Made by a program: the position numbers and the translations under genes. Shown here in pieces: positions 1-64,000 of a stretch of DNA of 64,000 bases. The first letter of the stretch is position 1. Every line of letters starts with the position of its first letter. Source of the stretch: Quadrisphaera granulorum (lineage in GTDB: Bacteria > Actinomycetota > Actinomycetes > Actinomycetales > Quadrisphaeraceae). The notes beneath the pieces are model-generated. The model searched no databases. It saw nothing but the letters and a program-made list of their open reading frames with translations, and was not told the origin of the DNA. The stretch lies in assembly GCF_003149145.1 (NCBI RefSeq), contig NZ_QGDQ01000008.1, positions 1-64,000 of the forward strand, read 5' to 3'.

Positions 1-204
1 GTCGCGCAGGTGGAAGCGGCGACCGCGGACTGGGCCGAGTGGTTCAACCGGTCCCGGTTGCACTCATCGATCGGGTACGCCACGCCGATGGAGTACGAGA
101 AGGCGTGGGCGCAGGCCAGCAACGACATCCAGCACGAGCTGGATCTGCAGCTGGAAGGCGACCATGCTGACCTGGGAACACCGGCTGTGAACGCTGCCGT
201 GTGA
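1..204 (+). CDS. IS3-family transposase (OrfB), C-terminal fragment
   Basis: The frame is open from the window edge, and 67 residues remain before the TGA at 202-204. The peptide contains FNRSRLHSSIGYATPMEYE, which is the conserved C-terminal end of the IS3-family OrfB integrase core (pattern W-x-NxxRxHSxLGYxTPxEYE). The DDE catalytic residues lie upstream, outside the window, so completeness of the element cannot be judged. A probable IS end follows about 50 bases after the stop. Family assignment is firm; activity is unknown. Confidence 0.9.
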   Translation, partial: VAQVEAATADWAEWFNRSRLHSSIGYATPMEYEKAWAQASNDIQHELDLQLEGDHADLGTPAVNAAV

Positions 205-251
205 ACCCTGCTGGATGAACCCCCCGAGGCAACCGCCGCCGGGAGAACCCA

Positions 252-277
252 GCCTCTACCAAACCCAGGGCGTTTCA
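252..277. repeat. probable right terminal inverted repeat of the IS3-type element
   Basis: After the transposase stop comes GCCTCTACCAAACCCAGGGC followed by GTTTCA, which resembles the A/C-rich ends of actinobacterial IS3 elements and finishes in the expected terminal CA. The matching left end is outside the window, so this is inferred from family habit rather than from a seen pair. Confidence 0.5.
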
Positions 278-916
278 GGGTGCTGCTGTGCGGGCGTCAC
301 CACCTGCTGGTCACCCTCGGCATCTGGGAAGTGCGGATGGTCCACGGCGCACCCCAGGTGCGCCCACCAGCCTCCATCGACCCCCTCCGACGCTGGCTGG
401 CCTCCCCACGGCGGGCGTTGACGGCCGCGACCCGAGCCCGCGCGGAGCAGCTGCTGCTGGTCACCACCGTGCCCTCAGACCCCCAGCACCCGCACCACCA
501 GAACTGCTATCGCGCCAGCACTGCCAGCACCGCTCACCCTCAGTCACCACCAGCGTCAGCGGCTACGTCGTCTGTGCCGCCACCACGACCTGGCAGCGAC
601 CCGCAGGAGCCGTCCGGGTCCGATGAGGGCCCGCCTCCGGACATCCCCTCACCTCGCGGCACCTGCGACTGCTGACCTGCGCTCCAGCAGCACTGTCCCC
701 CAGCACCCCGACCCCCAGCAGCACCGCCCCCAGCAGCGTCACGACGCCCAGCCCTGCCTCCCGGACACCCCGGTGAGGTCAGGGCTGGACGTCGTGCCCG
801 AGCGTTGCAACAGCGACGATGCGGTCACCTCGACGGTAGTGAGCGTGCTGCAAAGGTGCTGGGCACTGCGGCGGCCGTTCTTGCGGCCCCGGGGGGGCGG
901 TTGCGACAGTGCGCAG
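278..916. other. 639 bases without a supportable gene
   Basis: The region is GC-rich, and several open frames cross it, but their translations are rich in Pro/Ser/His/Arg with no recognisable domain and no good ribosome-binding site. It sits between an IS end and a GNAT gene, so it may be decayed sequence carrying the acetyltransferase promoter. I see no RNA gene or clear repeat. Confidence 0.4.
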
Positions 917-1447
917 GTGCGTGGCGCTGCTCGTCGTCGTCCTCCTGATTCCCTGTCTGCCCCGCCGTTCGTGCTGACGGCGTTGACAGAGGAGGACTGG
1001 CCCGTGGAGGTGGCGTTGTCCGCGACACCTGACGTGGTCGCGTGGACCTACTACCCGGCCGGTCTGGACGAGCAGGCTGCGCGAGAGCGGATCGGGCGGC
1101 AGCGGCAGCGTGCTGCCCAAGGGATCGCGCGGCGGTACGTCCTCTGGGATGCCGCGGGGACGGAACTCGGCACGTGCGGGATTGGTGCACTGGACGCCGC
1201 CGAGCCCGAGGTCTTCTACGCGTTGCTCCCCGCCGCCCGTGGGCGCGGCGCGGCGACCAGCGCGGTGCTCGCGCTCGTCGAGTGGGCGCGCAGCGTCGGA
1301 TGCGCCACCGTGGCGCTGAAGACGATCGAGGGCAATGCGGCCAGCGAGCGGGTGGCGCGGAGGGCCGGGTTCACCTGCAGCGGTGGAAGCGTGGAGGAGC
1401 AGCACGGCCGACCGGTGCGACTTCTTCGCTGGACCAGGGTGACCTGA
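917..1447 (+). CDS. GNAT family N-acetyltransferase (RimJ/RimL-like)
   Basis: About 176 residues. The C-terminal half shows the GNAT acetyl-CoA loop: YALLPAARGRGAATSAVLAL carries the R/Q-x-x-G-x-G/A signature, followed by a strand-helix ending in GNAASERVARRAGF, typical of the Acetyltransf_3 group that modifies ribosomal proteins or small amines. The substrate cannot be told. The frame stays open upstream to 623, but that part is compositionally odd. GTG 917 is a compromise start after a G-rich stretch, and true initiation is uncertain. Next on the same strand is nagA, 30 bases downstream, so co-transcription is possible. Confidence 0.75.
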   Translation: MRGAARRRPPDSLSAPPFVLTALTEEDWPVEVALSATPDVVAWTYYPAGLDEQAARERIGRQRQRAAQGIARRYVLWDAAGTELGTCGIGALDAAEPEVFYALLPAARGRGAATSAVLALVEWARSVGCATVALKTIEGNAASERVARRAGFTCSGGSVEEQHGRPVRLLRWTRVT

Positions 1448-1477
1448 GGCTCCGTCGGCGTGTCGAGCGGAACGAGC

Positions 1478-2653
1478 ATGACGACGGTGCTGCTGCGCGG
1501 ACAGGTCCACACCGGACGCCGCGTCATCACCGACGGGTGGGTGCACCTTGCCGACGGGCGGGTCACGGCTGTCGGAGCGGGGTTCCAGCCGCCACCTCCC
1601 GCGTCGCGTGAGGTGCGGGGGCATCGCGTGGTGCCTGGCTTCGTCGATGTCCACTGCCACGGCGGAGGGGGTGCCACGTTCGGCGCGTCCGGCGGTGACC
1701 CGGAGCTGGAGGTGGACGCCGCGCGGGCCGTGGCTCGTCTGCACCGTGCACACGGCACCACCACGCTCGTTGCTTCACTCGTTTCGCGTCCGGTGCCCGA
1801 GCTGGTAGCGGTCGCGTCGGCGCTGGAGCCGCTCGTGCGCTCCGGCGAGCTCGCGGGCATACACCTTGAAGGGCCGTGGCTCAGCCCAGCGCGCGCCGGG
1901 GCGCACGCGCCGACGTTGCTGCGGCGGCCGATCCCGGAGGACGTCGACGCGCTGCTTGCCACTGGCGTCGTCGTCATGGTGACGCTCGCGCCTGAGCTGC
2001 CCGGTGGGCTCGACACGGTGCGGCAGCTTGCTCGTGCCGGGGTGCTGGTGGCCGTCGGGCACACCGACGCCGACGCGGCGACCACCCGCGCAGCCGTGGA
2101 CACGGGGGCCCGCGTGGCGACGCACCTGTTCAACGCCATGCCGTCCGTCCACCACCGGGCGCCCGGTCCGGTGGTCGCGCTGCTCGGTGACGAGCGCGTG
2201 GTGGTCGAGCTCATCGCCGACGGCGTGCACCTCGACCCGCTCGTGCTGACGCACGCGGCGCGGGCGGCCGGGCGCGGTCGCTGGGTGCTCGTCACTGACG
2301 CGATGGCCGCCGCCGGCTGCGCTGACGGGCGCTACGAGCTGGGTGGCGCAGCGGTGTCCGTGGTGGGTGGGGTCGCACGGTTGGCTCCCGCTTCCGGGGA
2401 GGGCGGCGACGACGGCGACCGCGGCGACGACGGCGGGGCGCTGGGGGCGATCGCGGGCAGCACGCTGACGCTCGACGCGGCGCTGCGCTTCGCGGTGGAT
2501 GCCGGGCTCCCGTTCGGCGACGTGCTCACCGCGGTGACGTCGACTCCGGCCGGGTTGCTGGGACGTGCGGACCGTGGCCACCTGGAGCCCGGCGCGACCG
2601 GCGGTGCGGTGCTGTTGGACGAGTCCCTCGAAGTGCTGTCTGTCCACCTCTGA
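1478..2653 (+). CDS. nagA: N-acetylglucosamine-6-phosphate deacetylase
   Basis: A cytosolic amidohydrolase of 391 residues that converts GlcNAc-6-phosphate to glucosamine-6-phosphate and acetate in amino-sugar and peptidoglycan recycling. Visible family motifs are VDVHCHGGGG (residues ~56-65), GIHLEGPW (~127), HLFNAMPSVHHR (~216) and the catalytic-Asp segment LVTDAMAAAG (~272). ATG 1478 starts right at the first beta strand (MTTVLLRGQV); a GTG at 1460 is the alternative. An acidic Gly/Asp stretch (GEGGDDGDRGDDGG, ~residues 300-315) interrupts the conserved C-terminal part and looks like a GAC/GGC repeat expansion. No nagB or PTS gene is adjacent. Confidence 0.93.
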   Translation: MTTVLLRGQVHTGRRVITDGWVHLADGRVTAVGAGFQPPPPASREVRGHRVVPGFVDVHCHGGGGATFGASGGDPELEVDAARAVARLHRAHGTTTLVASLVSRPVPELVAVASALEPLVRSGELAGIHLEGPWLSPARAGAHAPTLLRRPIPEDVDALLATGVVVMVTLAPELPGGLDTVRQLARAGVLVAVGHTDADAATTRAAVDTGARVATHLFNAMPSVHHRAPGPVVALLGDERVVVELIADGVHLDPLVLTHAARAAGRGRWVLVTDAMAAAGCADGRYELGGAAVSVVGGVARLAPASGEGGDDGDRGDDGGALGAIAGSTLTLDAALRFAVDAGLPFGDVLTAVTSTPAGLLGRADRGHLEPGATGGAVLLDESLEVLSVHL

Positions 2654-2660
2654 CCAGCCA

Positions 2661-2674
2661 TGGTGATCACGGGC
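2661..2674. repeat. degenerate TGATCA-family repeat copy
   Basis: CCATGGTGATCACGG, seven bases after the nagA stop, matches the CCATGATCACGG core of the dispersed family except for two extra bases. It is an isolated weak copy. Confidence 0.45.
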
Positions 2675-2701
2675 GCAACGTGCAGGCAGGCAGTGCGGCG
2701 C

Positions 2702-2740
2702 GAGGAGCGATCCGTCGGCTGAGGTTGGGCACCGCTCCTC
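2702..2740. terminator. possible bidirectional hairpin between nagA and the M56 gene
   Basis: GAGGAGCG (2702-2709) pairs with CGCTCCTC (2733-2740) around a 23-base loop, between two converging genes. The long loop and lack of a T-tract make this only a candidate terminator. Confidence 0.35.
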
Positions 2741-2751
2741 CGAGGACGCAA

Positions 2752-2821
2752 CTGACCTCGGTCACCTGCGGTGGCGTTCGTTCGGCACCGACCTGCCACA
2801 GCTGACCGCGGTCACTCGCGG
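2752..2821. repeat. two direct repeats containing TGACCNCGGTCA dyads
   Basis: CTGACCTCGGTCACCTGCGG (2752-2771) recurs 50 bases later as CTGACCGCGGTCACTCGCGG (2802-2821). Each holds a dyad, and the second is the perfect palindrome TGACCGCGGTCA. They lie in the convergent gap before a TGATCA repeat. No obvious promoter lies here, so a role as structural repeats is as likely as protein binding. Confidence 0.5.
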
Positions 2822-2846
2822 GGTGGCCGACTGCCCATGATCACGG
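2821..2846 (-). repeat. TGATCA-family dispersed repeat at the 3' end of the M56 gene
   Basis: GGTGGCCGACTGCC followed by CATGATCACGG is a full-length copy. Read on the minus strand it begins CCGTGATCATGGGC, and the TGA inside the core is the stop codon of the M56 protease gene. Confidence 0.8.
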
Positions 2847-3866
2847 AGGGGGGAGGGTGGCGAGCGCGTCGGCGAGCCAGGGGGCTATGAGTACCACCGG
2901 GGGCAGCACGAGCACACCGGCGGCCAGTGCGAGCACACCGGCGGACCGCCACCGCCTCGGCAGCGGCCGCCGCAGGCGGTCGAGGCGCTGAGCGCGCTGG
3001 GCGGCGACGGCGCGGTCGTCGGCGGTGCGCTCGGCCTCGGTGCCGGCGGCGGCCAGAGCTCCGACGCCCGGGTCGACCGCAGCGCCCAGCAGCTCCAGCG
3101 CTGAGCGCAGGGGGGCGTTGCCGCAGCGGCGGCGGGCGGCGTCGTCGGCAGCGGCCTCCAGCAGCAGCTCCACCGCGCCCAGCGCGCGCTCGTTGCGCAG
3201 CGGCCGGGGTACCGCCCGGTGGAACGCTGCGAACGACTCGAGCACCACGTCGTGCCGGGCGTCGAGGTGGGCCTGCTCGTGCGCGAGCACCGCCCGCAGC
3301 TGCGCCGTGTCGAGCAGCCGCAGCGCGCCGTCGCTGACCACGACGCGCGGGCTGCGGCCCGGCAGTCCGTACGCCAACGGCAGGGGGGCGCCGAGCACGC
3401 GTAGCTCGCTAGGGTCGGGGTGGGCGGCGCCCCGGGTGGGGCGGGCCGGCCGGGCGCGGTCGTCGTCGTCCTCGGAGGCGGCGGCGAGGTCACCCGCCAG
3501 CGCGGCGCTGCGTTCGGCGTCGTCGAGGAGGTCGAGCAGCTCGCGGTGCCGCTCGCGCCGCGCAGCCGAGCGTCGCATCACTCCGACCAGGCTCGTCGCG
3601 AGTCGAGCCACGATGAGCAGCGCCACTGCCAGCGCGCCGACGAGTCCCCACGCCGTCGCGGTGGGGCCGGCGCGCAGCGCACCGCTGATCTCCTCGGGGG
3701 CGATGAGGACGACGGCGACCGCGCTGAGCACCGACGCCAGCACCACCGCCTGCCACAGTACGACCGACGCCGCAGGGGTGGCCAGCGTCCACCGGGAGCG
3801 CGCCAGCGGCGCCGGGACCGCGAGGGAGAGCACCAGGCCGAGCAGGCCCAGGGCGAACGCGGTCAT
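2841..3866 (-). CDS. M56 family membrane metallopeptidase (BlaR1/MecR1-like)
   Basis: A protein of 341 residues with N-terminal hydrophobic segments (~1-20, 32-55 and 70-90), a cytoplasmic-looking acidic linker (SEDDDDRARP ~131), the zinc-protease motif HEQAH at 196-200 within AVLAHEQAHLDARHD, and a final membrane segment near 300-330. Family knowledge: M56 proteases pair with BlaI/MecI-type repressors and inactivate them on a signal. No C-terminal penicillin-binding sensor is present, so the signal is unknown. The gene follows blaI on the same strand after about 95 bases, and the pair is divergent from cydABDC, suggesting control of that operon. The stop codon lies inside a dispersed repeat. 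Confidence 0.88.
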   Translation of the reverse strand: MTAFALGLLGLVLSLAVPAPLARSRWTLATPAASVVLWQAVVLASVLSAVAVVLIAPEEISGALRAGPTATAWGLVGALAVALLIVARLATSLVGVMRRSAARRERHRELLDLLDDAERSAALAGDLAAASEDDDDRARPARPTRGAAHPDPSELRVLGAPLPLAYGLPGRSPRVVVSDGALRLLDTAQLRAVLAHEQAHLDARHDVVLESFAAFHRAVPRPLRNERALGAVELLLEAAADDAARRRCGNAPLRSALELLGAAVDPGVGALAAAGTEAERTADDRAVAAQRAQRLDRLRRPLPRRWRSAGVLALAAGVLVLPPVVLIAPWLADALATLPPP

Positions 3867-3960
3867 GCCCCGAGCCTGCCAGGGACGCGGACGGGTGGCG
3901 GCCTCGCCCAGCGCGGGCTTCGCCCGCCGGTGGTGCCGCCGGTGGGGCCGCTGAGGGTTG

Positions 3961-4365
3961 TCAGCCGGCGGCGTCGAGGGCGGCGCGCAGCGCGGCGACG
4001 CCCTGCGGGCCGACCCTGCCGACGAAGTGCACCAGAGCGGCGTCGCGCGCGGAGGGGTCGGGGGCGGAGCCGAGGGCCTCGAGCATGAGGCCGGCGGTCA
4101 GTTCCTCGCGGGTCTGCACGGGGGAGTAGTGGTAGGCGCGGCCGTCGCGTTCTTGGCGCACGACGCCCTTCTTGGCGAGCCGGTCGAGCACCGTCATGAC
4201 GGTCGTGTAGGCGAGGTCGTCTCCGTCGGTGCGCAGCTGCTCGTGGACCTGACGCACGGTCAGCGGCTCGGTGGAGTCCCACAGGCGCGCCATGACGTCG
4301 CGCTCCAGCGCGCCGCCCACGGGGCCACCGACCTTGCCGGCTCCCGCCGTGCCTGCTGCTGCCAC
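3961..4365 (-). CDS. BlaI/MecI/CopY family transcriptional repressor
   Basis: 134 residues from GTG 4365 (an alternative GTG at 4320 would give 119). The winged helix reads ALERDVMARLWDS, then TVRQVHEQL and YTTVMTVLDRLAKKGVVRQ, with the YHYSPV wing, all diagnostic of BlaI/PenI repressors. The C-terminal helices would make the dimer. It lies just upstream of the M56 protease and divergent from cydA, with two dyads in the 84-base intergenic space. I infer that it represses both its own operon and cydABDC. A minus-strand frame stays open far into cydA, but that extension is a shadow. Confidence 0.9.
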   Translation of the reverse strand: MAAAGTAGAGKVGGPVGGALERDVMARLWDSTEPLTVRQVHEQLRTDGDDLAYTTVMTVLDRLAKKGVVRQERDGRAYHYSPVQTREELTAGLMLEALGSAPDPSARDAALVHFVGRVGPQGVAALRAALDAAG

Positions 4366-4394
4366 GTTGCCGATCGTAACCGCGACCTGTGAGC

Positions 4395-4414
4395 AGTACG
4401 ACACGCGACGTACT
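4395..4414. promoter_or_regulatory. upstream operator-like dyad between blaI and cydA
   Basis: AGTACG (4395-4400) and CGTACT (4409-4414) form an inverted repeat with an 8-base spacer. It lies 35 bases upstream of the cydA start and about 30 from the blaI start, so one bound dimer could affect both promoters. Inference from position and symmetry only. Confidence 0.5.
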
Positions 4415-4424
4415 ACAGATTCAA

Positions 4425-4443
4425 ATACTACGAGCCGTAGTAT
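4425..4443. promoter_or_regulatory. BlaI-type operator overlapping the cydA translation start region
   Basis: ATACTACG-AGC-CGTAGTAT is a perfect 8+3+8 dyad. TACTAC/GTAGTA half-sites fit the TAC-rich operators bound by BlaI/MecI-type repressors. It ends only 6 bases before the GTG start of cydA, in the most AT-rich patch of the neighbourhood, so repressor binding would block transcription of cydABDC. No Rex-type site (TTGTGA...TCACAA) is visible here. Confidence 0.7.
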
Positions 4444-4449
4444 TGAGGT

Positions 4450-6015
4450 GTGGACGTCGTGGACATCACCCGCCTCCAGTTCGCCGTCGTGACGATCTAC
4501 CACTACCTCTTCGTGCCGCTGTCGATCAGCCTGGCGAGCCTCACTGCCGGCCTGCAGACCACCTCGGTGCTCACCCGTGACCCCGAGCGTGCGCAGCGTC
4601 TGCGGCGCTCCACGATGCTCGTGGGCAAGCTGTTGCTCGTCACCTTCGCCGTCGGCGTGGTGACCGGCCTGGTGCAGGAGTTCCAGTTCGGCATGGGCTG
4701 GAGCGCCTTCGCGCGCTTCTACGGCGACGTCTTCGGCCCCACCCTCGCCATCGAGGGCATGCTCGCCTTCTTCCTCGAGGCGACCTTCCTCGGACTGTGG
4801 TTCTTCGGGTGGGACCGGCTGCCCCGTCTGGTGCACCTCGCGACCATCTGGATCGTCGCCGTCGGCACCCTCATCAGCGCCTACATCATCCTCGGCGCCA
4901 ACTCCTTCATGCAGCACCCGGTGGCCTACCAGCTCGACCCGACCACCGGCCGCGCGCACCTGTCGAGCTTCGCCGAGCTCATGACCAACCCCGTGCTCTT
5001 CGCGACCTTTCCGCACACCATCGCGGGCGCCGCGATGCTCGGTGGTGCGCTGCTGCTGTCCATTGGTTCCTGGCGCCGCTGGATCGGGCCCGCTCCGGCC
5101 GGCGCGGCCGGGTCTCCGGAGGCCCGCAATGCCGACCCCGACCAGCGCGCCTTCGCGGGCATCGCCCGCCTCGGCGCCTGGACCACCGTGGCCGGCGGAC
5201 TGGCCACCGCCCTCACCGGTGACGTGCTCGGCAAGGTCATGACGTCGGTGCAGCCCATGAAGATGGCCGCCGCCGAAGCGCTCTACACGACGACCACGGG
5301 CGCCCCGTTCAGCCTGCTCACCATCGGCAACCTCGACGGGTCCCGCCCGATCTTCAGCCTCGACATCCCGTACCTCCTGTCGTTCCTGGCCACCGGCGAG
5401 TTCGACTCCACCGTCAAGGGCATCGACGACCTGCAGGCCCAGTACTCCCAGCAGTTCGGCCCGGGCGACTACGCCCCCATGATCCCGCTGGCGTACTGGT
5501 CGTTCCGCGCGATGATCACCATCGGGTTGCTGTCCGCGCTCATCGCCGGCGTCTACCTCTGGCTCACCCGCAAGGGCCTCGACCCCCGCGAGCCGAAGGC
5601 GAGCGCCCTGCCTTTCATGAGCCAGCGCCTCTTCCCGCGCCCGCTCGTGCAGCTCTCCCTGCGCATGCTGCCCACGCTGCCGCTGCTGCCCGCCGCCGCC
5701 GGCACCGCCGGCTGGGTCTTCACCGAGACGGCTCGCCAGCCGTGGCTCGCGTTCGGCCTCACCCTCACCAAGGACGGCATCTCCCCGGGTCTCACCGCCG
5801 CCGAGGCATGGTTCAGCCTGGCCGCGTTCACCGCCGTCTACGGCGTGCTCGCCGTGGTCTGGCTGCGGCTGGTCAAGCACCTGGTGGCCCAGGACCTCGC
5901 CGACCCGCCCGCACGGCCCGCCGTTCCCCTTCCGCATGAGGACGACGACGGCGAGGGCGTCAACCCCGACCGTGATCATGGGCATTCGGCCCAGCCGGTC
6001 ATCCCCGCCTACTGA
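4450..6015 (+). CDS. cydA: cytochrome bd quinol oxidase subunit I
   Basis: An integral membrane protein of 521 residues that oxidises quinol and reduces O2 with high affinity. The haem b595 ligand His lies in IYHYLFVPL (His18); ATFPHTIAGA (~His188) matches the b558 ligand region, with the Met ligand in YWSFRAMI further on. The quinol-loop region includes QPMKMAAAEALYTT. Eight to nine hydrophobic segments are apparent. GTG 4450 gives the usual MDVVDI start. The last 15 residues (from about DRDHGHS) are translated from a TGATCA repeat copy read in a frame that avoids its stop. cydB follows after 32 bases. Confidence 0.97.
   Translation: MDVVDITRLQFAVVTIYHYLFVPLSISLASLTAGLQTTSVLTRDPERAQRLRRSTMLVGKLLLVTFAVGVVTGLVQEFQFGMGWSAFARFYGDVFGPTLAIEGMLAFFLEATFLGLWFFGWDRLPRLVHLATIWIVAVGTLISAYIILGANSFMQHPVAYQLDPTTGRAHLSSFAELMTNPVLFATFPHTIAGAAMLGGALLLSIGSWRRWIGPAPAGAAGSPEARNADPDQRAFAGIARLGAWTTVAGGLATALTGDVLGKVMTSVQPMKMAAAEALYTTTTGAPFSLLTIGNLDGSRPIFSLDIPYLLSFLATGEFDSTVKGIDDLQAQYSQQFGPGDYAPMIPLAYWSFRAMITIGLLSALIAGVYLWLTRKGLDPREPKASALPFMSQRLFPRPLVQLSLRMLPTLPLLPAAAGTAGWVFTETARQPWLAFGLTLTKDGISPGLTAAEAWFSLAAFTAVYGVLAVVWLRLVKHLVAQDLADPPARPAVPLPHEDDDGEGVNPDRDHGHSAQPVIPAY
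5971..5996 (+). repeat. TGATCA-family repeat copy inside the cydA coding sequence
   Basis: CGTGATCATGGGCATTCGGC is read in frame as RDHGHS at the extreme C terminus of CydA, followed by about 20 more bases to the stop. The copy has the same orientation (gene then CGTGATCATGG) as those at gene 3' ends. Confidence 0.8.
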
Positions 6016-6047
6016 CCGTCACCGCTTCCGGAACCCGGAGAGACCCT

Positions 6048-7121
6048 GTGGACCTCGTCACCGTCTGGTTCGCCATCGTCGTCCTGTGCTGGGTGCTGTT
6101 CTTCACCCTCGAGGGCTTCGACTTCGGCGTCGGCGTGCTCGCGCCCCTCGTGGGCCGCGACGAGCACGAACGCGGCGCCGCCCTGAAGACCATCGGCCCG
6201 TTCTGGGACGGCAACGAGGTGTGGCTGGTGGCCGCCATCGGCGTCACGTACGCCGCGTTCCCCGCCTGGTACGCCGCACTGCTGTCCGGCACCTACCTGC
6301 CGATGGTCGGGGTGCTGCTGCTCCTGGCGGGCCGCGGTGTCGCGCTGGAGTTCCGCGGCAAGCACTCCGACCCGCGCTGGCGGCGCCGCTGCGAGGTGGT
6401 GCTGGCGCTGTGCTCGGCCGGCATCGTGGCCCTGTGGGGTGCGCTGCTGTCGGTGTTCGTGCGCGGGCTCGCCCTGGGCGCCGACGGTGAGGTGGTCTCC
6501 CAGCCTGGCCTGGCCGCCGGACTGGGCCGCACCGTCGCGCCGCTCTTCACCGTAGAGGCGGCTTTCGGCGCCGTCGCCGCGCTCGTGCTCTCGGTGCTGC
6601 TGGGCGCGACGTTCCTCGCGCTGCGCACGACCGGCCCGGTGCGCCTGCGCGCCCACCGCGTGGCCGCCGGGGCGGCGGCCGGTGTCGTGGCGCTCGGGGC
6701 TGCCGTGGCGGTGGCCGGTCTCACCGGTGCGACCCTGGCCGGTGGAGCGATCGGCGCTTCGACCGGCGCGACGAGTACGGGTCTCGGGCTCCTCGTGGTC
6801 GGCGCGCTCGTCGCTGCGGCCGCCGTCGTCGTCGCCGTGGCCACCCGGCTGGGGCGCGAGGGCGCGGCGTTCGCCGTCGTGTCGCTGCTCGTGGCCGGCG
6901 TCGTCGTCGCCGTCCTCCTCGCCAACGGTGACGTCGTGCTGCCGAGCACTCTCGACCCTGCCGCCTCCCTGACCAGGGAGTCCGCCGCGGCGACGCCCGC
7001 CGCGCTGGGCCTCATCACGGCCTTCGGTGCGGTGGCCGTGCCGGGTGTGGTGGTCTACCAGGTGTGGTCGTACTGGGTCTTCCGCCGTCGCGTCGCCAGC
7101 GAGCGCATCGCCACCGCCTGA
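6048..7121 (+). CDS. cydB: cytochrome bd quinol oxidase subunit II
   Basis: A multi-spanning membrane protein of 357 residues and partner of CydA. The N-terminal segment has FTLEGFDFGVGVLAPL, with TIGPFWDGNEVWLVAAIGV (~45-63) and FPAWYAALLSG next; these are the conserved CydB segments. A GTG start at 6048 follows GGAGAG at good spacing. Usual family length is about 340-380. Its stop is 22 bases upstream of the repeat copy in which the cydDC frame begins, so all three cyd genes probably form one transcript. Confidence 0.96.
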   Translation: MDLVTVWFAIVVLCWVLFFTLEGFDFGVGVLAPLVGRDEHERGAALKTIGPFWDGNEVWLVAAIGVTYAAFPAWYAALLSGTYLPMVGVLLLLAGRGVALEFRGKHSDPRWRRRCEVVLALCSAGIVALWGALLSVFVRGLALGADGEVVSQPGLAAGLGRTVAPLFTVEAAFGAVAALVLSVLLGATFLALRTTGPVRLRAHRVAAGAAAGVVALGAAVAVAGLTGATLAGGAIGASTGATSTGLGLLVVGALVAAAAVVVAVATRLGREGAAFAVVSLLVAGVVVAVLLANGDVVLPSTLDPAASLTRESAAATPAALGLITAFGAVAVPGVVVYQVWSYWVFRRRVASERIATA

Positions 7122-7140
7122 TCTCCGCCGCTCCTGCCCG

Positions 7141-7166
7141 CCGTGATCATGGGCAGTAGGCCACCT
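7141..7166 (+). repeat. TGATCA-family repeat copy containing the cydDC start codon
   Basis: CCGTGATCATGGGCAGTAGG plus CCACCT matches the consensus. Both candidate starts of cydDC, GTG 7143 and ATG 7149, lie inside it, and no convincing Shine-Dalgarno sequence precedes them. Confidence 0.8.
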
Positions 7167-10100
7167 CGGAGCGGGCCCTCCAAGGGACCCGTCGACCCGC
7201 GGCTCCTGCGCCACGCGCGGGCGGCCCGCCGTCCGGTCGCCGGTCTCGTGGTGGTCGGCGCGGCCCAGGTGCTGGTGACGCTGCTGGTAGCGATCGCGGT
7301 GACCGGCGTCGTCGTCGCGCTCGTGCTGGGTGCGCGTGACGGCGCGTCGCCGTCACCGGCCGGGTACGGACTGCCGGTCTGGGCCGCTGGCGCGCGCGGG
7401 GTGGGGCTGTCCCTCGCGGTGCTCGCAGGCGCCTTCGCCGCCCGGGCGCTGCTCGCGCGCGCCGAGTCCGTGCTGGCCGCGCGCGCCGGGTCGCTGGCGG
7501 TCGAGGAACTCCGCACCAAGGTGCTCCAGGCCGCGCTGCAGCGGGGGCCGGCGTGGGTGGCTGCCCACGGGGCGGGGCGGGTGCGCGCGCTCGTGGCCGC
7601 GACCACCGGCCCCGGCGCCAGCTCCGGCGGCGCCGCGGCAGGGCTCGACGCGCTGCGCCCGTGGTTCTCCGGGTACCTGCCCTCGCTCGTGGTCGGCGTG
7701 CTCATGCCGCCCGTGGTGGTGCTGGTGCTGGTGGCGGTCGACTGGCGCTCGGCGCTCATCGTGCTGGTCACCCTGCCGCTGGTGCCGATCTTCGCCATCC
7801 TCATCGGCTGGGCCACGCAGCGCCGCGCCGCCGAGCGTGTCGAGGAGGGCGCGCGGCTGGCGGGGCACTTCCTCGACGTCGTGCGCGGCCTGGCGCTGCT
7901 GCGGGTGCACGGGCGGGCGCAGCGGCAGGTCGGCGAGGTGGCCGCCACCACCGAGCGCCACCGCGAGGCGACGCTGCGCGTGCTGCGGGTGGCGTTCCTG
8001 TCCTCCACGGCGCTCGACCTGGTCGGCACACTGTCGGTGGGCCTGGTCGCCGTGGAGACCGGTCTGCGGGTGGCCGACGGGTCGATGCCGCTGGCGCCCG
8101 CGCTGCTCGTGATCCTCTTGGCACCCGAGGCGTACCGGCCGCTGCGCGAGGTGGGGGCGCGCTTCCACGCGTCCGCCGACGCGGCTGCCGTGGTGGCCGA
8201 GGTCGACGCTGTCCTCACCGCTCCCCTCCCAAACTCCCACCGTGATCATGGGCATCCGACCACCTGCGTCACCGATGAGCCACCGTCGGTGAGCGGTTCC
8301 GGGCTGCGCGTCCGGCACGCCGGGCGCTCCGTCGACGCGCTCTCCCACGACCTGGTCGTCGTGCGCGGTGGCGAGCTCGTCGCGCTGCAGGGCCCCTCCG
8401 GTGCAGGCAAGACCACGCTGCTGCGGGTGCTCGCCGGCGTGCAGCCGCTCACCGCCGGGACCGTCGAGACGACGGGCCGCGTGCTCCTCCTCACCCAGGA
8501 CCCGCTGCTGCCCCACGCCCGCTCGATCCGTGACGCGCTCCTGCTCGACGAGGAGCTGGCAGAGACTCTCGACGACGACGACGGCGGCCGCGGTGATGAC
8601 GGCGTCAGCCGGGGCGCCGCGGCCGCCCCGGCTGACGCTGAGCTCCTGGCCGCCCTCGAGCTGGTCGGCCTGCGCGCCGAGGTCGAGGCGCTGCCCGCCG
8701 GGCTGGGCACCCCGATCGGCGAGCGCGCGGCCGGCCTGTCCACCGGCCAGCGCCAGCGCCTGGCGCTCGCGCGGGTGCTGCGCGCTGCGGGTCGGCGGCC
8801 CGTGGTGCTGCTCCTCGACGAGCCGACCGCGCACCTCGACGCCGCCTCCGAGGCGCGGGTGGTGGCTGCGCTGCGCGCTGCTGCCGATGCCGGGAGCGCG
8901 GTGCTCGTGGCGGCGCACCGGCCGGCGCTGCTGGCCGCCGTCGACCGGACGGTGTCGGTGACACCCCCCACCACCTCCCCGCCCGTGATCATGGACTTCT
9001 CAAACACTGCCTTGGGCACTGTTCCGGAAGTCCATGATCACGGGGAGTTGGTGCGTCACGCCCATGATCACGGACGGGAGGGTGGCTGGTGGGCGCGGTT
9101 CTTCCGCGCCGCGGGGCGCCGGCCCGGCACCGCTGTCGCGCTCGGCGCCGCCTCCTGGCTCGCCGGGGCCACGCTCACCGCGGCCGCCACCTGGCTGCTG
9201 GTCCGTGCCTCGGAGCTGCCCCCGGTGCTGACGCTGTCAGCCGCCGTCGTCACGGTCCGTGGCAGCGCCGTGGCCCGGCCGCTGCTGCGCTACCTGGAGC
9301 GGCTCGCGTCCCACGAGGTCGCGCTGCGCCGTCTCGCCGGGTGGCGTTCGGCGGTGCTCGCCGACCTCGTCCCGCGTGTCCCCGGCCCCGGGTTGCTGCG
9401 CCGCGGCGACCTCCTCACCCGGCTCGTCGGAGACGTCGACGCCCGCCTCGACGGGCTCCTGCGCGGGCGGCTCCCCGCGGCCGCGGCGTTGGCGGCCGTC
9501 GTCGTCGTCCTCGGGGTCTTGTCTCTGCTCGACCCGCTGGCGGCACTCGGCGCGGCTGTCGGTTTCGCTGTCGCGGTCGTCGCCGCGCCGGCCCTGGCCG
9601 CGCGCGCCGCGCGCCGCACCGACGCCGCGCTCGCCGTGGAGCGGTCAGCGCTCGCCGACGCCGCCGTGGAGACCGTCGACGCCGTCGACGAGCTCGCCGC
9701 CCGCGCCGTCACCGCCGGCACCGCCACCGCCCTGGCTGTTCCGCGTTCCCGCGGACGCGACCTGGCCGCCGCCGAGGTCCGTGCTGCGGGCTCGGCGGGC
9801 ACCGCCACCGCCCTCGCGCACCTCGGCACGGGCCTGGCGGTGGTCGGGGCGGCCCTCGGGGTGTGGGGCGCGGTCACCTCGGGCCGGCTGGGTGCGGAAG
9901 GCGCCGCCGTCGTCGTCCTCGTGGTCCTCGCGCTGGCCGAGCCCGTGCTCGGGCTCGTGGACGCCGCCGTCGCGCGCGAGCGCTCCCGGGAGGCCGTGCG
10001 GCGCCTGGCGAGCGTGGCCCAGCAGCCGCCGTCGGTGGACGAGTGGCCGGGGCGCAGCGCCGACGTGCCGGTGCGGGCGCCGCTGGAGGTCCGCGGGCTC

Positions 10101-10754
10101 GTGGCCGGGTGGGACCCGGACCGTCCGCCCGCGCTCGACGGGCTCGACCTGCACCTCGCGCCGGGGGAGCGGGTCGCGGTGCTCGGCCCGTCGGGGTCGG
10201 GCAAGTCGACGCTCGGTGCCGTGGTCGCGCGCCTGCTCGACCCCCGTGCCGGCACGGTGACTCTCGGCGGTGTGGAGGTCCGCGACCTCGACGCCGACGC
10301 CGTCCGCCGTCGCGTCGGGCTGGTCAGCGAGGCCACCGAGCACCTGTTCGCCACCACGCTGCGCGCCAACCTGGCGCTGGCCGCCCCGGATGCCGCCGAC
10401 GAGGAGCTGGTGGCGGTGCTGCGGCGGGTGCGCCTCGGCGACTGGTTCGCCCGGCTGCCCGATGGCCTGGACACCTGGCTCGGCGACGGCGGCTCCACCG
10501 TCAGCGGCGGCGAGCGGCGCCGGCTCGCGGCGGCCCGTGCGCTGCTGCCCCGGCCCGACGTCCTCGTGCTCGACGAGCCCACGGAGGGCCTCGACGAGCC
10601 CACCGCCCAGGCGCTCGTCGCTGACCTGCTCGGTGATGAGGACGACGACGGCGAGCGGCGGCCGAGCGTGCTGCTGCTGACGCATCGCCTCGAGGGCGTG
10701 GACCGCTGCGACGTGGTGCTCGACCTCGCCGGAGCACTGACCCCCCGAGCGTGA
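7149..10754 (+). CDS. cydDC: fused ABC exporter CydDC for cytochrome bd assembly
   Basis: About 1201 residues, two ABC half-exporters in one chain. The CydD half has a membrane domain (~20-330), Walker A GPSGAGKTT (~416), signature LSTGQRQRLALAR (~530) and Walker B VVLLLDEPTAHLD (~552). The CydC half has a membrane domain (~650-900), Walker A GPSGSGKST (~1013), signature VSGGERRRL (~1118) and LVLDEPTEGLD (~1139). Family role: export of thiols (glutathione/cysteine) needed for bd oxidase maturation. CydDC fusions occur in other actinomycetes. Unusually, its start codon, the joint between the halves and its stop codon all lie in TGATCA repeats; another copy sits before the first ATPase domain, and acidic tracts (DDDDGGRGDDG, GDEDDDGE) occur in both ATPase domains. 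Confidence 0.95.
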   Translation: MGSRPPRSGPSKGPVDPRLLRHARAARRPVAGLVVVGAAQVLVTLLVAIAVTGVVVALVLGARDGASPSPAGYGLPVWAAGARGVGLSLAVLAGAFAARALLARAESVLAARAGSLAVEELRTKVLQAALQRGPAWVAAHGAGRVRALVAATTGPGASSGGAAAGLDALRPWFSGYLPSLVVGVLMPPVVVLVLVAVDWRSALIVLVTLPLVPIFAILIGWATQRRAAERVEEGARLAGHFLDVVRGLALLRVHGRAQRQVGEVAATTERHREATLRVLRVAFLSSTALDLVGTLSVGLVAVETGLRVADGSMPLAPALLVILLAPEAYRPLREVGARFHASADAAAVVAEVDAVLTAPLPNSHRDHGHPTTCVTDEPPSVSGSGLRVRHAGRSVDALSHDLVVVRGGELVALQGPSGAGKTTLLRVLAGVQPLTAGTVETTGRVLLLTQDPLLPHARSIRDALLLDEELAETLDDDDGGRGDDGVSRGAAAAPADAELLAALELVGLRAEVEALPAGLGTPIGERAAGLSTGQRQRLALARVLRAAGRRPVVLLLDEPTAHLDAASEARVVAALRAAADAGSAVLVAAHRPALLAAVDRTVSVTPPTTSPPVIMDFSNTALGTVPEVHDHGELVRHAHDHGREGGWWARFFRAAGRRPGTAVALGAASWLAGATLTAAATWLLVRASELPPVLTLSAAVVTVRGSAVARPLLRYLERLASHEVALRRLAGWRSAVLADLVPRVPGPGLLRRGDLLTRLVGDVDARLDGLLRGRLPAAAALAAVVVVLGVLSLLDPLAALGAAVGFAVAVVAAPALAARAARRTDAALAVERSALADAAVETVDAVDELAARAVTAGTATALAVPRSRGRDLAAAEVRAAGSAGTATALAHLGTGLAVVGAALGVWGAVTSGRLGAEGAAVVVLVVLALAEPVLGLVDAAVARERSREAVRRLASVAQQPPSVDEWPGRSADVPVRAPLEVRGLVAGWDPDRPPALDGLDLHLAPGERVAVLGPSGSGKSTLGAVVARLLDPRAGTVTLGGVEVRDLDADAVRRRVGLVSEATEHLFATTLRANLALAAPDAADEELVAVLRRVRLGDWFARLPDGLDTWLGDGGSTVSGGERRRLAAARALLPRPDVLVLDEPTEGLDEPTAQALVADLLGDEDDDGERRPSVLLLTHRLEGVDRCDVVLDLAGALTPRA
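8241..8266 (+). repeat. TGATCA-family repeat copy inside cydDC (first half)
   Basis: CGTGATCATGGGCATCCGAC followed by CACCTG is translated as RDHGHPTT between the CydD membrane domain and its ATPase domain. Confidence 0.8.
8982..9044. repeat. perfect 18-bp inverted repeat at the CydD/CydC junction
   Basis: CCCGTGATCATGGACTTC (8982-8999) is exactly inverted at 9027-9044 (GAAGTCCATGATCACGGG) around a 27-base loop. It is in frame with cydDC and lies just after the CydD ATPase domain. The translated linker contains IMDFSN and VHDHGE. It is a head-to-head pair of TGATCA repeat units. Confidence 0.9.
9061..9078 (-). repeat. third TGATCA copy in the CydD/CydC linker
   Basis: CCCATGATCACGGACGGG, translated AHDHGR, lies 17 bases after the inverted repeat and immediately before the CydC membrane domain. 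Confidence 0.75.
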
Positions 10755-10832
10755 TCATGGACACTCGGCCACCGCCTGGTGGCCAAGTGCCCATGATCAC
10801 GGCGGGAAACTGCTCCGGAAGTCCATGATCCC
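10751..10832. repeat. TGATCA hairpin plus a third degenerate copy behind cydDC
   Basis: The arm 10751-10773 pairs with 10778-10800 (21 of 23 positions, 4-base loop), forming a stem with ends GTGATCATGG and CCATGATCAC. The cydDC stop TGA (10752-10754) lies in the left arm. A further copy with the core altered to CATGATCCCGG follows at about 10818-10832, preceded by CTGCTCCGGAAGTC as in the 9027 unit. The structure lies between converging genes and could terminate transcription from both sides. Confidence 0.8.
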
Positions 10833-10844
10833 GGACGGGGTGAG

Positions 10845-13277
10845 TCAGCTGAGGTGGTGCGGCTGCACCTCGTCCTTGTGGTGGCGCCCCACCGAGGCGC
10901 CGGAACCTGAGCCCGCCGACCCATCGCTCACGGCCGTAGCGCGGCGCAGCGTGATGATGACGCCCTTCGACGTCGGGGTCCCGCTGTGCTCGGCCTGGGA
11001 GTCGAGCGGCACGAGGGCGTTCGTCTCGGGGTAGTACGCGGCCGCGCACCCGCGCGGGGTGTCGTAGACGACCACCCGGAAGCTCGGGGCGACCCGCTCG
11101 ACGTCGTCCTCCCAGACCCCGACGAGGTCGACGTGGTCGCCGTCGGCCAGGCCGCGGTCGCGGGCGTCGTCGGCGTTGAGGAACACCACGCGGCGGCCCT
11201 GGTGGATGCCGCGGTAGCGGTCGTCCAGGCCGTAGATCGTGGTGTTGTACTGGTCGTGGCTGCGCATCGTCTGCAGCACCAGTTCGTCCTCACCGACGGT
11301 GAGCACGTCCAGCGGCACCACGGTGAACACCGCGCGGCCGTCCGGGAGGTCGAAGGTGCGGGTGTCGCGCGGCGGGTGCGGCAGCTGGAAGCCGCCGGGG
11401 GCGCGGACCTTCGCGTCGTAGTCGTCGCAGCCCGGCACGACCTTGGCGATGTGGTGGCGGACGGTGGAGTAGTCCTGCGCGAAGCCGGCCCAGTCGATGC
11501 TGCCGGTGGCGTCGGTGCGGTCGCGCAGGGTGGCGGCGGCGATACCGGCCACGATCGACACCTCCGACAGCACCCCGGGCGCCGGCGGCGCGAGGCGTCC
11601 GCGGCTGGCGTGCACCATCGACATCGAGTCTTCGACGGTGACGAACTGCTCCCGCGTCTGGGGCCCACGCCCGCGCACGTCACGTTCGGTGCGGCCCAGC
11701 GTCGGCAGCACGATCGCCGTCTCGCCGACCACAGCGTGCGACCGGTTGAGCTTGGTGGAGACCTGCACCGTCATGGCGGTGTTGCGCAGCGCCCTCTCGG
11801 TGGCCTCGGTGTCCGGCGAGGCCTGCAGGAAGTTGCCGCCCATGCCCAGGAAGAAGCGCACGTGGCCGTCGCGCATGCCGCGGATGGTGTCGACGACGTC
11901 GTGGCCGTGCTCGCGCGGCGGCTCGAACCCGAACTCGTCGCGCAGCCGGTCGAGGAAGTGCTGCGGGGGGCGCTCCCAGATGCCCATGGTCCGGTCGCCC
12001 TGGACGTTGGAGTGCCCACGCACCGGGCACAGGCCCGATCCCTGCACGCCGATGGCGCCGGTGGCGAGGTGGAGGTTGGTGATCTCCTTGATGGTGCTCA
12101 CGGCGTTCTTGTGCTGGGTGATGCCCATCGCCCAGCACGTGATGAAACGGGGACTGGCGACGACGAGCGCCGTGGCCTCGTCCAGCTGCGCCGAGGTGAG
12201 TCCGGTGGCGGCGAGCACCTCGTCGCGGTCGACCCGGCGGACGTGCTCCTCCCAGGCCTCGAAGCCGGTGGTGCGCTCGGCGATCAACGCGCGGTCGAGC
12301 CGGCCCGCCTCGACGACGGCACGGCCGAACCACTGGAACAGGGCGAGGTCGCCGTTGGCGCGGATCGGCAGGTGCAGGTCGGACAGGCGCTCGCCGATGA
12401 GCATGCCCTTGGGTGTCTGCGGGTTCTTGAACCCCATGAGCCCGGCCTCGGGCAGCGGGTTCACCGAGATGATCTTTGCGCCGTTCTTCTTCGCCGTCTC
12501 CAGCGCCGAGAGCATCCGCGGGTGGTTGGTGCCGGGGTTCTGCCCGGCCACGATGATCAGGTCGGTGTCGTAGAAGTCCTCGAGGTGCACGCTGCCCTTG
12601 CCGATGCCGATCGTCTGGGCGAGCGCCACCGACGTCGACTCGTGGCACATGTTCGAGCAGTCGGGCAGGTTGTTGGTGCCGTACGCCCGCACGAACAGCT
12701 GGTAGGCGAACGCCGCCTCGTTGGACGTGCGCCCCGAGGTGTAGAACGCCGCGGCGTCGGGGGTCGGCAGGGAGCGCAGCTGCTCGCCGATGAGCTCGAA
12801 CGCATCGTCGTAGCTGATGGGCTCGTAGTGGTCGGACCCGGGACGGCGCACCACGGGCTCGGTGAGCCGGCCCTGCTGGCCCAGCCAGTAGTCGGTGCGG
12901 CCGGCGAGGTCGTCCAGGGTGTGTCTGGCCCAGAAGTCACGGGTGATGCGGCGTCGCGTGGCCTCCTCCGCCACGGCCTTCGCACCGTTCTCGCAGAACT
13001 CCGCGGTGTGGCGGTGCTTCGGGTCGGGGTCGGGCCAGGCGCAGCCCTGGCAGTCGAACCCGTCGACCTGATTCAGCCGCAGCAGGGTCTGCGCGGTGCG
13101 CAGCGGCCCCATCTGCTCCACGCCGTGGCGCAGGGCGACGGCCACCGCCGTCGCGCCGGCGGCGTGGTCATGGGGGTGGGTGACGCGCAGGGCGTCGTCG
13201 TCAACATCATCGGTCGGTGCCCCCGTGCGCACGGGGATCGTCGGCCAGGGGAGCTTCACAGCGTCGTGCCAGCCCAT
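10845..13277 (-). CDS. FdhF/YdeP family molybdopterin oxidoreductase (formate dehydrogenase-like)
   Basis: 810 residues. The N terminus has the YdeP-type motif GFDCQGCAWPD (Cys76, Cys79), then TSGRTSNEAAFAYQLFVRAYG, NLPDCSNMCHES and a C-terminal molydopterin dinucleotide-binding domain (~690-800, with MRSHDQYNTTIYGLDDRY). The family is annotated as a formate-dehydrogenase alpha homologue, but its true substrate is poorly established. No fdhD or electron-transfer subunit is adjacent. Its start overlaps the folD 3' end by 22 bases, implying translational coupling with folate one-carbon metabolism. This and the nearby purU suggest oxidation of formate from betaine methyl groups; that is inference. 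Confidence 0.88.
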   Translation of the reverse strand: MGWHDAVKLPWPTIPVRTGAPTDDVDDDALRVTHPHDHAAGATAVAVALRHGVEQMGPLRTAQTLLRLNQVDGFDCQGCAWPDPDPKHRHTAEFCENGAKAVAEEATRRRITRDFWARHTLDDLAGRTDYWLGQQGRLTEPVVRRPGSDHYEPISYDDAFELIGEQLRSLPTPDAAAFYTSGRTSNEAAFAYQLFVRAYGTNNLPDCSNMCHESTSVALAQTIGIGKGSVHLEDFYDTDLIIVAGQNPGTNHPRMLSALETAKKNGAKIISVNPLPEAGLMGFKNPQTPKGMLIGERLSDLHLPIRANGDLALFQWFGRAVVEAGRLDRALIAERTTGFEAWEEHVRRVDRDEVLAATGLTSAQLDEATALVVASPRFITCWAMGITQHKNAVSTIKEITNLHLATGAIGVQGSGLCPVRGHSNVQGDRTMGIWERPPQHFLDRLRDEFGFEPPREHGHDVVDTIRGMRDGHVRFFLGMGGNFLQASPDTEATERALRNTAMTVQVSTKLNRSHAVVGETAIVLPTLGRTERDVRGRGPQTREQFVTVEDSMSMVHASRGRLAPPAPGVLSEVSIVAGIAAATLRDRTDATGSIDWAGFAQDYSTVRHHIAKVVPGCDDYDAKVRAPGGFQLPHPPRDTRTFDLPDGRAVFTVVPLDVLTVGEDELVLQTMRSHDQYNTTIYGLDDRYRGIHQGRRVVFLNADDARDRGLADGDHVDLVGVWEDDVERVAPSFRVVVYDTPRGCAAAYYPETNALVPLDSQAEHSGTPTSKGVIITLRRATAVSDGSAGSGSGASVGRHHKDEVQPHHLS

Positions 13278-14176
13278 CGAGCAGCCTCCAGAGTGTTCTG
13301 CATCAGCATGGCGATGGTCATGGGCCCCACGCCACCCGGAACGGGCGTGACCCGGCTCGCGATGCCGAGCACCTCCTCCGTCCTCACGTCACCGACCAGC
13401 CCTGACGGGGTCCGGTGGATGCCCACGTCGATGACGGTCGCCCCGGGGGAGACGTGCTCGGCGCCGATGAGGCCCGGCACCCCGGCGGCGACGACGAGGA
13501 CGTCGGCCCCGCGTGTCACGGCGGCCAGGTCACGCGTGCGGCTGTGCGCGATGGTGACCGTGGCGTGCTCCAGCAGGAGCAGGGCCGCCATCGGCCGTCC
13601 GACGAGGGTGGACCTGCCGACGACGACGGCGTTCGCGCCGACCAGTGGCACCTCCGCGCTGCGCAGCAGCTCGATCACCCCGCTCGGGGTGCACGGCCGC
13701 AGACCGGTCTCGCCGCGCGCAAGGCGCCCGGCGCTCTCGGCGGTGAGGCCGTCGACGTCCTTGCTCGCGGGGATTCTGTCGATGAGCGCGCCCTCGTCCA
13801 GGTGGGCGGGCAGGGGCAGCTGCAGGAGGATGCCGGAGACCGCCGGGTCGGCGGCGAGCTCGTCGAGGACGGCGGCCACCTCCTCCTGCGTGGCGGTGGC
13901 CGGCAGGTGCCGGTGCGCGTCGAGCATGCCGAGCTCGCGGACCGTCCTGCGCTTGCTGCCGACGTAGACGGCGCTGGCCGGGTCGTCGCCGACGAGCACC
14001 GTCGCGAGCGTCGGCACCCTCGAGGTGGTGCGGCGCAGCTCCGCGACGCCTTCGGCCACCGCGGCCTTGACCTGCGCGGCGACGGCCTTGCCGTCGATCG
14101 TCTGCGTGGATGTCTGGGGGGTGGATGTCTGGGTGGTGGAGGTCTGGGGCACGGTTTGGGTCAGCTGCTGGGTCAC
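13256..14176 (-). CDS. folD: methylenetetrahydrofolate dehydrogenase / methenyltetrahydrofolate cyclohydrolase
   Basis: 306 residues. The enzyme oxidises 5,10-methylene-THF to methenyl-THF and hydrolyses it to 10-formyl-THF. Key residues are Tyr71 and Lys75 in SAVYVGSK (catalytic), LLQLPLP (~112), KDVDGL (~137), GRSTLVGRP (~186, Rossmann nucleotide site) and PVPGGVGPMTIAML (~277). The first 26 residues are an odd Thr/Gln/Ser repeat (TSTTQTSTPQTSTQT) encoded by near-tandem bases, not part of the fold. In context it takes the methylene-THF made by sarcosine and dimethylglycine oxidases. It is followed by the overlapping FdhF-like gene. Confidence 0.96.
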   Translation of the reverse strand: MTQQLTQTVPQTSTTQTSTPQTSTQTIDGKAVAAQVKAAVAEGVAELRRTTSRVPTLATVLVGDDPASAVYVGSKRRTVRELGMLDAHRHLPATATQEEVAAVLDELAADPAVSGILLQLPLPAHLDEGALIDRIPASKDVDGLTAESAGRLARGETGLRPCTPSGVIELLRSAEVPLVGANAVVVGRSTLVGRPMAALLLLEHATVTIAHSRTRDLAAVTRGADVLVVAAGVPGLIGAEHVSPGATVIDVGIHRTPSGLVGDVRTEEVLGIASRVTPVPGGVGPMTIAMLMQNTLEAARWAGTTL

Positions 14177-14359
14177 TGCGAGACCACCTCTCTGGGCGCC
14201 ACTGCTGTGGGTGTCGGACGAGCCGACGACGGAGGTACCCCGGGCGTGGGCAGCGTCGAACGGTGCCTCTGGCGGTACGAGGACGTCGCTGAGCTGATCA
14301 CGGAGCGTGAGGACGCTCCACCCGGGTCGGAGCGCGCCCGCTGGTGCCGGGCGCGCGCC

Positions 14360-15115
14360 TCAGATGACGGACCTGACCGCCACCTCGAAGCTCTTGACGT
14401 GCTCGCTCGCCTGCAGGGAGGCCTTGGCGGCGTCTCCTGCGGCGATGGTGCGCAGGAGCTCGACGTGCTCGCGGACGTGGCTGTCGACCGGGGGGAGCCT
14501 GTCGAGGAAGAGGCAGAAGATGCGCGTGGCCAGGTTGTGGTGGCGCACGAGCGCGTCTTCGAGGTGCGGGTTTCCGGCCACCCGGTAGACCACGCGGTGC
14601 ACCTGCGCGTCGTAGGCCATGAGGTCGTAGTTGCTCGTGGTGGCGAGGTCGAGCTCCTCGAGCCGGTCGGCGAGGTCGAGCATCTCCTGGCGCTCGGCGG
14701 AGCTGGCCCGCTCGGCGGCGCGCTGGGCGGCCAGCGGCTCCAGGAGGTTGCGGACCTCGGAGATGTGCGCGAGGTCGGTGATGTCGACGCCGGTGGCGAA
14801 GGTGCCGCGGCGGGGGTAGGTGATGATCAGCCGGTCGACCTCGAGGCGCTTGATGGCCTCGCGCACCGGCGTCTTGCCCATCTCCAGCTGCTCGGCGAGC
14901 GCGTCGTCATCGAGGGGCTCGTTGGGCCGGATGTCGAGCATGATGAGCATGTCGCGGATCGAGGCGTAGGCCTTGTCGGCCAGGGACGAGTACTTCTCCT
15001 CGCGCAGGCTGGCCGTCGGCGTCACCCCCCAACTGTAGGTGGCGGGCGGCTGGCGCGGTGTGCGCTGCGCGCGGGGAACCACCGGACGGCGGCGGGAGAC
15101 GGGGACGGCGGTCAT
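14360..15115 (-). CDS. GntR family transcriptional regulator, FCD domain
   Basis: 251 residues from ATG 15115, which follows GGGAGG at good spacing. The start overlaps the folE stop (ATGA). The winged helix at ~55-115 includes LAEQLEMGKTPVREAIKRLE and IITYPRRGTFAT. The C-terminal helical FCD domain follows (EVRNLLEPLAAQRAAE, DAQVHRVVYRVAGNPHL), with His ligands typical of metal-binding FCD sensors. FCD regulators bind small carboxylates. Its position, divergent from glyA-sox, makes it the first candidate for binding the ACTGAT-ATCAGT palindromes at 15845 and 34556. The ligand is unknown. Confidence 0.9.
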   Translation of the reverse strand: MTAVPVSRRRPVVPRAQRTPRQPPATYSWGVTPTASLREEKYSSLADKAYASIRDMLIMLDIRPNEPLDDDALAEQLEMGKTPVREAIKRLEVDRLIITYPRRGTFATGVDITDLAHISEVRNLLEPLAAQRAAERASSAERQEMLDLADRLEELDLATTSNYDLMAYDAQVHRVVYRVAGNPHLEDALVRHHNLATRIFCLFLDRLPPVDSHVREHVELLRTIAAGDAAKASLQASEHVKSFEVAVRSVI

Positions 15116-15717
15116 CGGGTCCTCCCGGTGAGGTCGAAGAACTCCGCACGTGTGCGGGCGTCGCTGCGGACGAGCCCTCGCAGGGCCGACGTCCTGGTCC
15201 TCGCGCCGACGGCACGGGCCCCGCGCAGCGACATGCAGCTGTGGTCGGCCTCGAGCACCACGCCGACGCCGCGCGGTGCCAGCGCCTCCTCGAGGAGGTC
15301 GGCCACCTGGCAGGTCAGCCGCTCCTGCACCTGCGGGCGGCTGGCCAGGGCCTCCACGGCGCGCGCCAGCTTGGACAGGCCCACCACGCGTTCGCCCGGC
15401 AGGTAGCCGACGTGCGCCGTCCCCACGAAGGGGAGCAGGTGGTGCTCGCACAGCGAGCGGAAGGGGATGTCGCTGACGACGACGAGCTCGTCGTAGCCCT
15501 CGTCGTTGGGGAACGTCGTGAAGGCGAACTCCTGCGGGGTGAGCAGCTCGGCGTAGGCCCGCGCCACGCGGCCCGGAGTGCCCACCAGGCCTGGAGCCTC
15601 GGTGTCGAGGCGCAGTGCGCGCAGGAGGTCGGCGACGGCGCGCTCGGCGGCGGCCAGGTCCGGCTCCGGCGCGTGTGCCGGAGCCTGCCGGGGGGCCGGG
15701 GGAGCCGGTGTCCTCAT
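15112..15717 (-). CDS. folE: GTP cyclohydrolase I
   Basis: A 201-residue cytosolic enzyme for the first step of folate (7,8-dihydroneopterin triphosphate) synthesis. The zinc ligands are visible as Cys90 and His93 in [10 protein letters not shown] and Cys161 in DHSCMSLRG, with [10 protein letters not shown] and RPQVQERLT between. The N-terminal Pro/Ala-rich tail is shorter than in some homologues. It is the first gene of the minus-strand unit folE-gntR(-folD-fdhF) and is divergent from glyA. A folate gene placed here, away from folP/folB/folK, suggests matching THF supply to demand during sarcosine and dimethylglycine oxidation. Confidence 0.96.
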
Positions 15718-15808
15718 GGCGACTTCTCAGTCCTCTCGTCGACAGATCCTCGACCGCACGTCGGCCTCGGCGGGCTTCAGGATCTTCATCGGTGTTGGCC
15801 GGGTGCCC

Positions 15809-15837
15809 TTGACGACGCAGCGACCGACTCGTACGTT
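15809..15837 (+). promoter_or_regulatory. predicted promoter of the glyA-sox operon
   Basis: TTGACG (15809-15814) and TACGTT (15832-15837) with a 17-base spacer, about 58 bases upstream of the glyA start. The match to the housekeeping consensus is good. The palindrome at 15845 falls at the expected transcription start. Confidence 0.6.
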
Positions 15838-15844
15838 ACCTGAA

Positions 15845-15858
15845 ACTGATACATCAGT
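15845..15858. promoter_or_regulatory. operator palindrome in front of glyA
   Basis: ACTGAT-AC-ATCAGT, a perfect 6+2+6 dyad directly downstream of the predicted -10 box. The same palindrome with GC as spacer occurs before the BCCT transporter at 34556. The position fits repression by a GntR-type dimer. Confidence 0.7.
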
Positions 15859-15895
15859 CACTAGCTCACGAAGCAGCTACCGAATCGGGGACGCC

Positions 15896-17245
15896 ATGAC
15901 CGCCGGGCTTGACCAGCACGCACCTGCGCGCGCCAGTGCCGCAACGCTCGACCGCAGCCTCGGCCAGATCGACCCCGAGGTGGCCGCCGCGATCGACGCC
16001 GAGCTGGTTCGCCAGCAGAGCACGCTCGAGATGATCGCCAGCGAGAACTTCGCTCCCGTGGCCGTCATGCAGGCGCAGGGCTCGGTGCTCACGAACAAGT
16101 ACGCCGAGGGCTACCCGGGCCGCCGCTACTACGGTGGCTGCGAGAACGTCGACGTCATCGAGCAGCTCGCCATCGACCGGCTGAAGGCCCTGTTCGGCGC
16201 CGGGTTCGCCAACGTCCAGCCGCACTCCGGCGCCCAGGCCAACGCGGCCGTCATGCACGCGCTCATCAAGCCCGGAGACACCATCCTGGGTCTGGACCTG
16301 GCGCACGGCGGTCACCTGTCGCACGGCATGAAGCTCAACTTCTCCGGCCGGCTCTACAACGTCGCCGCCTACCACGTCCGCGAGGACGACCACCGCGTCG
16401 ACATGGACGAGGTCGAGCGGCTCGCCCGCGAGCACCGTCCCCAGCTGATCATCGCCGGCTGGTCGGCCTACCCCCGCCAGCTCGACTTCGCACACTTCCG
16501 CCGCATCGCCGACGAGGTGGGCGCGCTGCTCCTGGTCGACATGGCGCACTTCGCCGGTCTCGTGGCCACGGGGCTGCACCCCTCCCCGGTGCCGCACGCG
16601 CACGTGGTCACCTCCACCACGCACAAGACCCTCGGTGGTCCGCGCGGCGGCATCATCCTCAGCAACGACGCCGCGATCGCCAAGAAGCTCAACAGCGCGG
16701 TGTTCCCGGGCCAGCAGGGCGGTCCGCTGGAGCACGTCATCGCCGCCAAGGCCGTGGCCTTCAAGCTGGCCGCCGAGCCAGCATTCACGGAGCGCCAGGA
16801 GCGCACCCTGCGCGGCGCCCGGATCCTCGCCGAGCGGCTCACCTCCCCGGAGGCCACCGCAGCGGGCATCGGCGTGGTCAGCGGTGGCACCGACGTGCAC
16901 CTCGTGCTGGTCGACCTGCGCCACTCCGACCTCGACGGCCAGCAGGCCGAGGACCGCCTGCACGCCATCGGCATCACCGTGAACCGCAACGCGGTGCCGT
17001 TCGACCCGCGCCCGCCGATGGTGAGCTCCGGTGTCCGCATCGGCACCCCCGCGCTGGCCGCCCGCGGCTTCGACGACGACGCCTTCCGCGAGGTCGCCGA
17101 CATCATCGCCATCGCCCTGCAGCCGGGCACGAGCGAGGCGCAGCTGGCCGAGCTCGGCCAGCGGGTCCACGACCTCGCGCTGGCCCACCCGCTCTACCCC
17201 GACCTCGCTCCCGTGTCGGCGTCCAGCGCCGCTGCGTCCGCCTGA
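15896..17245 (+). CDS. glyA: serine hydroxymethyltransferase
   Basis: 449 residues, PLP-dependent, interconverting glycine plus methylene-THF with serine. Typical motifs are [13 protein letters not shown] (~44), [15 protein letters not shown] (~68), [20 protein letters not shown] and [13 protein letters not shown] (~240, Schiff-base Lys). ATG 15896 is chosen because the frame upstream is GC-rich leader containing the promoter and operator. It heads a plus-strand operon glyA-soxBDAG-dmgO-sdaA-purU. There it condenses glycine from sarcosine with methyl-derived C1 units into serine, which SdaA then deaminates. It is probably a catabolic paralogue of a housekeeping glyA. Confidence 0.97.
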
Positions 17246-17298
17246 GTCCCGACCTAGCCGACCGACGAGCCGACCCACGAGCTGACGGAGACGAGCCG

Positions 17299-18618
17299 AT
17301 GACCACAGTCGACGCCTTCTCGACCGACCCCGCCGACGCCGTGCCCCACACCCCGGCTGCTGCCGCTGCGGGCCGGCTCAACGGCACCCCGCCCCGCACC
17401 CCGGGCGCGGACCTGCCGGAGCACCCCGACGCCCTGTGGAAGAACCCCGAGCCGAAGAAGGCGTACGACGTCGTCATCGTCGGCGGGGGTGGCCACGGCC
17501 TCGCGACCGCGCACTACCTGGTCAAGAACCACGGCATCACCAACGTCGCCGTGCTGGAGAAGGGGTGGCTGGCGGGCGGCAACATGGCCCGCAACACCAC
17601 GCTCATCCGCTCCAACTACCTGTGGGACGAGAGCGCCGCCATCTACGAGCACTCCCTCAAGCTGTGGGAGGGCCTCGAGGAGGACCTGGGCTACCCGATC
17701 CTCTTCAGCCAGCGCGGCGTGCTCAACCTCGCCCACACGCTCCAGGACGTGCGCGACAGCGTGCGCCGCGTCGAGGCGAACGTGCTCAACGGCGTCGACG
17801 CGGAGTGGATCGAGCCGGACGAGGTCCGCAAGATCTGCCCGATCGTCAACACGTCCAGCGACATCCGCTACCCGGTGCTGGGCGCCACCTACCAGCCGCG
17901 GGCCGGCATCGCCAAGCACGACTACGTGGGCTGGGGCTTCGCCCGGCGCATCGACGAGGCCGGCGTCGACATCATCCAGAACTGCGAGGTCACCGGCTTC
18001 GTGCGTGACGGCAACCGGGTCACCGGTGTCCGCACCACCCGCGGAGACATCGCCTGCGGCACGGTGGCGCTCGCCGCCGCCGGCAGCACCTCGGTGCTCA
18101 CCGACATGCTCGGCCTGCGGGTGCCGATCCAGTCGCACCCGCTGCAGGCACTCGTCTCCGAGCTCCTCGAGCCCGTGCACCCGACCATCGTCATGTCCAA
18201 CGCCGTGCACGTGTACGTCTCCCAGGCGCACAAGGGCGAGCTGGTCATGGGCGCCGGTGTCGACGCCTACAACGGCTACGGCCAGCGCGGCGCGTTCCAC
18301 ATCATCGAGCGGCAGATGGCGGCGGCCGTGGAGCTGTTCCCCGTCTTCGCGCGGGCGCACCTGCTGCGCACGTGGGGCGGCATCGTCGACACCACCCCCG
18401 ACGCCTCACCCATCGTCGGCCGCACCCCGTACGACAACGTCTTCCTCAACTGCGGCTGGGGCACCGGCGGCTTCAAGGCCACCCCCGGCCTCGGGTGGGT
18501 CTTCGCGGACACCATCGCGAACGACGAGCCGCACCCGTACGCCGCGCCGTTCTCCCTCGACAGGTTCGTCACCGGACGCCTCGTCGACGAGCACGGCGCC
18601 GCCGCCGTTGCCCACTGA
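17299..18618 (+). CDS. soxB: sarcosine oxidase subunit beta
   Basis: 439 residues; the FAD/FMN subunit of heterotetrameric sarcosine oxidase, which oxidises sarcosine to glycine with O2. The Rossmann motif [17 protein letters not shown] starts at ~57 after an unusually long N-terminal extension of about 50 low-complexity residues. [15 protein letters not shown] (~207) holds the histidine region to which FMN is covalently bound in the family, and [18 protein letters not shown] near 355 is the C-terminal FAD contact. It follows glyA by 53 bases and precedes soxD. Confidence 0.96.
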
Positions 18619-18671
18619 CACGCGCCACTGACACGCGCCGCTCACGCGCTGCCGACACCCAGGAGCCTTCC

Positions 18672-18950
18672 GTGCAGATGATCAAGTGCCCGTGGTGCGG
18701 ACCCCGCGAGGAGGTCGAGTACCACTACGGCGGTCAGGCCCACGTCGCCTACCCCGCCGAGCCGGCTGCCCTCTCCGACGAGGAGTGGGCCCACTACCTG
18801 TTCTTCCGTGACAACACCCGCGGCCTGTTCGCCGAGCGGTGGGTCCACACCGCCGGCTGCCGCCGCTGGTTCAACGCCGTCCGTGACACCGTCACGTACC
18901 GCTTCCACGCCACCTACCGCCCCGACGAGCCCCGGCCGGTGACCGCATGA
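18672..18950 (+). CDS. soxD: sarcosine oxidase subunit delta
   Basis: A small zinc-binding subunit of 92 residues. The four expected ligands are all present: Cys6 and Cys9 in CPWCG, His59 and Cys63 in WVHTAGC. GTG 18672 lies 6 bases after AGGAG. The stop overlaps the soxA start as ATGA, indicating tight coupling of the soxBDAG complex. Between soxB and soxD is a short duplicated stretch (ACTGACACGCGCC twice, near 18614-18640). Confidence 0.95.
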   Translation: MQMIKCPWCGPREEVEYHYGGQAHVAYPAEPAALSDEEWAHYLFFRDNTRGLFAERWVHTAGCRRWFNAVRDTVTYRFHATYRPDEPRPVTA

Positions 18951-21908
18951 GCGAGACGACCTCCACCACCGCGACCACCGCGCAGGCGCGCGGGTCCTTC
19001 CGGACCCCCACGGGGGGCCGCGTGGACCGCACCAGCCCGGTCACCTTCACCTTCGCCGGGGTGGAGCACACCGGCTACCGCGGTGACACCCTCGCCTCGG
19101 CGCTGCTGGCCGACGGCGTGCACCAGATCGGCACCAGCATCAAGCTCGGCCGCCCGCGCGGTGTGGGTGCCGCGTGGGCCGAGGACCCGAGCAGCCTCGT
19201 CCAGGTCGAGGAGCCGTTCCCGGACCCGATGCTGCTGGCCAGCACGGTCGAGGTCTTCGACGGCCTCGTGGCCGACGGCGTGCCGGGCCAGGGTCGGCTC
19301 GCCGACATCGCCGACTCCGCCCGCTACGACTCGCGGCACCTCCACGTAGACCTGCTCGTCGTCGGCGCCGGCCCCGCCGGTCTGCAGGCGGCGCTGACCG
19401 CCGCTCGCTCCGGCGCTCGCGTGGCGCTGCTCGACGAGCAGTCCGAAGCCGGCGGCTCGCTGCTCGGCTCCGACGAGCTGCTCGACGGCCGTCCGGCGCT
19501 GGAGTGGGTGGCGGACGCCGTCGCCGAGCTCGCCGCCGCCCCCGAGGTGGTGCACCTGCAGCGCACCACGGTCTTCGGCGTCTACGACGACGGCTTCGCC
19601 CTCGCCGTCGAGCGCCGCACCGACCACCTCGGCGGCGCAGCCCCCGAGGGCACCTCGCGCCAGCGCGTGTGGCGTGTTCGCGCCCGCCGCACGGTCGTCG
19701 CTGCGGGCGCTCACGAGCGCCCCGTCGTCTTCACCGACAACGACCGCCCCGGCACCATGCTCGCCGGCTCGGCGCGGACCTACCTGCACCGCTACGGCGT
19801 GCTGGCCGGCTCCCGCGCGGTCGTGTTCACCACGAACGACAGCGCCTACCGCGCCGCCGTCGACCTCGCCGACGCCGGCGTGCACGTGGCCGCCGTCGTC
19901 GACACCCGCGACGTCGCCCCCGCCCACTGGGCGGTGGAGCTGGAGCGTCGCGGCGTGCCGCTGCGCACCGCCCAGGCCGTCGTCGGCACCCGCGGGGTCG
20001 AGCGTGTCTCGGCCGCCCTGGTGGCTCCCTACGACCGCGCCGGCCTGGCTGCCGGCGCTCGCTCCTCCGCGGGCGTCGAGCCCGAGGCGATCGAGTGCGA
20101 CCTGCTGCTCGTGAGCGGCGGCTGGAACCCGGCGGTGCACCTGCACAGCCAGGCGCGCGGCAAGCTCGCCTTCGACGCGGGCCTCGGGGCCTTCCTGCCC
20201 GCCGAGCGCCTCGAGGACCTGCTGGTCGCCGGTTCCGCCGCCGGCACCTTCGACCTGTCGAGCTGCCTGCGCCAGGGCGGGGCCTCGGCGGCCACCGCGC
20301 TGTCCGAGCTGGGTCTTGACGTCACGGCCGTGCCCGTGCCCTCGGCCGCCGAGCAGCCGCCGAGCAGCTCCTCGTCCGCTCCCGACCTCGTCTGGGTGGT
20401 CCCGGACCCCTCCGGCGACAGCAGCCGTCAGTTCGTCGACGTGCAGCGCGACGCCACGGTGGCCGACGTCCAGCGCGCGCTCGGCGCGGGCCTGCGCTCG
20501 CCCGAGCACGTCAAGCGGTACACGACCATCGGCACCGCCCACGACCAGGGCAAGACCTCCGGCGTCGTGACCTCCGGGATCATCGCCGAGCTGCTGGGGG
20601 CCGCCCCCGACGCCGTCGGCACGACCACCTTCCGCCCGCCGTACACCCCGGTGGCGTTCGCGACGCTCGCCGGGCGCGACCGCGGCCAGCTGTTCGACCC
20701 CGTCCGCACCACCTCCGTGCACGACTGGCACGTCCAGGCCGGCGCGGTGTGGGAGGACGTCGGCCAGTGGAAGCGCCCGCGCTACTACCCGCTCGCCGGT
20801 GAGGACATGGAGACCGCCGTGCTGCGCGAGTGCGCCGCCGCGCGCACCGGCGTCGGCATCCTCGACGGCTCCACCCTCGGCAAGATCGACGTGCAGGGCC
20901 CTGACGCCGGTGTGCTGCTGGACAGGCTCTACACCAACCTGATGAGCAGCCTCGCGGTCGGCAAGGTCCGCTACGGGGTCATGTGCGGCGCCGATGGCAT
21001 GGTCATCGACGACGGCACCGTGCTGCGCGTCGCCGAAGACCGCTTCCTCGTCATGACGACGACGGGCGGCGCCGCCAAGATCCTCGAGTGGATGGAGGAG
21101 TGGCACCAGACCGAGTGGCCCGAGCTGCGCGTGCACCTCGCCTCCGTCACCGAGCAGTGGGCCGCGTTCCCCGTGGTCGGTCCGCGCTCGCGCGACGTCA
21201 TCGGCGCCGTCTTCGGCGCTGGTGGCTCCGAGGACGGTGTGGACGTCAGCAACGAGGCCTTCGGCTTCATGACCTGGCAGGACACCACCCTCGACGGCGT
21301 CCCGGTCCGCCTGGCGCGGATCAGCTTCTCGGGTGAGCTGGCCTGGGAGGTGCACGTCGACTCCCGCTACGCGCTCGCGGTGTGGGAGCGGCTCATCGCC
21401 GCCGGAGCCCCCTACGCGATCACCCCGTACGGCACCGAGACCATGCACGTGCTCCGCGCCGAGAAGGGCTACCCGATCATCGGGCAGGACACCGACGGCA
21501 CGGTCACCCCCCAGGACCTCGGCATGGCCTGGGTGGTCTCCAAGAAGAAGCCGGACTTCGTGGGCAAGCGTTCCTTCGCCCGTGCCGAGAACCAGCGCGA
21601 GGACCGCAAGCACCTCGTGGGCCTGCTCCCTGTCGACCGCGAGACGCTGCTGCCCGAGGGGTCGCAGATCATCGAGCACCGCGAGGACGGCGTCCTGCCG
21701 TCGGTGTCAGAGACAGGTCCCGTGCCGATGCTCGGCCACGTCACCTCCAGCTACCGCAGCGCCTACCTCGAGCGCCCCTTCGCCCTGGCCCTCGTCAAGG
21801 GCGGTCGCGCCCGCGTCGGTGAGCTGCTGCACGTCCCCGTCAAGGGCCGGCTGGTCGCCGTCGAGGTGACCTCCCCCGTGCTCGTCGACCCCGAAGGAGC
21901 CCGCCGAG

Positions 21909-21916
<8 letters not shown>
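18947..21916 (+). CDS. soxA: sarcosine oxidase subunit alpha
   Basis: 989 residues, the usual size. An N-terminal ferredoxin-like fold (TFAGVEHTGYRGDTLASALL) is followed by a nucleotide-binding domain with LLVVGAGPAGLQAALTAARS (~143), and the C-terminal third is a GcvT-like folate-binding domain (from ~595; RYGVMCGADGMVIDDG, FSGELAWEVHV). The domain accepts the methyl carbon from sarcosine as 5,10-methylene-THF. It overlaps soxD (4 bases) and soxG (8 bases). No defects seen. Confidence 0.97.
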
Positions 21917-26489
<4,573 letters not shown>

Positions 26490-26500
26490 GGAGGCACCCC

Positions 26501-27412
26501 GTGACCACGACCCAGACCGCGGCCCCCACGCAGACCGCGGCCGCAACACGCACCCCCGGCACCACCCGCACCGCCGTCCTGTCGCTGAGCTGTCCGCAGC
26601 AGCCCGGCATCGTCCACGCGGTGACGTCGTTCCTGTACCAGCAGGGCCACGACATCGTCGAGCACCAGCAGTTCGACGACGCCCTGTCCGGCAGGCTCTT
26701 CTCGCGCACCGCGTTCTCCAGCGTGGACGGCACCGTCGACGTGGCACAGCTCCAGGCGGCCTTCGCGCCCATCGCGCACAAGTACGGCATGGACGTCACC
26801 TTCAGCGGTGGCGAGCGCCAGCGGGTGCTCGTCATGGTCTCGAAGATGGGTCACTGCCTCAACGACCTCATCTTCCGCTGGCGCTCGGACACCCTCGGCG
26901 GTGACCTCGTGGCCGTGGTGTCCAACCACGAGGACCTGCGCCCCATGGCCGAGGCCGCCGGCCTGCCGTTCCACCACGTGCCGATCACGGCTGCGACCAA
27001 GCCGGAGGCCGAGGCGCGGCTGCTGGAGCTGGTGGCCGAGCACGAGGCCGACCTCGTGGTGCTCGCCCGCTACATGCAGGTGCTCTCCGACGACGCGTGC
27101 CGCAAGCTCCGCGGGCGCGCCATCAACATCCACCACTCCTTCCTGCCGGGCTTCAAGGGCGCCAAGCCGTACCACCAGGCCTTCGACCGGGGCGTGAAGC
27201 TCGTGGGCGCCACGGCGCACTACGTCACCCCCGACCTCGACGAGGGGCCGATCATCGAGCAGGAGGTCATCCGCATCGACCACACGCACGACCCGGCCTC
27301 GCTGGCCACGGTCGGGCGTGACGCGGAGGCCCTCGCGCTGTCGCGCGCGGTGAAGTGGCACTGCCAGCAGCGCGTGCAGCTCAACGGTCACCGCACCGTC
27401 GTCTTCCGCTGA
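26501..27412 (+). CDS. purU: formyltetrahydrofolate deformylase
   Basis: 303 residues. An N-terminal ACT domain ([21 protein letters not shown], ~23-43) precedes a formyltransferase-fold hydrolase ([17 protein letters not shown] ~204, [17 protein letters not shown] ~230). It hydrolyses 10-formyl-THF to formate and THF. GTG 26501 follows AGGAGG. The first 20 residues are a Thr/Ala/Gln repeat with no counterpart in the family core. As last gene of the operon it regenerates THF for SoxA and DmgO; the formate may go to the FdhF-like enzyme. Confidence 0.96.
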
Positions 27413-27430
27413 GTCTCTGACAGCACCTCT

Positions 27431-27466
27431 CGACGAGCCCTCGCCCATCCGGGCGGGGGCTCGTCG
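27431..27466 (+). terminator. strong stem-loop behind purU
   Basis: CGACGAGCCCTCGCCC (27431-27446), loop ATCC, then GGGCGGGGGCTCGTCG (27451-27466): 16 pairs with a single G-T wobble, 18 bases after the purU stop. It probably ends the betaine-catabolic operon. Confidence 0.8.
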
Positions 27467-27516
27467 GCGTTTCCGGGTTGGACGTCACCGACCCGGGGTC
27501 GCCTCGGTCCCCTCTT

Positions 27517-27688
27517 GCCACGATCAAGGACCTCAGCGCCACGACGTGCAGGGAGCCACGCCGCTGGCCTGGGCCGCTGGGGATGAGGACGACGACGAGG
27601 GGCTGGAGCGGTCGACGGGCCCCTGGCGCTGCGCGCACGCGGCAGGCGGGGGCAATGCCGTTGTGGCGCGCACGTCCTTGATCGTGGC
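27517..27688. mobile_element. 172-bp MITE-like element with inverted ends
   Basis: The ends GCCACGATCAAGGAC (27517-27531) and GTCCTTGATCGTGGC (27674-27688) are perfect inverted repeats of 15 bases, and similarity extends inward to about 28 bases (GCGCCACGA versus its complement). The interior encodes nothing recognisable and includes a GAGGACGACGACGAGG tract. No target duplication was identified. The end core ACGATCAAGGA also occurs in the hairpins at 47120 and 61476. Confidence 0.5.
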
Positions 27689-27786
27689 GGAGGAGGACGG
27701 GCCGGAGGAGGGCGGGCCGGCGCGGTGAGGGAGCCGTGATGAGGCCTTGACCGCCAGGAGACGCGCGTGAAACATTCGGATTCGAA

Positions 27787-27805
27787 ACTTCGAAGTAGAA
27801 GTTCT
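27787..27805. promoter_or_regulatory. palindromes ACTTCGAAGT and AGAAGTTCT upstream of the Cache-GntR pair
   Basis: ACTTCGAAGT (27787-27796) and AGAAGTTCT (27797-27805) abut in an unusually AT-rich stretch; TTCGAA is also repeated at 27781. The site lies about 105 bases upstream of the first gene of an operon that encodes its own GntR regulator, so autoregulation is a reasonable inference. Confidence 0.4.
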
Positions 27806-27910
27806 GAAGCTGCTGGAGCAGCCGACGCCCTCGATCCCGCGGTCTTGATGACTGCATCGACGGCGCCATCCCCGACGTCCCCTGTCATCGACAGCCCACC
27901 GGAGGTGTGC

Positions 27911-28642
27911 ATGGACCGCGCTGAGGTCACCGACCTGCTGCGGCGCACGGGCGAGGAGCTCGGCAGCGCCGTCGACGCGGCCTTCGACGCCGTCGAGCTC
28001 GTCCGGGACCGCGCAGCCCAGGTGCTGACCACCGGCAGGGGAGCGCCCTCGACGTCGTCCTTCTCTGCTCTTCACCCGCTGTTCCAGCAGGTGCTTGCTC
28101 CCGAGCCCAATCCGCTGGAGGGCATCGGTGTCGCCGTGTGCACGGGCGTGCTCGCCGACGCCGACCGCTGGATGGAGTGGTGGCGCCGCGGGCCGTCGGG
28201 CCGGGCCGCGTTCGCCAAGTACGTGCTCGACCCCAGCGCACTGGGCTTCTACGACTATCAGTCCCGCCCGTGGTTCCGCGCCCCGCTGGAGGTGGGCGGC
28301 CAGGTGGTGGTGGGTCCGTACCTCGATGCGGGGGGCTGCGACGTGTACACCACCACCCTCGTCGAGCCGCTGCTGCTGGCCGAGGGCAAGGAGGTCGTCG
28401 TCGGGGGAGACCTCGACATGGCGTGGCTGGAGGCGACCTTCCTGCGGGCGGTGGGCCGGCGCTCGCCGGCGCTGGCCCTCGTGGCCAGCAACGACCGGGT
28501 GGTGGTGTCCAACACGGCGCTGCTGACCTCCGGCTCGCGGATGCCGCAGCAGCTCAAGGACGACGTGCAGGTCGAGGTGGCGGTGCCGTCCGCCGTGCCC
28601 GGCCTCTCTTCCTGGCGCCTCGTGGCCCTGGAGCAGCGGTGA
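27911..28642 (+). CDS. Cache-domain sensor-like protein
   Basis: 243 residues from ATG 27911, five bases after GGAGG. The central part reads FYDYQSRPWFRAPLEVG, then VVVGPYLDAGG and DVYTTTLVEPLL, the pattern of small dCache/PDC ligand-binding domains (YxxRPWY, GPYxD, TxxxP). No signal peptide, membrane segment, kinase or HTH is attached, so it appears to be a free cytosolic ligand-binding protein. It overlaps the following GntR gene by 4 bases (GTGA), suggesting that the two act together on a choline or betaine-related signal. That ligand is inferred from neighbours. Confidence 0.7.
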   Translation: MDRAEVTDLLRRTGEELGSAVDAAFDAVELVRDRAAQVLTTGRGAPSTSSFSALHPLFQQVLAPEPNPLEGIGVAVCTGVLADADRWMEWWRRGPSGRAAFAKYVLDPSALGFYDYQSRPWFRAPLEVGGQVVVGPYLDAGGCDVYTTTLVEPLLLAEGKEVVVGGDLDMAWLEATFLRAVGRRSPALALVASNDRVVVSNTALLTSGSRMPQQLKDDVQVEVAVPSAVPGLSSWRLVALEQR

Positions 28643-29460
28643 GCAGCGACACCCTCCTTCCCGCACCGCTGGGTCTGGTCACCGGTCTCGTCCCGAGCGC
28701 TCCCGCCGCTCCCGGGGGCGCTGGTGGCGGCGCCGGTGGTGCTGGTGGTCGGGCCGAGCAGGTGGCCGCCCAGCTGGAGACGGCTGTCTGCGTGGGGCTG
28801 CTCAGCGCCGGGACGCGCCTGCCTCCCGAGCGCGAGCTCGCCGAGCAGCTGGGCGTCACCGTGCTCCAGCTGCGTCAGGCGCTGGCCATCCTGCGCGAGC
28901 GCGGCATCATCACCACCCGCCGCGGCAACGGCGGCGGGAGCTTCGTCGCCGACGCCTCCGCCGTCTCCCGGGAGGAGGTCGCCGCGCGCCTGCGCGGCCT
29001 CAGCACCGAGTGGCTGCGCGACCTCGGCGACCTGTCCGGCAGCATCACCGCCTCGGCGTGCCGACTGGCAGCCGAACGGGCCGATGCGACCGACATCGAC
29101 AGGCTGCGCGAGCTCGCCACGGCCTTCGTCTCGGCCGCCAGCCTGGAGCAGCTGCGCCTCGCCGACAGTCGCCTGCACATCGCCATCGCCGGGGCCGCCC
29201 AGTCGCGCCGGCTCACCGCGGCGAGCGTGCAGGTGCGCGGAGAGGTCTCCCCGCTGCTGTGGCACGCCGTCGACGGCGAACTCCCCACGGCGGCCGCCGT
29301 CGAGCACCACACCGCCATCGTCGAGGCCATCGCCCGTGGCGACGCCGACGCCGCGCGCCGCGCGGGTCTGCTCCACAGCGAGCAGGAGACCCGGCACGTC
29401 ATCGAAGCCCACCTCGCCGAGGTCCTCACCGAGGCGACCAGCTCCCCCCATCAGCACTGA
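28639..29460 (+). CDS. GntR family transcriptional regulator (FadR-type, FCD domain)
   Basis: 273 residues. After a Gly/Ala-rich N-terminal stretch (GGAGGGAGGAGG) comes the winged helix (LPPERELAEQLGVTVLQLRQALAILRE; ITTRRGNGGGSFV) and a C-terminal all-helical FCD domain with SRLHIAIAGAAQSRRL and AVEHHTAIVEAIARGDADAARR. It is translationally coupled to the Cache-domain gene and lies 41 bases upstream of the choline dehydrogenase gene, so it probably controls choline oxidation and uptake genes. Confidence 0.88.
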   Translation: MSSDTLLPAPLGLVTGLVPSAPAAPGGAGGGAGGAGGRAEQVAAQLETAVCVGLLSAGTRLPPERELAEQLGVTVLQLRQALAILRERGIITTRRGNGGGSFVADASAVSREEVAARLRGLSTEWLRDLGDLSGSITASACRLAAERADATDIDRLRELATAFVSAASLEQLRLADSRLHIAIAGAAQSRRLTAASVQVRGEVSPLLWHAVDGELPTAAAVEHHTAIVEAIARGDADAARRAGLLHSEQETRHVIEAHLAEVLTEATSSPHQH

Positions 29461-29470
29461 CCGTTCAGCA

Positions 29471-29481
29471 CTGATCATCAG
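29471..29481. promoter_or_regulatory. variant of the betaine operator before the choline dehydrogenase gene
   Basis: CTGAT-C-ATCAG resembles the palindromes at 15845 and 34556 but with a one-base spacer. It sits 21 bases upstream of the betA start. The altered spacing makes it uncertain whether the same protein binds. Confidence 0.4.
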
Positions 29482-29501
29482 CAACCACTCCGGAGGCATC
29501 C

Positions 29502-31233
29502 GTGGCCAAGCACTACGACTACGTCATCGTCGGAGGAGGGTCGGCCGGCTGCGCGCTGGCCAACCGCCTCAGCGCCGACCCCTCCACCTCCGTGCTCGTG
29601 CTGGAAGCGGGCCGCAGCGACTTCTCGATCGACCCGCTGGTCCACATGCCGGCGGCGCTGCCGTTCCCCATCGGCAACCGCTTCTACGACTGGAAGTACT
29701 CCAGCGAGCCGGAGCCCCACATGGGCGGGCGTCGCGTCTACCACGCCCGCGGCAAGGTGCTCGGAGGCTCCAGCAGCATCAACGGGATGATCTTCCAGCG
29801 GGGCAACCCGCTGGACTACGAGCGGTGGGCCGCCGACCCGGGCATGGAGACCTGGGACTACGCCCACGTGCTCCCCTACTTCAAGCGCATGGAGAACTGC
29901 CTGGCCGGCGCGGACGCCTGGCGCGGCGGCTCGGGCCCGCTGGAGCTGGAGCGCGGCCCGGCCAACTCACCCCTGTTCGGCGCGTTCTTCGAGGCCGTGC
30001 AGCAGGCCGGGCACCCCCTCACCGACGACGTCAACGGCTACCGCCAGGAGGGCTTCGCGCCCTTCGACAGGAACGTGCGCCACGGCAAGCGCCTCAGCGC
30101 AGCCCGCGCCTACCTGCACCCGGTGATGGACCGCAAGAACCTCACGGTCCACACGCTCTCGACGGTGACCGGCATCCGCATGCAGGGCACGCGCGCCGTG
30201 GGCGTCGACTACCTGCGGGGCGGCAAGCTGAAGCGCACCGCGATGGCCGGGGAGGTCGTGCTGTGCGGCGGCGCGTTCGGGTCGCCCCAGCTGCTGCAGC
30301 TCGCGGGCATCGGTGATGCCTCCGACCTCGCCGCGGTGGGCGTCCGCAGCGTCGTCGACCTGCCCGGGGTCGGCCAGAACCTGCAGGACCACCTCGAGGT
30401 CTACGTCCAGTACGCGTGCAAGCAGCCCGTCTCGCTCGGCCCGTGGCTCAGCAAGACCCGCGCGCCCCGCATCGGCGCCGAGTGGCTGTTCTTCAAGTCC
30501 GGCGTGGGCGCGTCCAACCACTTCGAGGCGGGCGGGTTTCATCCGCAGCAACGACCGCGTCGACTACCCCAACCTCATGTTCCACTTCCTGCCCGTCGCG
30601 GTGCGCTACGACGGGTCCAAGCCGGCCTCGGTGCACGGCTACCAGGTGCACATCGGCCCGATGTACTCCGACGTCCGAGGCAGCCTGAAGATCAAGAGCA
30701 AGGACCCGCTGGAGCACCCGGCCATCCGGTTCAACTACCTGTCCACCGATAACGACCGCCGCGAGTGGATCGAGATGGTCCGCGCCGCCCGCACCATCCT
30801 CGAGCAGCCGGCGTTTGCGGCCTTCAGCGACGGCGAGATCTCGCCCGGACCGTCGGTGGAGACCGACCAGGAGATCCTCGACTGGGTCGCGAAGGACGCC
30901 GAGACGGCGCTGCACCCCTCGTGCACGGCCAAGATGGGCACCGGTCCGGACAGCGTGGTCGACCCGCTGACCATGAAGGTGCACGGGACCGAGGGCCTGC
31001 GGGTGGTGGACGCCTCGGCGATGCCGTACGTCACCAACGGCAACATCTACGCGCCGATCATGATGATGGCCGAGAAGGCCGCTGACCTCATCGCCGGCAA
31101 TACCCCGCTGCCGCCCCTCCACGTGCCCTTCTACCGCTACCGCGACGGCATGCCCCTCTACCCCGAGGGCGACCCGCGCAACGCGACTCCCACCGCCCAG
31201 CCCACCGCCCTGCAGACGGCGCTGGAGGTCTGA
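29502..31233 (+). pseudogene. betA: choline dehydrogenase (GMC oxidoreductase), frameshifted
   Basis: The first frame (from GTG 29502, after GGAGG) encodes [18 protein letters not shown] (FAD site), [18 protein letters not shown] and [20 protein letters not shown], as in BetA/GMC enzymes. Homology breaks at about 30537, where GGGTTTCATC reads GFHP instead of [13 protein letters not shown]. The rest, including HPSCTAKMG and the C-terminal catalytic region [18 protein letters not shown], continues in the next frame to 31233. One extra T in TTT (30537-30539) explains it. Without it the protein would be 576 residues, normal for choline dehydrogenase. A sequencing error is as likely as true inactivation, because both halves are otherwise intact. 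The product would turn choline into betaine aldehyde. Confidence 0.85.
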
Positions 31234-31236
31234 GCC

Positions 31237-32706
31237 GTGCCGGACCTGTTCATCGACGGTTCCTGGCGGGCCTCGGGCGACGGCGGGACGCGCGACGTCA
31301 TCGACCCCTTCACCGGCCAGGCGTTCACAGCGGTCGACGAGGCCACCGCTGACGACGCGGCCGCGGCGGTCGCGGCGGCGCGACGCGCCTTCGACGACGG
31401 CGCCTGGCCGTCCACCCCCGTGGACGACAGGTCGAAGATCCTGCGGCGCACCGCCGAGCTGCTCGAGCGCGACAAGGAGGAGATCGCGCACACCGAGACC
31501 CTCGACACCGGCAAGACCCTCGCGGAGAGCCGGATCGACGTCGACGACGTCGCGGCGGTGTTCCGCTACTACGCCGACGAGGTGCTGGTCGACGTCGACA
31601 GGACGGTCGACGTCGGCCGCGACGACGTCGTCTCCCGCGTCGTCCACGCTCCCGTCGGGGTCTGCTCGCTCATCGCCCCCTGGAACTACCCGCTCCTGCA
31701 GATCGCGTGGAAGGTGGCCCCAGCGCTCGGCGCGGGCTGCACGACCGTGCTCAAGCCCAGCGAGGTGACGCCGCTGAGCACCGTGCACCTGGTCCGCCTG
31801 CTCGCGGAGGCGGGCGTGCCGGACGGCGTCGTCAACCTCGTGCTGGGCGGTGGCCCCACGGTCGGTCCGGCGCTCACCGAGCACGACGACGTCGACCTGG
31901 TCTCCTTCACCGGCGGCCTGGCCACCGGCCAGCGCATCCTGCGGGCAGGGGCGGAGTCGGTTAAGCGCGTCACGGTGGAGCTCGGCGGTAAGAACCCGCA
32001 CGTCGTGTTCGCCGACGCCGACCTCGCCACGGCCGTCGACCTCGTGCTCACCGGCGCGTTCCTGCACTCCGGGCAGGTGTGCTCCGCCGGCACCCGGCTC
32101 ATCGTCGAGGAGTCGATCGCCGACGAGCTGGTGGCCGGAGTAGTCGAGCGGGCTCGCCGCATCCGCCTGGGCAGCGGGCTGGACCCCTCGAGCGAGTCCG
32201 GTCCGCTGGTCTCGGCCGCTCACCGCGAGAAGGTCGAGGGCTACGTAGCGCTCGGGCTGGCCGAGGGCGCCCGGCTGCTCACCGGCGGGAAGCGCCCGGC
32301 GGCCGAGCACCTGCAGACGGGCTTCTTCTACGAGCCCACCGTCTTCGACGGCTGCGACAGGTCGATGCGGATCGTCCAGGAGGAGACCTTCGGGCCGATC
32401 CTCACCGTCGAGCGCTTCCGCACCGAGGCCGAGGCCGTCGCGCTCGCCAACGACACCGCGTACGGCCTGGCCGGCGGGGTTCAGACCGCCGACGTCGCCC
32501 GCGGCGAGCGCGTTGCCGCAGCCCTGCGTCACGGCACCGTGTGGATCAACGACTTCGGCCCCTACGTCCCCCAGGCCGAGTGGGGCGGGTGGGGTCGGTC
32601 CGGCAACGGCCGCGAGCTCGGCCCCGAGGGCCTGGCCGAGTACCGCCAGAGCAAGCACGTCTGGCGGAACGCCGCCCCGAAGCCCGCCGACTGGTTCACC
32701 GGCTGA
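31237..32706 (+). CDS. betB: betaine-aldehyde dehydrogenase
   Basis: 489 residues, NAD(P)-dependent aldehyde dehydrogenase. Catalytic elements: APWNYPLLQIAWKVAPAL (~147), FTGGLATGQ (~226), Glu in VELGGKNPH (~246), Cys in SGQVCSAGTR (~284) and ETFGPILTV (~385). It starts 3 bases after the betA stop, so the two are co-translated and complete choline -> glycine betaine. The assignment to betaine aldehyde rests on sequence type plus this neighbour. Confidence 0.92.
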   Translation: MPDLFIDGSWRASGDGGTRDVIDPFTGQAFTAVDEATADDAAAAVAAARRAFDDGAWPSTPVDDRSKILRRTAELLERDKEEIAHTETLDTGKTLAESRIDVDDVAAVFRYYADEVLVDVDRTVDVGRDDVVSRVVHAPVGVCSLIAPWNYPLLQIAWKVAPALGAGCTTVLKPSEVTPLSTVHLVRLLAEAGVPDGVVNLVLGGGPTVGPALTEHDDVDLVSFTGGLATGQRILRAGAESVKRVTVELGGKNPHVVFADADLATAVDLVLTGAFLHSGQVCSAGTRLIVEESIADELVAGVVERARRIRLGSGLDPSSESGPLVSAAHREKVEGYVALGLAEGARLLTGGKRPAAEHLQTGFFYEPTVFDGCDRSMRIVQEETFGPILTVERFRTEAEAVALANDTAYGLAGGVQTADVARGERVAAALRHGTVWINDFGPYVPQAEWGGWGRSGNGRELGPEGLAEYRQSKHVWRNAAPKPADWFTG

Positions 32707-32803
32707 CCGGGCTCCGCCGCAAGCGCTCCATCCAGCACCACCAGCCACCCAGCAGCCGCGCCGGACCACGCACCACCGGCGCCGACGGACCGAGGAGGTC
32801 CCG

Positions 32804-34498
32804 GTGAGCACCACACGAGGAGAAAGCACCACCGCCAGCCCGATCAGCATCAGCACGAGCCCCAGCTCAGGTCCGGGCATCAGCATCAGCACCAGTTCCC
32901 CGGCGGGCTCGAGTTCCAGCTCTGACAGTGCAAACAGTGCTAACAGTCACGGGCTCGACGAGTACGGCTATGCCCCCAAGCTCGAGCGCAGCATCGGCTC
33001 CTTCGCGAGCTTCGCCGCGGGCGTCAGCTACATCTCGATCCTCACGGGCACGTTCCAGCTCTTCTACTTCGGCTACGGCACGGCCGGGCCCGCCTACCTG
33101 TGGTCATGGCCGATGGTCTTCGTGGGCCAGCTGCTCGTGGCGCTTGTCTTTGCCGAGCTCTCCAGCCGCTTCGCGGTGGCGGGGTCGCTCTACAACTGGA
33201 CCAAGCAGCTCGCCTCGCCGACGGTCGCGTGGGTCGCCGGGTGGACGATGCTCATCGCCTCGATCGTCACGCTGTCCGCGGTGGTGCTGGCCTTCCAGCT
33301 GACGCTGCCGCAACTGTGGTCGGGCTTCCAGTTCGTCGGGTCCGCTGACGACCCGGTCGACTACGCCCTCAACGCCGTCATCCTCGGTGGGGTCGTCATC
33401 GTCTTCACCACCGTGGTCAACGCCTTCGGCGTCAAGCTCATGAGCCGCATCAACTCCGCGGGCGTCTTCATCGAGCTCATCGCCGCCGTCGCGATCATCA
33501 TCCTGCTGGCGCTGCACGTGAAGCGCGGGCCAGGCGTCGTCCTGGAGACCCGCGGCATCGGCGTCGACCACCCGGGCGGTTACTTCGGCGCCTTCCTCGT
33601 GGCGGCGCTGGCGTCCGGGTACGTCATGTACGGGTTCGACACCGCCAGCTCCCTCGGCGAGGAGACCAAGGACCCGCGTCGCACGGCGCCGCGGGCGGTG
33701 CTGCGCGCCGTCGTCGCCTCGTTCGTGCTGGGCGGGCTCATCCTGCTGCTCGCACTCATGTCGGCGCCGGACCTCGACGACCCGCTCATCGGCGACGCCT
33801 CCGGCGGCCTGCAGCACCTCGTGCTCACCACGGTGGGCGGCGGTTTCGGCGTGCCGTTCCTCGCGTGCGTCGTCGTCGCCGTCCTGGTCTGCTCCCTGGC
33901 CGTGCACACCGCCACCGTGCGGATGGCCTTCGCCATGGCCCGCGACAACAACCTGCCGTTCGCCGAGCAGCTGGCGCACATCAGCCCCCGCTTCAAGACG
34001 CCCGTGGTGCCGGCCGTGGTGGTCGGGGTGCTCGCGCTGGTGGTGCTGGTGGTCAACGTGGGTCAGCCCCAGATCTTCACGGTCATCACCAGCCTGGCGG
34101 TCGGCATGATCTACCTCGCCTACCTCGTGGTCACGGTGTCGCTGCTGGTGGCCCGACTGCGCGGGACGTGGCCGAGGCCCCTCCCCGACGGCACCCGCGC
34201 GCCGTTCTCCCTGGGCCGCTGGGGCCTGCCGGTCAACGTGCTGGCGGTCCTCTGGGGTGTGGCGATGATGACCAACCTGCTGTGGCCGCGTCGCGAGGTC
34301 TACAACGCCTCCGAGCCGTACCACTGGTACCTGCAGTACGGCGCGGTGCTCTTCATCGTGGTGGTCGTCGGAGGCGGCGCCCTGTACTACCGGGCGCGGC
34401 TGCGGCACCGCTCGGGTGTGCTCGCGAGCCACGCGAGCCACGCGAGCCACGCGAGCCACGCGAGCCACGCAGAGGGCAGCGTGCCCGGGAAGGGCTGA
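32804..34498 (+). CDS. APC family amino acid/amine permease
   Basis: 564 residues with about 12 hydrophobic segments. GTG 32804 follows GAGGAGG. The N-terminal 55 residues are a Ser/Ile/Thr-rich low-complexity tail (SISTSPSSGPGISISTS). The APC core begins at SIGSFASFAAGVSYISILTG, with VYGFDTA-like YVMYGFDTASSLGEETKDPRR (~280-300) typical of the amino acid/choline transporter group. The C terminus has five ASH repeats. It lies between betB and the BCCT carrier, so choline, ethanolamine or a betaine-derived amino acid is a plausible substrate, not proven. Confidence 0.85.
   Translation: MSTTRGESTTASPISISTSPSSGPGISISTSSPAGSSSSSDSANSANSHGLDEYGYAPKLERSIGSFASFAAGVSYISILTGTFQLFYFGYGTAGPAYLWSWPMVFVGQLLVALVFAELSSRFAVAGSLYNWTKQLASPTVAWVAGWTMLIASIVTLSAVVLAFQLTLPQLWSGFQFVGSADDPVDYALNAVILGGVVIVFTTVVNAFGVKLMSRINSAGVFIELIAAVAIIILLALHVKRGPGVVLETRGIGVDHPGGYFGAFLVAALASGYVMYGFDTASSLGEETKDPRRTAPRAVLRAVVASFVLGGLILLLALMSAPDLDDPLIGDASGGLQHLVLTTVGGGFGVPFLACVVVAVLVCSLAVHTATVRMAFAMARDNNLPFAEQLAHISPRFKTPVVPAVVVGVLALVVLVVNVGQPQIFTVITSLAVGMIYLAYLVVTVSLLVARLRGTWPRPLPDGTRAPFSLGRWGLPVNVLAVLWGVAMMTNLLWPRREVYNASEPYHWYLQYGAVLFIVVVVGGGALYYRARLRHRSGVLASHASHASHASHASHAEGSVPGKG
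34426..34470 (+). repeat. five 9-bp tandem repeats at the permease 3' end
   Basis: GAGCCACGC is repeated five times exactly and encodes (Ser-His-Ala)n at the C-terminal cytosolic tail. The repeat length is a multiple of three, so expansion or contraction keeps the frame. Confidence 0.95.
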
Positions 34499-34555
34499 GC
34501 CGGTACCGAGCCAGGGGGAGCGGGCGCGTCGCGTGCTTCAGGCACTTGACGGGCA

Positions 34556-34569
34556 ACTGATGCATCAGT
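34556..34569. promoter_or_regulatory. operator palindrome in front of the BCCT transporter
   Basis: ACTGATGCATCAGT is a perfect palindrome 113 bases upstream of the transporter start, just after a TTGACG -35-like box (34546-34551). It matches the palindrome at 15845 before glyA except for one spacer base, which links uptake and catabolism of betaine in one regulon. Confidence 0.7.
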
Positions 34570-34681
34570 GATTCTGTTACATCTAGATCACACGCGGCAG
34601 AGTTGCCCGTGCCGCTTCTAGGGTGCACGTGCCCGCTCCACCTGGACCAGGCCCGCGGGCCTGACGTGAGAGGACCACACC

Positions 34682-36322
34682 ATGTCGCTCGATCACGGAG
34701 CTCCTCCGCTCGAACACCGCAAGCTGCCCATCGACAAGCCCGTGTTGACCATCTCGGCCGTGGTGGTGGTAGCGCTGTGTGCCGTCGGCATCGCCGTGCC
34801 GGACCAGCTGGCCAAGACCAGCGGTGACGCGCTCAGCTGGATCACCACCAATCTCGGGTGGGCCTTCGCCGTGAGCGCCACCGGTTTCGTGGTGCTCGCC
34901 CTGGTGCTGGCCTTCGGCCGCACCGGCCGCATCCGGCTGGGCCGAGACGACGAGCGCCCGGCGTTCAGCCGCGCCTCCTGGATCGCCATGATGTTCTCCG
35001 CAGGCATGGGCATCGGCCTCATGTTCTATGGCGTCACCGAGCCCGTCACCCACCTCATGACGCCGCCGGAGGGCGGCGTCGAGCCGGGCACGCCCGCGGC
35101 CGCCGACCAGGCGATGCAGTACACGCTGTTCCACTGGGGCCTGCACCCGTGGGCCATCTACGCCGTGGTCGGTCTCGCGCTCGCCTACTCCAGCTACCGC
35201 AAGGGCCGTCCCGGAGGGTTCTCCGCGGCGTTCGCCCCGCTGCTGCGCGGCCCCCGTGGCCGCGGCGCCGCCAAGGCCATCGACGTGCTGGCCATCTTCG
35301 CCACCGTCTTCGGGTCCGCCGTCAGCCTCGGTCTCGGTGCTGCCCAGATGAACGGCGGCCTGTCTCACGTGTTCGGCGTGGCCTCGGGCACCGGCGTCCA
35401 GATCACGATCATCGTCGTCCTGACCCTGTGCTTCATCATCAGCGCCGTCAGCGGCATCGAGAAGGGCGTGAAGATTCTGTCCAACACCAACATGGTGCTG
35501 GCCGGGCTGCTCCTGCTCTTCCTCTTCGTCGTCGGTCCGACGGTCTTCATCCTCGACATGGCCCCCAACGCCGCCGGCAACTACCTCACGGCCCTGCCGC
35601 ACATGTCGCTGCGCACTGGTGTCTTCGGTGGCCAGGAGTGGCTGTCCGGCTGGACGATCTTCTACTGGGCGTGGTGGATGTCCTGGACGCCCTTCGTGGG
35701 CGCGTTCCTCGCCAAGATCTCCCGCGGTCGCACCATTCGCGAGTTCGTCATCGGCGTCATGCTCATCCCGACCCTCGTGAGCCTCATCTGGTTCTCGGTC
35801 TTCGGTGGCACTGCCATCAACGCCCAGCTGACCGGTGCTCTCGACCTGGAAGGCATCTCCGACCAGACCACCCAGATGTTCAACCTCCTGGCACTGTTCC
35901 CCTGGTCGGGCTTCACGTCGCTGCTCGTGGTGGCCCTCGTGGCGATCTTCTTCGTGTCGGGTGCCGACGCCGCGAGCATCGTCATGGCGTCGCTGTCGAG
36001 CCACGGTGACGACGAGCCCCGCCGCTGGCTGACGGCCGCCTGGGGAGCCCTCACCGGCCTGGTGGCTATCGTGCTGCTCCAGGCCGGCGGCCTGCAGGCG
36101 TTGCAGAACCTCACGATCATCGCGGCGACGCCGTTCCTCGTGGTGATGGTGCTGCTGTGCTGGGCCCTCCTGAAGGACCTCAAGGGTGACCGCGCCCCCG
36201 TCACCGGCCAGTTCCCGGCCGTGCCGCCGGCGGCGGGTCGGCGGAACGGTGCGGCGCCCCAGGCGACCGCGCCTCGCTCGGTGCAGCTACCCGAGACGGA
36301 GAAGGTCGGCGTCGCCGACTGA
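34682..36322 (+). CDS. BCCT family glycine betaine/choline transporter
   Basis: A 546-residue sodium-coupled carrier of 12 membrane segments. Diagnostic motifs: MFSAGMGIGLMFYGVTEPV (~103-121, substrate/Na glycine-rich helix), AMQYTLFHWGLHPWAIY (~140) and the aromatic betaine box in WAWWMSWTPFVGAFLAKISRG (~327-347). The short tails suggest nutrient uptake rather than BetP-like osmosensing. It has its own promoter region with the shared palindrome at 34556. Confidence 0.95.
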   Translation: MSLDHGAPPLEHRKLPIDKPVLTISAVVVVALCAVGIAVPDQLAKTSGDALSWITTNLGWAFAVSATGFVVLALVLAFGRTGRIRLGRDDERPAFSRASWIAMMFSAGMGIGLMFYGVTEPVTHLMTPPEGGVEPGTPAAADQAMQYTLFHWGLHPWAIYAVVGLALAYSSYRKGRPGGFSAAFAPLLRGPRGRGAAKAIDVLAIFATVFGSAVSLGLGAAQMNGGLSHVFGVASGTGVQITIIVVLTLCFIISAVSGIEKGVKILSNTNMVLAGLLLLFLFVVGPTVFILDMAPNAAGNYLTALPHMSLRTGVFGGQEWLSGWTIFYWAWWMSWTPFVGAFLAKISRGRTIREFVIGVMLIPTLVSLIWFSVFGGTAINAQLTGALDLEGISDQTTQMFNLLALFPWSGFTSLLVVALVAIFFVSGADAASIVMASLSSHGDDEPRRWLTAAWGALTGLVAIVLLQAGGLQALQNLTIIAATPFLVVMVLLCWALLKDLKGDRAPVTGQFPAVPPAAGRRNGAAPQATAPRSVQLPETEKVGVAD

Positions 36323-36379
36323 TCTCCTCGGGGCGAGAGCCGCGGGACGAGCGTCCAGCGTGTGGCGATGTGGTGCGGG

Positions 36380-36419
36380 CCGGCTGGGCCGGGGGTCTGA
36401 CGACCTCCGGCTCAGCCGG
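36380..36419. terminator. bidirectional stem-loop between BCCT transporter and IclR regulator
   Basis: CCGGCTGGGCCGGGGG (36380-36395) pairs with CCTCCGGCTCAGCCGG (36404-36419) through 16 positions including two G-T wobbles, with an 8-base loop. It lies between converging genes and its right arm includes the IclR stop codon. Confidence 0.75.
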
Positions 36420-37218
36420 GTTTCACCGCTCCCAGGCGCCAGGAGGCGCGCGCCGCCGTCTCGAGCAGCCGATCGGCAATGACCGGCAGCGCCTCGGCCG
36501 TCATGCGGTAGGTGGGGCCACCGACCGTGAGCGCTGCCACGGCGCTGCCGTCGGCGCCCCGCACGGGTGCGCCGACCACCACGAGCCCCGCCTCGTGCTC
36601 CTCCTGCGCCACGGCCCACCCGCGGGCGCGGACCTGCTCGAGGTCCGCGGACAGGGCCGCGAGGTCGACGAGGGTGTGCTCCGTGAACCGCTCCAGTCCG
36701 ATGTCGCACAGGTCGGCCACCTGCTGCGCCGGCCACTCGGCGAGGAACACCTTGCCGGCGGCCGTGGCGTGCAGCGGGCCGCGGCGCCCGACGTAGTCCG
36801 TGCTCGCGACGATGGCGCTTCCGGTCGCCTGATCGACCGTGGTGATCTGCGCGCCGTCACTGACCACGAGGTTCACCGTGTCGCCGACCTCGGCGGCCAG
36901 CTGTGCGCACAACGGCCGGCACAGTACGGCGACGTCGTGGGCGCCCGCCGCGCCCGCCGCGAGCTGTCCCGCGGAGGGACCCAGGCGGTAGCGGCCGCGG
37001 TCGCCGTCCTGCTGGACCAGGCCTCGCGCCTCCAGGGTCGCGAGCAGGCGGAAGGCGGTCGCCTTGTGGATCCGCACGCCGGCGGCCAGGTCGGTGAGGC
37101 CGGACGGGCCGTGAGCCGCGAGGGCCTGGAGCAGGGAGACGGCCCTGTCGACCGACTGCACCGTGGCCTCCCGCGGGCCGCTCCCAGGCGCGCCGCCACC
37201 GCCGTCGTCGTTCCGCAT
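36412..37218 (-). CDS. IclR family transcriptional regulator of the betaine demethylase genes
   Basis: 268 residues from ATG 37218. The N-terminal winged helix reads SVDRAVSLLQALAAHGPSGL, TDLAAGVRIHKATAFRLLATLE and RGRYRLG. The C-terminal effector domain has CDIGLERFTEHTLVDL, AVAQEEHEAGLVVVGAPVRG and AALTVGGPTYRM. It is divergent from the Rieske oxygenase gene with an IclR-like inverted repeat between, so control of gbcAB is likely. The start peptide MRNDDGGGG is another acidic GAC/GGC-type tract. Confidence 0.9.
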   Translation of the reverse strand: MRNDDGGGGAPGSGPREATVQSVDRAVSLLQALAAHGPSGLTDLAAGVRIHKATAFRLLATLEARGLVQQDGDRGRYRLGPSAGQLAAGAAGAHDVAVLCRPLCAQLAAEVGDTVNLVVSDGAQITTVDQATGSAIVASTDYVGRRGPLHATAAGKVFLAEWPAQQVADLCDIGLERFTEHTLVDLAALSADLEQVRARGWAVAQEEHEAGLVVVGAPVRGADGSAVAALTVGGPTYRMTAEALPVIADRLLETAARASWRLGAVKPG

Positions 37219-37341
37219 CCCGGAACAGTAGGGCCGGGTGGGCGTGTCGGGGAGAGGCCCGCCGATGACTCGCCGTGGATCGCGCGTCACCCTCTTGACA
37301 GCCACTCTGGGGGGGGCGAAAGATCTGCCGGACCACAGAGC

Positions 37342-37364
37342 GAAACAGTTTCACTGAACGAAAC
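37342..37364. promoter_or_regulatory. IclR-type operator candidate between iclR and gbcA
   Basis: GAAAC-A-GTTTC (37342-37352) overlaps GTTTC-N7-GAAAC (37348-37364), giving three alternating half-sites, about 135 bases before gbcA. A TTGACA box at 37295-37300 lies just upstream. IclR proteins commonly bind such multiple half-sites. Confidence 0.55.
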
Positions 37365-37497
37365 TCGCGCGGCAAGGGTGCTGCGATGAGACCCGGACCA
37401 CATCAGCACTGCCCCTGAGTCACCAGTACCACCTGATCCGCGCCAGTCAGCTCCGCAGCTCCACACCCTGAAGAATCCGGTCTCGAAGGGACGTCCC

Positions 37498-38814
37498 ATG
37501 ACCACCCAGCTCACGCCGCCGACCTCCGCGAGCGCCCCGGTCTCCCCGGCCGACAGCGCCCCCGCCCTTGGTGCCAGTGCCGCCGAGCTCGTGGCGCGCC
37601 GTCGCAAGGGCTACAGCCTCGAGGGTGGCTTCTACACCAGTCCCGAGATCTACGACCTCGACATCGACGTCATCTTCAGCAAGAACTGGATCTTCGTGGC
37701 GACTGCGGCCGAGATCCCCGAGGCCGGTGACTTCGTCACCGTCGACATCGGCAAGGCCTCGGTCATCGTGGTCCGCGACGACGACGACGAGATCGCCGCC
37801 TTCCACAACGTCTGCCGCCACCGCGGGTCCCGCCTGCTGGAGGACAAGGGCTTCGTGGGCAACATCGTGTGCCCCTACCACCGCTGGACCTACGCGCTCG
37901 ACGGTTCGCTGCTGCACGCCGAGTCGCAGCCGCCGACGTTCGACAAGACCTGCTTCTCCCTGCGCAAGGTCCACGTGCGCAACCTCGCGGGCCTGGTCTT
38001 CATCTGCCTCGCGCAGGACGCCCCGGAGGACTTCGACGAGGTCGCCAAGATCGTCGAGCCGCACCTGCTGCCGTACCAGCTCGACAAGGCCAAGGTGGCT
38101 CGCCAGGTCGACCTGCCCGAGGCCGGCAACTGGAAGCTGGTCATGGAGAACAACCGCGAGTGCTACCACTGCGACGGGCACCCGGAGCTCATCAGCGCCT
38201 ACTTCCCGATCTTCGCCTACGACGCAGAGGACATCACCCCGCGGCTCAAGCCCCTCTACGACCGCTACACCGCAGCCGCCGAGGCGCTGGAAGAAAAGCG
38301 CAAGGAGCAGGGCACCCCCCTGCAGGACCACATGCAGCTCGACACCCGCGTGGTCGGCTTCCAGCTCTCCCACCTGCCGCTGGACGGCGAGGGCAAGTCG
38401 TTCGCGGCGAACGGTGCCGCGGTCTGCTCCAAGCTCATCGGAGAGGTCAAGGACGCCGCCTTCGGCGACCTGTCGCTGCACATGCAGCCCAACAGCTGGT
38501 TCCACTTCCTCGGTGACCACGCGGTGGTCTTCTCGGTCATGCCGACCTCGCCGACCACCAGCGTGCTGCGCACCACGTGGCTGGTGCACCCGGACGCGGA
38601 GGAGGGCGTGGACTACGACCTCGAGTCCCTGTGCACCGTGTGGAACGCCACCAACGACCAGGACCGCGTGCTGGTGACCAACACCCAGATCGGCTGCAGC
38701 GACCCGAGCTACGTGCCCGGTCCGTACTCGATGGTGGAGGACCAGGTCGAGGGCTTCGTCAACTGGTACGTCACGCGCCTGCGCGAGCACCTGGGTGTGG
38801 AGGCCAGCGCATGA
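37498..38814 (+). CDS. gbcA: glycine betaine demethylase oxygenase (Rieske type)
   Basis: 438 residues. Rieske [2Fe-2S] ligands Cys106, His108, Cys125 and His128 are in CRHRG and CPYHRW; the mononuclear iron site is around NNRECYHCDGHPEL (~218). The C-terminal domain carries GDHAVVFSVMPTSP. The family of GbcA/stachydrine demethylases removes one methyl from glycine betaine as formaldehyde, leaving dimethylglycine, the substrate of DmgO here. The gene overlaps gbcB as ATGA. The alternative, a demethylase for a related quaternary amine such as carnitine or stachydrine, is less likely given this neighbourhood. Confidence 0.92.
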   Translation: MTTQLTPPTSASAPVSPADSAPALGASAAELVARRRKGYSLEGGFYTSPEIYDLDIDVIFSKNWIFVATAAEIPEAGDFVTVDIGKASVIVVRDDDDEIAAFHNVCRHRGSRLLEDKGFVGNIVCPYHRWTYALDGSLLHAESQPPTFDKTCFSLRKVHVRNLAGLVFICLAQDAPEDFDEVAKIVEPHLLPYQLDKAKVARQVDLPEAGNWKLVMENNRECYHCDGHPELISAYFPIFAYDAEDITPRLKPLYDRYTAAAEALEEKRKEQGTPLQDHMQLDTRVVGFQLSHLPLDGEGKSFAANGAAVCSKLIGEVKDAAFGDLSLHMQPNSWFHFLGDHAVVFSVMPTSPTTSVLRTTWLVHPDAEEGVDYDLESLCTVWNATNDQDRVLVTNTQIGCSDPSYVPGPYSMVEDQVEGFVNWYVTRLREHLGVEASA

Positions 38815-40031
38815 GCTCCGCCACCGTCGCCGAGACGCGCTCTCCTCATCACCAGGCCCACTGTCCGCCGCACCCCGCCGGACTGGCCACCTGGGGAGAC
38901 GCCGAAGACGAGTCACTGCTGGTGTGCCAGGCGGTGCTCGACGTCACCCACGACGTCAAGACCTTCACCTTCGCCTCGCCGGACGCGCACCTGTTCCACT
39001 TCGAGCCGGGGCAGTTCATCACCCTGCGCCTCGACATCGACGGCACCGAGGTGCTGCGCTCCTACACCGTCTCCTCCCCGCCGACGCGCCCGCACACCCT
39101 GTCCATCACGGTGAAGCGCAAGCCCGGCGGCGTCGTCTCCCCGTGGCTGCACGACACCGTGCGTCCGGGCACCGCGCTGCGGGTGCAGCCCCCGCTGGGC
39201 GTGTTCTCCACCAGCCGCCACCCCGCGGACAAGTACCTGTTCCTGTCCGCCGGCAGCGGCATCACCCCGCTGATGTCGATGACGCGCACCCTGGCCGACC
39301 TCGGCCGCGACGCCGACGTCGTCTTCGTGCACAGCGCCCGCACCCCGGCGGACATCATCTTCCGCAAGGAGCTTGAGGCCCTCGAGGCGCTGCACCCGTG
39401 GCTGCGGGTGCAGCATGTGGTGGCCAGCGCCGGTGACGAACCGAGCTGGTCGGGGCTCACCGGTCAGCTCGACGGCCCGATGCTCACTGCGGCGGTACCC
39501 GACTACGCCGAGCGCGAGGTCTTCGTCTGCGGCCCCCCGCCGTACATGGAGGCCGTCCGCGCCGCGCTGCTCGCCGCCGGGCTCCCGGAGGCGAAGTACC
39601 ACCAGGAGACGTTCAGCTTCGAGCGGCTCGACCTGGCCGACGCGCCGTCGTCGTCCTCAGAGGGGGCGAACGGGGAGCTCTCCCTGGACGCCACCGAGGT
39701 CGAGCGGGTGGCCGACGCCTCCGCTGACTCCGCCGGCGCGGCCGACGGTGCCTCCGCGGACACCGAGACGGGGTTCGCCGTGGCGTTCACCCGCAGCGGG
39801 TGCACCATCCGCTGCGGGCGCGACGAGACGATCCTCGAGGCGGCGTTCCGCGCGGGCCTCACCCCGCCGTCCTCGTGCAGCGAGGGTGTGTGCGGCACCT
39901 GCAAGACGACCCTCGTGGACGGCGAGGTCGACATGCAGCACCAGGGCGGCATCCGCCCGCGCGAGATCAAGATGGGCAAGGTGCTGCTCTGCTGCTCCAA
40001 GCCCCTGTCCGACGTCTCCGTCGAGGCCTGA
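38811..40031 (+). CDS. gbcB: glycine betaine demethylase reductase (ferredoxin-NAD(P)H reductase)
   Basis: 406 residues. FAD-binding domain with RSYTVSSPP (~84), NAD(P)H domain with FLSAGSGITPLMSM (~144) and EVFVCGPPPYM (~238), then a Ser/Asp-rich linker (~283-320) and a C-terminal plant-type [2Fe-2S] domain with PSSCSEGVCGTCKTTLVDGE and a final Cys in LLCCSKP. It passes electrons from NAD(P)H to GbcA. Start and stop overlap with gbcA shows coupled synthesis. The linker is longer than usual and compositionally like the other low-complexity inserts of this genome. Confidence 0.94.
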   Translation: MSSATVAETRSPHHQAHCPPHPAGLATWGDAEDESLLVCQAVLDVTHDVKTFTFASPDAHLFHFEPGQFITLRLDIDGTEVLRSYTVSSPPTRPHTLSITVKRKPGGVVSPWLHDTVRPGTALRVQPPLGVFSTSRHPADKYLFLSAGSGITPLMSMTRTLADLGRDADVVFVHSARTPADIIFRKELEALEALHPWLRVQHVVASAGDEPSWSGLTGQLDGPMLTAAVPDYAEREVFVCGPPPYMEAVRAALLAAGLPEAKYHQETFSFERLDLADAPSSSSEGANGELSLDATEVERVADASADSAGAADGASADTETGFAVAFTRSGCTIRCGRDETILEAAFRAGLTPPSSCSEGVCGTCKTTLVDGEVDMQHQGGIRPREIKMGKVLLCCSKPLSDVSVEA

Positions 40032-40049
40032 CCCCCTCGCACGTCTTCT

Positions 40050-40112
40050 CGCACTTTCCGCGGCATGTGCGGCTCCCCGGCACCGGGTGGCGCACGTGCC
40101 GCGGAAAGTGCG
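40050..40112. terminator. large stem-loop between gbcB and a convergent small gene
   Basis: CGCACTTTCCGCGGCATGTGCG (split: CGCACTTTCCG and CGGCATGTGCG, 40050-40071) pairs with 40091-40112 over 22 positions with one G-T wobble, and the loop itself contains CCCCGG/CCGGG pairing. It lies 18 bases after gbcB and 24 before the convergent gene end, so it can stop both transcripts. Confidence 0.8.
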
Positions 40113-40135
40113 GCAGGGGGAGGGGAGTGACGGGT

Positions 40136-40345
40136 TCAGCGGTCGGTGACGAGCTTGAGGACGGCGAAGGCGCCGACGCCGATGAGTACCGGCCACAACC
40201 ACGGGGCGCGTCGACGGCCGCCCGCGTCGCGTCCGAACTCGCCGCGGCGGCTCCGCACGACGAGGTTGACGACGATCACGGCCAGCACCGCGACCGGTAC
40301 GGCGGCGAGCAGCAGGGTGGGGACGCCTTCGGGTACGGGAAACAT
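40136..40345 (-). CDS. small two-helix membrane protein, unknown function
   Basis: 69 residues from ATG 40345. Two hydrophobic stretches (TLLLAAVPVAVLAVIVVNLVV ~8-28, split here as TLLLAAVPVA and VLAVIVVNLVV, and WLWPVLIGVGAFAVLKL ~47-63) flank an Arg/Gly-rich cytosolic loop RSRRGEFGRDAGGRRR. No family recognised. It is the last of three small minus-strand membrane genes. Confidence 0.55.
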   Translation of the reverse strand: MFPVPEGVPTLLLAAVPVAVLAVIVVNLVVRSRRGEFGRDAGGRRRAPWLWPVLIGVGAFAVLKLVTDR

Positions 40346-40438
40346 CCCGCCATCGTCTCCGAGCACGTCAGCAGGGTCGAGCCGGCGAATCCCCACCCGG
40401 CCCGGCAGCCAGCACGAAGAGCGACCTGTCGTCAGCCG

Positions 40439-40630
40439 TCAGCCGTCAGCTCCGTAGTCCGAGCCGGCAGGTGGTCCCGCGGTGTCGCCCCCGAGGGTGC
40501 GGTCGGCGTCGGCGGCGCCGTGTCCCACCGCGAGGCGCACCACCCAGTAGAGCCCGAACAGCACGAGCGCCGCGAGCACGAGTGGCGCAGCGAACCCGAC
40601 GAGCAGCAGGGCGGGGTTGTCGAAGAGCAC
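40439..40630 (-). CDS. small single-helix membrane protein, paralogue of the next gene
   Basis: 63 residues from GTG 40630. One membrane segment containing LVLFGLYWVVRLAVGHG, then a hydrophilic tail. It shares the pattern LVLxGLYWxVRxAVxHG with the protein encoded immediately upstream (40634-40813), so the pair arose by tandem duplication. Function unknown. Confidence 0.55.
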   Translation of the reverse strand: MLFDNPALLLVGFAAPLVLAALVLFGLYWVVRLAVGHGAADADRTLGGDTAGPPAGSDYGADG

Positions 40631-40633
40631 CGG

Positions 40634-40813
40634 TCACACCCCGTTCGTCGGAGGGGCGCCCGACCCCGGCGGGAGCTGCCGGCGGCGCGCGTCGAGCAGG
40701 CCGTGCCGCACGGCCATGCGGACCGTCCAGTACAGCCCCGTGAGCACGAGCGCCCAGAACAGCAGCGGGACGAACGCAAGGAAGCCCCACTCCGGGAAGC
40801 CGACACCGAACAT
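40634..40813 (-). CDS. small single-helix membrane protein, tandem paralogue
   Basis: 59 residues from ATG 40813 (MFGVGFPEWGFLAFVP). The membrane helix holds LVLTGLYWTVRMAVRHG followed by a basic tail LLDARRRQLPPG. It ends 3 bases before its paralogue begins. Small size and conservation between the copies argue that both are real; function unknown. Confidence 0.55.
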   Translation of the reverse strand: MFGVGFPEWGFLAFVPLLFWALVLTGLYWTVRMAVRHGLLDARRRQLPPGSGAPPTNGV

Positions 40814-40975
40814 GCGATCACGGTAGGCCCCGTACTTCCGCAGCGGAACGCTCCACGCCGGGCCGTTCAGCGCACGCTGCGGGGGCCGTGACTGGTCGCC
40901 GCCCTTCAATTCGACGCAGCGCAGCGTGGTCGTGCTGATCAGGGTGGAGCATCATCGGCGGGGTAGGGAGCGGTC

Positions 40976-41470
40976 ATGAACCTCGACGACGACGGTGCCC
41001 AGACGGCCAAGCTCTCCGAGCTCATCGCCGACGAACGGCAGGCGATGTTCACCACCACCGCCCCCGACGGCACGCTCATCAGCCGACCGATGGCCGTGCA
41101 GCAGGCGGAGTTCGGTGGTGACCTGTGGTTCTTCGCCGAGGCCGGCTCCCGCAAGGTGGAGCACCTCACCCGCGACCCGCAGGTCAACGTCACCTTCTCC
41201 GGTGACGACAGCTGGGTCTCCCTCACCGGCCGGGCGTCCGTGGTCCGCGACCTCACCAAGAAGCGCGAGCTGTGGAACCCGGTGGTGGAGGCGTGGTTCC
41301 CGGACGGGAAGGACGACGACGGGATCGTCCTCCTCCACGTCGATGGCGACTCCGCGGAGTTCTGGGACAGCCCCGGCGGTCGCCTCGCAACGGCGCTGAG
41401 CTTCGCCAAGGCCAAGCTCACCGGACAGCCGTACTCCGGCGGCGACAACGCGAAGCTGACGCTGCCCTGA
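40976..41470 (+). CDS. pyridoxamine 5'-phosphate oxidase-family protein (general stress protein 26-like)
   Basis: 164 residues with a split-barrel flavin-binding fold: MFTTTAPDGTLISRPMAVQQ (~24-43), LWFFAEAGSRKVEHLTRDPQVNVTF (starting LWFFAEAGSRK) and WVSLTGRASVVRDLTKKRELW. This is the GSP26 subgroup, which binds FMN or FAD but has no proven enzyme activity. It is not a true PdxH. It stands alone between the small membrane genes and a convergent SRPBCC gene. Confidence 0.88.
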   Translation: MNLDDDGAQTAKLSELIADERQAMFTTTAPDGTLISRPMAVQQAEFGGDLWFFAEAGSRKVEHLTRDPQVNVTFSGDDSWVSLTGRASVVRDLTKKRELWNPVVEAWFPDGKDDDGIVLLHVDGDSAEFWDSPGGRLATALSFAKAKLTGQPYSGGDNAKLTLP

Positions 41471-41492
41471 GTGCAGGGGGTCGATGGGAGAG

Positions 41493-41966
41493 TCAGGTGC
41501 GCTGCGCGAGGGCTGCGAGCCTGTCGATGGAGGCGAGCAGCTGCTCCCGGCCGGTGGCGCGGGCCCGGGGGAGCCGCTGCGGGTCGGTGAGCTGCGACCA
41601 GTCGTAGCTGTGCGTGACGCGCGTGAGCGAGGGCCCCAGCGGCTCCAGCTCCCACCGCCACAGGTGCCCCGGCGGTTCGGCGCCCGGCTCGGAAGGGTTC
41701 CAGGCGATGCGCCGTCCTTCGCTGAACTCGACGACGTGGTTCTCGCGGACGCTGCCCTTGGTGAGGGTGGTCCGGAAGACCTGGCCGACCGCCGTGACGC
41801 GCTGTCCGGGCGCCGCCTGGGCGAGGTTGTCGTTGCCGTCCCAGCGGGGCTGCTGGGCGGGGTCGGCGATGAGCTCGAAGAGCGTCGCCGCGTCGGCCGC
41901 GACGTCCCGGCTGGCGCTGACCACGCGCGGGCCGTCCGGGGAGGGGGCGACGTCGGGGGTGCTCAC
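41493..41966 (-). CDS. SRPBCC (START-like) family protein
   Basis: 157 residues. SASRDVAADAATLFELIADP, then PRWDGNDNL, RTTLTKGSVRENHVVEF and LWRWELEPLGPSLTRVTHSYDW follow the polyketide-cyclase/START pattern of a helix-grip pocket. These proteins bind hydrophobic ligands; none can be named. It converges on the PPOX-family gene with a 22-base gap. Confidence 0.8.
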   Translation of the reverse strand: MSTPDVAPSPDGPRVVSASRDVAADAATLFELIADPAQQPRWDGNDNLAQAAPGQRVTAVGQVFRTTLTKGSVRENHVVEFSEGRRIAWNPSEPGAEPPGHLWRWELEPLGPSLTRVTHSYDWSQLTDPQRLPRARATGREQLLASIDRLAALAQRT

Positions 41967-42041
41967 GGTGGCATCGAACCACCTGCGGTGGCGGCCTTCC
42001 TCGGTGTGATGGTGGCGATGCGCATCAGCAGGTGTGCAGAA

Positions 42042-42125
42042 CGTCCATGATCACGCTGGATTGCGCTTCGGAAGTCCATGATCACGGCGGGAAAGGGTGG
42101 CGGACGCCCATGATCACGGACGGGG
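42042..42125 (-). repeat. cluster of three TGATCA-family copies at the tetR 3' end
   Basis: Cores at 42048-42053, 42079-42084 and 42111-42116. The first two are separated by TTGCGCTTCGGAAGTC as in the 9027 unit, the third is preceded by GGTGGCGGACGCC as in the 2821 unit. The stop codon of the TetR gene is the TGA inside the third core. Confidence 0.85.
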
Positions 42126-42749
42126 TGGGCGGCGGGTGAGGTCCAGGATGGCCTGGAGCACGCGGTCCTTGTCATCGACGAGGGGGGCGTCGCCGTAGAG
42201 CGGTGCCATGCAGATGCCGTCGGCCGCGGCGATCGCCAGTGTCGCCACCAGGGGGTCGAGGCCGTCGGTGAGTAGTCGCTCGCGCCACCGCTCCGCGTCG
42301 GCCTGCATCATCGCGGCTACGGCCGGGTCGGTCTGCAGGTGCACGAGCAGCGTGGTGGCGCGGCGCGTGCGCTCGGCGTCGGCCGCTGCCGCCAAGGTCG
42401 CCCGGACGTAGGCGCGCGTCAGCCGGCCGGGCGTGCGCGCCCCGCCGTCGTCGTCAGTCCCGTCGTCAGTCCCGTCGTCAGCCCCGTCATCAGAGCCGTC
42501 GATGCCGTCCTCGGCGGCCAGGGCCGCCTCGACGTCGCGGGTGAAGTCGTCCAGGAGCTGCTGCGCCACGGCATGCAGGAGCGCCTCTTTGCTGCCGAAG
42601 TGGTAGAGCAGCCCGCCCTTGGTCACCTGGGCGCGGGAGGCGATCTCCTCCAGGCCCGCGCTGCCGCCGCGCTCGGCGACCACCTCGGCGGCGGCGCGCA
42701 ACACCTGCTGCTGCGTCTGTCCGGAGGTCCTGCCGGTGGTGCGCCCCAT
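42114..42749 (-). CDS. TetR family transcriptional regulator
   Basis: 211 residues. N-terminal HTH: QVLRAAAEVVAERGGSAG, LEEIASRAQVTKGGLLYHFGSKEALL. The ligand domain follows, but an acidic Asp/Gly/Thr insert (about residues 82-103, containing DDGADDGTDDGTDDDGG) splits its first helices. The gene is divergent from a DHA2 efflux pump with a clear dyad between, the usual layout of a drug-responsive repressor and its pump. Confidence 0.9.
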   Translation of the reverse strand: MGRTTGRTSGQTQQQVLRAAAEVVAERGGSAGLEEIASRAQVTKGGLLYHFGSKEALLHAVAQQLLDDFTRDVEAALAAEDGIDGSDDGADDGTDDGTDDDGGARTPGRLTRAYVRATLAAAADAERTRRATTLLVHLQTDPAVAAMMQADAERWRERLLTDGLDPLVATLAIAAADGICMAPLYGDAPLVDDKDRVLQAILDLTRRPPRP

Positions 42750-42809
42750 GGGGTCACTGTGCCCTTCCGTGGGCGCGTCCGGTTGACAGCTCCCCGACGT
42801 CGACAGTTA

Positions 42810-42831
42810 CTGTACTGACCAGTCAGTGCAG
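42810..42831. promoter_or_regulatory. TetR operator between tetR and the efflux pump
   Basis: CTGTACTGAC-CA-GTCAGTGCAG is a 10+2+10 inverted repeat with one mismatch, the inner ACTGAC/GTCAGT being perfect. A TTGACA box (42783-42788) lies upstream in the pump direction, and the dyad covers the expected -10/+1 region, 15 bases before the pump start. Confidence 0.8.
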
Positions 42832-42845
42832 TTTCTTGATGGAGG

Positions 42846-44414
42846 ATGACGACGATGGCTACGCCGGCGCTCGACGCGCACCAGGCACAGCCCACCCAGC
42901 ACCCGACCGCGCAGACGCAGGTCGCGCAGGGCGCCGCGGGCTGGCGCGAGTGGGGCGGACTGGGTGTGCTCGTGCTCGCCGTCGTCCTGCTCGCTGTCGA
43001 CGCCACCGTGCTGGCGCTCGCCGTCCCCGCCCTGACGGCGGACCTGCGCGCCACGTCCACCCAGGTGCTGTGGATCGGCGACGTCTACTCCCTGGCGCTC
43101 GCGGGCCTGCTCGTCACCATGGGCAACCTGGCCGACAGGGTCGGCCGCAAGCGCCTGCTGCTCGTGGGCACCGCGGCGTTCGGTGGGGCCTCGCTGCTCG
43201 CGGCGTTCTCGCCCACGCCCGAGGCGCTCATCGCGGCCCGGCTGTTGCTGGGTGTGGCCGGCTCCACGCTCATGCCGTCCACGCTGTCGCTGATCCGCAG
43301 CATCTTCACCGCGCCGAAGCAGCGCACCCTCGCCATCGCCCTCTGGTCGGCCGGTGCCTCCGGTGGTGCCGCGCTCGGTCCGCTGGTCGGCGGGGCGCTG
43401 CTCGAGCACTTCTGGTGGGGCGCGGTGTTCCTCATCAACGTGCCGGTGGTCGCCGTGCTGCTCGTCGCCGGTGCGTGGCTGCTGCCGGAGTCGAAGAACC
43501 CCACCCCGGGCCCGATCGACTTGCGCTCGGTGGCGCTCTCGCTGGTCGGCCTGGTGGCCGCCGTGTACGCCATCAAGCACCTCGCCCACGAGGGGCCGGA
43601 CGCCGTGGTGCTGCTCTCCGCCGCCATCGGCGTGTTCGGTCTGGTGGCGTTCGTGCGCCGTCAGCGCCAGCTGGCGCACCCGCTCATCGACGTGGAGCTG
43701 TTCCGCAACCGGGCCTTCTCCGGTGCGGTGGCCGTGAACTTCGCCTCGGTGTTCCCGCTGATGGGGCTGCTGTTCTTCTTCTCGCAGTACCTGCAGCTGG
43801 CGCGCGGTTCCAGCCCGCTGCAGGCGGGGCTGCAGGAGACCCCGCTCATGCTCTCCGCGATCGGCGCCGTCGCCGTCATCGGCGTGGTGCTGCCGAGGCT
43901 CGGTGCCGGGCGCACCGCGGCGGTCGGGCTGCTCGCGGCCTCACTCGGGCTGGTGCTCCTCGCGCTGGCCGAGGGTGCGTCGAGCTACCTGTGGCTTGCG
44001 CTCACCCTCGTGCCGATCGGCCTGGGCGTGGGGCTCAGCCAGACCGTGGCCGTCGACGCCGTCGTCAGTGCCGTGCCGTCCGACCGCGCCGGCGCCGCCT
44101 CCTCGATCTCCGAGACGGCGTACGAGCTGGCGGCCGCCCTCGGCATCGCCGTGCTCGGTTCGCTGCTGGGCATCGTCTACCGCGTGGGGCTCGAACTGCC
44201 CGTGGGTACCGATGCTGCTGTCGCTGCCGCCGCGGGTGACTCCCTGGCCGGTGCCCGCGCCGCGGGTGCCGAGGGCGCCGTGTTCGAGGCGGCGCGTGAG
44301 GCCTTCGTCCACGCCATGCAGGTGACATCGCTGAGCGCCGCTGCGCTCACTGCCGTGGCCGCGGTCATCGCGTGGCGGATGATCCCGGCGCGCCTCAGCG
44401 GGGCGGGTCACTGA
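42846..44414 (+). CDS. MFS efflux pump, DHA2 family (14 membrane segments)
   Basis: 522 residues. Motif A GNLADRVGRKRLLL (~92-105), motif C-like region SGGAALGPLVGGALLEHFWW (~170) and proton-motive Asp in VLLAVDATVLALAVPAL are typical of QacA/SmvA-type multidrug exporters. ATG 42846 follows GGAGG. The drug range cannot be predicted. It is most likely repressed by the divergent TetR protein. Confidence 0.92.
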   Translation: MTTMATPALDAHQAQPTQHPTAQTQVAQGAAGWREWGGLGVLVLAVVLLAVDATVLALAVPALTADLRATSTQVLWIGDVYSLALAGLLVTMGNLADRVGRKRLLLVGTAAFGGASLLAAFSPTPEALIAARLLLGVAGSTLMPSTLSLIRSIFTAPKQRTLAIALWSAGASGGAALGPLVGGALLEHFWWGAVFLINVPVVAVLLVAGAWLLPESKNPTPGPIDLRSVALSLVGLVAAVYAIKHLAHEGPDAVVLLSAAIGVFGLVAFVRRQRQLAHPLIDVELFRNRAFSGAVAVNFASVFPLMGLLFFFSQYLQLARGSSPLQAGLQETPLMLSAIGAVAVIGVVLPRLGAGRTAAVGLLAASLGLVLLALAEGASSYLWLALTLVPIGLGVGLSQTVAVDAVVSAVPSDRAGAASSISETAYELAAALGIAVLGSLLGIVYRVGLELPVGTDAAVAAAAGDSLAGARAAGAEGAVFEAAREAFVHAMQVTSLSAAALTAVAAVIAWRMIPARLSGAGH

Positions 44415-44436
44415 TTCCGCGCCGGGTCTGTGCTGG

Positions 44437-44724
44437 TCAGCGCCGGCCAGCACCGGCTGCTCGGCGGCGTCCCAGCGCGTAGCCGAGCAGCCCGGTCGCG
44501 GCGGCCAGCACCACGGCCGCCACCACCACGGCGACGGCCTCGCCCCGCCCCACCACCACGAGCGGACTGCCGTCGCCTCCGAACACGTCCATCTGAGGGT
44601 CCGGTGTGTACGCGGACCAGCCGAACCCCGCTGGTGGGCCGGCGACCAGCGCCCGGGTCACCAGCCCGCCCAGCACGACGAGGGCGACGACGACGGCGAC
44701 GGTCAGGACCCGGATGCTGCGCAC
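44437..44724 (-). CDS. small two-helix membrane protein, unknown
   Basis: 95 residues from GTG 44724. An N-terminal membrane helix (VLTVAVVVALVVLGGLV) is followed by an extracytoplasmic-looking loop (AGFGWSAYTPDPQM) and a second helix near the C terminus ending in RRRAAGAGRR. It starts 54 bases from the divergent gene at 44779. No family identified. Confidence 0.5.
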   Translation of the reverse strand: MRSIRVLTVAVVVALVVLGGLVTRALVAGPPAGFGWSAYTPDPQMDVFGGDGSPLVVVGRGEAVAVVVAAVVLAAATGLLGYALGRRRAAGAGRR

Positions 44725-44778
44725 GCGCCGATCATGCTCCCGATGGGGCCCTGGTGGCGGGCGGGCGAGGATGACCGC

Positions 44779-45234
44779 GTGGAGACCTCGGGCCAGCGCG
44801 ACGGCGGCGACGGCCGCGACGAGGCGTGGGTGGCGCGGCGGCGCGACGCTGCGGCCGCCCAAGCCGACCGGCTCGCCCGCGCGGAGGCCGCCGAGACCGA
44901 GACCGCTCGGGGGCAGGTCCGGGAGTTCGTGGAGCGGGCGCGCGCCGCGGGGCTTCCCACCGAGGAGCTACGCGTGGTCGACGCCGCCGGCACCCGGTAC
45001 CGCACGGGCGTGCAGGGCTGGGTGCTGCGCCGCGACGGCCGCGCCGGGGTGGGGGAGGACGGCGCGTTCTACCTGCTCGCGGTGCCACTCACCGGCGCGG
45101 AGCGCCTCGTGGCACGCCTGCGCGGGGTGCGCATCTCGCCCAGCGATCCGCCGCTCGTGTGGGGTCGTGGAGGGCGCGACGGAGACTCCATCGCCCTGGT
45201 CGAGCTGCTGGAACGGCGCCTGACGGAAGGGTGA
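44779..45234 (+). CDS. conserved hypothetical protein with N-terminal coiled coil
   Basis: 151 residues from GTG 44779, eight bases after GCGAGG. Residues ~12-60 are Ala/Arg/Glu-rich and predicted helical (AEAAETETARGQVREFVERA). The C-terminal part (GTRYRTGVQGWVLRRDGRAG, FYLLAVPLTG, GGRDGDSIALVELL) looks like a compact beta domain. No function can be assigned. Confidence 0.55.
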   Translation: METSGQRDGGDGRDEAWVARRRDAAAAQADRLARAEAAETETARGQVREFVERARAAGLPTEELRVVDAAGTRYRTGVQGWVLRRDGRAGVGEDGAFYLLAVPLTGAERLVARLRGVRISPSDPPLVWGRGGRDGDSIALVELLERRLTEG

Positions 45235-45343
45235 CGCTGCGTGGTGACAGGAAGATCACAGCCGCGTCACGGCTCCCTTCCCGCCGCGGCGTGTTGCCCC
45301 GAGTTGCCCCAAGTGATCACGCAGTGCGATCTATGGTCTTCCG

Positions 45344-45682
45344 GTGACCCGCTCCGACCGCCCCCTCCGCACGCCGCGCCTCCCGCGCCTCCGCCGTGCT
45401 CGCGGCGAGGTCTCTCCGGACGCCGCACCCCCCATGCTCGCCCCCGCGCCGGGGCGCCCGAAGGCTCCCGGGAGCCGGGGTGCGCACGCCCTCGACGTCG
45501 TGCAGCAGCCCATGCCCGGCCACCTCTACCTGGACCCTGACGTGCCGGCCGACGAGGTCATCGACCTGCGGTGCGGCAGCTGGAGCGGACGCGCCAGCCA
45601 CGTCTGGACCGGCGTGGGATGGGCGCGGCTCGTGCCCGGGCCGATCGCCGTCGTCCCCACGGCCCGCCCCAAGGTCGGCTGA
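45344..45682 (+). CDS. hypothetical protein
   Basis: 112 residues from GTG 45344. The first 55 are Arg/Pro-rich and probably disordered; the C-terminal half (GHLYLDPDVPADEVIDLRCG, WTGVGWARLVPGPIAVVP) looks like a small globular domain with tryptophans. It lies 28 bases upstream of the GH32 gene. Reality of the gene is moderately supported by composition, not by homology I can recognise. Confidence 0.4.
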   Translation: MTRSDRPLRTPRLPRLRRARGEVSPDAAPPMLAPAPGRPKAPGSRGAHALDVVQQPMPGHLYLDPDVPADEVIDLRCGSWSGRASHVWTGVGWARLVPGPIAVVPTARPKVG

Positions 45683-45710
45683 GCTTTCCCGGGCAGGCTT
45701 GGATGGGGCG

Positions 45711-47105
45711 GTGACCCGGCCCCTCCTGCACCTCACGCCCACCACGGGCTGGATGAACGACCCCAACGGCCTGACCCAGGTCGACGGCGTGCACCACCTC
45801 TTCTTCCAGCACAACCCCGACGCCCCCACCTTCGGCGTCATGCGGTGGGGCCACGCGACCAGCACCGACCTCGTCCACTGGACCGAGCACCCGACGGCGC
45901 TGACATCGCGCCCCGGGGCCGCCGACGCCGGCGGCTGCTGGTCGGGGTGCGCGGTGCGCCTGGCTGACGGTCGCACCGCCGTCCTGTACACCGGGGTCCA
46001 GCCGCCGGAGCTCGGCGGCCCGCAGCGGGCGGCGGCGGTGCGTGCGGTCGCCTCCGACGCGTCGTTGGTTGCGTGGCAGGTCGACGACGAGCCCGTCATC
46101 GCCGACTGGCCCACGCTCGACCCGCCGCTCACCGACTGGCGCGACCACGCCGTGCTGCCCCTCGGTGGAGATGGCGGCGACGGCGACGGCGGACAGGGGC
46201 TGCTGCAGGTGGTCGCCGCCGGCACCGCGGGGCACGACGGCGCCGGGCGCCTGCTCGCCTACACCAGCTCCGACCCGGAGCTGCGGGCGTGGACCTACGA
46301 CGGCGTCTTCCTCGACGCCGCCGCTGCCGGGCTCGACGCGCATGTCTTCGAGTGCCCCGACGTGTTCACCGCCGACGGCGGTGAGCTGGTGGTGGTGCTC
46401 TCCTGGTACTCCAAGGACGCCGACGCGGAGCTGCACCACTCCTCCGGAGCGCTGTGGCTGACAGGTCGGCTGGAGCAGGACGACGACGGCGGAGCTCGTC
46501 GCGCTGGCGCTGCGCGCTTCGTGCCTCAGCGCCGGGGCGTGCTCGACCTCGGCTCGCGGTTCTACGCGCCGCAGTCGTACACCGCGCAGGACGGCCGCCG
46601 CATCGCGTTCGGCTGGCTGCGCACCCAGGACGACCCGGCGATCGTCGGCCGCTCCAGCGTCGGCGCGCAGTCGCTGCCGCGGCGCTGGAGCGTGGTCGGC
46701 AGACGGCTGCACCAGACGCCGACGGCGGAGATCACGGACCTGGCGGGCGACGTCGTCGTCGGGGAGCTCCCTCAGCCGGTGCGAGCGCTGGTCGTGCGGC
46801 TCGAGGTGGATGGCGGTGCATCCCTGGTCGAGGGCAGTCTCGTGCTCGTGGGGCCCGACGGGCACCGCACCTCGGTGGACCTAGCGGTGTTCGCTCGGTC
46901 CACCACTGACGTGCTCGTCGACGGCACCTGGACGCCCGAGGCATCGCAGGTGGAGTGGGCAGAGGTCTACGTCGACACCGGCATCGTCGAGGTGTTCACC
47001 AGCGACGGGCGCGCCGCGGCCAGCAGCGATCTCGCCCTGACGGCCGTTGCTGCCGTCGAGGTGACGGGCCCGGTGCGCGCCAGCGTTCGCCTCCTCACCC
47101 CCTGA
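45711..47105 (+). CDS. glycoside hydrolase family 32 (beta-fructofuranosidase)
   Basis: 464 residues, without signal peptide, so probably intracellular. The three GH32 catalytic motifs are visible: WMNDPNG (14-20, nucleophile Asp17), WRDHAV (~144, RD motif) and FECPDVF (~216, acid/base Glu in ECP). A C-terminal beta-sandwich with VDTGIVEVFTSDGRA follows. Likely substrates are sucrose, sucrose-6-phosphate or fructo-oligosaccharides. Acidic Gly/Asp inserts (GGDGGDGDGG; EQDDDGGARR) lie in surface loops. A hairpin follows the stop. Confidence 0.92.
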   Translation: MTRPLLHLTPTTGWMNDPNGLTQVDGVHHLFFQHNPDAPTFGVMRWGHATSTDLVHWTEHPTALTSRPGAADAGGCWSGCAVRLADGRTAVLYTGVQPPELGGPQRAAAVRAVASDASLVAWQVDDEPVIADWPTLDPPLTDWRDHAVLPLGGDGGDGDGGQGLLQVVAAGTAGHDGAGRLLAYTSSDPELRAWTYDGVFLDAAAAGLDAHVFECPDVFTADGGELVVVLSWYSKDADAELHHSSGALWLTGRLEQDDDGGARRAGAARFVPQRRGVLDLGSRFYAPQSYTAQDGRRIAFGWLRTQDDPAIVGRSSVGAQSLPRRWSVVGRRLHQTPTAEITDLAGDVVVGELPQPVRALVVRLEVDGGASLVEGSLVLVGPDGHRTSVDLAVFARSTTDVLVDGTWTPEASQVEWAEVYVDTGIVEVFTSDGRAAASSDLALTAVAAVEVTGPVRASVRLLTP

Positions 47106-47119
47106 CACCGACGTGACGA

Positions 47120-47168
47120 TCAAGGAAGTTCTGCACAGCTTCACGGTCTCCGTGCAGAACTTCCTTGA
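47120..47168. terminator. ACGATCAAGGA-family hairpin behind the GH32 gene
   Basis: TCAAGGAAGTTCTGCAC (47120-47136) is exactly inverted at 47152-47168 around a 15-base loop, 14 bases after the GH32 stop. The same core sequence forms the hairpin at 61476. Confidence 0.85.
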
Positions 47169-47191
47169 CCGCCGCGAAACCGGGGGGCCGG

Positions 47192-47217
47192 GCGTGATCA
47201 TGGACGCGCGGCCACCG
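47192..47217 (+). repeat. TGATCA-family repeat copy between GH32 and the monooxygenase fusion gene
   Basis: GCGTGATCATGGACGCGCGG followed by CCACC fits the consensus. It lies 12 bases from the 3' end of the convergent fusion gene. Confidence 0.75.
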
Positions 47218-47229
47218 GCCCCGAACCCG

Positions 47230-49839
47230 TCAGGCGAGCGCCGGCGCGCGGTCGCGAGCTGCCTGCGCCACGAGGAAGTCCGCGGCTGCCTGGCGCTGGT
47301 CGGAGCACCCGAACACCGCCAGCGACATCCAGAACGCTCCGTGCGCGAGGCCCTCGAAGCGCTGCGCGCGGGCGTCCACACCGGCCGCCCGCAGCTGCTG
47401 GGCGAAGGCCTCGCCCTCGTCGCGCAGCGTGTCGCACTCGTTGGTGATGACGAGCGTCGGCGGCAGCCCCGCCAGGTCGGCCGCGGTGAGGGTGTCCAGG
47501 GCGAGCCTCGGGTCCCGCACGTCGGCCTCGGAGGAGGTGTACTGCTCGCCGAACCAGGCGAGGTCGTCGAGCTCGATGACGTACCCCTTCGCGAACTGCT
47601 CCCGTGATGCCGTCTGCGCCGTCGGGCTGACCAGCGGGTAGACGAGCAGCAGTGACGTGAGGTGCACGCCGTCACGCACCGCCTGCACGGCTGCCGCGGC
47701 GGCGAGGTTGCCCCCGGCGGAGTCACCGGCCACCGAGATCCGGTGCCCGTCACCGCCGATCTCGCAGGCGTGCCCCACGGTCCAGCGCAGAGCGGCGCTC
47801 GCGTCGTCGTGGGCAGCGGGGAAGCGGTGCTCCGGGGGACGGCGGTAGGTGGCGGACACCACCACCGAACGCGTGCGGACGGCGAGGTCACGGACCACCT
47901 CGTCGACGACGTCGAGACCGCCGGCCATGAAGCCGCCGCCGTGGACGTAGAACAGCACAGGTAGCCCGTCGTCGCCGTCGACGTCTGGCCGGTACACCCG
48001 CAGCCGCTGCTCCGGGTCGGGGCCGTAGGAGTGCTCGCTCACCGCGGCGACCCGCTGCGGCGGGGCCTGCATGCCGACGAAGGAGTCGACCACCGCCCGT
48101 GCCGTCTCCACACCGGCGGCCCGGAAGCCGGGGAACTGCTGCTGGCGCAGCGTCTCCGCCACGAACATGAAGCACGGGTCCAGCTCCTGGCCCGGTGTCG
48201 CCGTCTCCAGACCGCGCGAGCTGTCGGCGACGGCGAACCCGCGCCACCCGCCGGCCTTGACGTCCTCGCAGATGGCCCGGTACCGCGGCGCACCACCGAG
48301 GTACACCAGCACCCGGCGCGGCTTGCCGGGGATGTTGGCGCCCATGTACCAGGAGCTGGCCGATGTCGGCAGCAGCGTCATCTCCGACAGGGCGTTCGTC
48401 TCGGCCACCCACTGGTCCTGCGCCGTGGCGCTCGGCTCGACCACTGTGTGGCCGCTCTCCGCTAGGTGCGCCAGCACGTCACCGATGAGGTCGACGTGGT
48501 CCTCGATGGCCAGCGGCATGTTGTAGAGCACTGACGGGCTCTGCGGGCCGGTGACCATGAAGAAGTTGGGGAAGCCGTGCACGGTGAGACCGAGGTAGGT
48601 CTGCGGCCCGTCCGCCCAGGAGTCCGCCAGCCGCAGGCCGTCGCGCCCCGTGACGTTCATCGCCAGCAGCGGGCCGGTGCACGCGTCGAACCCGGTGGCC
48701 AGCACCAGCACGTCGAGCTCGTGCACCGTGCCGTCGGCCAGGCGCACGCCCTGGGGCATCACGGCGTCGATGCGGTTGGCCGCGACGTCCACCAGCGTCA
48801 CCGTGTCGCGGTTGTACGCCTCGTAGTAGTCGGTCTCCAGCGGAGGCCGCTTGGTGCCGTACGGGTAGCCGGTCGGGCACAGCAGCTCGGCCGTCGCCGG
48901 GTCCTGCACGCGCTCGCGGATGCGCTCGCGGATGTACTCGGCGGCGGTGTCGTTGGCGGCCTTGTCCAGCAGCAGGTCTGCGAAGCTGTCGATGAACAGC
49001 CGGAAGCCGCCCTTGTTCCAGCGGTCGTCGAAGACCGCGCGCCGCTGCTCGGGGGAGACCGCCAGCGCCGAGGGCTGCACCTCGTCGTACGGCACCCCGA
49101 GGAAGTGGTTGCGCGACTTCGCGCGGATGTCGGAGTAGGCGGCCTTCTCCGCGGCCTCCTGCTCGGGGTCGGTGGAGTGGTTGCCGATCGGCGTCGCGTA
49201 GTTCGGGGTGCGCTGTAACACCGTCAGGCTCGCGGCCTGCTTGGCGATCTCGCTGATCGCCTGGATGCCGCTGGACCCCGTGCCGATGATGCCGACGCGC
49301 TGGCCGGTGAGGTCGACGTCCTCCAGCCAGTTGCCGGTGAGCAGCGTGCGACCGGCGAAGGTCTCGACCCCGGGGAAGTCGGGCACCTTCGGCACCGAGA
49401 GCGTGCCCGCGCCGGAGACGAGGTAGCGCCCCGTGGTCACCGCGCCGTCGTCCGTGGTCACGCGCCAGAAGGAGGCGTCGTCGTCCCAGGTCGCTGACGT
49501 GACCCGCACCCCGAAGGTGACGTCCTTGCGGATGTCGAACCGGTCCGCCACGTGGCTGAGGTAGCGCAGGATCTCCGGCTGCGCCGGGAACCGCTCGGTC
49601 CAGTGCCACTCCTGCTGGAGCTGCTCGTCGAAGGAGTAGGAGTAGTGGACGCTCTCGATGTCCACCCGTGCTCCGGGGTAGCGGTTCCAGTACCAGGTGC
49701 CGCCGACGTCGGCGGCCGCGTCGAAACCGTGGACCGTCAGGCCCATCCGGTCACGGAACCTGTGGATCGCGTAGATGCCGGTGAACCCTGCGCCAATGAC
49801 GACGACGTCGACGTCAGGCGTGGCAGTCGAAGTGCTCAT
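47230..49839 (-). CDS. Baeyer-Villiger-type flavin monooxygenase fused to an alpha/beta hydrolase
   Basis: 869 residues from ATG 49839 after AGGAGG. The N-terminal part (1-~560) is a class B flavoprotein monooxygenase: FAD site VVVIGAGFTGIYAIHRF (13-29), GGTWYWNRYPGARVD (46-60), NADPH site IIGTGSSGIQ (184-193) and ATGFDACTG (381-389). The C-terminal part (~610-869) is a hormone-sensitive-lipase-type hydrolase: oxyanion HGGGF (633-637), GDSAGGN with Ser707, Asp803 in NECDTL and His833 in GLAHGAF, a complete triad. Such a chain could oxidise a ketone to an ester and cleave it. In the BVMO fingerprint FxGxxxHxxxW the His is Leu167 (FAGRTLLTGNW). The substrate is unknown. It is divergent from a LuxR-type regulator. 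Confidence 0.93.
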   Translation of the reverse strand: MSTSTATPDVDVVVIGAGFTGIYAIHRFRDRMGLTVHGFDAAADVGGTWYWNRYPGARVDIESVHYSYSFDEQLQQEWHWTERFPAQPEILRYLSHVADRFDIRKDVTFGVRVTSATWDDDASFWRVTTDDGAVTTGRYLVSGAGTLSVPKVPDFPGVETFAGRTLLTGNWLEDVDLTGQRVGIIGTGSSGIQAISEIAKQAASLTVLQRTPNYATPIGNHSTDPEQEAAEKAAYSDIRAKSRNHFLGVPYDEVQPSALAVSPEQRRAVFDDRWNKGGFRLFIDSFADLLLDKAANDTAAEYIRERIRERVQDPATAELLCPTGYPYGTKRPPLETDYYEAYNRDTVTLVDVAANRIDAVMPQGVRLADGTVHELDVLVLATGFDACTGPLLAMNVTGRDGLRLADSWADGPQTYLGLTVHGFPNFFMVTGPQSPSVLYNMPLAIEDHVDLIGDVLAHLAESGHTVVEPSATAQDQWVAETNALSEMTLLPTSASSWYMGANIPGKPRRVLVYLGGAPRYRAICEDVKAGGWRGFAVADSSRGLETATPGQELDPCFMFVAETLRQQQFPGFRAAGVETARAVVDSFVGMQAPPQRVAAVSEHSYGPDPEQRLRVYRPDVDGDDGLPVLFYVHGGGFMAGGLDVVDEVVRDLAVRTRSVVVSATYRRPPEHRFPAAHDDASAALRWTVGHACEIGGDGHRISVAGDSAGGNLAAAAAVQAVRDGVHLTSLLLVYPLVSPTAQTASREQFAKGYVIELDDLAWFGEQYTSSEADVRDPRLALDTLTAADLAGLPPTLVITNECDTLRDEGEAFAQQLRAAGVDARAQRFEGLAHGAFWMSLAVFGCSDQRQAAADFLVAQAARDRAPALA

Positions 49840-50053
49840 CGAGCCTCCTGCGGGTCGGGGAGGGGGATCTCCCGAGTGGTCGGTGCGCCTCATCGCGTCC
49901 GACGGAGCCCGACGGTGACCCCGGCCACACCGCTCGGGCACGGGGCAGATCACCCCCTCGGGCACCCCACTTGCCCGCCGTGGACGCCGCCGCAGCCGTT
50001 GCCCGGCAACCGTCCCGTGACGGTGTGGTCACCGGCGCGTAGCGTTCGCGCTC
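49840..50053. promoter_or_regulatory. divergent promoter region, monooxygenase fusion / LuxR regulator
   Basis: 214 bases without a gene. CTCGGGCAC occurs twice (near 49932 and 49958), and short GTGACGG/CCGTGAC-like inversions lie close to the regulator start. No clear -10/-35 pair is visible in this GC-rich stretch. Confidence 0.35.
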
Positions 50054-52372
50054 ATGACCAGAGCGGGTCCTCTCACGAGCTTCGTGGGGCGCGACGTGGC
50101 GCTGCGAGAGGTGAGAGACCTGCTCGGCGCCTCGCGCCTCGTCACCATCACCGGCACCGGCGGGATCGGGAAGACGCGTCTGGCGGTCGAGGTGGCGCGG
50201 CGTGCCCGCAAGGCCTTCGGCGGTGACGTCACCGTGGTCGAGCTGGCGCCCGTGGTGAACGGCTCCGAGGTCGCCTCCGCGGTCGCCGCGGCGCTGACCG
50301 TGCCCGACCAGTCCACACGGCCGATCCCCGAGCAGGTGGCGCTGCACCTGGAGGGGCGGCACTGCCTGCTGGTGCTCGACAACTGCGAGCACGTGCTGGA
50401 CGCCGCCGCTGACCTGGTGGAGCACCTGCTCAGCGAGGTCGAGAGGCTCACCGTGGTCACGACCAGTCGCGAACCGCTCGACCTGCCCGGCGAGCAGGTG
50501 TACGCGCTCGGTCCGCTCGGCCTGCCCTCCGCCGAGCGGCGGGCCGATCGCGCCGCCGTCGACGGTGCCGAGGCCGTCAGGCTCCTGGTGGACCGCGCCC
50601 GGGCTCTGGTGCCCGGGTTCGAGGTGACCGACGCCAACCGGTCGGCCGTCCTGCAGCTGTGCGAGCGGTTGGACGGGATGCCGCTCGCCCTGGAGCTCGC
50701 CGCGGTACGGCTGCGCTCGCTGTCGGTGCACCAGGTGCTGGACCGGCTCGACGAGAGGTTCACCCTGCTCAGCCGCGGCTCGCGGGCGGAAGTGCCGAGG
50801 CACCGCACCCTGTGGGACCTCGTCGACTGGAGCCACGAGCTGTGCACCCCGCAGGAGCGCCTGCTGTGGGCGCGCCTGTCCGTCTTCCCCGCCGCCTTCG
50901 ACCTCGCTGCCGCGGAGGCCGTCGGCACGTGCGAGGACCTCCTCGCTGCCGACGTCCTCGACGTCCTCGACCGCCTGGTGGCCAAGTCGATCGTCACCGC
51001 GGACGCCACGGGGGAGGAGGTGCGCTTCGGCATGCTCGTGACGATGCGCGAGTACGGGCTGACCCGGCTGGCCGAGCGCGGCCAGGAAGCGGAGGTGCGG
51101 TGCCGCCACCGCGACCACTTCCTCCGCCTGGCCTCGGACGTGGTGCGTGACTGGTCCGGCCCCGAGCAGCCCGCGGCGCTGGCGCGGATGCGACGCAGCC
51201 ACGCCGACCTGCTCGCGGCACTGGAGTGGTCCACCACCACCCCCGGGGAGTGGGCGCGGGCCGCCCAGCTGGGTTCACTGCTGCGCTACCACTGGATCGC
51301 CGGGGGGTTCCTCAGCGACGGACGCCGCTGGCTGGAGCGGATCCTCGCCACCAGCGCCGGGCCGTCCGTCGAACGGGGAGCCGCGCTGTGGGTGGCCGCG
51401 TGGGTCTGCCTCATCCAAGGAGACCGCGACGCCGCGGCCGGGCACCTCGCGGCGTGCCGTGAGGTCGCTGCGGCGCTGGACGATGCGGTGCTGACGGCCC
51501 GCGCCGACCACTGGACCGCGCTCATGCACCTCTTCAGCGGCGACACCGCGGCGGCGATCACCCGCTACGAGGCCGCGATCGCCGTGTTCGACGAGGTCGG
51601 CGAGCACGCCGGGGCCGAGACGGCGCTGTTCCAGCTGGCCATGGCGCAGACCTACGACGGGTCACCCGAGGCGGCGCTGCGCACGTGCGAGCGGGTGCTG
51701 GCGCGCTGCACCGCCCGCGGGGAGCAGTGGTGCCGGGCGTACGCGCTGTGGGTCAGCGGCGTCGGCCACTGGCACCTGGGTGACCTGGCGGCGAGCCGGC
51801 GCGCCGCCCTGGCCGCCCTGGAGCTGCAGCGCGCGTTCCAGGACGGCATCTGCACCGCGCTCACCCTCGAGCTCACCTCGTGGCTGGCCTGCGGCGAGGG
51901 GCAGGTCGAACGAGCCGCCGAGCTCTCTGGCGCCGCCCGTGCGGTGTGGCGCCGGTTGGGGACGACGATCGAGGCGTTCGGGCCCGGCATCACCGCCGAC
52001 GGCGACCGGATGACAGCACTCATCGACGCCCGACTCGGCCCGGCCAGCGCGGAGGCCCTCCGGGCCGCGCAGTCAGGCCTGTCGAAGGCGGACGCCGTCG
52101 AGCTCGCCCTCGGGCGCCGAGCCGCCGTCAGGGGTGGGGGCGGGGGAGCGCTCGCGACGGAGCAGGGTGCCTGCCCCCTGACGCCGCGCGAGCTGGAGGT
52201 CGCGCAGCACATCGCCGACGGCCTCAGCAACCGGGCCATCGCCGACCGGCTGGTCATCTCGGTCCGCACGGTCGACGGTCACGTCGAACGGATCCTCGCC
52301 AAGCTCGAGTTCACCTCCCGTGCCCAGGTGGCGCGGTGGGTGGCGGAGCGGTCAGCCCTCGCGCAGCGCTGA
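50054..52372 (+). CDS. large ATP-binding LuxR-family transcriptional regulator
   Basis: 772 residues. N-terminal NB-ARC/AAA-type ATPase with Walker A ITGTGGIGKTRLA (~33-45), Walker B-like CLLVLDNCEHV (~106) and VVTTSREPLDLPGE. A helical region (~270-340, LWDLVDWSHELCTPQERLLW) and TPR-like repeats (~430-640) follow. The C-terminal LuxR HTH (~705-765) has LTPRELEVAQHIADGLSNRAIADRL and ISVRTVDGHVERILAKL. Such STAND-type activators sense an unknown inducer. It is divergent from the monooxygenase-hydrolase gene, its probable target, and its 3' end overlaps the convergent maleylacetate reductase gene by 21 bases. Confidence 0.92.
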   Translation: MTRAGPLTSFVGRDVALREVRDLLGASRLVTITGTGGIGKTRLAVEVARRARKAFGGDVTVVELAPVVNGSEVASAVAAALTVPDQSTRPIPEQVALHLEGRHCLLVLDNCEHVLDAAADLVEHLLSEVERLTVVTTSREPLDLPGEQVYALGPLGLPSAERRADRAAVDGAEAVRLLVDRARALVPGFEVTDANRSAVLQLCERLDGMPLALELAAVRLRSLSVHQVLDRLDERFTLLSRGSRAEVPRHRTLWDLVDWSHELCTPQERLLWARLSVFPAAFDLAAAEAVGTCEDLLAADVLDVLDRLVAKSIVTADATGEEVRFGMLVTMREYGLTRLAERGQEAEVRCRHRDHFLRLASDVVRDWSGPEQPAALARMRRSHADLLAALEWSTTTPGEWARAAQLGSLLRYHWIAGGFLSDGRRWLERILATSAGPSVERGAALWVAAWVCLIQGDRDAAAGHLAACREVAAALDDAVLTARADHWTALMHLFSGDTAAAITRYEAAIAVFDEVGEHAGAETALFQLAMAQTYDGSPEAALRTCERVLARCTARGEQWCRAYALWVSGVGHWHLGDLAASRRAALAALELQRAFQDGICTALTLELTSWLACGEGQVERAAELSGAARAVWRRLGTTIEAFGPGITADGDRMTALIDARLGPASAEALRAAQSGLSKADAVELALGRRAAVRGGGGGALATEQGACPLTPRELEVAQHIADGLSNRAIADRLVISVRTVDGHVERILAKLEFTSRAQVARWVAERSALAQR

Positions 52373-53518
52373 CGGCCCCTCCCACGCCGCGTCGAGAAGC
52401 CTGACGAGGCCCTCGCGCGTCACGGGCCGCGGGTTGCTCGGGGGGATCAGCGGCAGCGCGGCTTCGGCCGCAGCCGCGACGTCGTCCCGTGCCAGGCCGA
52501 GCTGCGCCAGCGATGTCGCCACCCCCGCAGCGGACGCCAGGGACGACAGGACGACGGCGGGCCGCTCGCCCAGCACCGACCTCAGCCGCGCCGCGGCCCA
52601 GGGGGCGGCGGGTGCGTTGAACGCGACCGCGTGCGGCAGCACCACCGCGTGGACGTCGGCGTGGGGGAGCCCGAAGGTGCCGCCCAGCACGTGGCACACC
52701 TTGTGGTGCAGGCCGGAGCCCGCCGACGCGAACGCGCGGCCGGCCAGGTGCGCGCCCAGCAGCGCGTCTTCCCGGAGCCGCAGCTCGGACGCGCCGTCGC
52801 CGTCGTCGTCCTTCGTCTTCCGTCGCAGCGCCCGCACGAGCAGACCCGCGCCCTGCTCCGCGAGGGCCGCGCTGAGGGGGTCAGCCCGCGGGCCCCACAA
52901 GGCGTCGACGCAGTGGGCGAGGGCGTTGAGCTGGGAGGCAGCGGCCACCGCCGCAGGCAGCCCGACCGTGAGCGCGGCGTCGTAGACCACCACCGCGGGC
53001 AGCACCGCCGGGTCGGCGGTGACCGCCTTGCGGTCTCCCACGGTCTGCCCCCACACGTCCGTGGCCTCCGACCCGGAGAACGTCGTGGGCACGGCGACGA
53101 CGCGCACGGGAAGCTGCGCGGCCACGGCCTTGGCCAGCCCGATGACCGACCCGCCGCCGACGGCGACCACCAGGTCGCACCCGCGCTCGCGGACCACGGC
53201 GCGAGCGCGGTCGGCGATGTCGACGGGCACGTGCTGCGCGGCGCCGTCCCACCTGACGACGTCGACCCCGGGGGCGGAGGTGCGCAGCGCCTCGGCCATT
53301 GCCTCGGCGGTGCCGCGGCTCGAGCCCGAGGCCGTGACGAGCACCCGGCGCGCGCCGTCGTCGTTGTTCTTGTCGTTGCCGCGGTCACGGACCTGCTCCA
53401 CCACGGCCGCGACGGCCCGGTCGGTGGCGAACACCACCCGCTGCGCGCGCACGTCGTGCTGGAACCGGAGCAGCCCTCGGGCATCGCGTCCGGGTGTCGT
53501 CGGTGGCTCCTGCGTCAT
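52352..53518 (-). CDS. maleylacetate reductase (iron-containing alcohol dehydrogenase family)
   Basis: 388 residues from ATG 53518 after AGGAGG. NAD site VVAVGGGSVIGLAKAVAAQL (~115), VPTTFSGSEATDVWG (~140, maleylacetate-reductase signature) and metal/active-site region GLHHKVCHVLGGTFGLPHADVH (as GLHHKVCHVLGG, ~260). The usual length is about 355. Two hydrophilic inserts (RGNDKNNDDGARR ~48 and KTKDDDGDGASE ~225) make up the excess. The enzyme reduces maleylacetate to 3-oxoadipate, needed for hydroxyquinol or chlorocatechol breakdown. It lies next to the IclR regulator of the phenol cluster, although no dienelactone hydrolase or hydroxyquinol dioxygenase is seen. Confidence 0.85.
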   Translation of the reverse strand: MTQEPPTTPGRDARGLLRFQHDVRAQRVVFATDRAVAAVVEQVRDRGNDKNNDDGARRVLVTASGSSRGTAEAMAEALRTSAPGVDVVRWDGAAQHVPVDIADRARAVVRERGCDLVVAVGGGSVIGLAKAVAAQLPVRVVAVPTTFSGSEATDVWGQTVGDRKAVTADPAVLPAVVVYDAALTVGLPAAVAAASQLNALAHCVDALWGPRADPLSAALAEQGAGLLVRALRRKTKDDDGDGASELRLREDALLGAHLAGRAFASAGSGLHHKVCHVLGGTFGLPHADVHAVVLPHAVAFNAPAAPWAAARLRSVLGERPAVVLSSLASAAGVATSLAQLGLARDDVAAAAEAALPLIPPSNPRPVTREGLVRLLDAAWEGPSALREG

Positions 53519-53554
53519 CGCTCGCGCCTCCTGGTGCGGTCGGGGCACTTCCCG

Positions 53555-54418
53555 TCAGTAGAACCCCTCGGACGGCACGGACCGCTGCGTCTGCCTGCGG
53601 TGGCCGAGCTCGGTGCCGATGCGGTCGGCCGCCTCGAGGAGGAGCGGGACCGTATCGCGACGCAGCACCTGCTCGCTGGCGCGCCCGGTGCTCGTGGAAG
53701 ACGCCAGCGCCGCCACCACGGTGCCGGAGCGGTCCCGTACGGGCACGGCCGCGGAGAGCAGCCCGGACTCGAGCTCCCCGGACACCACGGCGAAGCCCTG
53801 GGCGCGCACCTCGTGCAGCAGGTTGCGCAGCGCCACCGGATCGGTGGTGGTGCGAGCGGTGAGCGCTCGCGGGGGGTGCCGGGTGAGGACCTCGTCGACG
53901 ACGCCCGCGGGAGCCCACGCCAGGAGCACCCGCCCCATCGACGTGGCGTGCGCCGGGACGCGGGTGCCCACCTGCACGTTGATGCTCATGATGCGGCGGA
54001 CGGGCACGCGCGCCACGTAGGCGACCTCGCCGCTGTCGAGGACGGCGAGGGAGGCGGACTCGCCGGTCTGCTCGGCGAGCGCCAGCAGGTGCGGCTGGGC
54101 GACGGCGACCAGCGCGTGCGACTCGGTGTAGTGCTGGCCGATGAGCAGCACGCGCGGCGTCAGGGACCAGCGGCCGGCGCGGGAGCTCACGTAGCCCAGC
54201 CGTTCCAGCGTGATGAGGAACCGCCGGACGGCGGGCCGCGAGTAGCCGGTCAGCTGCGCGAGCTCGGTGAGCGTCGGCTCGGGGTGCTCGGCGTCGAAGG
54301 CGAGGAGCAGGGCGAGGCCGCGCTCCAGCGACTGGACGTGGTCACGGTCGCTACCTGCGCTGATGGACTCGGTGCGGGACTCGGGGCGGGGCTCGGAGGT
54401 GGTCTTGATGGCTGCCAC
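53555..54418 (-). CDS. IclR family regulator of the phenol/catechol cluster
   Basis: 287 residues from GTG 54418, preceded by GGGAG. HTH: SLERGLALLLAFDAEHPEPT, LTELAQLTGYSRPAVRRFLITLERLGY. The effector domain carries SINVQVGTRVPAHATSMGRVLLA and SGELESGLLSAAVPVRD, as in PcaR/PobR/CatR-like activators of aromatic catabolism. It is divergent from the flavin reductase gene with an inverted repeat between, and lies 36 bases upstream of the maleylacetate reductase on the same strand. Confidence 0.9.
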   Translation of the reverse strand: MAAIKTTSEPRPESRTESISAGSDRDHVQSLERGLALLLAFDAEHPEPTLTELAQLTGYSRPAVRRFLITLERLGYVSSRAGRWSLTPRVLLIGQHYTESHALVAVAQPHLLALAEQTGESASLAVLDSGEVAYVARVPVRRIMSINVQVGTRVPAHATSMGRVLLAWAPAGVVDEVLTRHPPRALTARTTTDPVALRNLLHEVRAQGFAVVSGELESGLLSAAVPVRDRSGTVVAALASSTSTGRASEQVLRRDTVPLLLEAADRIGTELGHRRQTQRSVPSEGFY

Positions 54419-54515
54419 GCGCACTCCCTTCCGGGGGCCAGGGCGGGGGACAGAGGGGGTGATCTCACGGGTAGACGCCGCCGCCCTGCATCGGCAGAGT
54501 TCCTGTGAACGCACA

Positions 54516-54532
54516 GCGTGCATGTTGCACGC
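54516..54532. promoter_or_regulatory. IclR operator candidate before the phenol hydroxylase operon
   Basis: GCGTGCA-TGT-TGCACGC is a perfect 7+3+7 inverted repeat 24 bases upstream of the flavin reductase start, flanked by further GCAC/GCGT half-sites (54511 and 54536). Position and symmetry fit the adjacent IclR regulator. Confidence 0.65.
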
Positions 54533-54555
54533 AGAGCGTACAAGGAGATGCGACG

Positions 54556-55128
54556 ATGCCTGCTCCCGAAATCCTCCGCAGCGCCTTCAACAGCTTCGCC
54601 AGTGGCGTCACCGTGGTCACCTGCGCCCGTGAGGACGGTGTACCCCACGGCGCGACCATCAGCGCCTTCACCGCCGTCTCCACCGAGCCGGCGCTCTGCC
54701 AGGTCACGCTCACCCGCACCGCCAAGGTCTGCACCCACCTGGACGGGCGGCCGTTCGCCGTCAACGTCCTCGCCGCAGACCAGCTGCGGACGGCCCTCCA
54801 CTTCGCGGGGCGCCCCCGCGATCCCGAGCCGGAGTGGACCGACGGGCCCGTGGCTCCCGTGCTCACCGGCACCGCGGCCACGATCTCGTGCACGCCGTGG
54901 CGCACGTACGACGGCGGTGACCACCTCATCGTGCTCGGCGAGGTCGTCGACGCCGTCGTCACCGCAGCCGAGCCGCTCGTGTACCACGGCGGTCGGTTCC
55001 GCGAGCTGTCCGCCCTGGTCAGCGACGTCCACTGGCAGGGCTCGATGGACTCGCCGTCCTCCGGCTGGTTCGACGCCAGCACCACCTTCACCAGGCTCCG
55101 CCCGCACCTGGAGCGCGCGGCGTCCTGA
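54556..55128 (+). CDS. pheA2: flavin reductase component of the two-component phenol hydroxylase
   Basis: 190 residues with the HpaC/PheA2-type split barrel: ASGVTVVTCAREDGVPHGAT (~15-34), ISAFTAVSTEPALCQVTLT and the C-terminal GDHLIVLGEVVDAVV followed by PLVYHGGRFREL. It reduces FAD with NAD(P)H for the oxygenase PheA1 encoded next. ATG 54556 follows AAGGAG with eight bases between. The neighbour order (iclR, reductase, oxygenase, catABC) is the one known from Rhodococcus phenol degraders. Confidence 0.9.
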   Translation: MPAPEILRSAFNSFASGVTVVTCAREDGVPHGATISAFTAVSTEPALCQVTLTRTAKVCTHLDGRPFAVNVLAADQLRTALHFAGRPRDPEPEWTDGPVAPVLTGTAATISCTPWRTYDGGDHLIVLGEVVDAVVTAAEPLVYHGGRFRELSALVSDVHWQGSMDSPSSGWFDASTTFTRLRPHLERAAS

Positions 55129-55194
55129 CGCCACAGCCCCCGGCCCGCGAGCCGGCAGAACAGGTCAGTCACCTCCGACGACGAAGGGAACACC

Positions 55195-56784
55195 ATGACC
55201 CTGCAGGACAACCCCGCTCCCCTCACCAGCGCGACCGGCGCGGACGAGGCGCCCACGCAGCGACCCATGACGGGGCAGGAGTACATCGACAGCCTCCGTG
55301 ACGACCGCGAGGTCTGGATCTACGGCGAGCGCGTCAAGGACGTCACCACCCATCCCGCCTTCCGCAACCCGGTGCGGATGACGGCCCGCCTCTACGACGC
55401 CGTCCACGCACCCGAGACCCACGACATGCTCACGGTGCCCACCGACACCGGCAACGGCGGCTACACACACCCGTTCTTCCGCAGCCCCCACAGCGTGGAC
55501 GACCTGCTGGCCGACCGCCGCGCCATCGAGGGCTGGGCCCGGATGTCCTACGGCTGGATGGGGCGCAGCCCGGACTACAAGGCGAGCTTCCTCGGCACCC
55601 TCGGCGCCAACAGCGGCTTCTACGCGCCCTTCGAGGACAACGCCAAGCGCTGGTACAAGGAGTCGCAGGAGAAGCTCCTCTACTGGAACCACGCCATCAT
55701 CAACCCCCCGGTCGACCGGAACATGAGCCCCGACGAGGTGGGCGACGTGTTCATGAAGGTCGAGAAGGAGACCGACGCGGGCCTGGTCGTCTCGGGCGCC
55801 AAGGTGGTGGCCACCGGCTCGGCGATCACCAACTACAACTTCATCGCCCACTACGGACTCCCCATCAAGAAGAAGGAGTTCGCGCTCATCTGCACGGTGC
55901 CCATGGACTCCCCGGGCATCAAGCTCATCTGCCGTCCCTCGTACACCCAGCAGGCCGCGGTGATGGGGAGCCCGTTCGACTACCCGCTCTCGAGCCGCAT
56001 GGACGAGAACGACACGATCTTCGTCTTCGACAAGGTGCTCGTGCCCTGGGAGAACGTCTTCCTCTACGGCGACGTCGAGAAGATCAATGGGTTCTTCCCG
56101 GTCTCCGGCTTCATCCCGCGGTTCACCTTCCACGGATGCATCCGCCTCGCCACGAAGATCGATTTCATCGCGGGGCTGCTGTTGAAGGCTCTGGAGATCA
56201 CCGGCAGCAGGGACTTCCGTGGCGTGCAGACGCGCGTCGGTGAGGTCATCGGTTGGCGCAACACCTTCTACGCCCTCGCCGACGCCATGGCCCGCAACCC
56301 CGACGAGTGGACCAACGGCGCGCTGCTGCCCAAGCTCGACTACGGGCTGACCTACCGCATGCTCATGATCCAGGCGTACCCGCGGATCAAGGAGATCATC
56401 GAGTCGGACGTGGCGAGCGGACTCATCTACCTCAACTCCCACTCCATCGACTTCAAGACCCCCGAGGTCAGGCCGTACCTCGACAAGTACGTCCGCGGCT
56501 CCAACGGCTACGACGCCGTGGACAGGGTCAAGGTGATGAAGGCCCTCTGGGACGCCGTCGGCACCGAGTTCGGTGGCCGCCACGAGCTGTACGAGCGCAA
56601 CTACTCGGGCAACCACGAGAACGTCAAGGCCGAGCTGCTCTTCGCCGCCAACGCCCAGGGCACCACCGCGCAGATGACGGGTCTGGCGGAGGCCTGCCTG
56701 GCCGAGTACGACCTCGACGGCTGGACCGTGCCCGACCTCATCGGCAACGACGACGTGTCGATCTTCAGCTGCCGCGGTCGCTGA
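55195..56784 (+). CDS. pheA1: FADH2-dependent phenol 2-monooxygenase oxygenase component (HpaB/PheA1 family)
   Basis: 529 residues of the 4-hydroxyphenylacetate 3-hydroxylase family: [23 protein letters not shown] at ~25 (quoted from [13 protein letters not shown]), [36 protein letters not shown] (flavin region) and a helical C-terminal domain with [19 protein letters not shown]. With catABC downstream the substrate is most likely phenol, giving catechol. Chlorophenol or resorcinol hydroxylases of the same family are alternatives, and the nearby maleylacetate reductase keeps them open. Uses FADH2 from the preceding gene. Confidence 0.9.
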
Positions 56785-56859
56785 CCGGCCAGCTCCCCTC
56801 ACAGCGGCACCGACCAGCGGCACCGCACCCCCTCACGCCACAGCACAGCAGGAGCAGAC

Positions 56860-57738
56860 ATGAGCACCCTTGACAGGACCGACGAGCTCGTCACCCCACT
56901 CACCGCGACCGCTGCCGCCTCCGGTGCGCAGGCCAGCGCCTCCTTCCGCACCAACGAGGTCTACAGCGGCGCCACCGCGGACGTCTCCACCGAGCGCGTC
57001 CACACCGTGGCCCGCGCGGTCCTCAAGGCGGTCCACGCCGTCATCGAGGAGCACGAGGTCTCCTACCCGGAGTTCCAGGCCGCCAAGAAGTGGCTCATGG
57101 ACGTGGGGGAGTTCGGCGAGTGGCCGCTGTTCCTCGACGTCTTCGTCGAGCACGCGGTGGAGGAAGTGGCCTCCAAGGCCCAGCACGGCACGAAGGGCAC
57201 CATCCTTGGTCCCTACTACCTGCCGGGCCAGGCCCAGCTGGCGAGCCCCGCCACGCTTCCCTCCCGCGCGGAGGAGGTGGGCACCCCGCTGCTGTTCACC
57301 GGCCGGGTGACCGACCTCGACGGCAACCCGCTCGCGGGGGCCACCCTGGACATCTGGCACGCCGACTCCGACGGGCTCTACTCCGGGTTCGCCCCGGGTA
57401 TCCCCGACGGCAACCTGCGCGGCGTCGTCTCCACCGACGCCGACGGGCGGTTCGAGATCCACACCATCGAGCCCGCGCCGTACCAGATCCCCACTGACGG
57501 ACCCACCGGCGCGCTCATCCGCGCGGCCGGCTGGAGCGCGTGGCGCCCGGCGCACCTGCACCTCCTCGTGGGTGCGCCCGGTCACCGCACGGTCACCACG
57601 CAGCTGTACTTCGCCGGGGGTGAGCACCTCGAGAACGACGTCGCCGAGGCCACCAAGCCGGAGCTCGTGCTCAACCCCGTCCAGACGCCGTCCGGCGAGC
57701 GCGTGGCGGAGTACGACTTCGTCCTCGAGCGCGCCTGA
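56860..57738 (+). CDS. catA: catechol 1,2-dioxygenase
   Basis: 292 residues, intradiol ring-cleaving Fe(III) enzyme. Iron ligands can be placed as Tyr174 (DGLYSGF), Tyr208 (APYQIP), His232 and His234 (RPAHLHL). The N-terminal dimerisation helices contain YPEFQAAKKWLMDVGEFGEW. It converts catechol to cis,cis-muconate. Hydroxyquinol dioxygenases are close relatives, but the adjacent catB and catC favour catechol. ATG 56860 follows AGCAGGAGCAGAC. A strong hairpin separates it from catB. Confidence 0.92.
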   Translation: MSTLDRTDELVTPLTATAAASGAQASASFRTNEVYSGATADVSTERVHTVARAVLKAVHAVIEEHEVSYPEFQAAKKWLMDVGEFGEWPLFLDVFVEHAVEEVASKAQHGTKGTILGPYYLPGQAQLASPATLPSRAEEVGTPLLFTGRVTDLDGNPLAGATLDIWHADSDGLYSGFAPGIPDGNLRGVVSTDADGRFEIHTIEPAPYQIPTDGPTGALIRAAGWSAWRPAHLHLLVGAPGHRTVTTQLYFAGGEHLENDVAEATKPELVLNPVQTPSGERVAEYDFVLERA

Positions 57739-57749
57739 CAGCTGCCCCG

Positions 57750-57778
57750 GGGCGGCCCACCCGACCGGTGGGCCGCCC
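57750..57778 (+). terminator. stem-loop between catA and catB
   Basis: GGGCGGCCCACC (57750-57761) and GGTGGGCCGCCC (57767-57778) pair perfectly around a 5-base loop, 12 bases after the catA stop. Since catB follows in the same direction, it may attenuate the transcript or stabilise the catA end rather than end the operon. Confidence 0.7.
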
Positions 57779-57825
57779 TGAGGCGCTCCGCACACCAGCA
57801 CCGAGAAGCACCGAGGAGCCACCCC

Positions 57826-58947
57826 GTGCACGACCTCACCATCGACAGGGTCCAGACCCGGCTGCTGGACGTCCCCCTCGTGCGGCCGCACCGGTTCGCC
57901 CGCACCGGCATGGCAGCGCAGCCGGTCATGCTGCTCACGCTCACCACCGCCGGCGGCGTCACCGGTACCGGCGAGGGCGTCGTCCCCGGTGGGCCCTGGT
58001 GGGGTGGTGAGTCCGTCGAGACGATGCAGGTGATCGTGGAGCGGTACCTCGTCCCCGTGCTCCTGGGGCGACGCGTCGACGACATCGCCGGCCTGCAGCG
58101 GGACATGGACGACGTCGTCGGTGGCAACCTCTTCGCCAAGACGGCCGTCGAGGTGGCCCTGCACGACGCCTGGGCCCGCTCCCTGGACGTGCCCGTGCAC
58201 ACCCTGCTGGGCGGTCTGGCGCGGACCTCCGTGCCGGTGACCTGGGCGCTGGGCACCGAGTCGGCGGGCGAGGTGGTCGACGAGGCCCAGGCCAAGCTGA
58301 GCAGCGGTGCCCACACGACCTTCAAGCTCAAGATGGGCGCTGCGGAGCCGGCTGCCGACGTCACCCGCATCGTCGAGGTGACCGAGAAGCTGCGCGACAG
58401 CGCCGGCGTGCGGGTCGACCTCAACGCGCGGTGGGACCTGGCGACGTCCCTGCGTTGGCTGCCGGCACTGGCCGACGCCGGTGTGGAACTGGTCGAGCAG
58501 CCGGTGCCCGCGGGCGAGGTCGACTGGCTCCGGCAGATCAGCGCGGCGCTGCGGGTGCCGGTCATGGCGGACGAGTCCCTGCGCACCCCCTCGGACGCCT
58601 ACCGGCTGGCCCGCGCCGACGCGGCCGGCGTCTTCAGCGTGAAGACCACCAAGTCCGGCGGTCTGCGCCGCAGCGCCGAGATCACGGCCATCGCTGCCGC
58701 GGCCGGCGTCCCCTGCCATGCCGGCACCTCGATCGAGAGCCCCGTGGGCACCGCGGCGTCCCTGCACCTGGCGTGCGCCGCACCGGGGATGACGTGGGGC
58801 AGCGAGCTGTTCGGGCCGCTGCTCATGACCGAGCAGCTGACCGTCGAGCCGCTGCGGTACGCCGACGGTCACCTGCACCTGCCGGAGGGTCCCGGGCTCG
58901 GGGTGGAGCTCGACCCCGACGTCGTCGAGCGCCTGACCCGCCGCTGA
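57826..58947 (+). CDS. catB: muconate cycloisomerase
   Basis: 373 residues, enolase superfamily. Catalytic Lys167 and Lys169 in TFKLKMG, metal ligands Asp198 (RVDLNARW), Glu224 (LVEQP) and Asp249 (VMADES), and Lys273 in SVKTTKSGG are all in place. It converts cis,cis-muconate to muconolactone. GTG 57826 follows GAGGAG. Its neighbours catA and catC fix the role. Confidence 0.94.
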   Translation: MHDLTIDRVQTRLLDVPLVRPHRFARTGMAAQPVMLLTLTTAGGVTGTGEGVVPGGPWWGGESVETMQVIVERYLVPVLLGRRVDDIAGLQRDMDDVVGGNLFAKTAVEVALHDAWARSLDVPVHTLLGGLARTSVPVTWALGTESAGEVVDEAQAKLSSGAHTTFKLKMGAAEPAADVTRIVEVTEKLRDSAGVRVDLNARWDLATSLRWLPALADAGVELVEQPVPAGEVDWLRQISAALRVPVMADESLRTPSDAYRLARADAAGVFSVKTTKSGGLRRSAEITAIAAAAGVPCHAGTSIESPVGTAASLHLACAAPGMTWGSELFGPLLMTEQLTVEPLRYADGHLHLPEGPGLGVELDPDVVERLTRR

Positions 58948-58988
58948 CCTGCCACCTGACTGTCAACGCCGACCGCCCGGAGGTTCCC

Positions 58989-59276
58989 GTGCTCTTCCAC
59001 GTGCGGATGGACGTCGCCATCCCCCACGACCTCGACCCCGCCCTGCGCGCCGACCTGCTCGCGCGGGAGAGGGCTCGTGCCCTGGAGCTGCAGCGTCAGG
59101 GCGTGTGGGTGCACCTGTGGCGCGTCGTCGGGCGCTACTCCAACATCTCGGTCTTCGAGGTGCCGGACGGCGGGGCCCTGCACGACCTGCTGTGGTCGCT
59201 GCCGCTGTTCCCCTACATGACCATCGAGGTGACGGCGTTGACCGCGCACCCCTCAGCCCTCGCGGAGAACCCGTGA
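58989..59276 (+). CDS. catC: muconolactone delta-isomerase
   Basis: 95 residues, the usual size. It begins LFHVRMDVAIPHDLDP and has ARERARALELQRQGVWVHLW, GRYSNISVFEVPD and SLPLFPYMTIEVTALTAHPS, the full CatC pattern. It isomerises muconolactone to 3-oxoadipate enol-lactone; no pcaD or later genes lie in the window. GTG 58989 follows GGAGG. Its stop overlaps the next GTG start. Confidence 0.95.
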   Translation: MLFHVRMDVAIPHDLDPALRADLLARERARALELQRQGVWVHLWRVVGRYSNISVFEVPDGGALHDLLWSLPLFPYMTIEVTALTAHPSALAENP

Positions 59277-60328
59277 GCGTGGCCGCGGAGCTCCCGCCGG
59301 CATCGCGGCCGCCGTCGTCGTCCTCGTCGTGGTCCTGGTGGGAGCAGGCCGGGCAGGCGTGGTGGGGTCTCGACGACGTCCCGGCGGGGGCCGGTCCGCG
59401 GGTGGCGGCGATGGGCGTCTTCGACGGTGTGCACCGGGGACACGCCGCCGTGGTCACCGAGGCCGCCCGTCTGGCGAGGAGCCGAGGGGTGCGCTCGGTG
59501 GCGGTGACGTTCCACCCCCACCCCGCGGTGGTGCTCGGCCGACGGCAGGAGCCGGCCGCGCTCGTCTCCGTGCGCCGGCGAGCCGAGCTGCTGCGGGCGG
59601 CGGGTGCTGACGACGTGCTCGTGCTGCCGTTCACCCAGGAGCTGGCCGCCGAGCCCGCGGAGTGCTTCGTCCAGCGTGTCCTGCGCAGGGGCCTCGGCTG
59701 TCGGGGCGTGGTGGTCGGTGCCGACTTCCGCTTCGGCGCGGGCGGCACGGGAGACCTCACCACCCTGCGGCGGACGCTGGGGCCGGGCGCCGCAGTGGTC
59801 GGGGTGCGCCCCGTCTTGCGGGATGCCGAGCGGTGCTCCTCCACGCTGGCGCGGCAGCTGGCGGCGCAGGGTCGGGTCGACGCCCTCACCGACCTGCTGG
59901 GCAGGCCCCACCGGGTGGAGGCCGTGCCGGTCGGTGTGCCCGACGCCCTGACAGGTGGTCACGCGGCCGGACCCGCCCGCGTCGTCGTGGAACCTCTCGA
60001 CGCCGGTGCGGCGCGGCTGGCGGAGGGCCCCTACCGCGCGCGGGTGCTGCCGCTGGGGTGCCCTGCGTTCGATGTCGGGCCAGTGCTCGACGGAGGGCGT
60101 GGGCTCGAGGTGGGGCGTGGGCTCCCTGTGGGGCCGGTGCTGGATGTCGAGGTCGTCCACGGCGCCGCCGGCATGAGGCTGCTGCTCGCCGGTGGTGCGT
60201 GGGCGTCGACCCAGTGTGGGTCGCTCGCCATCGACCTGCTGGCCCGTCTCGACGACGACGACGCGGGTGCGCGCCGAGGGCACGGAGCGCCTCGTGCCGT
60301 CGCGCACCGGCGCGTGGTTCACCCCTGA
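59273..60328 (+). CDS. RibF-like FAD synthetase, kinase domain degenerate
   Basis: 351 residues. The nucleotidyltransferase motif GVFDGVHRGHAAVV lies at ~48-61, with TFHPHPAVVLGRRQEPAALV and VVVGADFRFGAGGTGD (the adenylyltransferase region), then CSSTLARQLAAQGRVD. The C-terminal part lacks a recognisable riboflavin-kinase core (no GxPTAN) and is replaced by Gly/Val repeats (GPVLDGGRGLEVGRGLPVGP). The gene is coupled to catC by GTGA. FAD made here could feed the FADH2-dependent phenol hydroxylase. That functional link is inference from position. Confidence 0.8.
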   Translation: MSVAAELPPASRPPSSSSSWSWWEQAGQAWWGLDDVPAGAGPRVAAMGVFDGVHRGHAAVVTEAARLARSRGVRSVAVTFHPHPAVVLGRRQEPAALVSVRRRAELLRAAGADDVLVLPFTQELAAEPAECFVQRVLRRGLGCRGVVVGADFRFGAGGTGDLTTLRRTLGPGAAVVGVRPVLRDAERCSSTLARQLAAQGRVDALTDLLGRPHRVEAVPVGVPDALTGGHAAGPARVVVEPLDAGAARLAEGPYRARVLPLGCPAFDVGPVLDGGRGLEVGRGLPVGPVLDVEVVHGAAGMRLLLAGGAWASTQCGSLAIDLLARLDDDDAGARRGHGAPRAVAHRRVVHP

Positions 60329-60428
60329 CTTCGCCGCGCGTCACCCCGCGCGGGCGGAGCGGCTGCGTGCCCAACTGCGCCAGCAGCCCCCCCGTCACCG
60401 CGACCATGGACGCTGTGCACAGGGCCGG

Positions 60429-60440
60429 CCGTGATCATGG
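60429..60440 (+). repeat. single TGATCA-family core
   Basis: GCCGTGATCATGG, about 100 bases after the RibF-like gene and 88 before the next gene. The outer consensus is not conserved. Confidence 0.55.
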
Positions 60441-60527
60441 CCCCCGCGCGCGGGAGGTGCTCCCAGCTGTGCACGCTGCGAGAAACCTCGTTGATCGTCA
60501 TGTTGTCGCTCGGCCAGGGTGGTCGGC

Positions 60528-61466
60528 ATGAGGGGCGAGGGCGGCGGCCGGGCGCAGTGGCAGGACCTACCGGCGGAGCTGCGCGACGCCGTCGCGCGTG
60601 AGCTGGGCTCGCCCGTGGTCCGTGCGACGTCGCAGTCGGGCGGCTTCTCGCCGGGCTCCGCGGACCGCGTGGTGACGGCGTCCGGCCGGCGGGCGTTCGT
60701 GAAATCCCTCGATGGAGGCCGCTACCCGGGCTCCGACGACTTCCACCGGCGCGAAGCACAGGTCCTCGGTGCTCTTCCGAGCGGCCTACCGGTGCCGACG
60801 CTGCTGGCGCTGGTGGAGACGAGCGGGTGGGTGGCGCTGGTCACCGAGGACGTCGACGGCGAGACGCCCGCCCTGCCGTGGCAGCTGCCCGCCGTCGAGG
60901 CCTCGCTGAACGCGCTGGCAGCGGTGGCGGCTGCGGAGGTGCCAGCCGCTCTGCGCACGGTGCTGCCTCGTGCGGAGGAGGGTCTCGCGCACGACGTCGC
61001 CGGTTTCGAGCGGCTCCTCACCGACCCGTGGCCGGAGCTGGAGCGCATCGACCCGTGGTCGGCTGCGCACCTCGATGAGCTCGCGGCGCTCGCGCGTCGC
61101 GGCAGCCGGGCTCTGGCCGGAGAGGCGCTGAGTCATGGCGACGTCCGCGCCGACAATCTCCTGCACCGGCCCGGCGGGGGAGTGGTGGTGGTCGACTGGC
61201 CGCACGCCATGCTGGGGTCGCCGGTCTTCGATGTCGTGGCGCTGCTGCTCAACGTGAGGCTGTCGGGCAGCGACGTCGACGTCGACGCGCTGCTCGTCGA
61301 GTGGTTGCCCGGCGCCGAGGACGACGCCACCGCCGTCCTGTGCGGCCTAGCCGCCTTCTTCCTCGATGGCTCCCGGCAGCCGCCGGTGCCGGGCCTGCCT
61401 GCGCTGCGCGCGTTCCAGGGGGCGCAGGCGGAGGTCGCGCTCACCTGGCTGCGCGAGCGCTGGTGA
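60528..61466 (+). CDS. aminoglycoside phosphotransferase-like kinase (APH family)
   Basis: 312 residues. Brenner motif SHGDVRADNLL (~201-211) and the metal-binding VVVVDWPHA (~218) are present, preceded by the N-lobe with AFVKSLDGG. Bacterial APH-fold kinases phosphorylate many small molecules, so drug resistance cannot be claimed. ATG 60528 is preferred to GTG 60519. A 27-bp perfect hairpin follows the stop. Confidence 0.85.
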   Translation: MRGEGGGRAQWQDLPAELRDAVARELGSPVVRATSQSGGFSPGSADRVVTASGRRAFVKSLDGGRYPGSDDFHRREAQVLGALPSGLPVPTLLALVETSGWVALVTEDVDGETPALPWQLPAVEASLNALAAVAAAEVPAALRTVLPRAEEGLAHDVAGFERLLTDPWPELERIDPWSAAHLDELAALARRGSRALAGEALSHGDVRADNLLHRPGGGVVVVDWPHAMLGSPVFDVVALLLNVRLSGSDVDVDALLVEWLPGAEDDATAVLCGLAAFFLDGSRQPPVPGLPALRAFQGAQAEVALTWLRERW

Positions 61467-61475
61467 CCCCACCCC

Positions 61476-61532
61476 CGCGACGATCAAGGAAGCTCTGCAC
61501 GCCGAGCGTGCAGAGCTTCCTTGATCGTCGCG
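61476..61532. terminator. 27-bp perfect inverted repeat between convergent genes
   Basis: The arm 61476-61502 (starting CGCGACGATCAAGGAAGC) is exactly inverted at 61506-61532 with a 3-base loop. It begins 9 bases after the phosphotransferase stop and ends 5 bases before the convergent MFS gene, so it can terminate both. The core is the same as at 47120. Confidence 0.92.
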
Positions 61533-61537
61533 AGGTT

Positions 61538-62860
61538 TCAGGGCGTCGGGTCAGTGGACGGGCCCGAGCGGACCAGCGGGCTGAACAGCACCGGCAGCAC
61601 GCCGAGCGCCTCCACCGCCAGCGCGACCCACAGGGTCGGCACGAGCCCGATCCGCTCCGCGAGTACGCCGCCGAGGAGCGCGCCGATCGGCATGGTGCCC
61701 CACACGAGGAAGCGCACCGACGCATTCATCCGCCCCAGCAGTGGCGCGGGCGTGAGGCGCTGCCGGTACGTCACCTGCGCCACGTTGTAGAGCACGATGC
61801 TCACGCCGAGCACGGCGCCGGAGGCAGCGAGGACGACGACGGCGCCGTCGTCGTCCAGAGCACCCGTGGCCACGAGAGGTGCCGCCAGGGGAACGAGCGC
61901 GCCGGCGACAAGACCCGGCAGCAGCGCCAGCGCGATGGTGCGGCCCTCGCCGAGCCGTCGCACGATCGCCTGCACGCTCAGCGCTCCGGCCAGCGCGCCC
62001 GCCGCGCCGATGCCGAGCGCCGTCCCGACCTGCCCCTCCGACAGTCCGAGCTCGCGCACGGCGTAGAGCACCAGCAGCGCGCCCGTGGCGCTGCCGCCGA
62101 GGTTGGAGATGCTCGTGGTGGCGACGATGCGGCGCAGCAGCGGCTGACGCACCACGAACGACAGCCCCTCGGCCACCTCGGCGCGCAGCGACCGGCGCGC
62201 GGCCGGGTCCGGCGGGGGCTCGACGTGGGAGATCCGCGAGAGCAGCCCGCTGGATGCGGCGAACGCCACAGCCGAGACCGCCACCGCCAGCGGTGCGCCG
62301 ACCAGACGCGCCAGCCACCCGCCGACCGCCGGCCCACCCACCTGCGCCACGGACGCAGAGATCTGCAGGAGCGAGTTGCCCTCGCCGAGGCGTTCGGAGC
62401 GCACGAGCGAGGGGAGGTAGCTCTGGTAGGCGACGTCGAAGAACAGCGTCGCCACCCCGACGACGAACGCCACCGCCACGACCAGTGGCAACGAGAGCAC
62501 CCCGGCCCACCACGCGAGGGGAAGGACGGCGAGGGCCACCGCCCGCACCAGGTTGCCCAGCAGCAGCACGCGGCGCTTGGACCAGCGGTCGACCCACGCC
62601 CCGGCCGCCAGGCCCAGCAGGAGGAACGCCGCCGACTGCGCCGCGGAGAGCACGCCCATCTGCAGGGGCGAGGCCGCCAGCACGGTCACCGCGAGGAGGG
62701 GGACGACGAGGTCGCCCACCTGCGTGGCGCCCTGCGAGACGGAGTCGCCGGCCCAGAGCCGGCGGAAGTCGCGGCCCTCGGGGGCGCGCAGGAGGCTGCT
62801 CGGCTCTGGGCTCGGTTCTGGGACCGGCGCGCTGGTCGGGTCAGTGCTCACGAGACCCAT
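61538..62860 (-). CDS. MFS transporter (TMR/enterobactin-exporter-like, 12 segments)
   Basis: 440 residues from ATG 62860. RDFRRLWAGDSVSQGATQVGDL opens the first helix region (as FRRLWAGDSVSQGATQVGDL), motif A appears as AGAWVDRWSKRRVLLLGN (~68), followed by YQSYLPSLVRSERLGEGNSL and NAS-type RMNASVRFLVWGTMPIGAL in the second half. This is the MFS_3 group (macrolide/enterobactin exporters). The frame is open to TTG 62887, but that TTGACA looks like a -35 box. The divergent winged-helix gene probably regulates it. Confidence 0.88.
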   Translation of the reverse strand: MGLVSTDPTSAPVPEPSPEPSSLLRAPEGRDFRRLWAGDSVSQGATQVGDLVVPLLAVTVLAASPLQMGVLSAAQSAAFLLLGLAAGAWVDRWSKRRVLLLGNLVRAVALAVLPLAWWAGVLSLPLVVAVAFVVGVATLFFDVAYQSYLPSLVRSERLGEGNSLLQISASVAQVGGPAVGGWLARLVGAPLAVAVSAVAFAASSGLLSRISHVEPPPDPAARRSLRAEVAEGLSFVVRQPLLRRIVATTSISNLGGSATGALLVLYAVRELGLSEGQVGTALGIGAAGALAGALSVQAIVRRLGEGRTIALALLPGLVAGALVPLAAPLVATGALDDDGAVVVLAASGAVLGVSIVLYNVAQVTYRQRLTPAPLLGRMNASVRFLVWGTMPIGALLGGVLAERIGLVPTLWVALAVEALGVLPVLFSPLVRSGPSTDPTP

Positions 62861-62928
62861 GCGACGGGAGTGGTTGGGGAATGTCAATCACTGAGCGCGC
62901 TGCGTCATCTCGTGTCTACGTTGGGTGC

Positions 62929-63474
62929 GTGAGTGCACAGACCTGGGAGATCCCGCATCGACGCGTGGCCACCGAGGCGGAGGCCAAGGCGCTGGCGTCG
63001 GCGGTGCGGCTGCGGATCCTGCGGATGTGCCTGGACACGCCCATGACCAACGCGGCCATCGCGGAGCGCCTCGGGCTCAACGCCGCGACGGCCCTGCACC
63101 ACGTGCGCACGCTCGTGAACACCGGCTTCCTCGAGCCGATGCCGTCCACGCGAGGCCGCCGCGGGGCGCGCTCGGTGCCCTACCGCGCCACCGGCAAGTC
63201 CTGGCAGCTCGACGAGCACCGCTCCGCGCGGGCCATGGTGGAGGCGTTTACACAGACGCTGCCGGTGCTGCTCGGTGACGGCACTGAGGAGGCGCCGGCA
63301 GACCCCGACCTGCGCGTCGCGCGGCTCGGGCTGCGCCTCGACCGTGAGGGGCGAGCGGAGCTGGAGCAGCGGCTGGATGCGCTGCTCGACGAGTTCGCCC
63401 AACGTCCTGGGTCTGTGGGCGCAACGCCGCTGTCGCTGTTCGTTGCCTTGCACCGCGACCCCGACCGCGACTAG
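62929..63474 (+). CDS. winged-helix (ArsR-like) transcriptional regulator
   Basis: 181 residues from GTG 62929. ALASAVRLRILRMCLDTPMT, NAAIAERLGLNAATALHHVR and TLVNTGFLEP form the HTH_20/ArsR-type winged helix, followed by a basic wing TRGRRGARSVPYRAT and a helical C-terminal dimerisation part. It is divergent from the MFS exporter with 68 bases between the starts, the typical regulator-transporter arrangement. Effector unknown. Confidence 0.88.
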   Translation: MSAQTWEIPHRRVATEAEAKALASAVRLRILRMCLDTPMTNAAIAERLGLNAATALHHVRTLVNTGFLEPMPSTRGRRGARSVPYRATGKSWQLDEHRSARAMVEAFTQTLPVLLGDGTEEAPADPDLRVARLGLRLDREGRAELEQRLDALLDEFAQRPGSVGATPLSLFVALHRDPDRD

Positions 63475-63483
63475 CCGCCCTCT

Positions 63484-63517
63484 TGCAGTGTCAGGTTCTG
63501 GTGCAGTGTCAGGTTCT
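63484..63517 (+). repeat. two 16-bp direct repeats upstream of the DUF1345 gene
   Basis: TGCAGTGTCAGGTTCT at 63484-63499 and again at 63502-63517, an 18-base period, in the 112-base gap before the last gene. Two half-turn-spaced sites could be an activator site, or simply a local duplication. Confidence 0.7.
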
Positions 63518-63586
63518 CCAGGCCGGATACGGCCGTGACGTCCTGACGCTGCGCCACGACCTGGGTTCCGGCATAGCCTCCGGCGC

Positions 63587-64000
63587 GTGCCGTCGAAGCC
63601 CGTGGTGAACCGCTCCTCTGCCGAGTCCGCCGAGCCCGCCAGCCGCCCGAAGCGTCGCGCCTCGCGCCGGCTGGCGGCGGCGCTCGTCACGGGCGCGGTG
63701 GTCGCGGCGCTCGCCGTCCTCGCTGGCGCGGGAGCTGCGGCCTTCGCGGCCGGATGGGTCGTGGTGGCGGCAGTGGTGCTGGCGCGCGACCTGCGCCTCA
63801 TCGCCCGCTTCGACGCCGCGGCCACCGCCGTCCACGCCACCCGTGACGACCCCTCTCGCCCGGCCAGCCGCACCGTGCTGCTGCTTGCCTGCCTCGGCAG
63901 CCTGGTCGGGGTCGGTGGCCTGCTCGTCCAGGCGGGTAACGCGCACGGAGCGGCGCAGGACGTGCTCGCCGCGCTCGGGCTGCTCGTGGTGGCGGCGTCG
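63587..64000 (+). CDS. DUF1345-type membrane protein, N-terminal part
   Basis: The frame from GTG 63587 stays open to the window edge (138 codons). After a basic N terminus ([10 protein letters not shown]) there are hydrophobic segments [19 protein letters not shown] and [17 protein letters not shown], then [20 protein letters not shown] and a third segment [19 protein letters not shown]. The order membrane-Asp-membrane matches DUF1345 membrane proteins of unknown function. Start codon choice is tentative; the C terminus is missing. Confidence 0.7.

Follow-up and report, generated by a model that had tools for sequence, protein, structure and literature searches.

The closest described counterparts of the repeats analysed here are the REP/BIME elements that accompany RAYT transposases, which the accessible portions of two accounts depict as short palindromes present at more than 100 copies per genome, arranged in alternating mosaics, bearing compensatory changes and with a suggested role in termination (PMC2817692, PMC3733652). 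The second account, as far as its text is accessible, also describes CGTC-tagged REPs (including Rickettsia RPE-4 and RPE-6) for which no dedicated transposase is known, reports REPs inside genes, and does not contain 'Actinobacteria' as a word in its main text (PMC3733652). Among the matches listed, the open-access literature on the core, on repeats of the genus and on actinobacterial or Geodermatophilaceae palindromic repeats holds no account of the present family. The sequence comparisons given below suggest, with about an even chance (roughly 0.5), that the Quadrisphaera repeats are genus-wide short modular elements working at gene 3' ends, whose hairpins would serve as terminators or 3' barriers and whose core would be recognised.

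Within the window, the 64-kb stretch of DNA that was analysed, all 14 cores listed by the initial annotation are present, 11 of them as exact CCGTGATCATGG, together with the two degenerate copies that it named (Table 1), and their arrangement as singles, head-to-head hairpins and clusters of three is as it had described. The number of copies lies far above chance. Matches with at most 2 mismatches number 43 against 5.98 expected, each exact core being counted on both strands because the core is nearly palindromic, and TGATCA occurs 25 times against 4.82 expected, with about 10 of the 25 standing in other contexts without the core; neither count is reached in any of 100 shuffles. No Rfam family reached its gathering score anywhere in the window. 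The same holds genome-wide, where a scan against chance finds 346 exact CGTGATCATGG in the window's genome, that of a soil-type actinobacterium (G000, 4.88 Mb), about 1 per 14 kb, against about 1 expected by arithmetic from composition (0.1 exact cores expected in 463 kb). A chance or compositional origin, contradicted by the shuffles, refuted by the genome counts and at odds with a head-to-head hairpin form that is found 59 times in G000 and 0 times in the other 395 genomes of the phylum sample, is vanishingly improbable, and the repeat family is confirmed as real.

Table 1. Cores and repeat units in the 64-kb window, with their immediate gene context.
Feature	Position	Strand	Context
Exact 12-mer cores (starts, with strand)	2835-, 5970+, 7141+, 8240+, 8983+, 9032-, 9062-, 10791-, 42076-, 42108-, 60429+
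Cores with G for the first C (starts, with strand)	10749+, 42045-, 47192+
Degenerate core CCATGGTGATCACGGG	2658..2673	.	3' of amidohydrolase-like gene 1793-2653
Unit, type A tail	2822..2846	-	its TGA (2843-2841, - strand) is the stop codon of M48 peptidase gene 2841-3866 (-)
Unit, type A-like	5970..5994	+	in frame near the cydA C-terminus, peptide RDHGH
Unit, type A	7141..7165	+	cydB/cydD junction; candidate start codons GTG 7143 and ATG 7148 inside
Unit, type A-like	8240..8264	+	in frame, peptide RDHGH, in the CydD linker that joins the membrane and ABC domains
Head-to-head pair, type B tails	8983..9043	.	in frame, CydD-CydC linker
Third unit of the CydD-CydC linker cluster	9049..9073	-	in frame; 30 bp from its neighbour
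Head-to-head pair, type A tails	10749..10802	.	TGA 10752-10754 is the cydDC stop codon
Degenerate type B unit	10810..10834	-	core 10823-10834, one mismatch; adjoins hairpin 10749..10802
First unit of direct array of three	42032..42056	-	array spacings 31 and 32 bp
Second unit of direct array, type B tail	42063..42087	-
Third unit of direct array, type A' tail	42095..42119	-	TGA (42116-42114, - strand) is the stop codon of TetR-type gene 42114-42749
Single unit, type A	47192..47216	+	in convergent gap 47106-47229
Decayed type C unit (60398, core with 2 mismatches), then exact core 60429	60398..60440	+	downstream of FAD-synthetase-type gene; core 60429 lacks a typical tail and lies 31 bp past the decayed unit

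Each unit measures about 29-31 bp and consists of a 12-nt, near-palindromic core, which lies inside the hairpin stem, and a tail of some 13 nt behind it. The initial annotation had recognised two tail types, and both A (GGCCACC) and B (TTCCGGAA) do recur, but the division is too simple, as at least four types are present, including A' (GCGTCCGCCACC) and C (around GTGCACA); these tail families are common to many loci. The core is conserved far more than the tail, with 61 exact cores against 25 one-mismatch sites (4.2 one-mismatch sites expected), and the steadiness of the core beside changing tails suggests recognition by something. The position profile around the 61 cores shows no consensus for a GTAG unpaired end tag, and CGTC directly precedes the core in only 6 of the 61 units (counted by eye), so that neither forms a constant tag.

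Where a second unit is present in inverted orientation, the two form a hairpin whose stem measures at least about 20 bp. The arms of these hairpins covary, with an identity of 0.849 within a locus and 0.537 between loci (n=64; highest value in 1000 shuffles, 0.622), and the mean predicted RNA energy is -41 kcal/mol (first 60 of the 64 pairs). The 12 nt following 40 hairpin ends have a T fraction of 0.13 with no T run, and the hairpins are therefore not canonical intrinsic terminators. To our knowledge ordinary terminators share no sequence; 'I-shaped terminator' is a term used in the literature. Units that stand singly or as direct copies do not fold into the long hairpin, and hairpin formation by itself therefore cannot account for the function. 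Most head-to-head pairs (n=49) are spaced at 39-46 bp (36 pairs), with 6 at 48-52 and 3 at 72; helical phasing of these pairs was considered and set aside, tail and loop lengths explaining most of the spacing.

Direct copies are more regularly spaced, 15 of 19 pairs lying 30-32 bp apart and all 9 direct pairs of the congener G003 lying 31-32 bp apart (by eye, among 100 sites listed, 3 of the 9 being also among the 19), while their spacers differ in sequence; loci labelled Frankiaceae likewise show a direct spacing of 30-31 bp. This regularity despite differing spacers, the conservation of the core far above the tail and the uneven regional density (19 of the 54 C1 sites of G003 fall within 71 of 1,109 kb) would suit sites on duplex DNA for a binding protein, either a nucleoid organiser or a transcription road-block, with 31 bp corresponding to three helical turns and neighbours placed on one face. 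We consider this highly improbable, since duplex binding does not need the covariation of the hairpin arms and the orientation of units relative to genes (below) suggests an RNA-level or transcription-dependent role.

The units are placed predominantly at gene 3' ends, which bears out the earlier description of a family that is dispersed, shares an extended consensus and is enriched there. In 463 kb, 31 of the 37 clusters are intergenic against 15.6% of random positions, and 15 of the clusters lie in convergent gaps and 2 in divergent ones (genes were called by a home-made caller; C3, C6 and C8 were picked once their sites were known). Cores occur within 200 bp of 69 gene ends, and the first of them runs with the gene at 52 ends and against it at 17; where a hairpin lies between two convergent genes it was scored for both. 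The first unit itself furnishes the stop codon at 10 of the 52 co-oriented ends and begins 1-20 bp past it at a further 31, 41 of the 52 cores lying at -5 to +20 from the gene end. Of the one-direction clusters in tandem gaps, 12 of 12 point with the upstream gene and 0 opposite. The one-direction or single clusters inside genes (n=8) are co-oriented in 5 cases and opposite in 3. Orientation counts from loci chosen by their inverted-pair pattern are biased and were hence left unused. Only a minority of genes bear a unit. In-frame units inside genes occupy the CydA end, the CydD linker, the CydD-CydC linker and the RibBA linker. The RibBA linker exceeds that of the sister genus by about 30 bp, but does so also in congeners that lack the core, and the CydD linker with its unit is not clearly longer; a clean insertion was not seen at the latter, and clean insertion of units is poorly shown.

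Comparison across the genus indicates that the core and the tail follow different courses. At the CydD linker the core is present in 6/6 genus genomes (one mismatch in G001) with differing tails, and at the cydA site (5970) it is present in G000 alone of the 6 genomes aligned. The core of the cydB/cydD junction is likewise found in 6/6 (one mismatch in G005). The tail at this junction is alike in G001, G003 and G004, a conservation that speaks against free tail change. At 60 orthologous 3' ends bearing a core in G000, the relative has an exact core at 21, a core with one mismatch at 1 and a core with two mismatches at 4 (0.8 with two expected), the remaining ends being near the shuffled distribution and 38 of the 60 lacking the core. 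Position is often kept between species while tails change (22/60 vs 0/37), and tail identity at orthologous 3' ends is 0.546 (43 comparisons), like that of unrelated loci. On these alignments the core at a given 3' end is nearly always either intact or gone, with a tail that varies by species.

Such nearly all-or-none cores, together with tail families found at many loci, in-frame copies that occupy linkers and tails, and a copy number ranging from 128 to 346 within one genus, are compatible with selfish, non-autonomous repeats of REP/MITE type that are mobilised in trans by some transposase, the core being the transposase site, the tail a passenger and 3' ends merely permissive, with no host function; CGTC-tagged REPs too seem to lack a dedicated transposase, at least in the accessible part of PMC3733652. 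Against this, the 12-to-0 co-orientation is not expected from mere insertion tolerance, position is retained across species while tails change, and the RAYT-like transposase sought on the suggestion of the initial annotation did not materialise: Y1_Tnp (PF01797) was detected in 2 of 39 genomes searched, both outside the genus, and thus in 0/6 genus genomes, with 5 of 14 control genomes matching. RAYT-driven REPs are rejected on this ground, and selfish repeats in general appear unlikely, since the segments inspected between facing units contain genes of ordinary kinds, non-coding sequence or, in one case, an IS110. The contents of these segments likewise dispose of a composite transposon with '++ ... 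--' ends, a pattern that arises because units point with both flanking genes; by eye the bracketed segments hold epimerase-like, MetE-like and small membrane protein genes, and one holds a restriction-endonuclease-like protein with a Pfam match below cut-off. The sole IS110 was rejected as the mover, as the repeats around it are not symmetric, and a phage origin was rejected with the hairpin pattern found in 0 viral contigs.

Beyond G000, five congeners (inferred Quadrisphaera) carry 128-221 exact cores each. The absence expected from distant genera is borne out only in part, as the core recurs there with other tails, at gene ends in Geodermatophilaceae and in Frankiaceae-labelled genomes with similar placement, the 11-mer being identical across several families. 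A core that is nearly perfect or absent and that sits in permissive linkers recalls DNA-uptake signals such as the Neisseria DUS and Pasteurellaceae USS, in which uptake drive would keep the core perfect while flanks diverge and inverted pairs would double as terminators. Known signals are conserved in permissive places with inverted pairs at terminators in the available parts of PMC2397512 and PMC3630211, and show orientation and gene-end biases inside genes in that of PMC2346458. This origin is nonetheless quite unlikely here, as the core occurs about once per 14 kb against about once per 1-1.5 kb in Neisseria (PMC2397512, accessible portion), its density is uneven, its 11-mer is the same in several families where DUS dialects differ within one family (accessible portion of PMC3630211), and the tail families and 31-bp direct spacing are left without explanation.

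If the repeats are indeed modular 3'-end elements, the units would be transcribed as the 3' ends of mRNAs, where their hairpins, which have no U tract, may act as bidirectional terminators or block 3' exonucleases. The core would be kept through recognition by a sequence-specific factor or by the agent that copies the units, which may turn over as blocks and be copied without RAYT. The family is thus probably a RAYT-independent, REP-like 3'-end module, and we infer from sequence a function as T-tract-less terminator or mRNA 3' barrier. More tentatively, it is possible that GTGATCATGG is a sequence-specific 3'-end signal in several Actinomycetota families, read by some factor and either perfect or lost, around which tails and inverted partners are rewritten, the units being portable 3'-end cassettes copied without a known transposase. 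The Quadrisphaera repeats would represent a REP-like family of high-GC actinobacteria that does without the transposase credited with making REPs, its core being common to several families and its tails differing by lineage. They provide a natural experiment on which portion of such a palindrome is recognised, on the construction of gene 3' ends in bacteria whose hairpins here have no T tract, and on the way in which short repeats enter protein linkers in frame.

Set against the known systems, the repeats resemble the U-tract-less intrinsic terminators of actinobacteria in their GC-rich hairpins shortly past the stop with no T run, but differ in their fixed 11-12-nt core and in single units that make no long hairpin; among intrinsic-terminator traits, a stable predicted hairpin near the stop is found and a T tract is not. 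Like DUS/USS, a 10-12-mer is kept in permissive places with inverted pairs at terminators (PMC2397512, PMC3630211, accessible parts), but the Quadrisphaera core is about ten times rarer, carries tail families with a direct spacing of mostly 31 bp, is the same in several families and shows 12-to-0 orientation in one-direction intergenic clusters; in place of the DUS trait of about one copy per kb across the core genome, 346 copies are distributed unevenly over 4.88 Mb. Copies in frame in genes (CydA, CydD, the CydD-CydC linker and the RibBA linker) are shared with CGTC-tagged REPs and RPEs, whereas the core differs and CGTC is not constant (6/61). Like REP/BIME elements, the repeats are high-copy (346 cores), palindromic, mostly extragenic (31/37 clusters) and paired (59 hairpins), but unlike the REP/RAYT GTAG super-family they occur without a Y1 transposase (0/6 genus genomes), their conserved part is a 12-nt near-palindromic core in the stem in place of the unpaired GTAG tag, and their units are oriented with genes and have a core common to families while tails differ. 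The repeats thus look like a relative of the known bacterial palindromic repeats that goes without their usual transposase.

All 14 cores that the initial annotation had placed in the window are present at their positions, 11 as exact CCGTGATCATGG and three with a substitution at the first base. The window (72.6% GC) holds 43 matches to the core at up to two mismatches against 5.98 expected, a count in which exact cores are scored on both strands, and 25 copies of TGATCA against 4.82 expected. Exact CGTGATCATGG occurs 346 times in the 4.88-Mb Quadrisphaera granulorum genome (G000), to whose contig C8 the window belongs, compared with about one expected from base composition by our own arithmetic (0.1 per 463 kb). 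The reversed pattern gave no matches, a control that is too lenient since this pattern includes CTAG, which is rare in genomes of this kind.

Over 462,845 bases of G000 (contig C3 and parts of C6 and C8), the profile of the 61 exact cores carries information from about -5 to +23, reading CC-S-W-C, core, R-C and then the tail. A few G000 sites lack a typical tail, and outside the genus the identical core is followed by lineage-specific tails (Table). Direct pairs closer than 100 bp are spaced by 30-32 bp in 15 of 19 cases (the remaining four by 29, 34, 35 and 85 bp) and in the congener G003 by 31-32 bp in nine of nine (scored by eye over 100 of 146 sites, three pairs being shared with the set of 19), while head-to-head pairs are spaced by 39-46 bp in 36 of 49. 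In G027, from another family of the same order, the stretches read (L216-L218) contain direct arrays of the core spaced by 29-45 bp, with tails of the tabulated kind and no inverted exact core.

Tail sequences following the core, and coordinates of associated features
Feature	Sequence	Genome or location
Tail type A	GCAGTCGGCCACC	G000
Tail type A'	GCGTCCGCCACC	G000
Tail type B	ACTTCCGGAACAG	G000
Tail type C	e.g. GAGTTGTGCACAC	G000
Lineage-specific tail	e.g. CGTTCGCAGC	Frankiaceae-labelled MAGs
Lineage-specific tail	e.g. GGGTTGTTGCC	Geodermatophilaceae
Lineage-specific tail	e.g. GATCCCGCCACC	G027
Core-rich stretch		G003 C1 827293-898624
IS110-family transposase gene with units		L141:11949-13220 (G000 C6 91949-93220)
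Second palindromic family	CACTTTCCGCGG...AAGTGCG	L128:5610-5730 (G000 C3 25610-25730)
Third palindrome and near forms	TGACCGCGGTCA	window ~2800; orthologous regions of G004, G005
Several other long palindromes in one intergenic region, all without TGATCA core		L018:1560-2010

Placement was scored with a home-made GC-frame gene caller over about 9.5% of G000, on contigs known to be site-rich, which biases density and should not bias orientation. Clusters are intergenic in 31 of 37 cases (15.6% of random positions), 15 lying in convergent gaps (random 2.4%) and two in divergent gaps (random 4.0%). Across G000 and stretches of four congeners, cores that come first after a stop codon run with the gene in 52 cases and against it in 17; ten of the 52 provide the stop codon itself and a further 31 begin 1-20 bp past it. 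Because co-orientation is trivial for hairpins, one-orientation clusters in tandem gaps are the cleaner test, and all 12 of these are co-oriented with the gene (partners with up to one mismatch counted). Within genes, five single-direction clusters run with the gene and three against. Three genes of the window, for an M48 peptidase, cydDC and a TetR-type protein, take their stop codons from cores, and one core contains candidate start codons of cydD. For other lineages, first-listed sites were read by eye, chosen regardless of the inverted pair in genomes themselves chosen by it: convergent or tandem gaps account for about 10 distinct clusters, most of which are less than 30 bp from a stop codon or overlap it, two lie in divergent gaps, and eight are in or overlap genes, mostly as plain coding matches without a tail.

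A 71-kb stretch of G003 including the cyd operon holds 19 of the 54 cores of its 1.1-Mb contig; regional core density may be conserved, the cyd region being rich there and in the window alike. The IS110-family transposase gene in G000 is flanked by two units in direct orientation and, on its other side, by two in inverted orientation.

The 3' ends of 33 genes were compared with those of their orthologues in as many as five relatives, depending on which had one, the pairs being non-independent and the regions chosen as G000-rich. Where G000 carries a core, a relative also carries one (at most one mismatch) in 22 of 60 cases; where G000 lacks it, the figure is 0 of 37. At the 60 ends the best core match is exact in 21, has one mismatch in one and two in four (0.8 expected), and at the remainder lies near the shuffled distribution. 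In 463 kb of G000 there are 61 exact cores vs 25 one-mismatch forms, 4.2 of the 25 being expected by chance. A simple decaying mobile repeat would give intermediates, whereas the core is nearly always all-or-none, and we disfavour this explanation.

Tails behave otherwise, with an identity at shared 3' ends of 0.546 (43 comparisons), similar to unrelated loci; the cydB/cydD junction departs from this, with closely similar tails in G001, G003 and G004. Divergence by our own arithmetic is about 3% per core site vs about 46% per tail site. Identity between hairpin arms over 12 tail positions is nevertheless 0.849 in 64 distinct Quadrisphaera hairpins, vs 0.537 between loci (top of 1000 shuffles 0.622), and 0.618 vs 0.412 (top shuffle 0.503) in the 24 of 36 other-lineage hairpins that are long enough. 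At a 3' end whose gene we take to be ribH-type, G003 and G005 have similar flanks and different hairpins, each self-complementary. A plain hairpin alone is likewise disfavoured, having no need of a fixed core.

The combination of a core almost always retained or lost entire, varying tails and arms that remain matched favours a 3'-end module, in which a recognised core would act at gene 3' ends and paired units would form a hairpin ending or protecting transcripts. No T run was found in the sequence after hairpin ends, so that termination, if any, would be of a T-less kind. Where core conservation and permissive placement are concerned, the strongest rival is that uptake-signal drive would maintain the core, in line with published uptake signals (PMC2397512, PMC3630211, PMC2346458), but this fits poorly to the core density, the tail families and the spacing. 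Within the reach of the Y1 domain model, a RAYT is ruled out as copying agent.

Cores number 128-221 in the five congeners, 3-23 in seven genomes of other genera of the family and 1-37 in 26 sampled genomes from other families of the order. The site coordinates of the congener G003 coincide with those of Quadrisphaera sp. INWT6 throughout the overlap of the two sets, which points to Quadrisphaera as the genus. The inverted pair occurs in one of 396 genomes of a phylum sample and in five of 393 of a class sample (57 in G000, 16 and 15 in two genomes of one genus, and two singletons). It is present in at least 76 stretches of named genomes, the matches listed including Geodermatophilus, Blastococcus, Klenkia, Modestobacter and Quadrisphaera, MAGs labelled Frankiaceae, Frankiales, Geodermatophilaceae, Streptosporangiaceae and Actinomycetales, a genome labelled Streptomyces sp. 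NP160, and one Saccharothrix match that may be coincidence; no viral contig has the pair. Seventeen genomes with the pair hold 8-159 cores each, the top three (128, 146, 159) having the same counts as congeners. The forward and reverse core counts of 'Streptomyces sp. NP160' (NZ_VDMJ01 loci including L032) equal those of congener G002, and its label looks wrong.

In-frame units also occur within coding sequence, in the CydA tail, in the CydD and CydD-CydC linkers and between the two RibBA domains. The RibBA copy in G001 has decayed at three third-codon positions and retains the peptide RDHG. In our own reading of the alignment the RibBA linker is about 30 bp shorter in two sister-genus genomes, but the longer form is also present in congeners G003 and G005, which have no core there. 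The CydD linker carrying the unit is not clearly longer than that of the sister genus, and the CydA-end copy is found only in G000. Replacement instead of insertion is a possible origin of these units. The sister-genus CydD-CydC linker (L231-L233, L238) contains repeated peptides of its own (e.g. SSGHFVDTSPS, present twice in G009), so that repeats seem to gather at this linker and to differ from one genus to another.

The 12-mer of the second palindromic family has 13 copies in 463 kb (0.1 expected) and many matches in G001 and G002, and two copies of the family lengthen the RibBA C-terminus in frame (L128). The third palindrome, or near forms of it, is found repeatedly at gene ends across the genus, in some cases at a position that in a relative is occupied by the TGATCA hairpin; its exact 12-mer has one copy in 463 kb of G000.

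The closest known systems are REPs and CGTC-REPs/RPEs (PMC3733652, PMC2817692). The TGATCA family differs from REP/RAYT systems in the RAYT that defines them and from REPs and CGTC-REPs in their defining tag feature, and on both grounds we place it outside shown REP/RAYT membership; by analogy, it would work like a REP.
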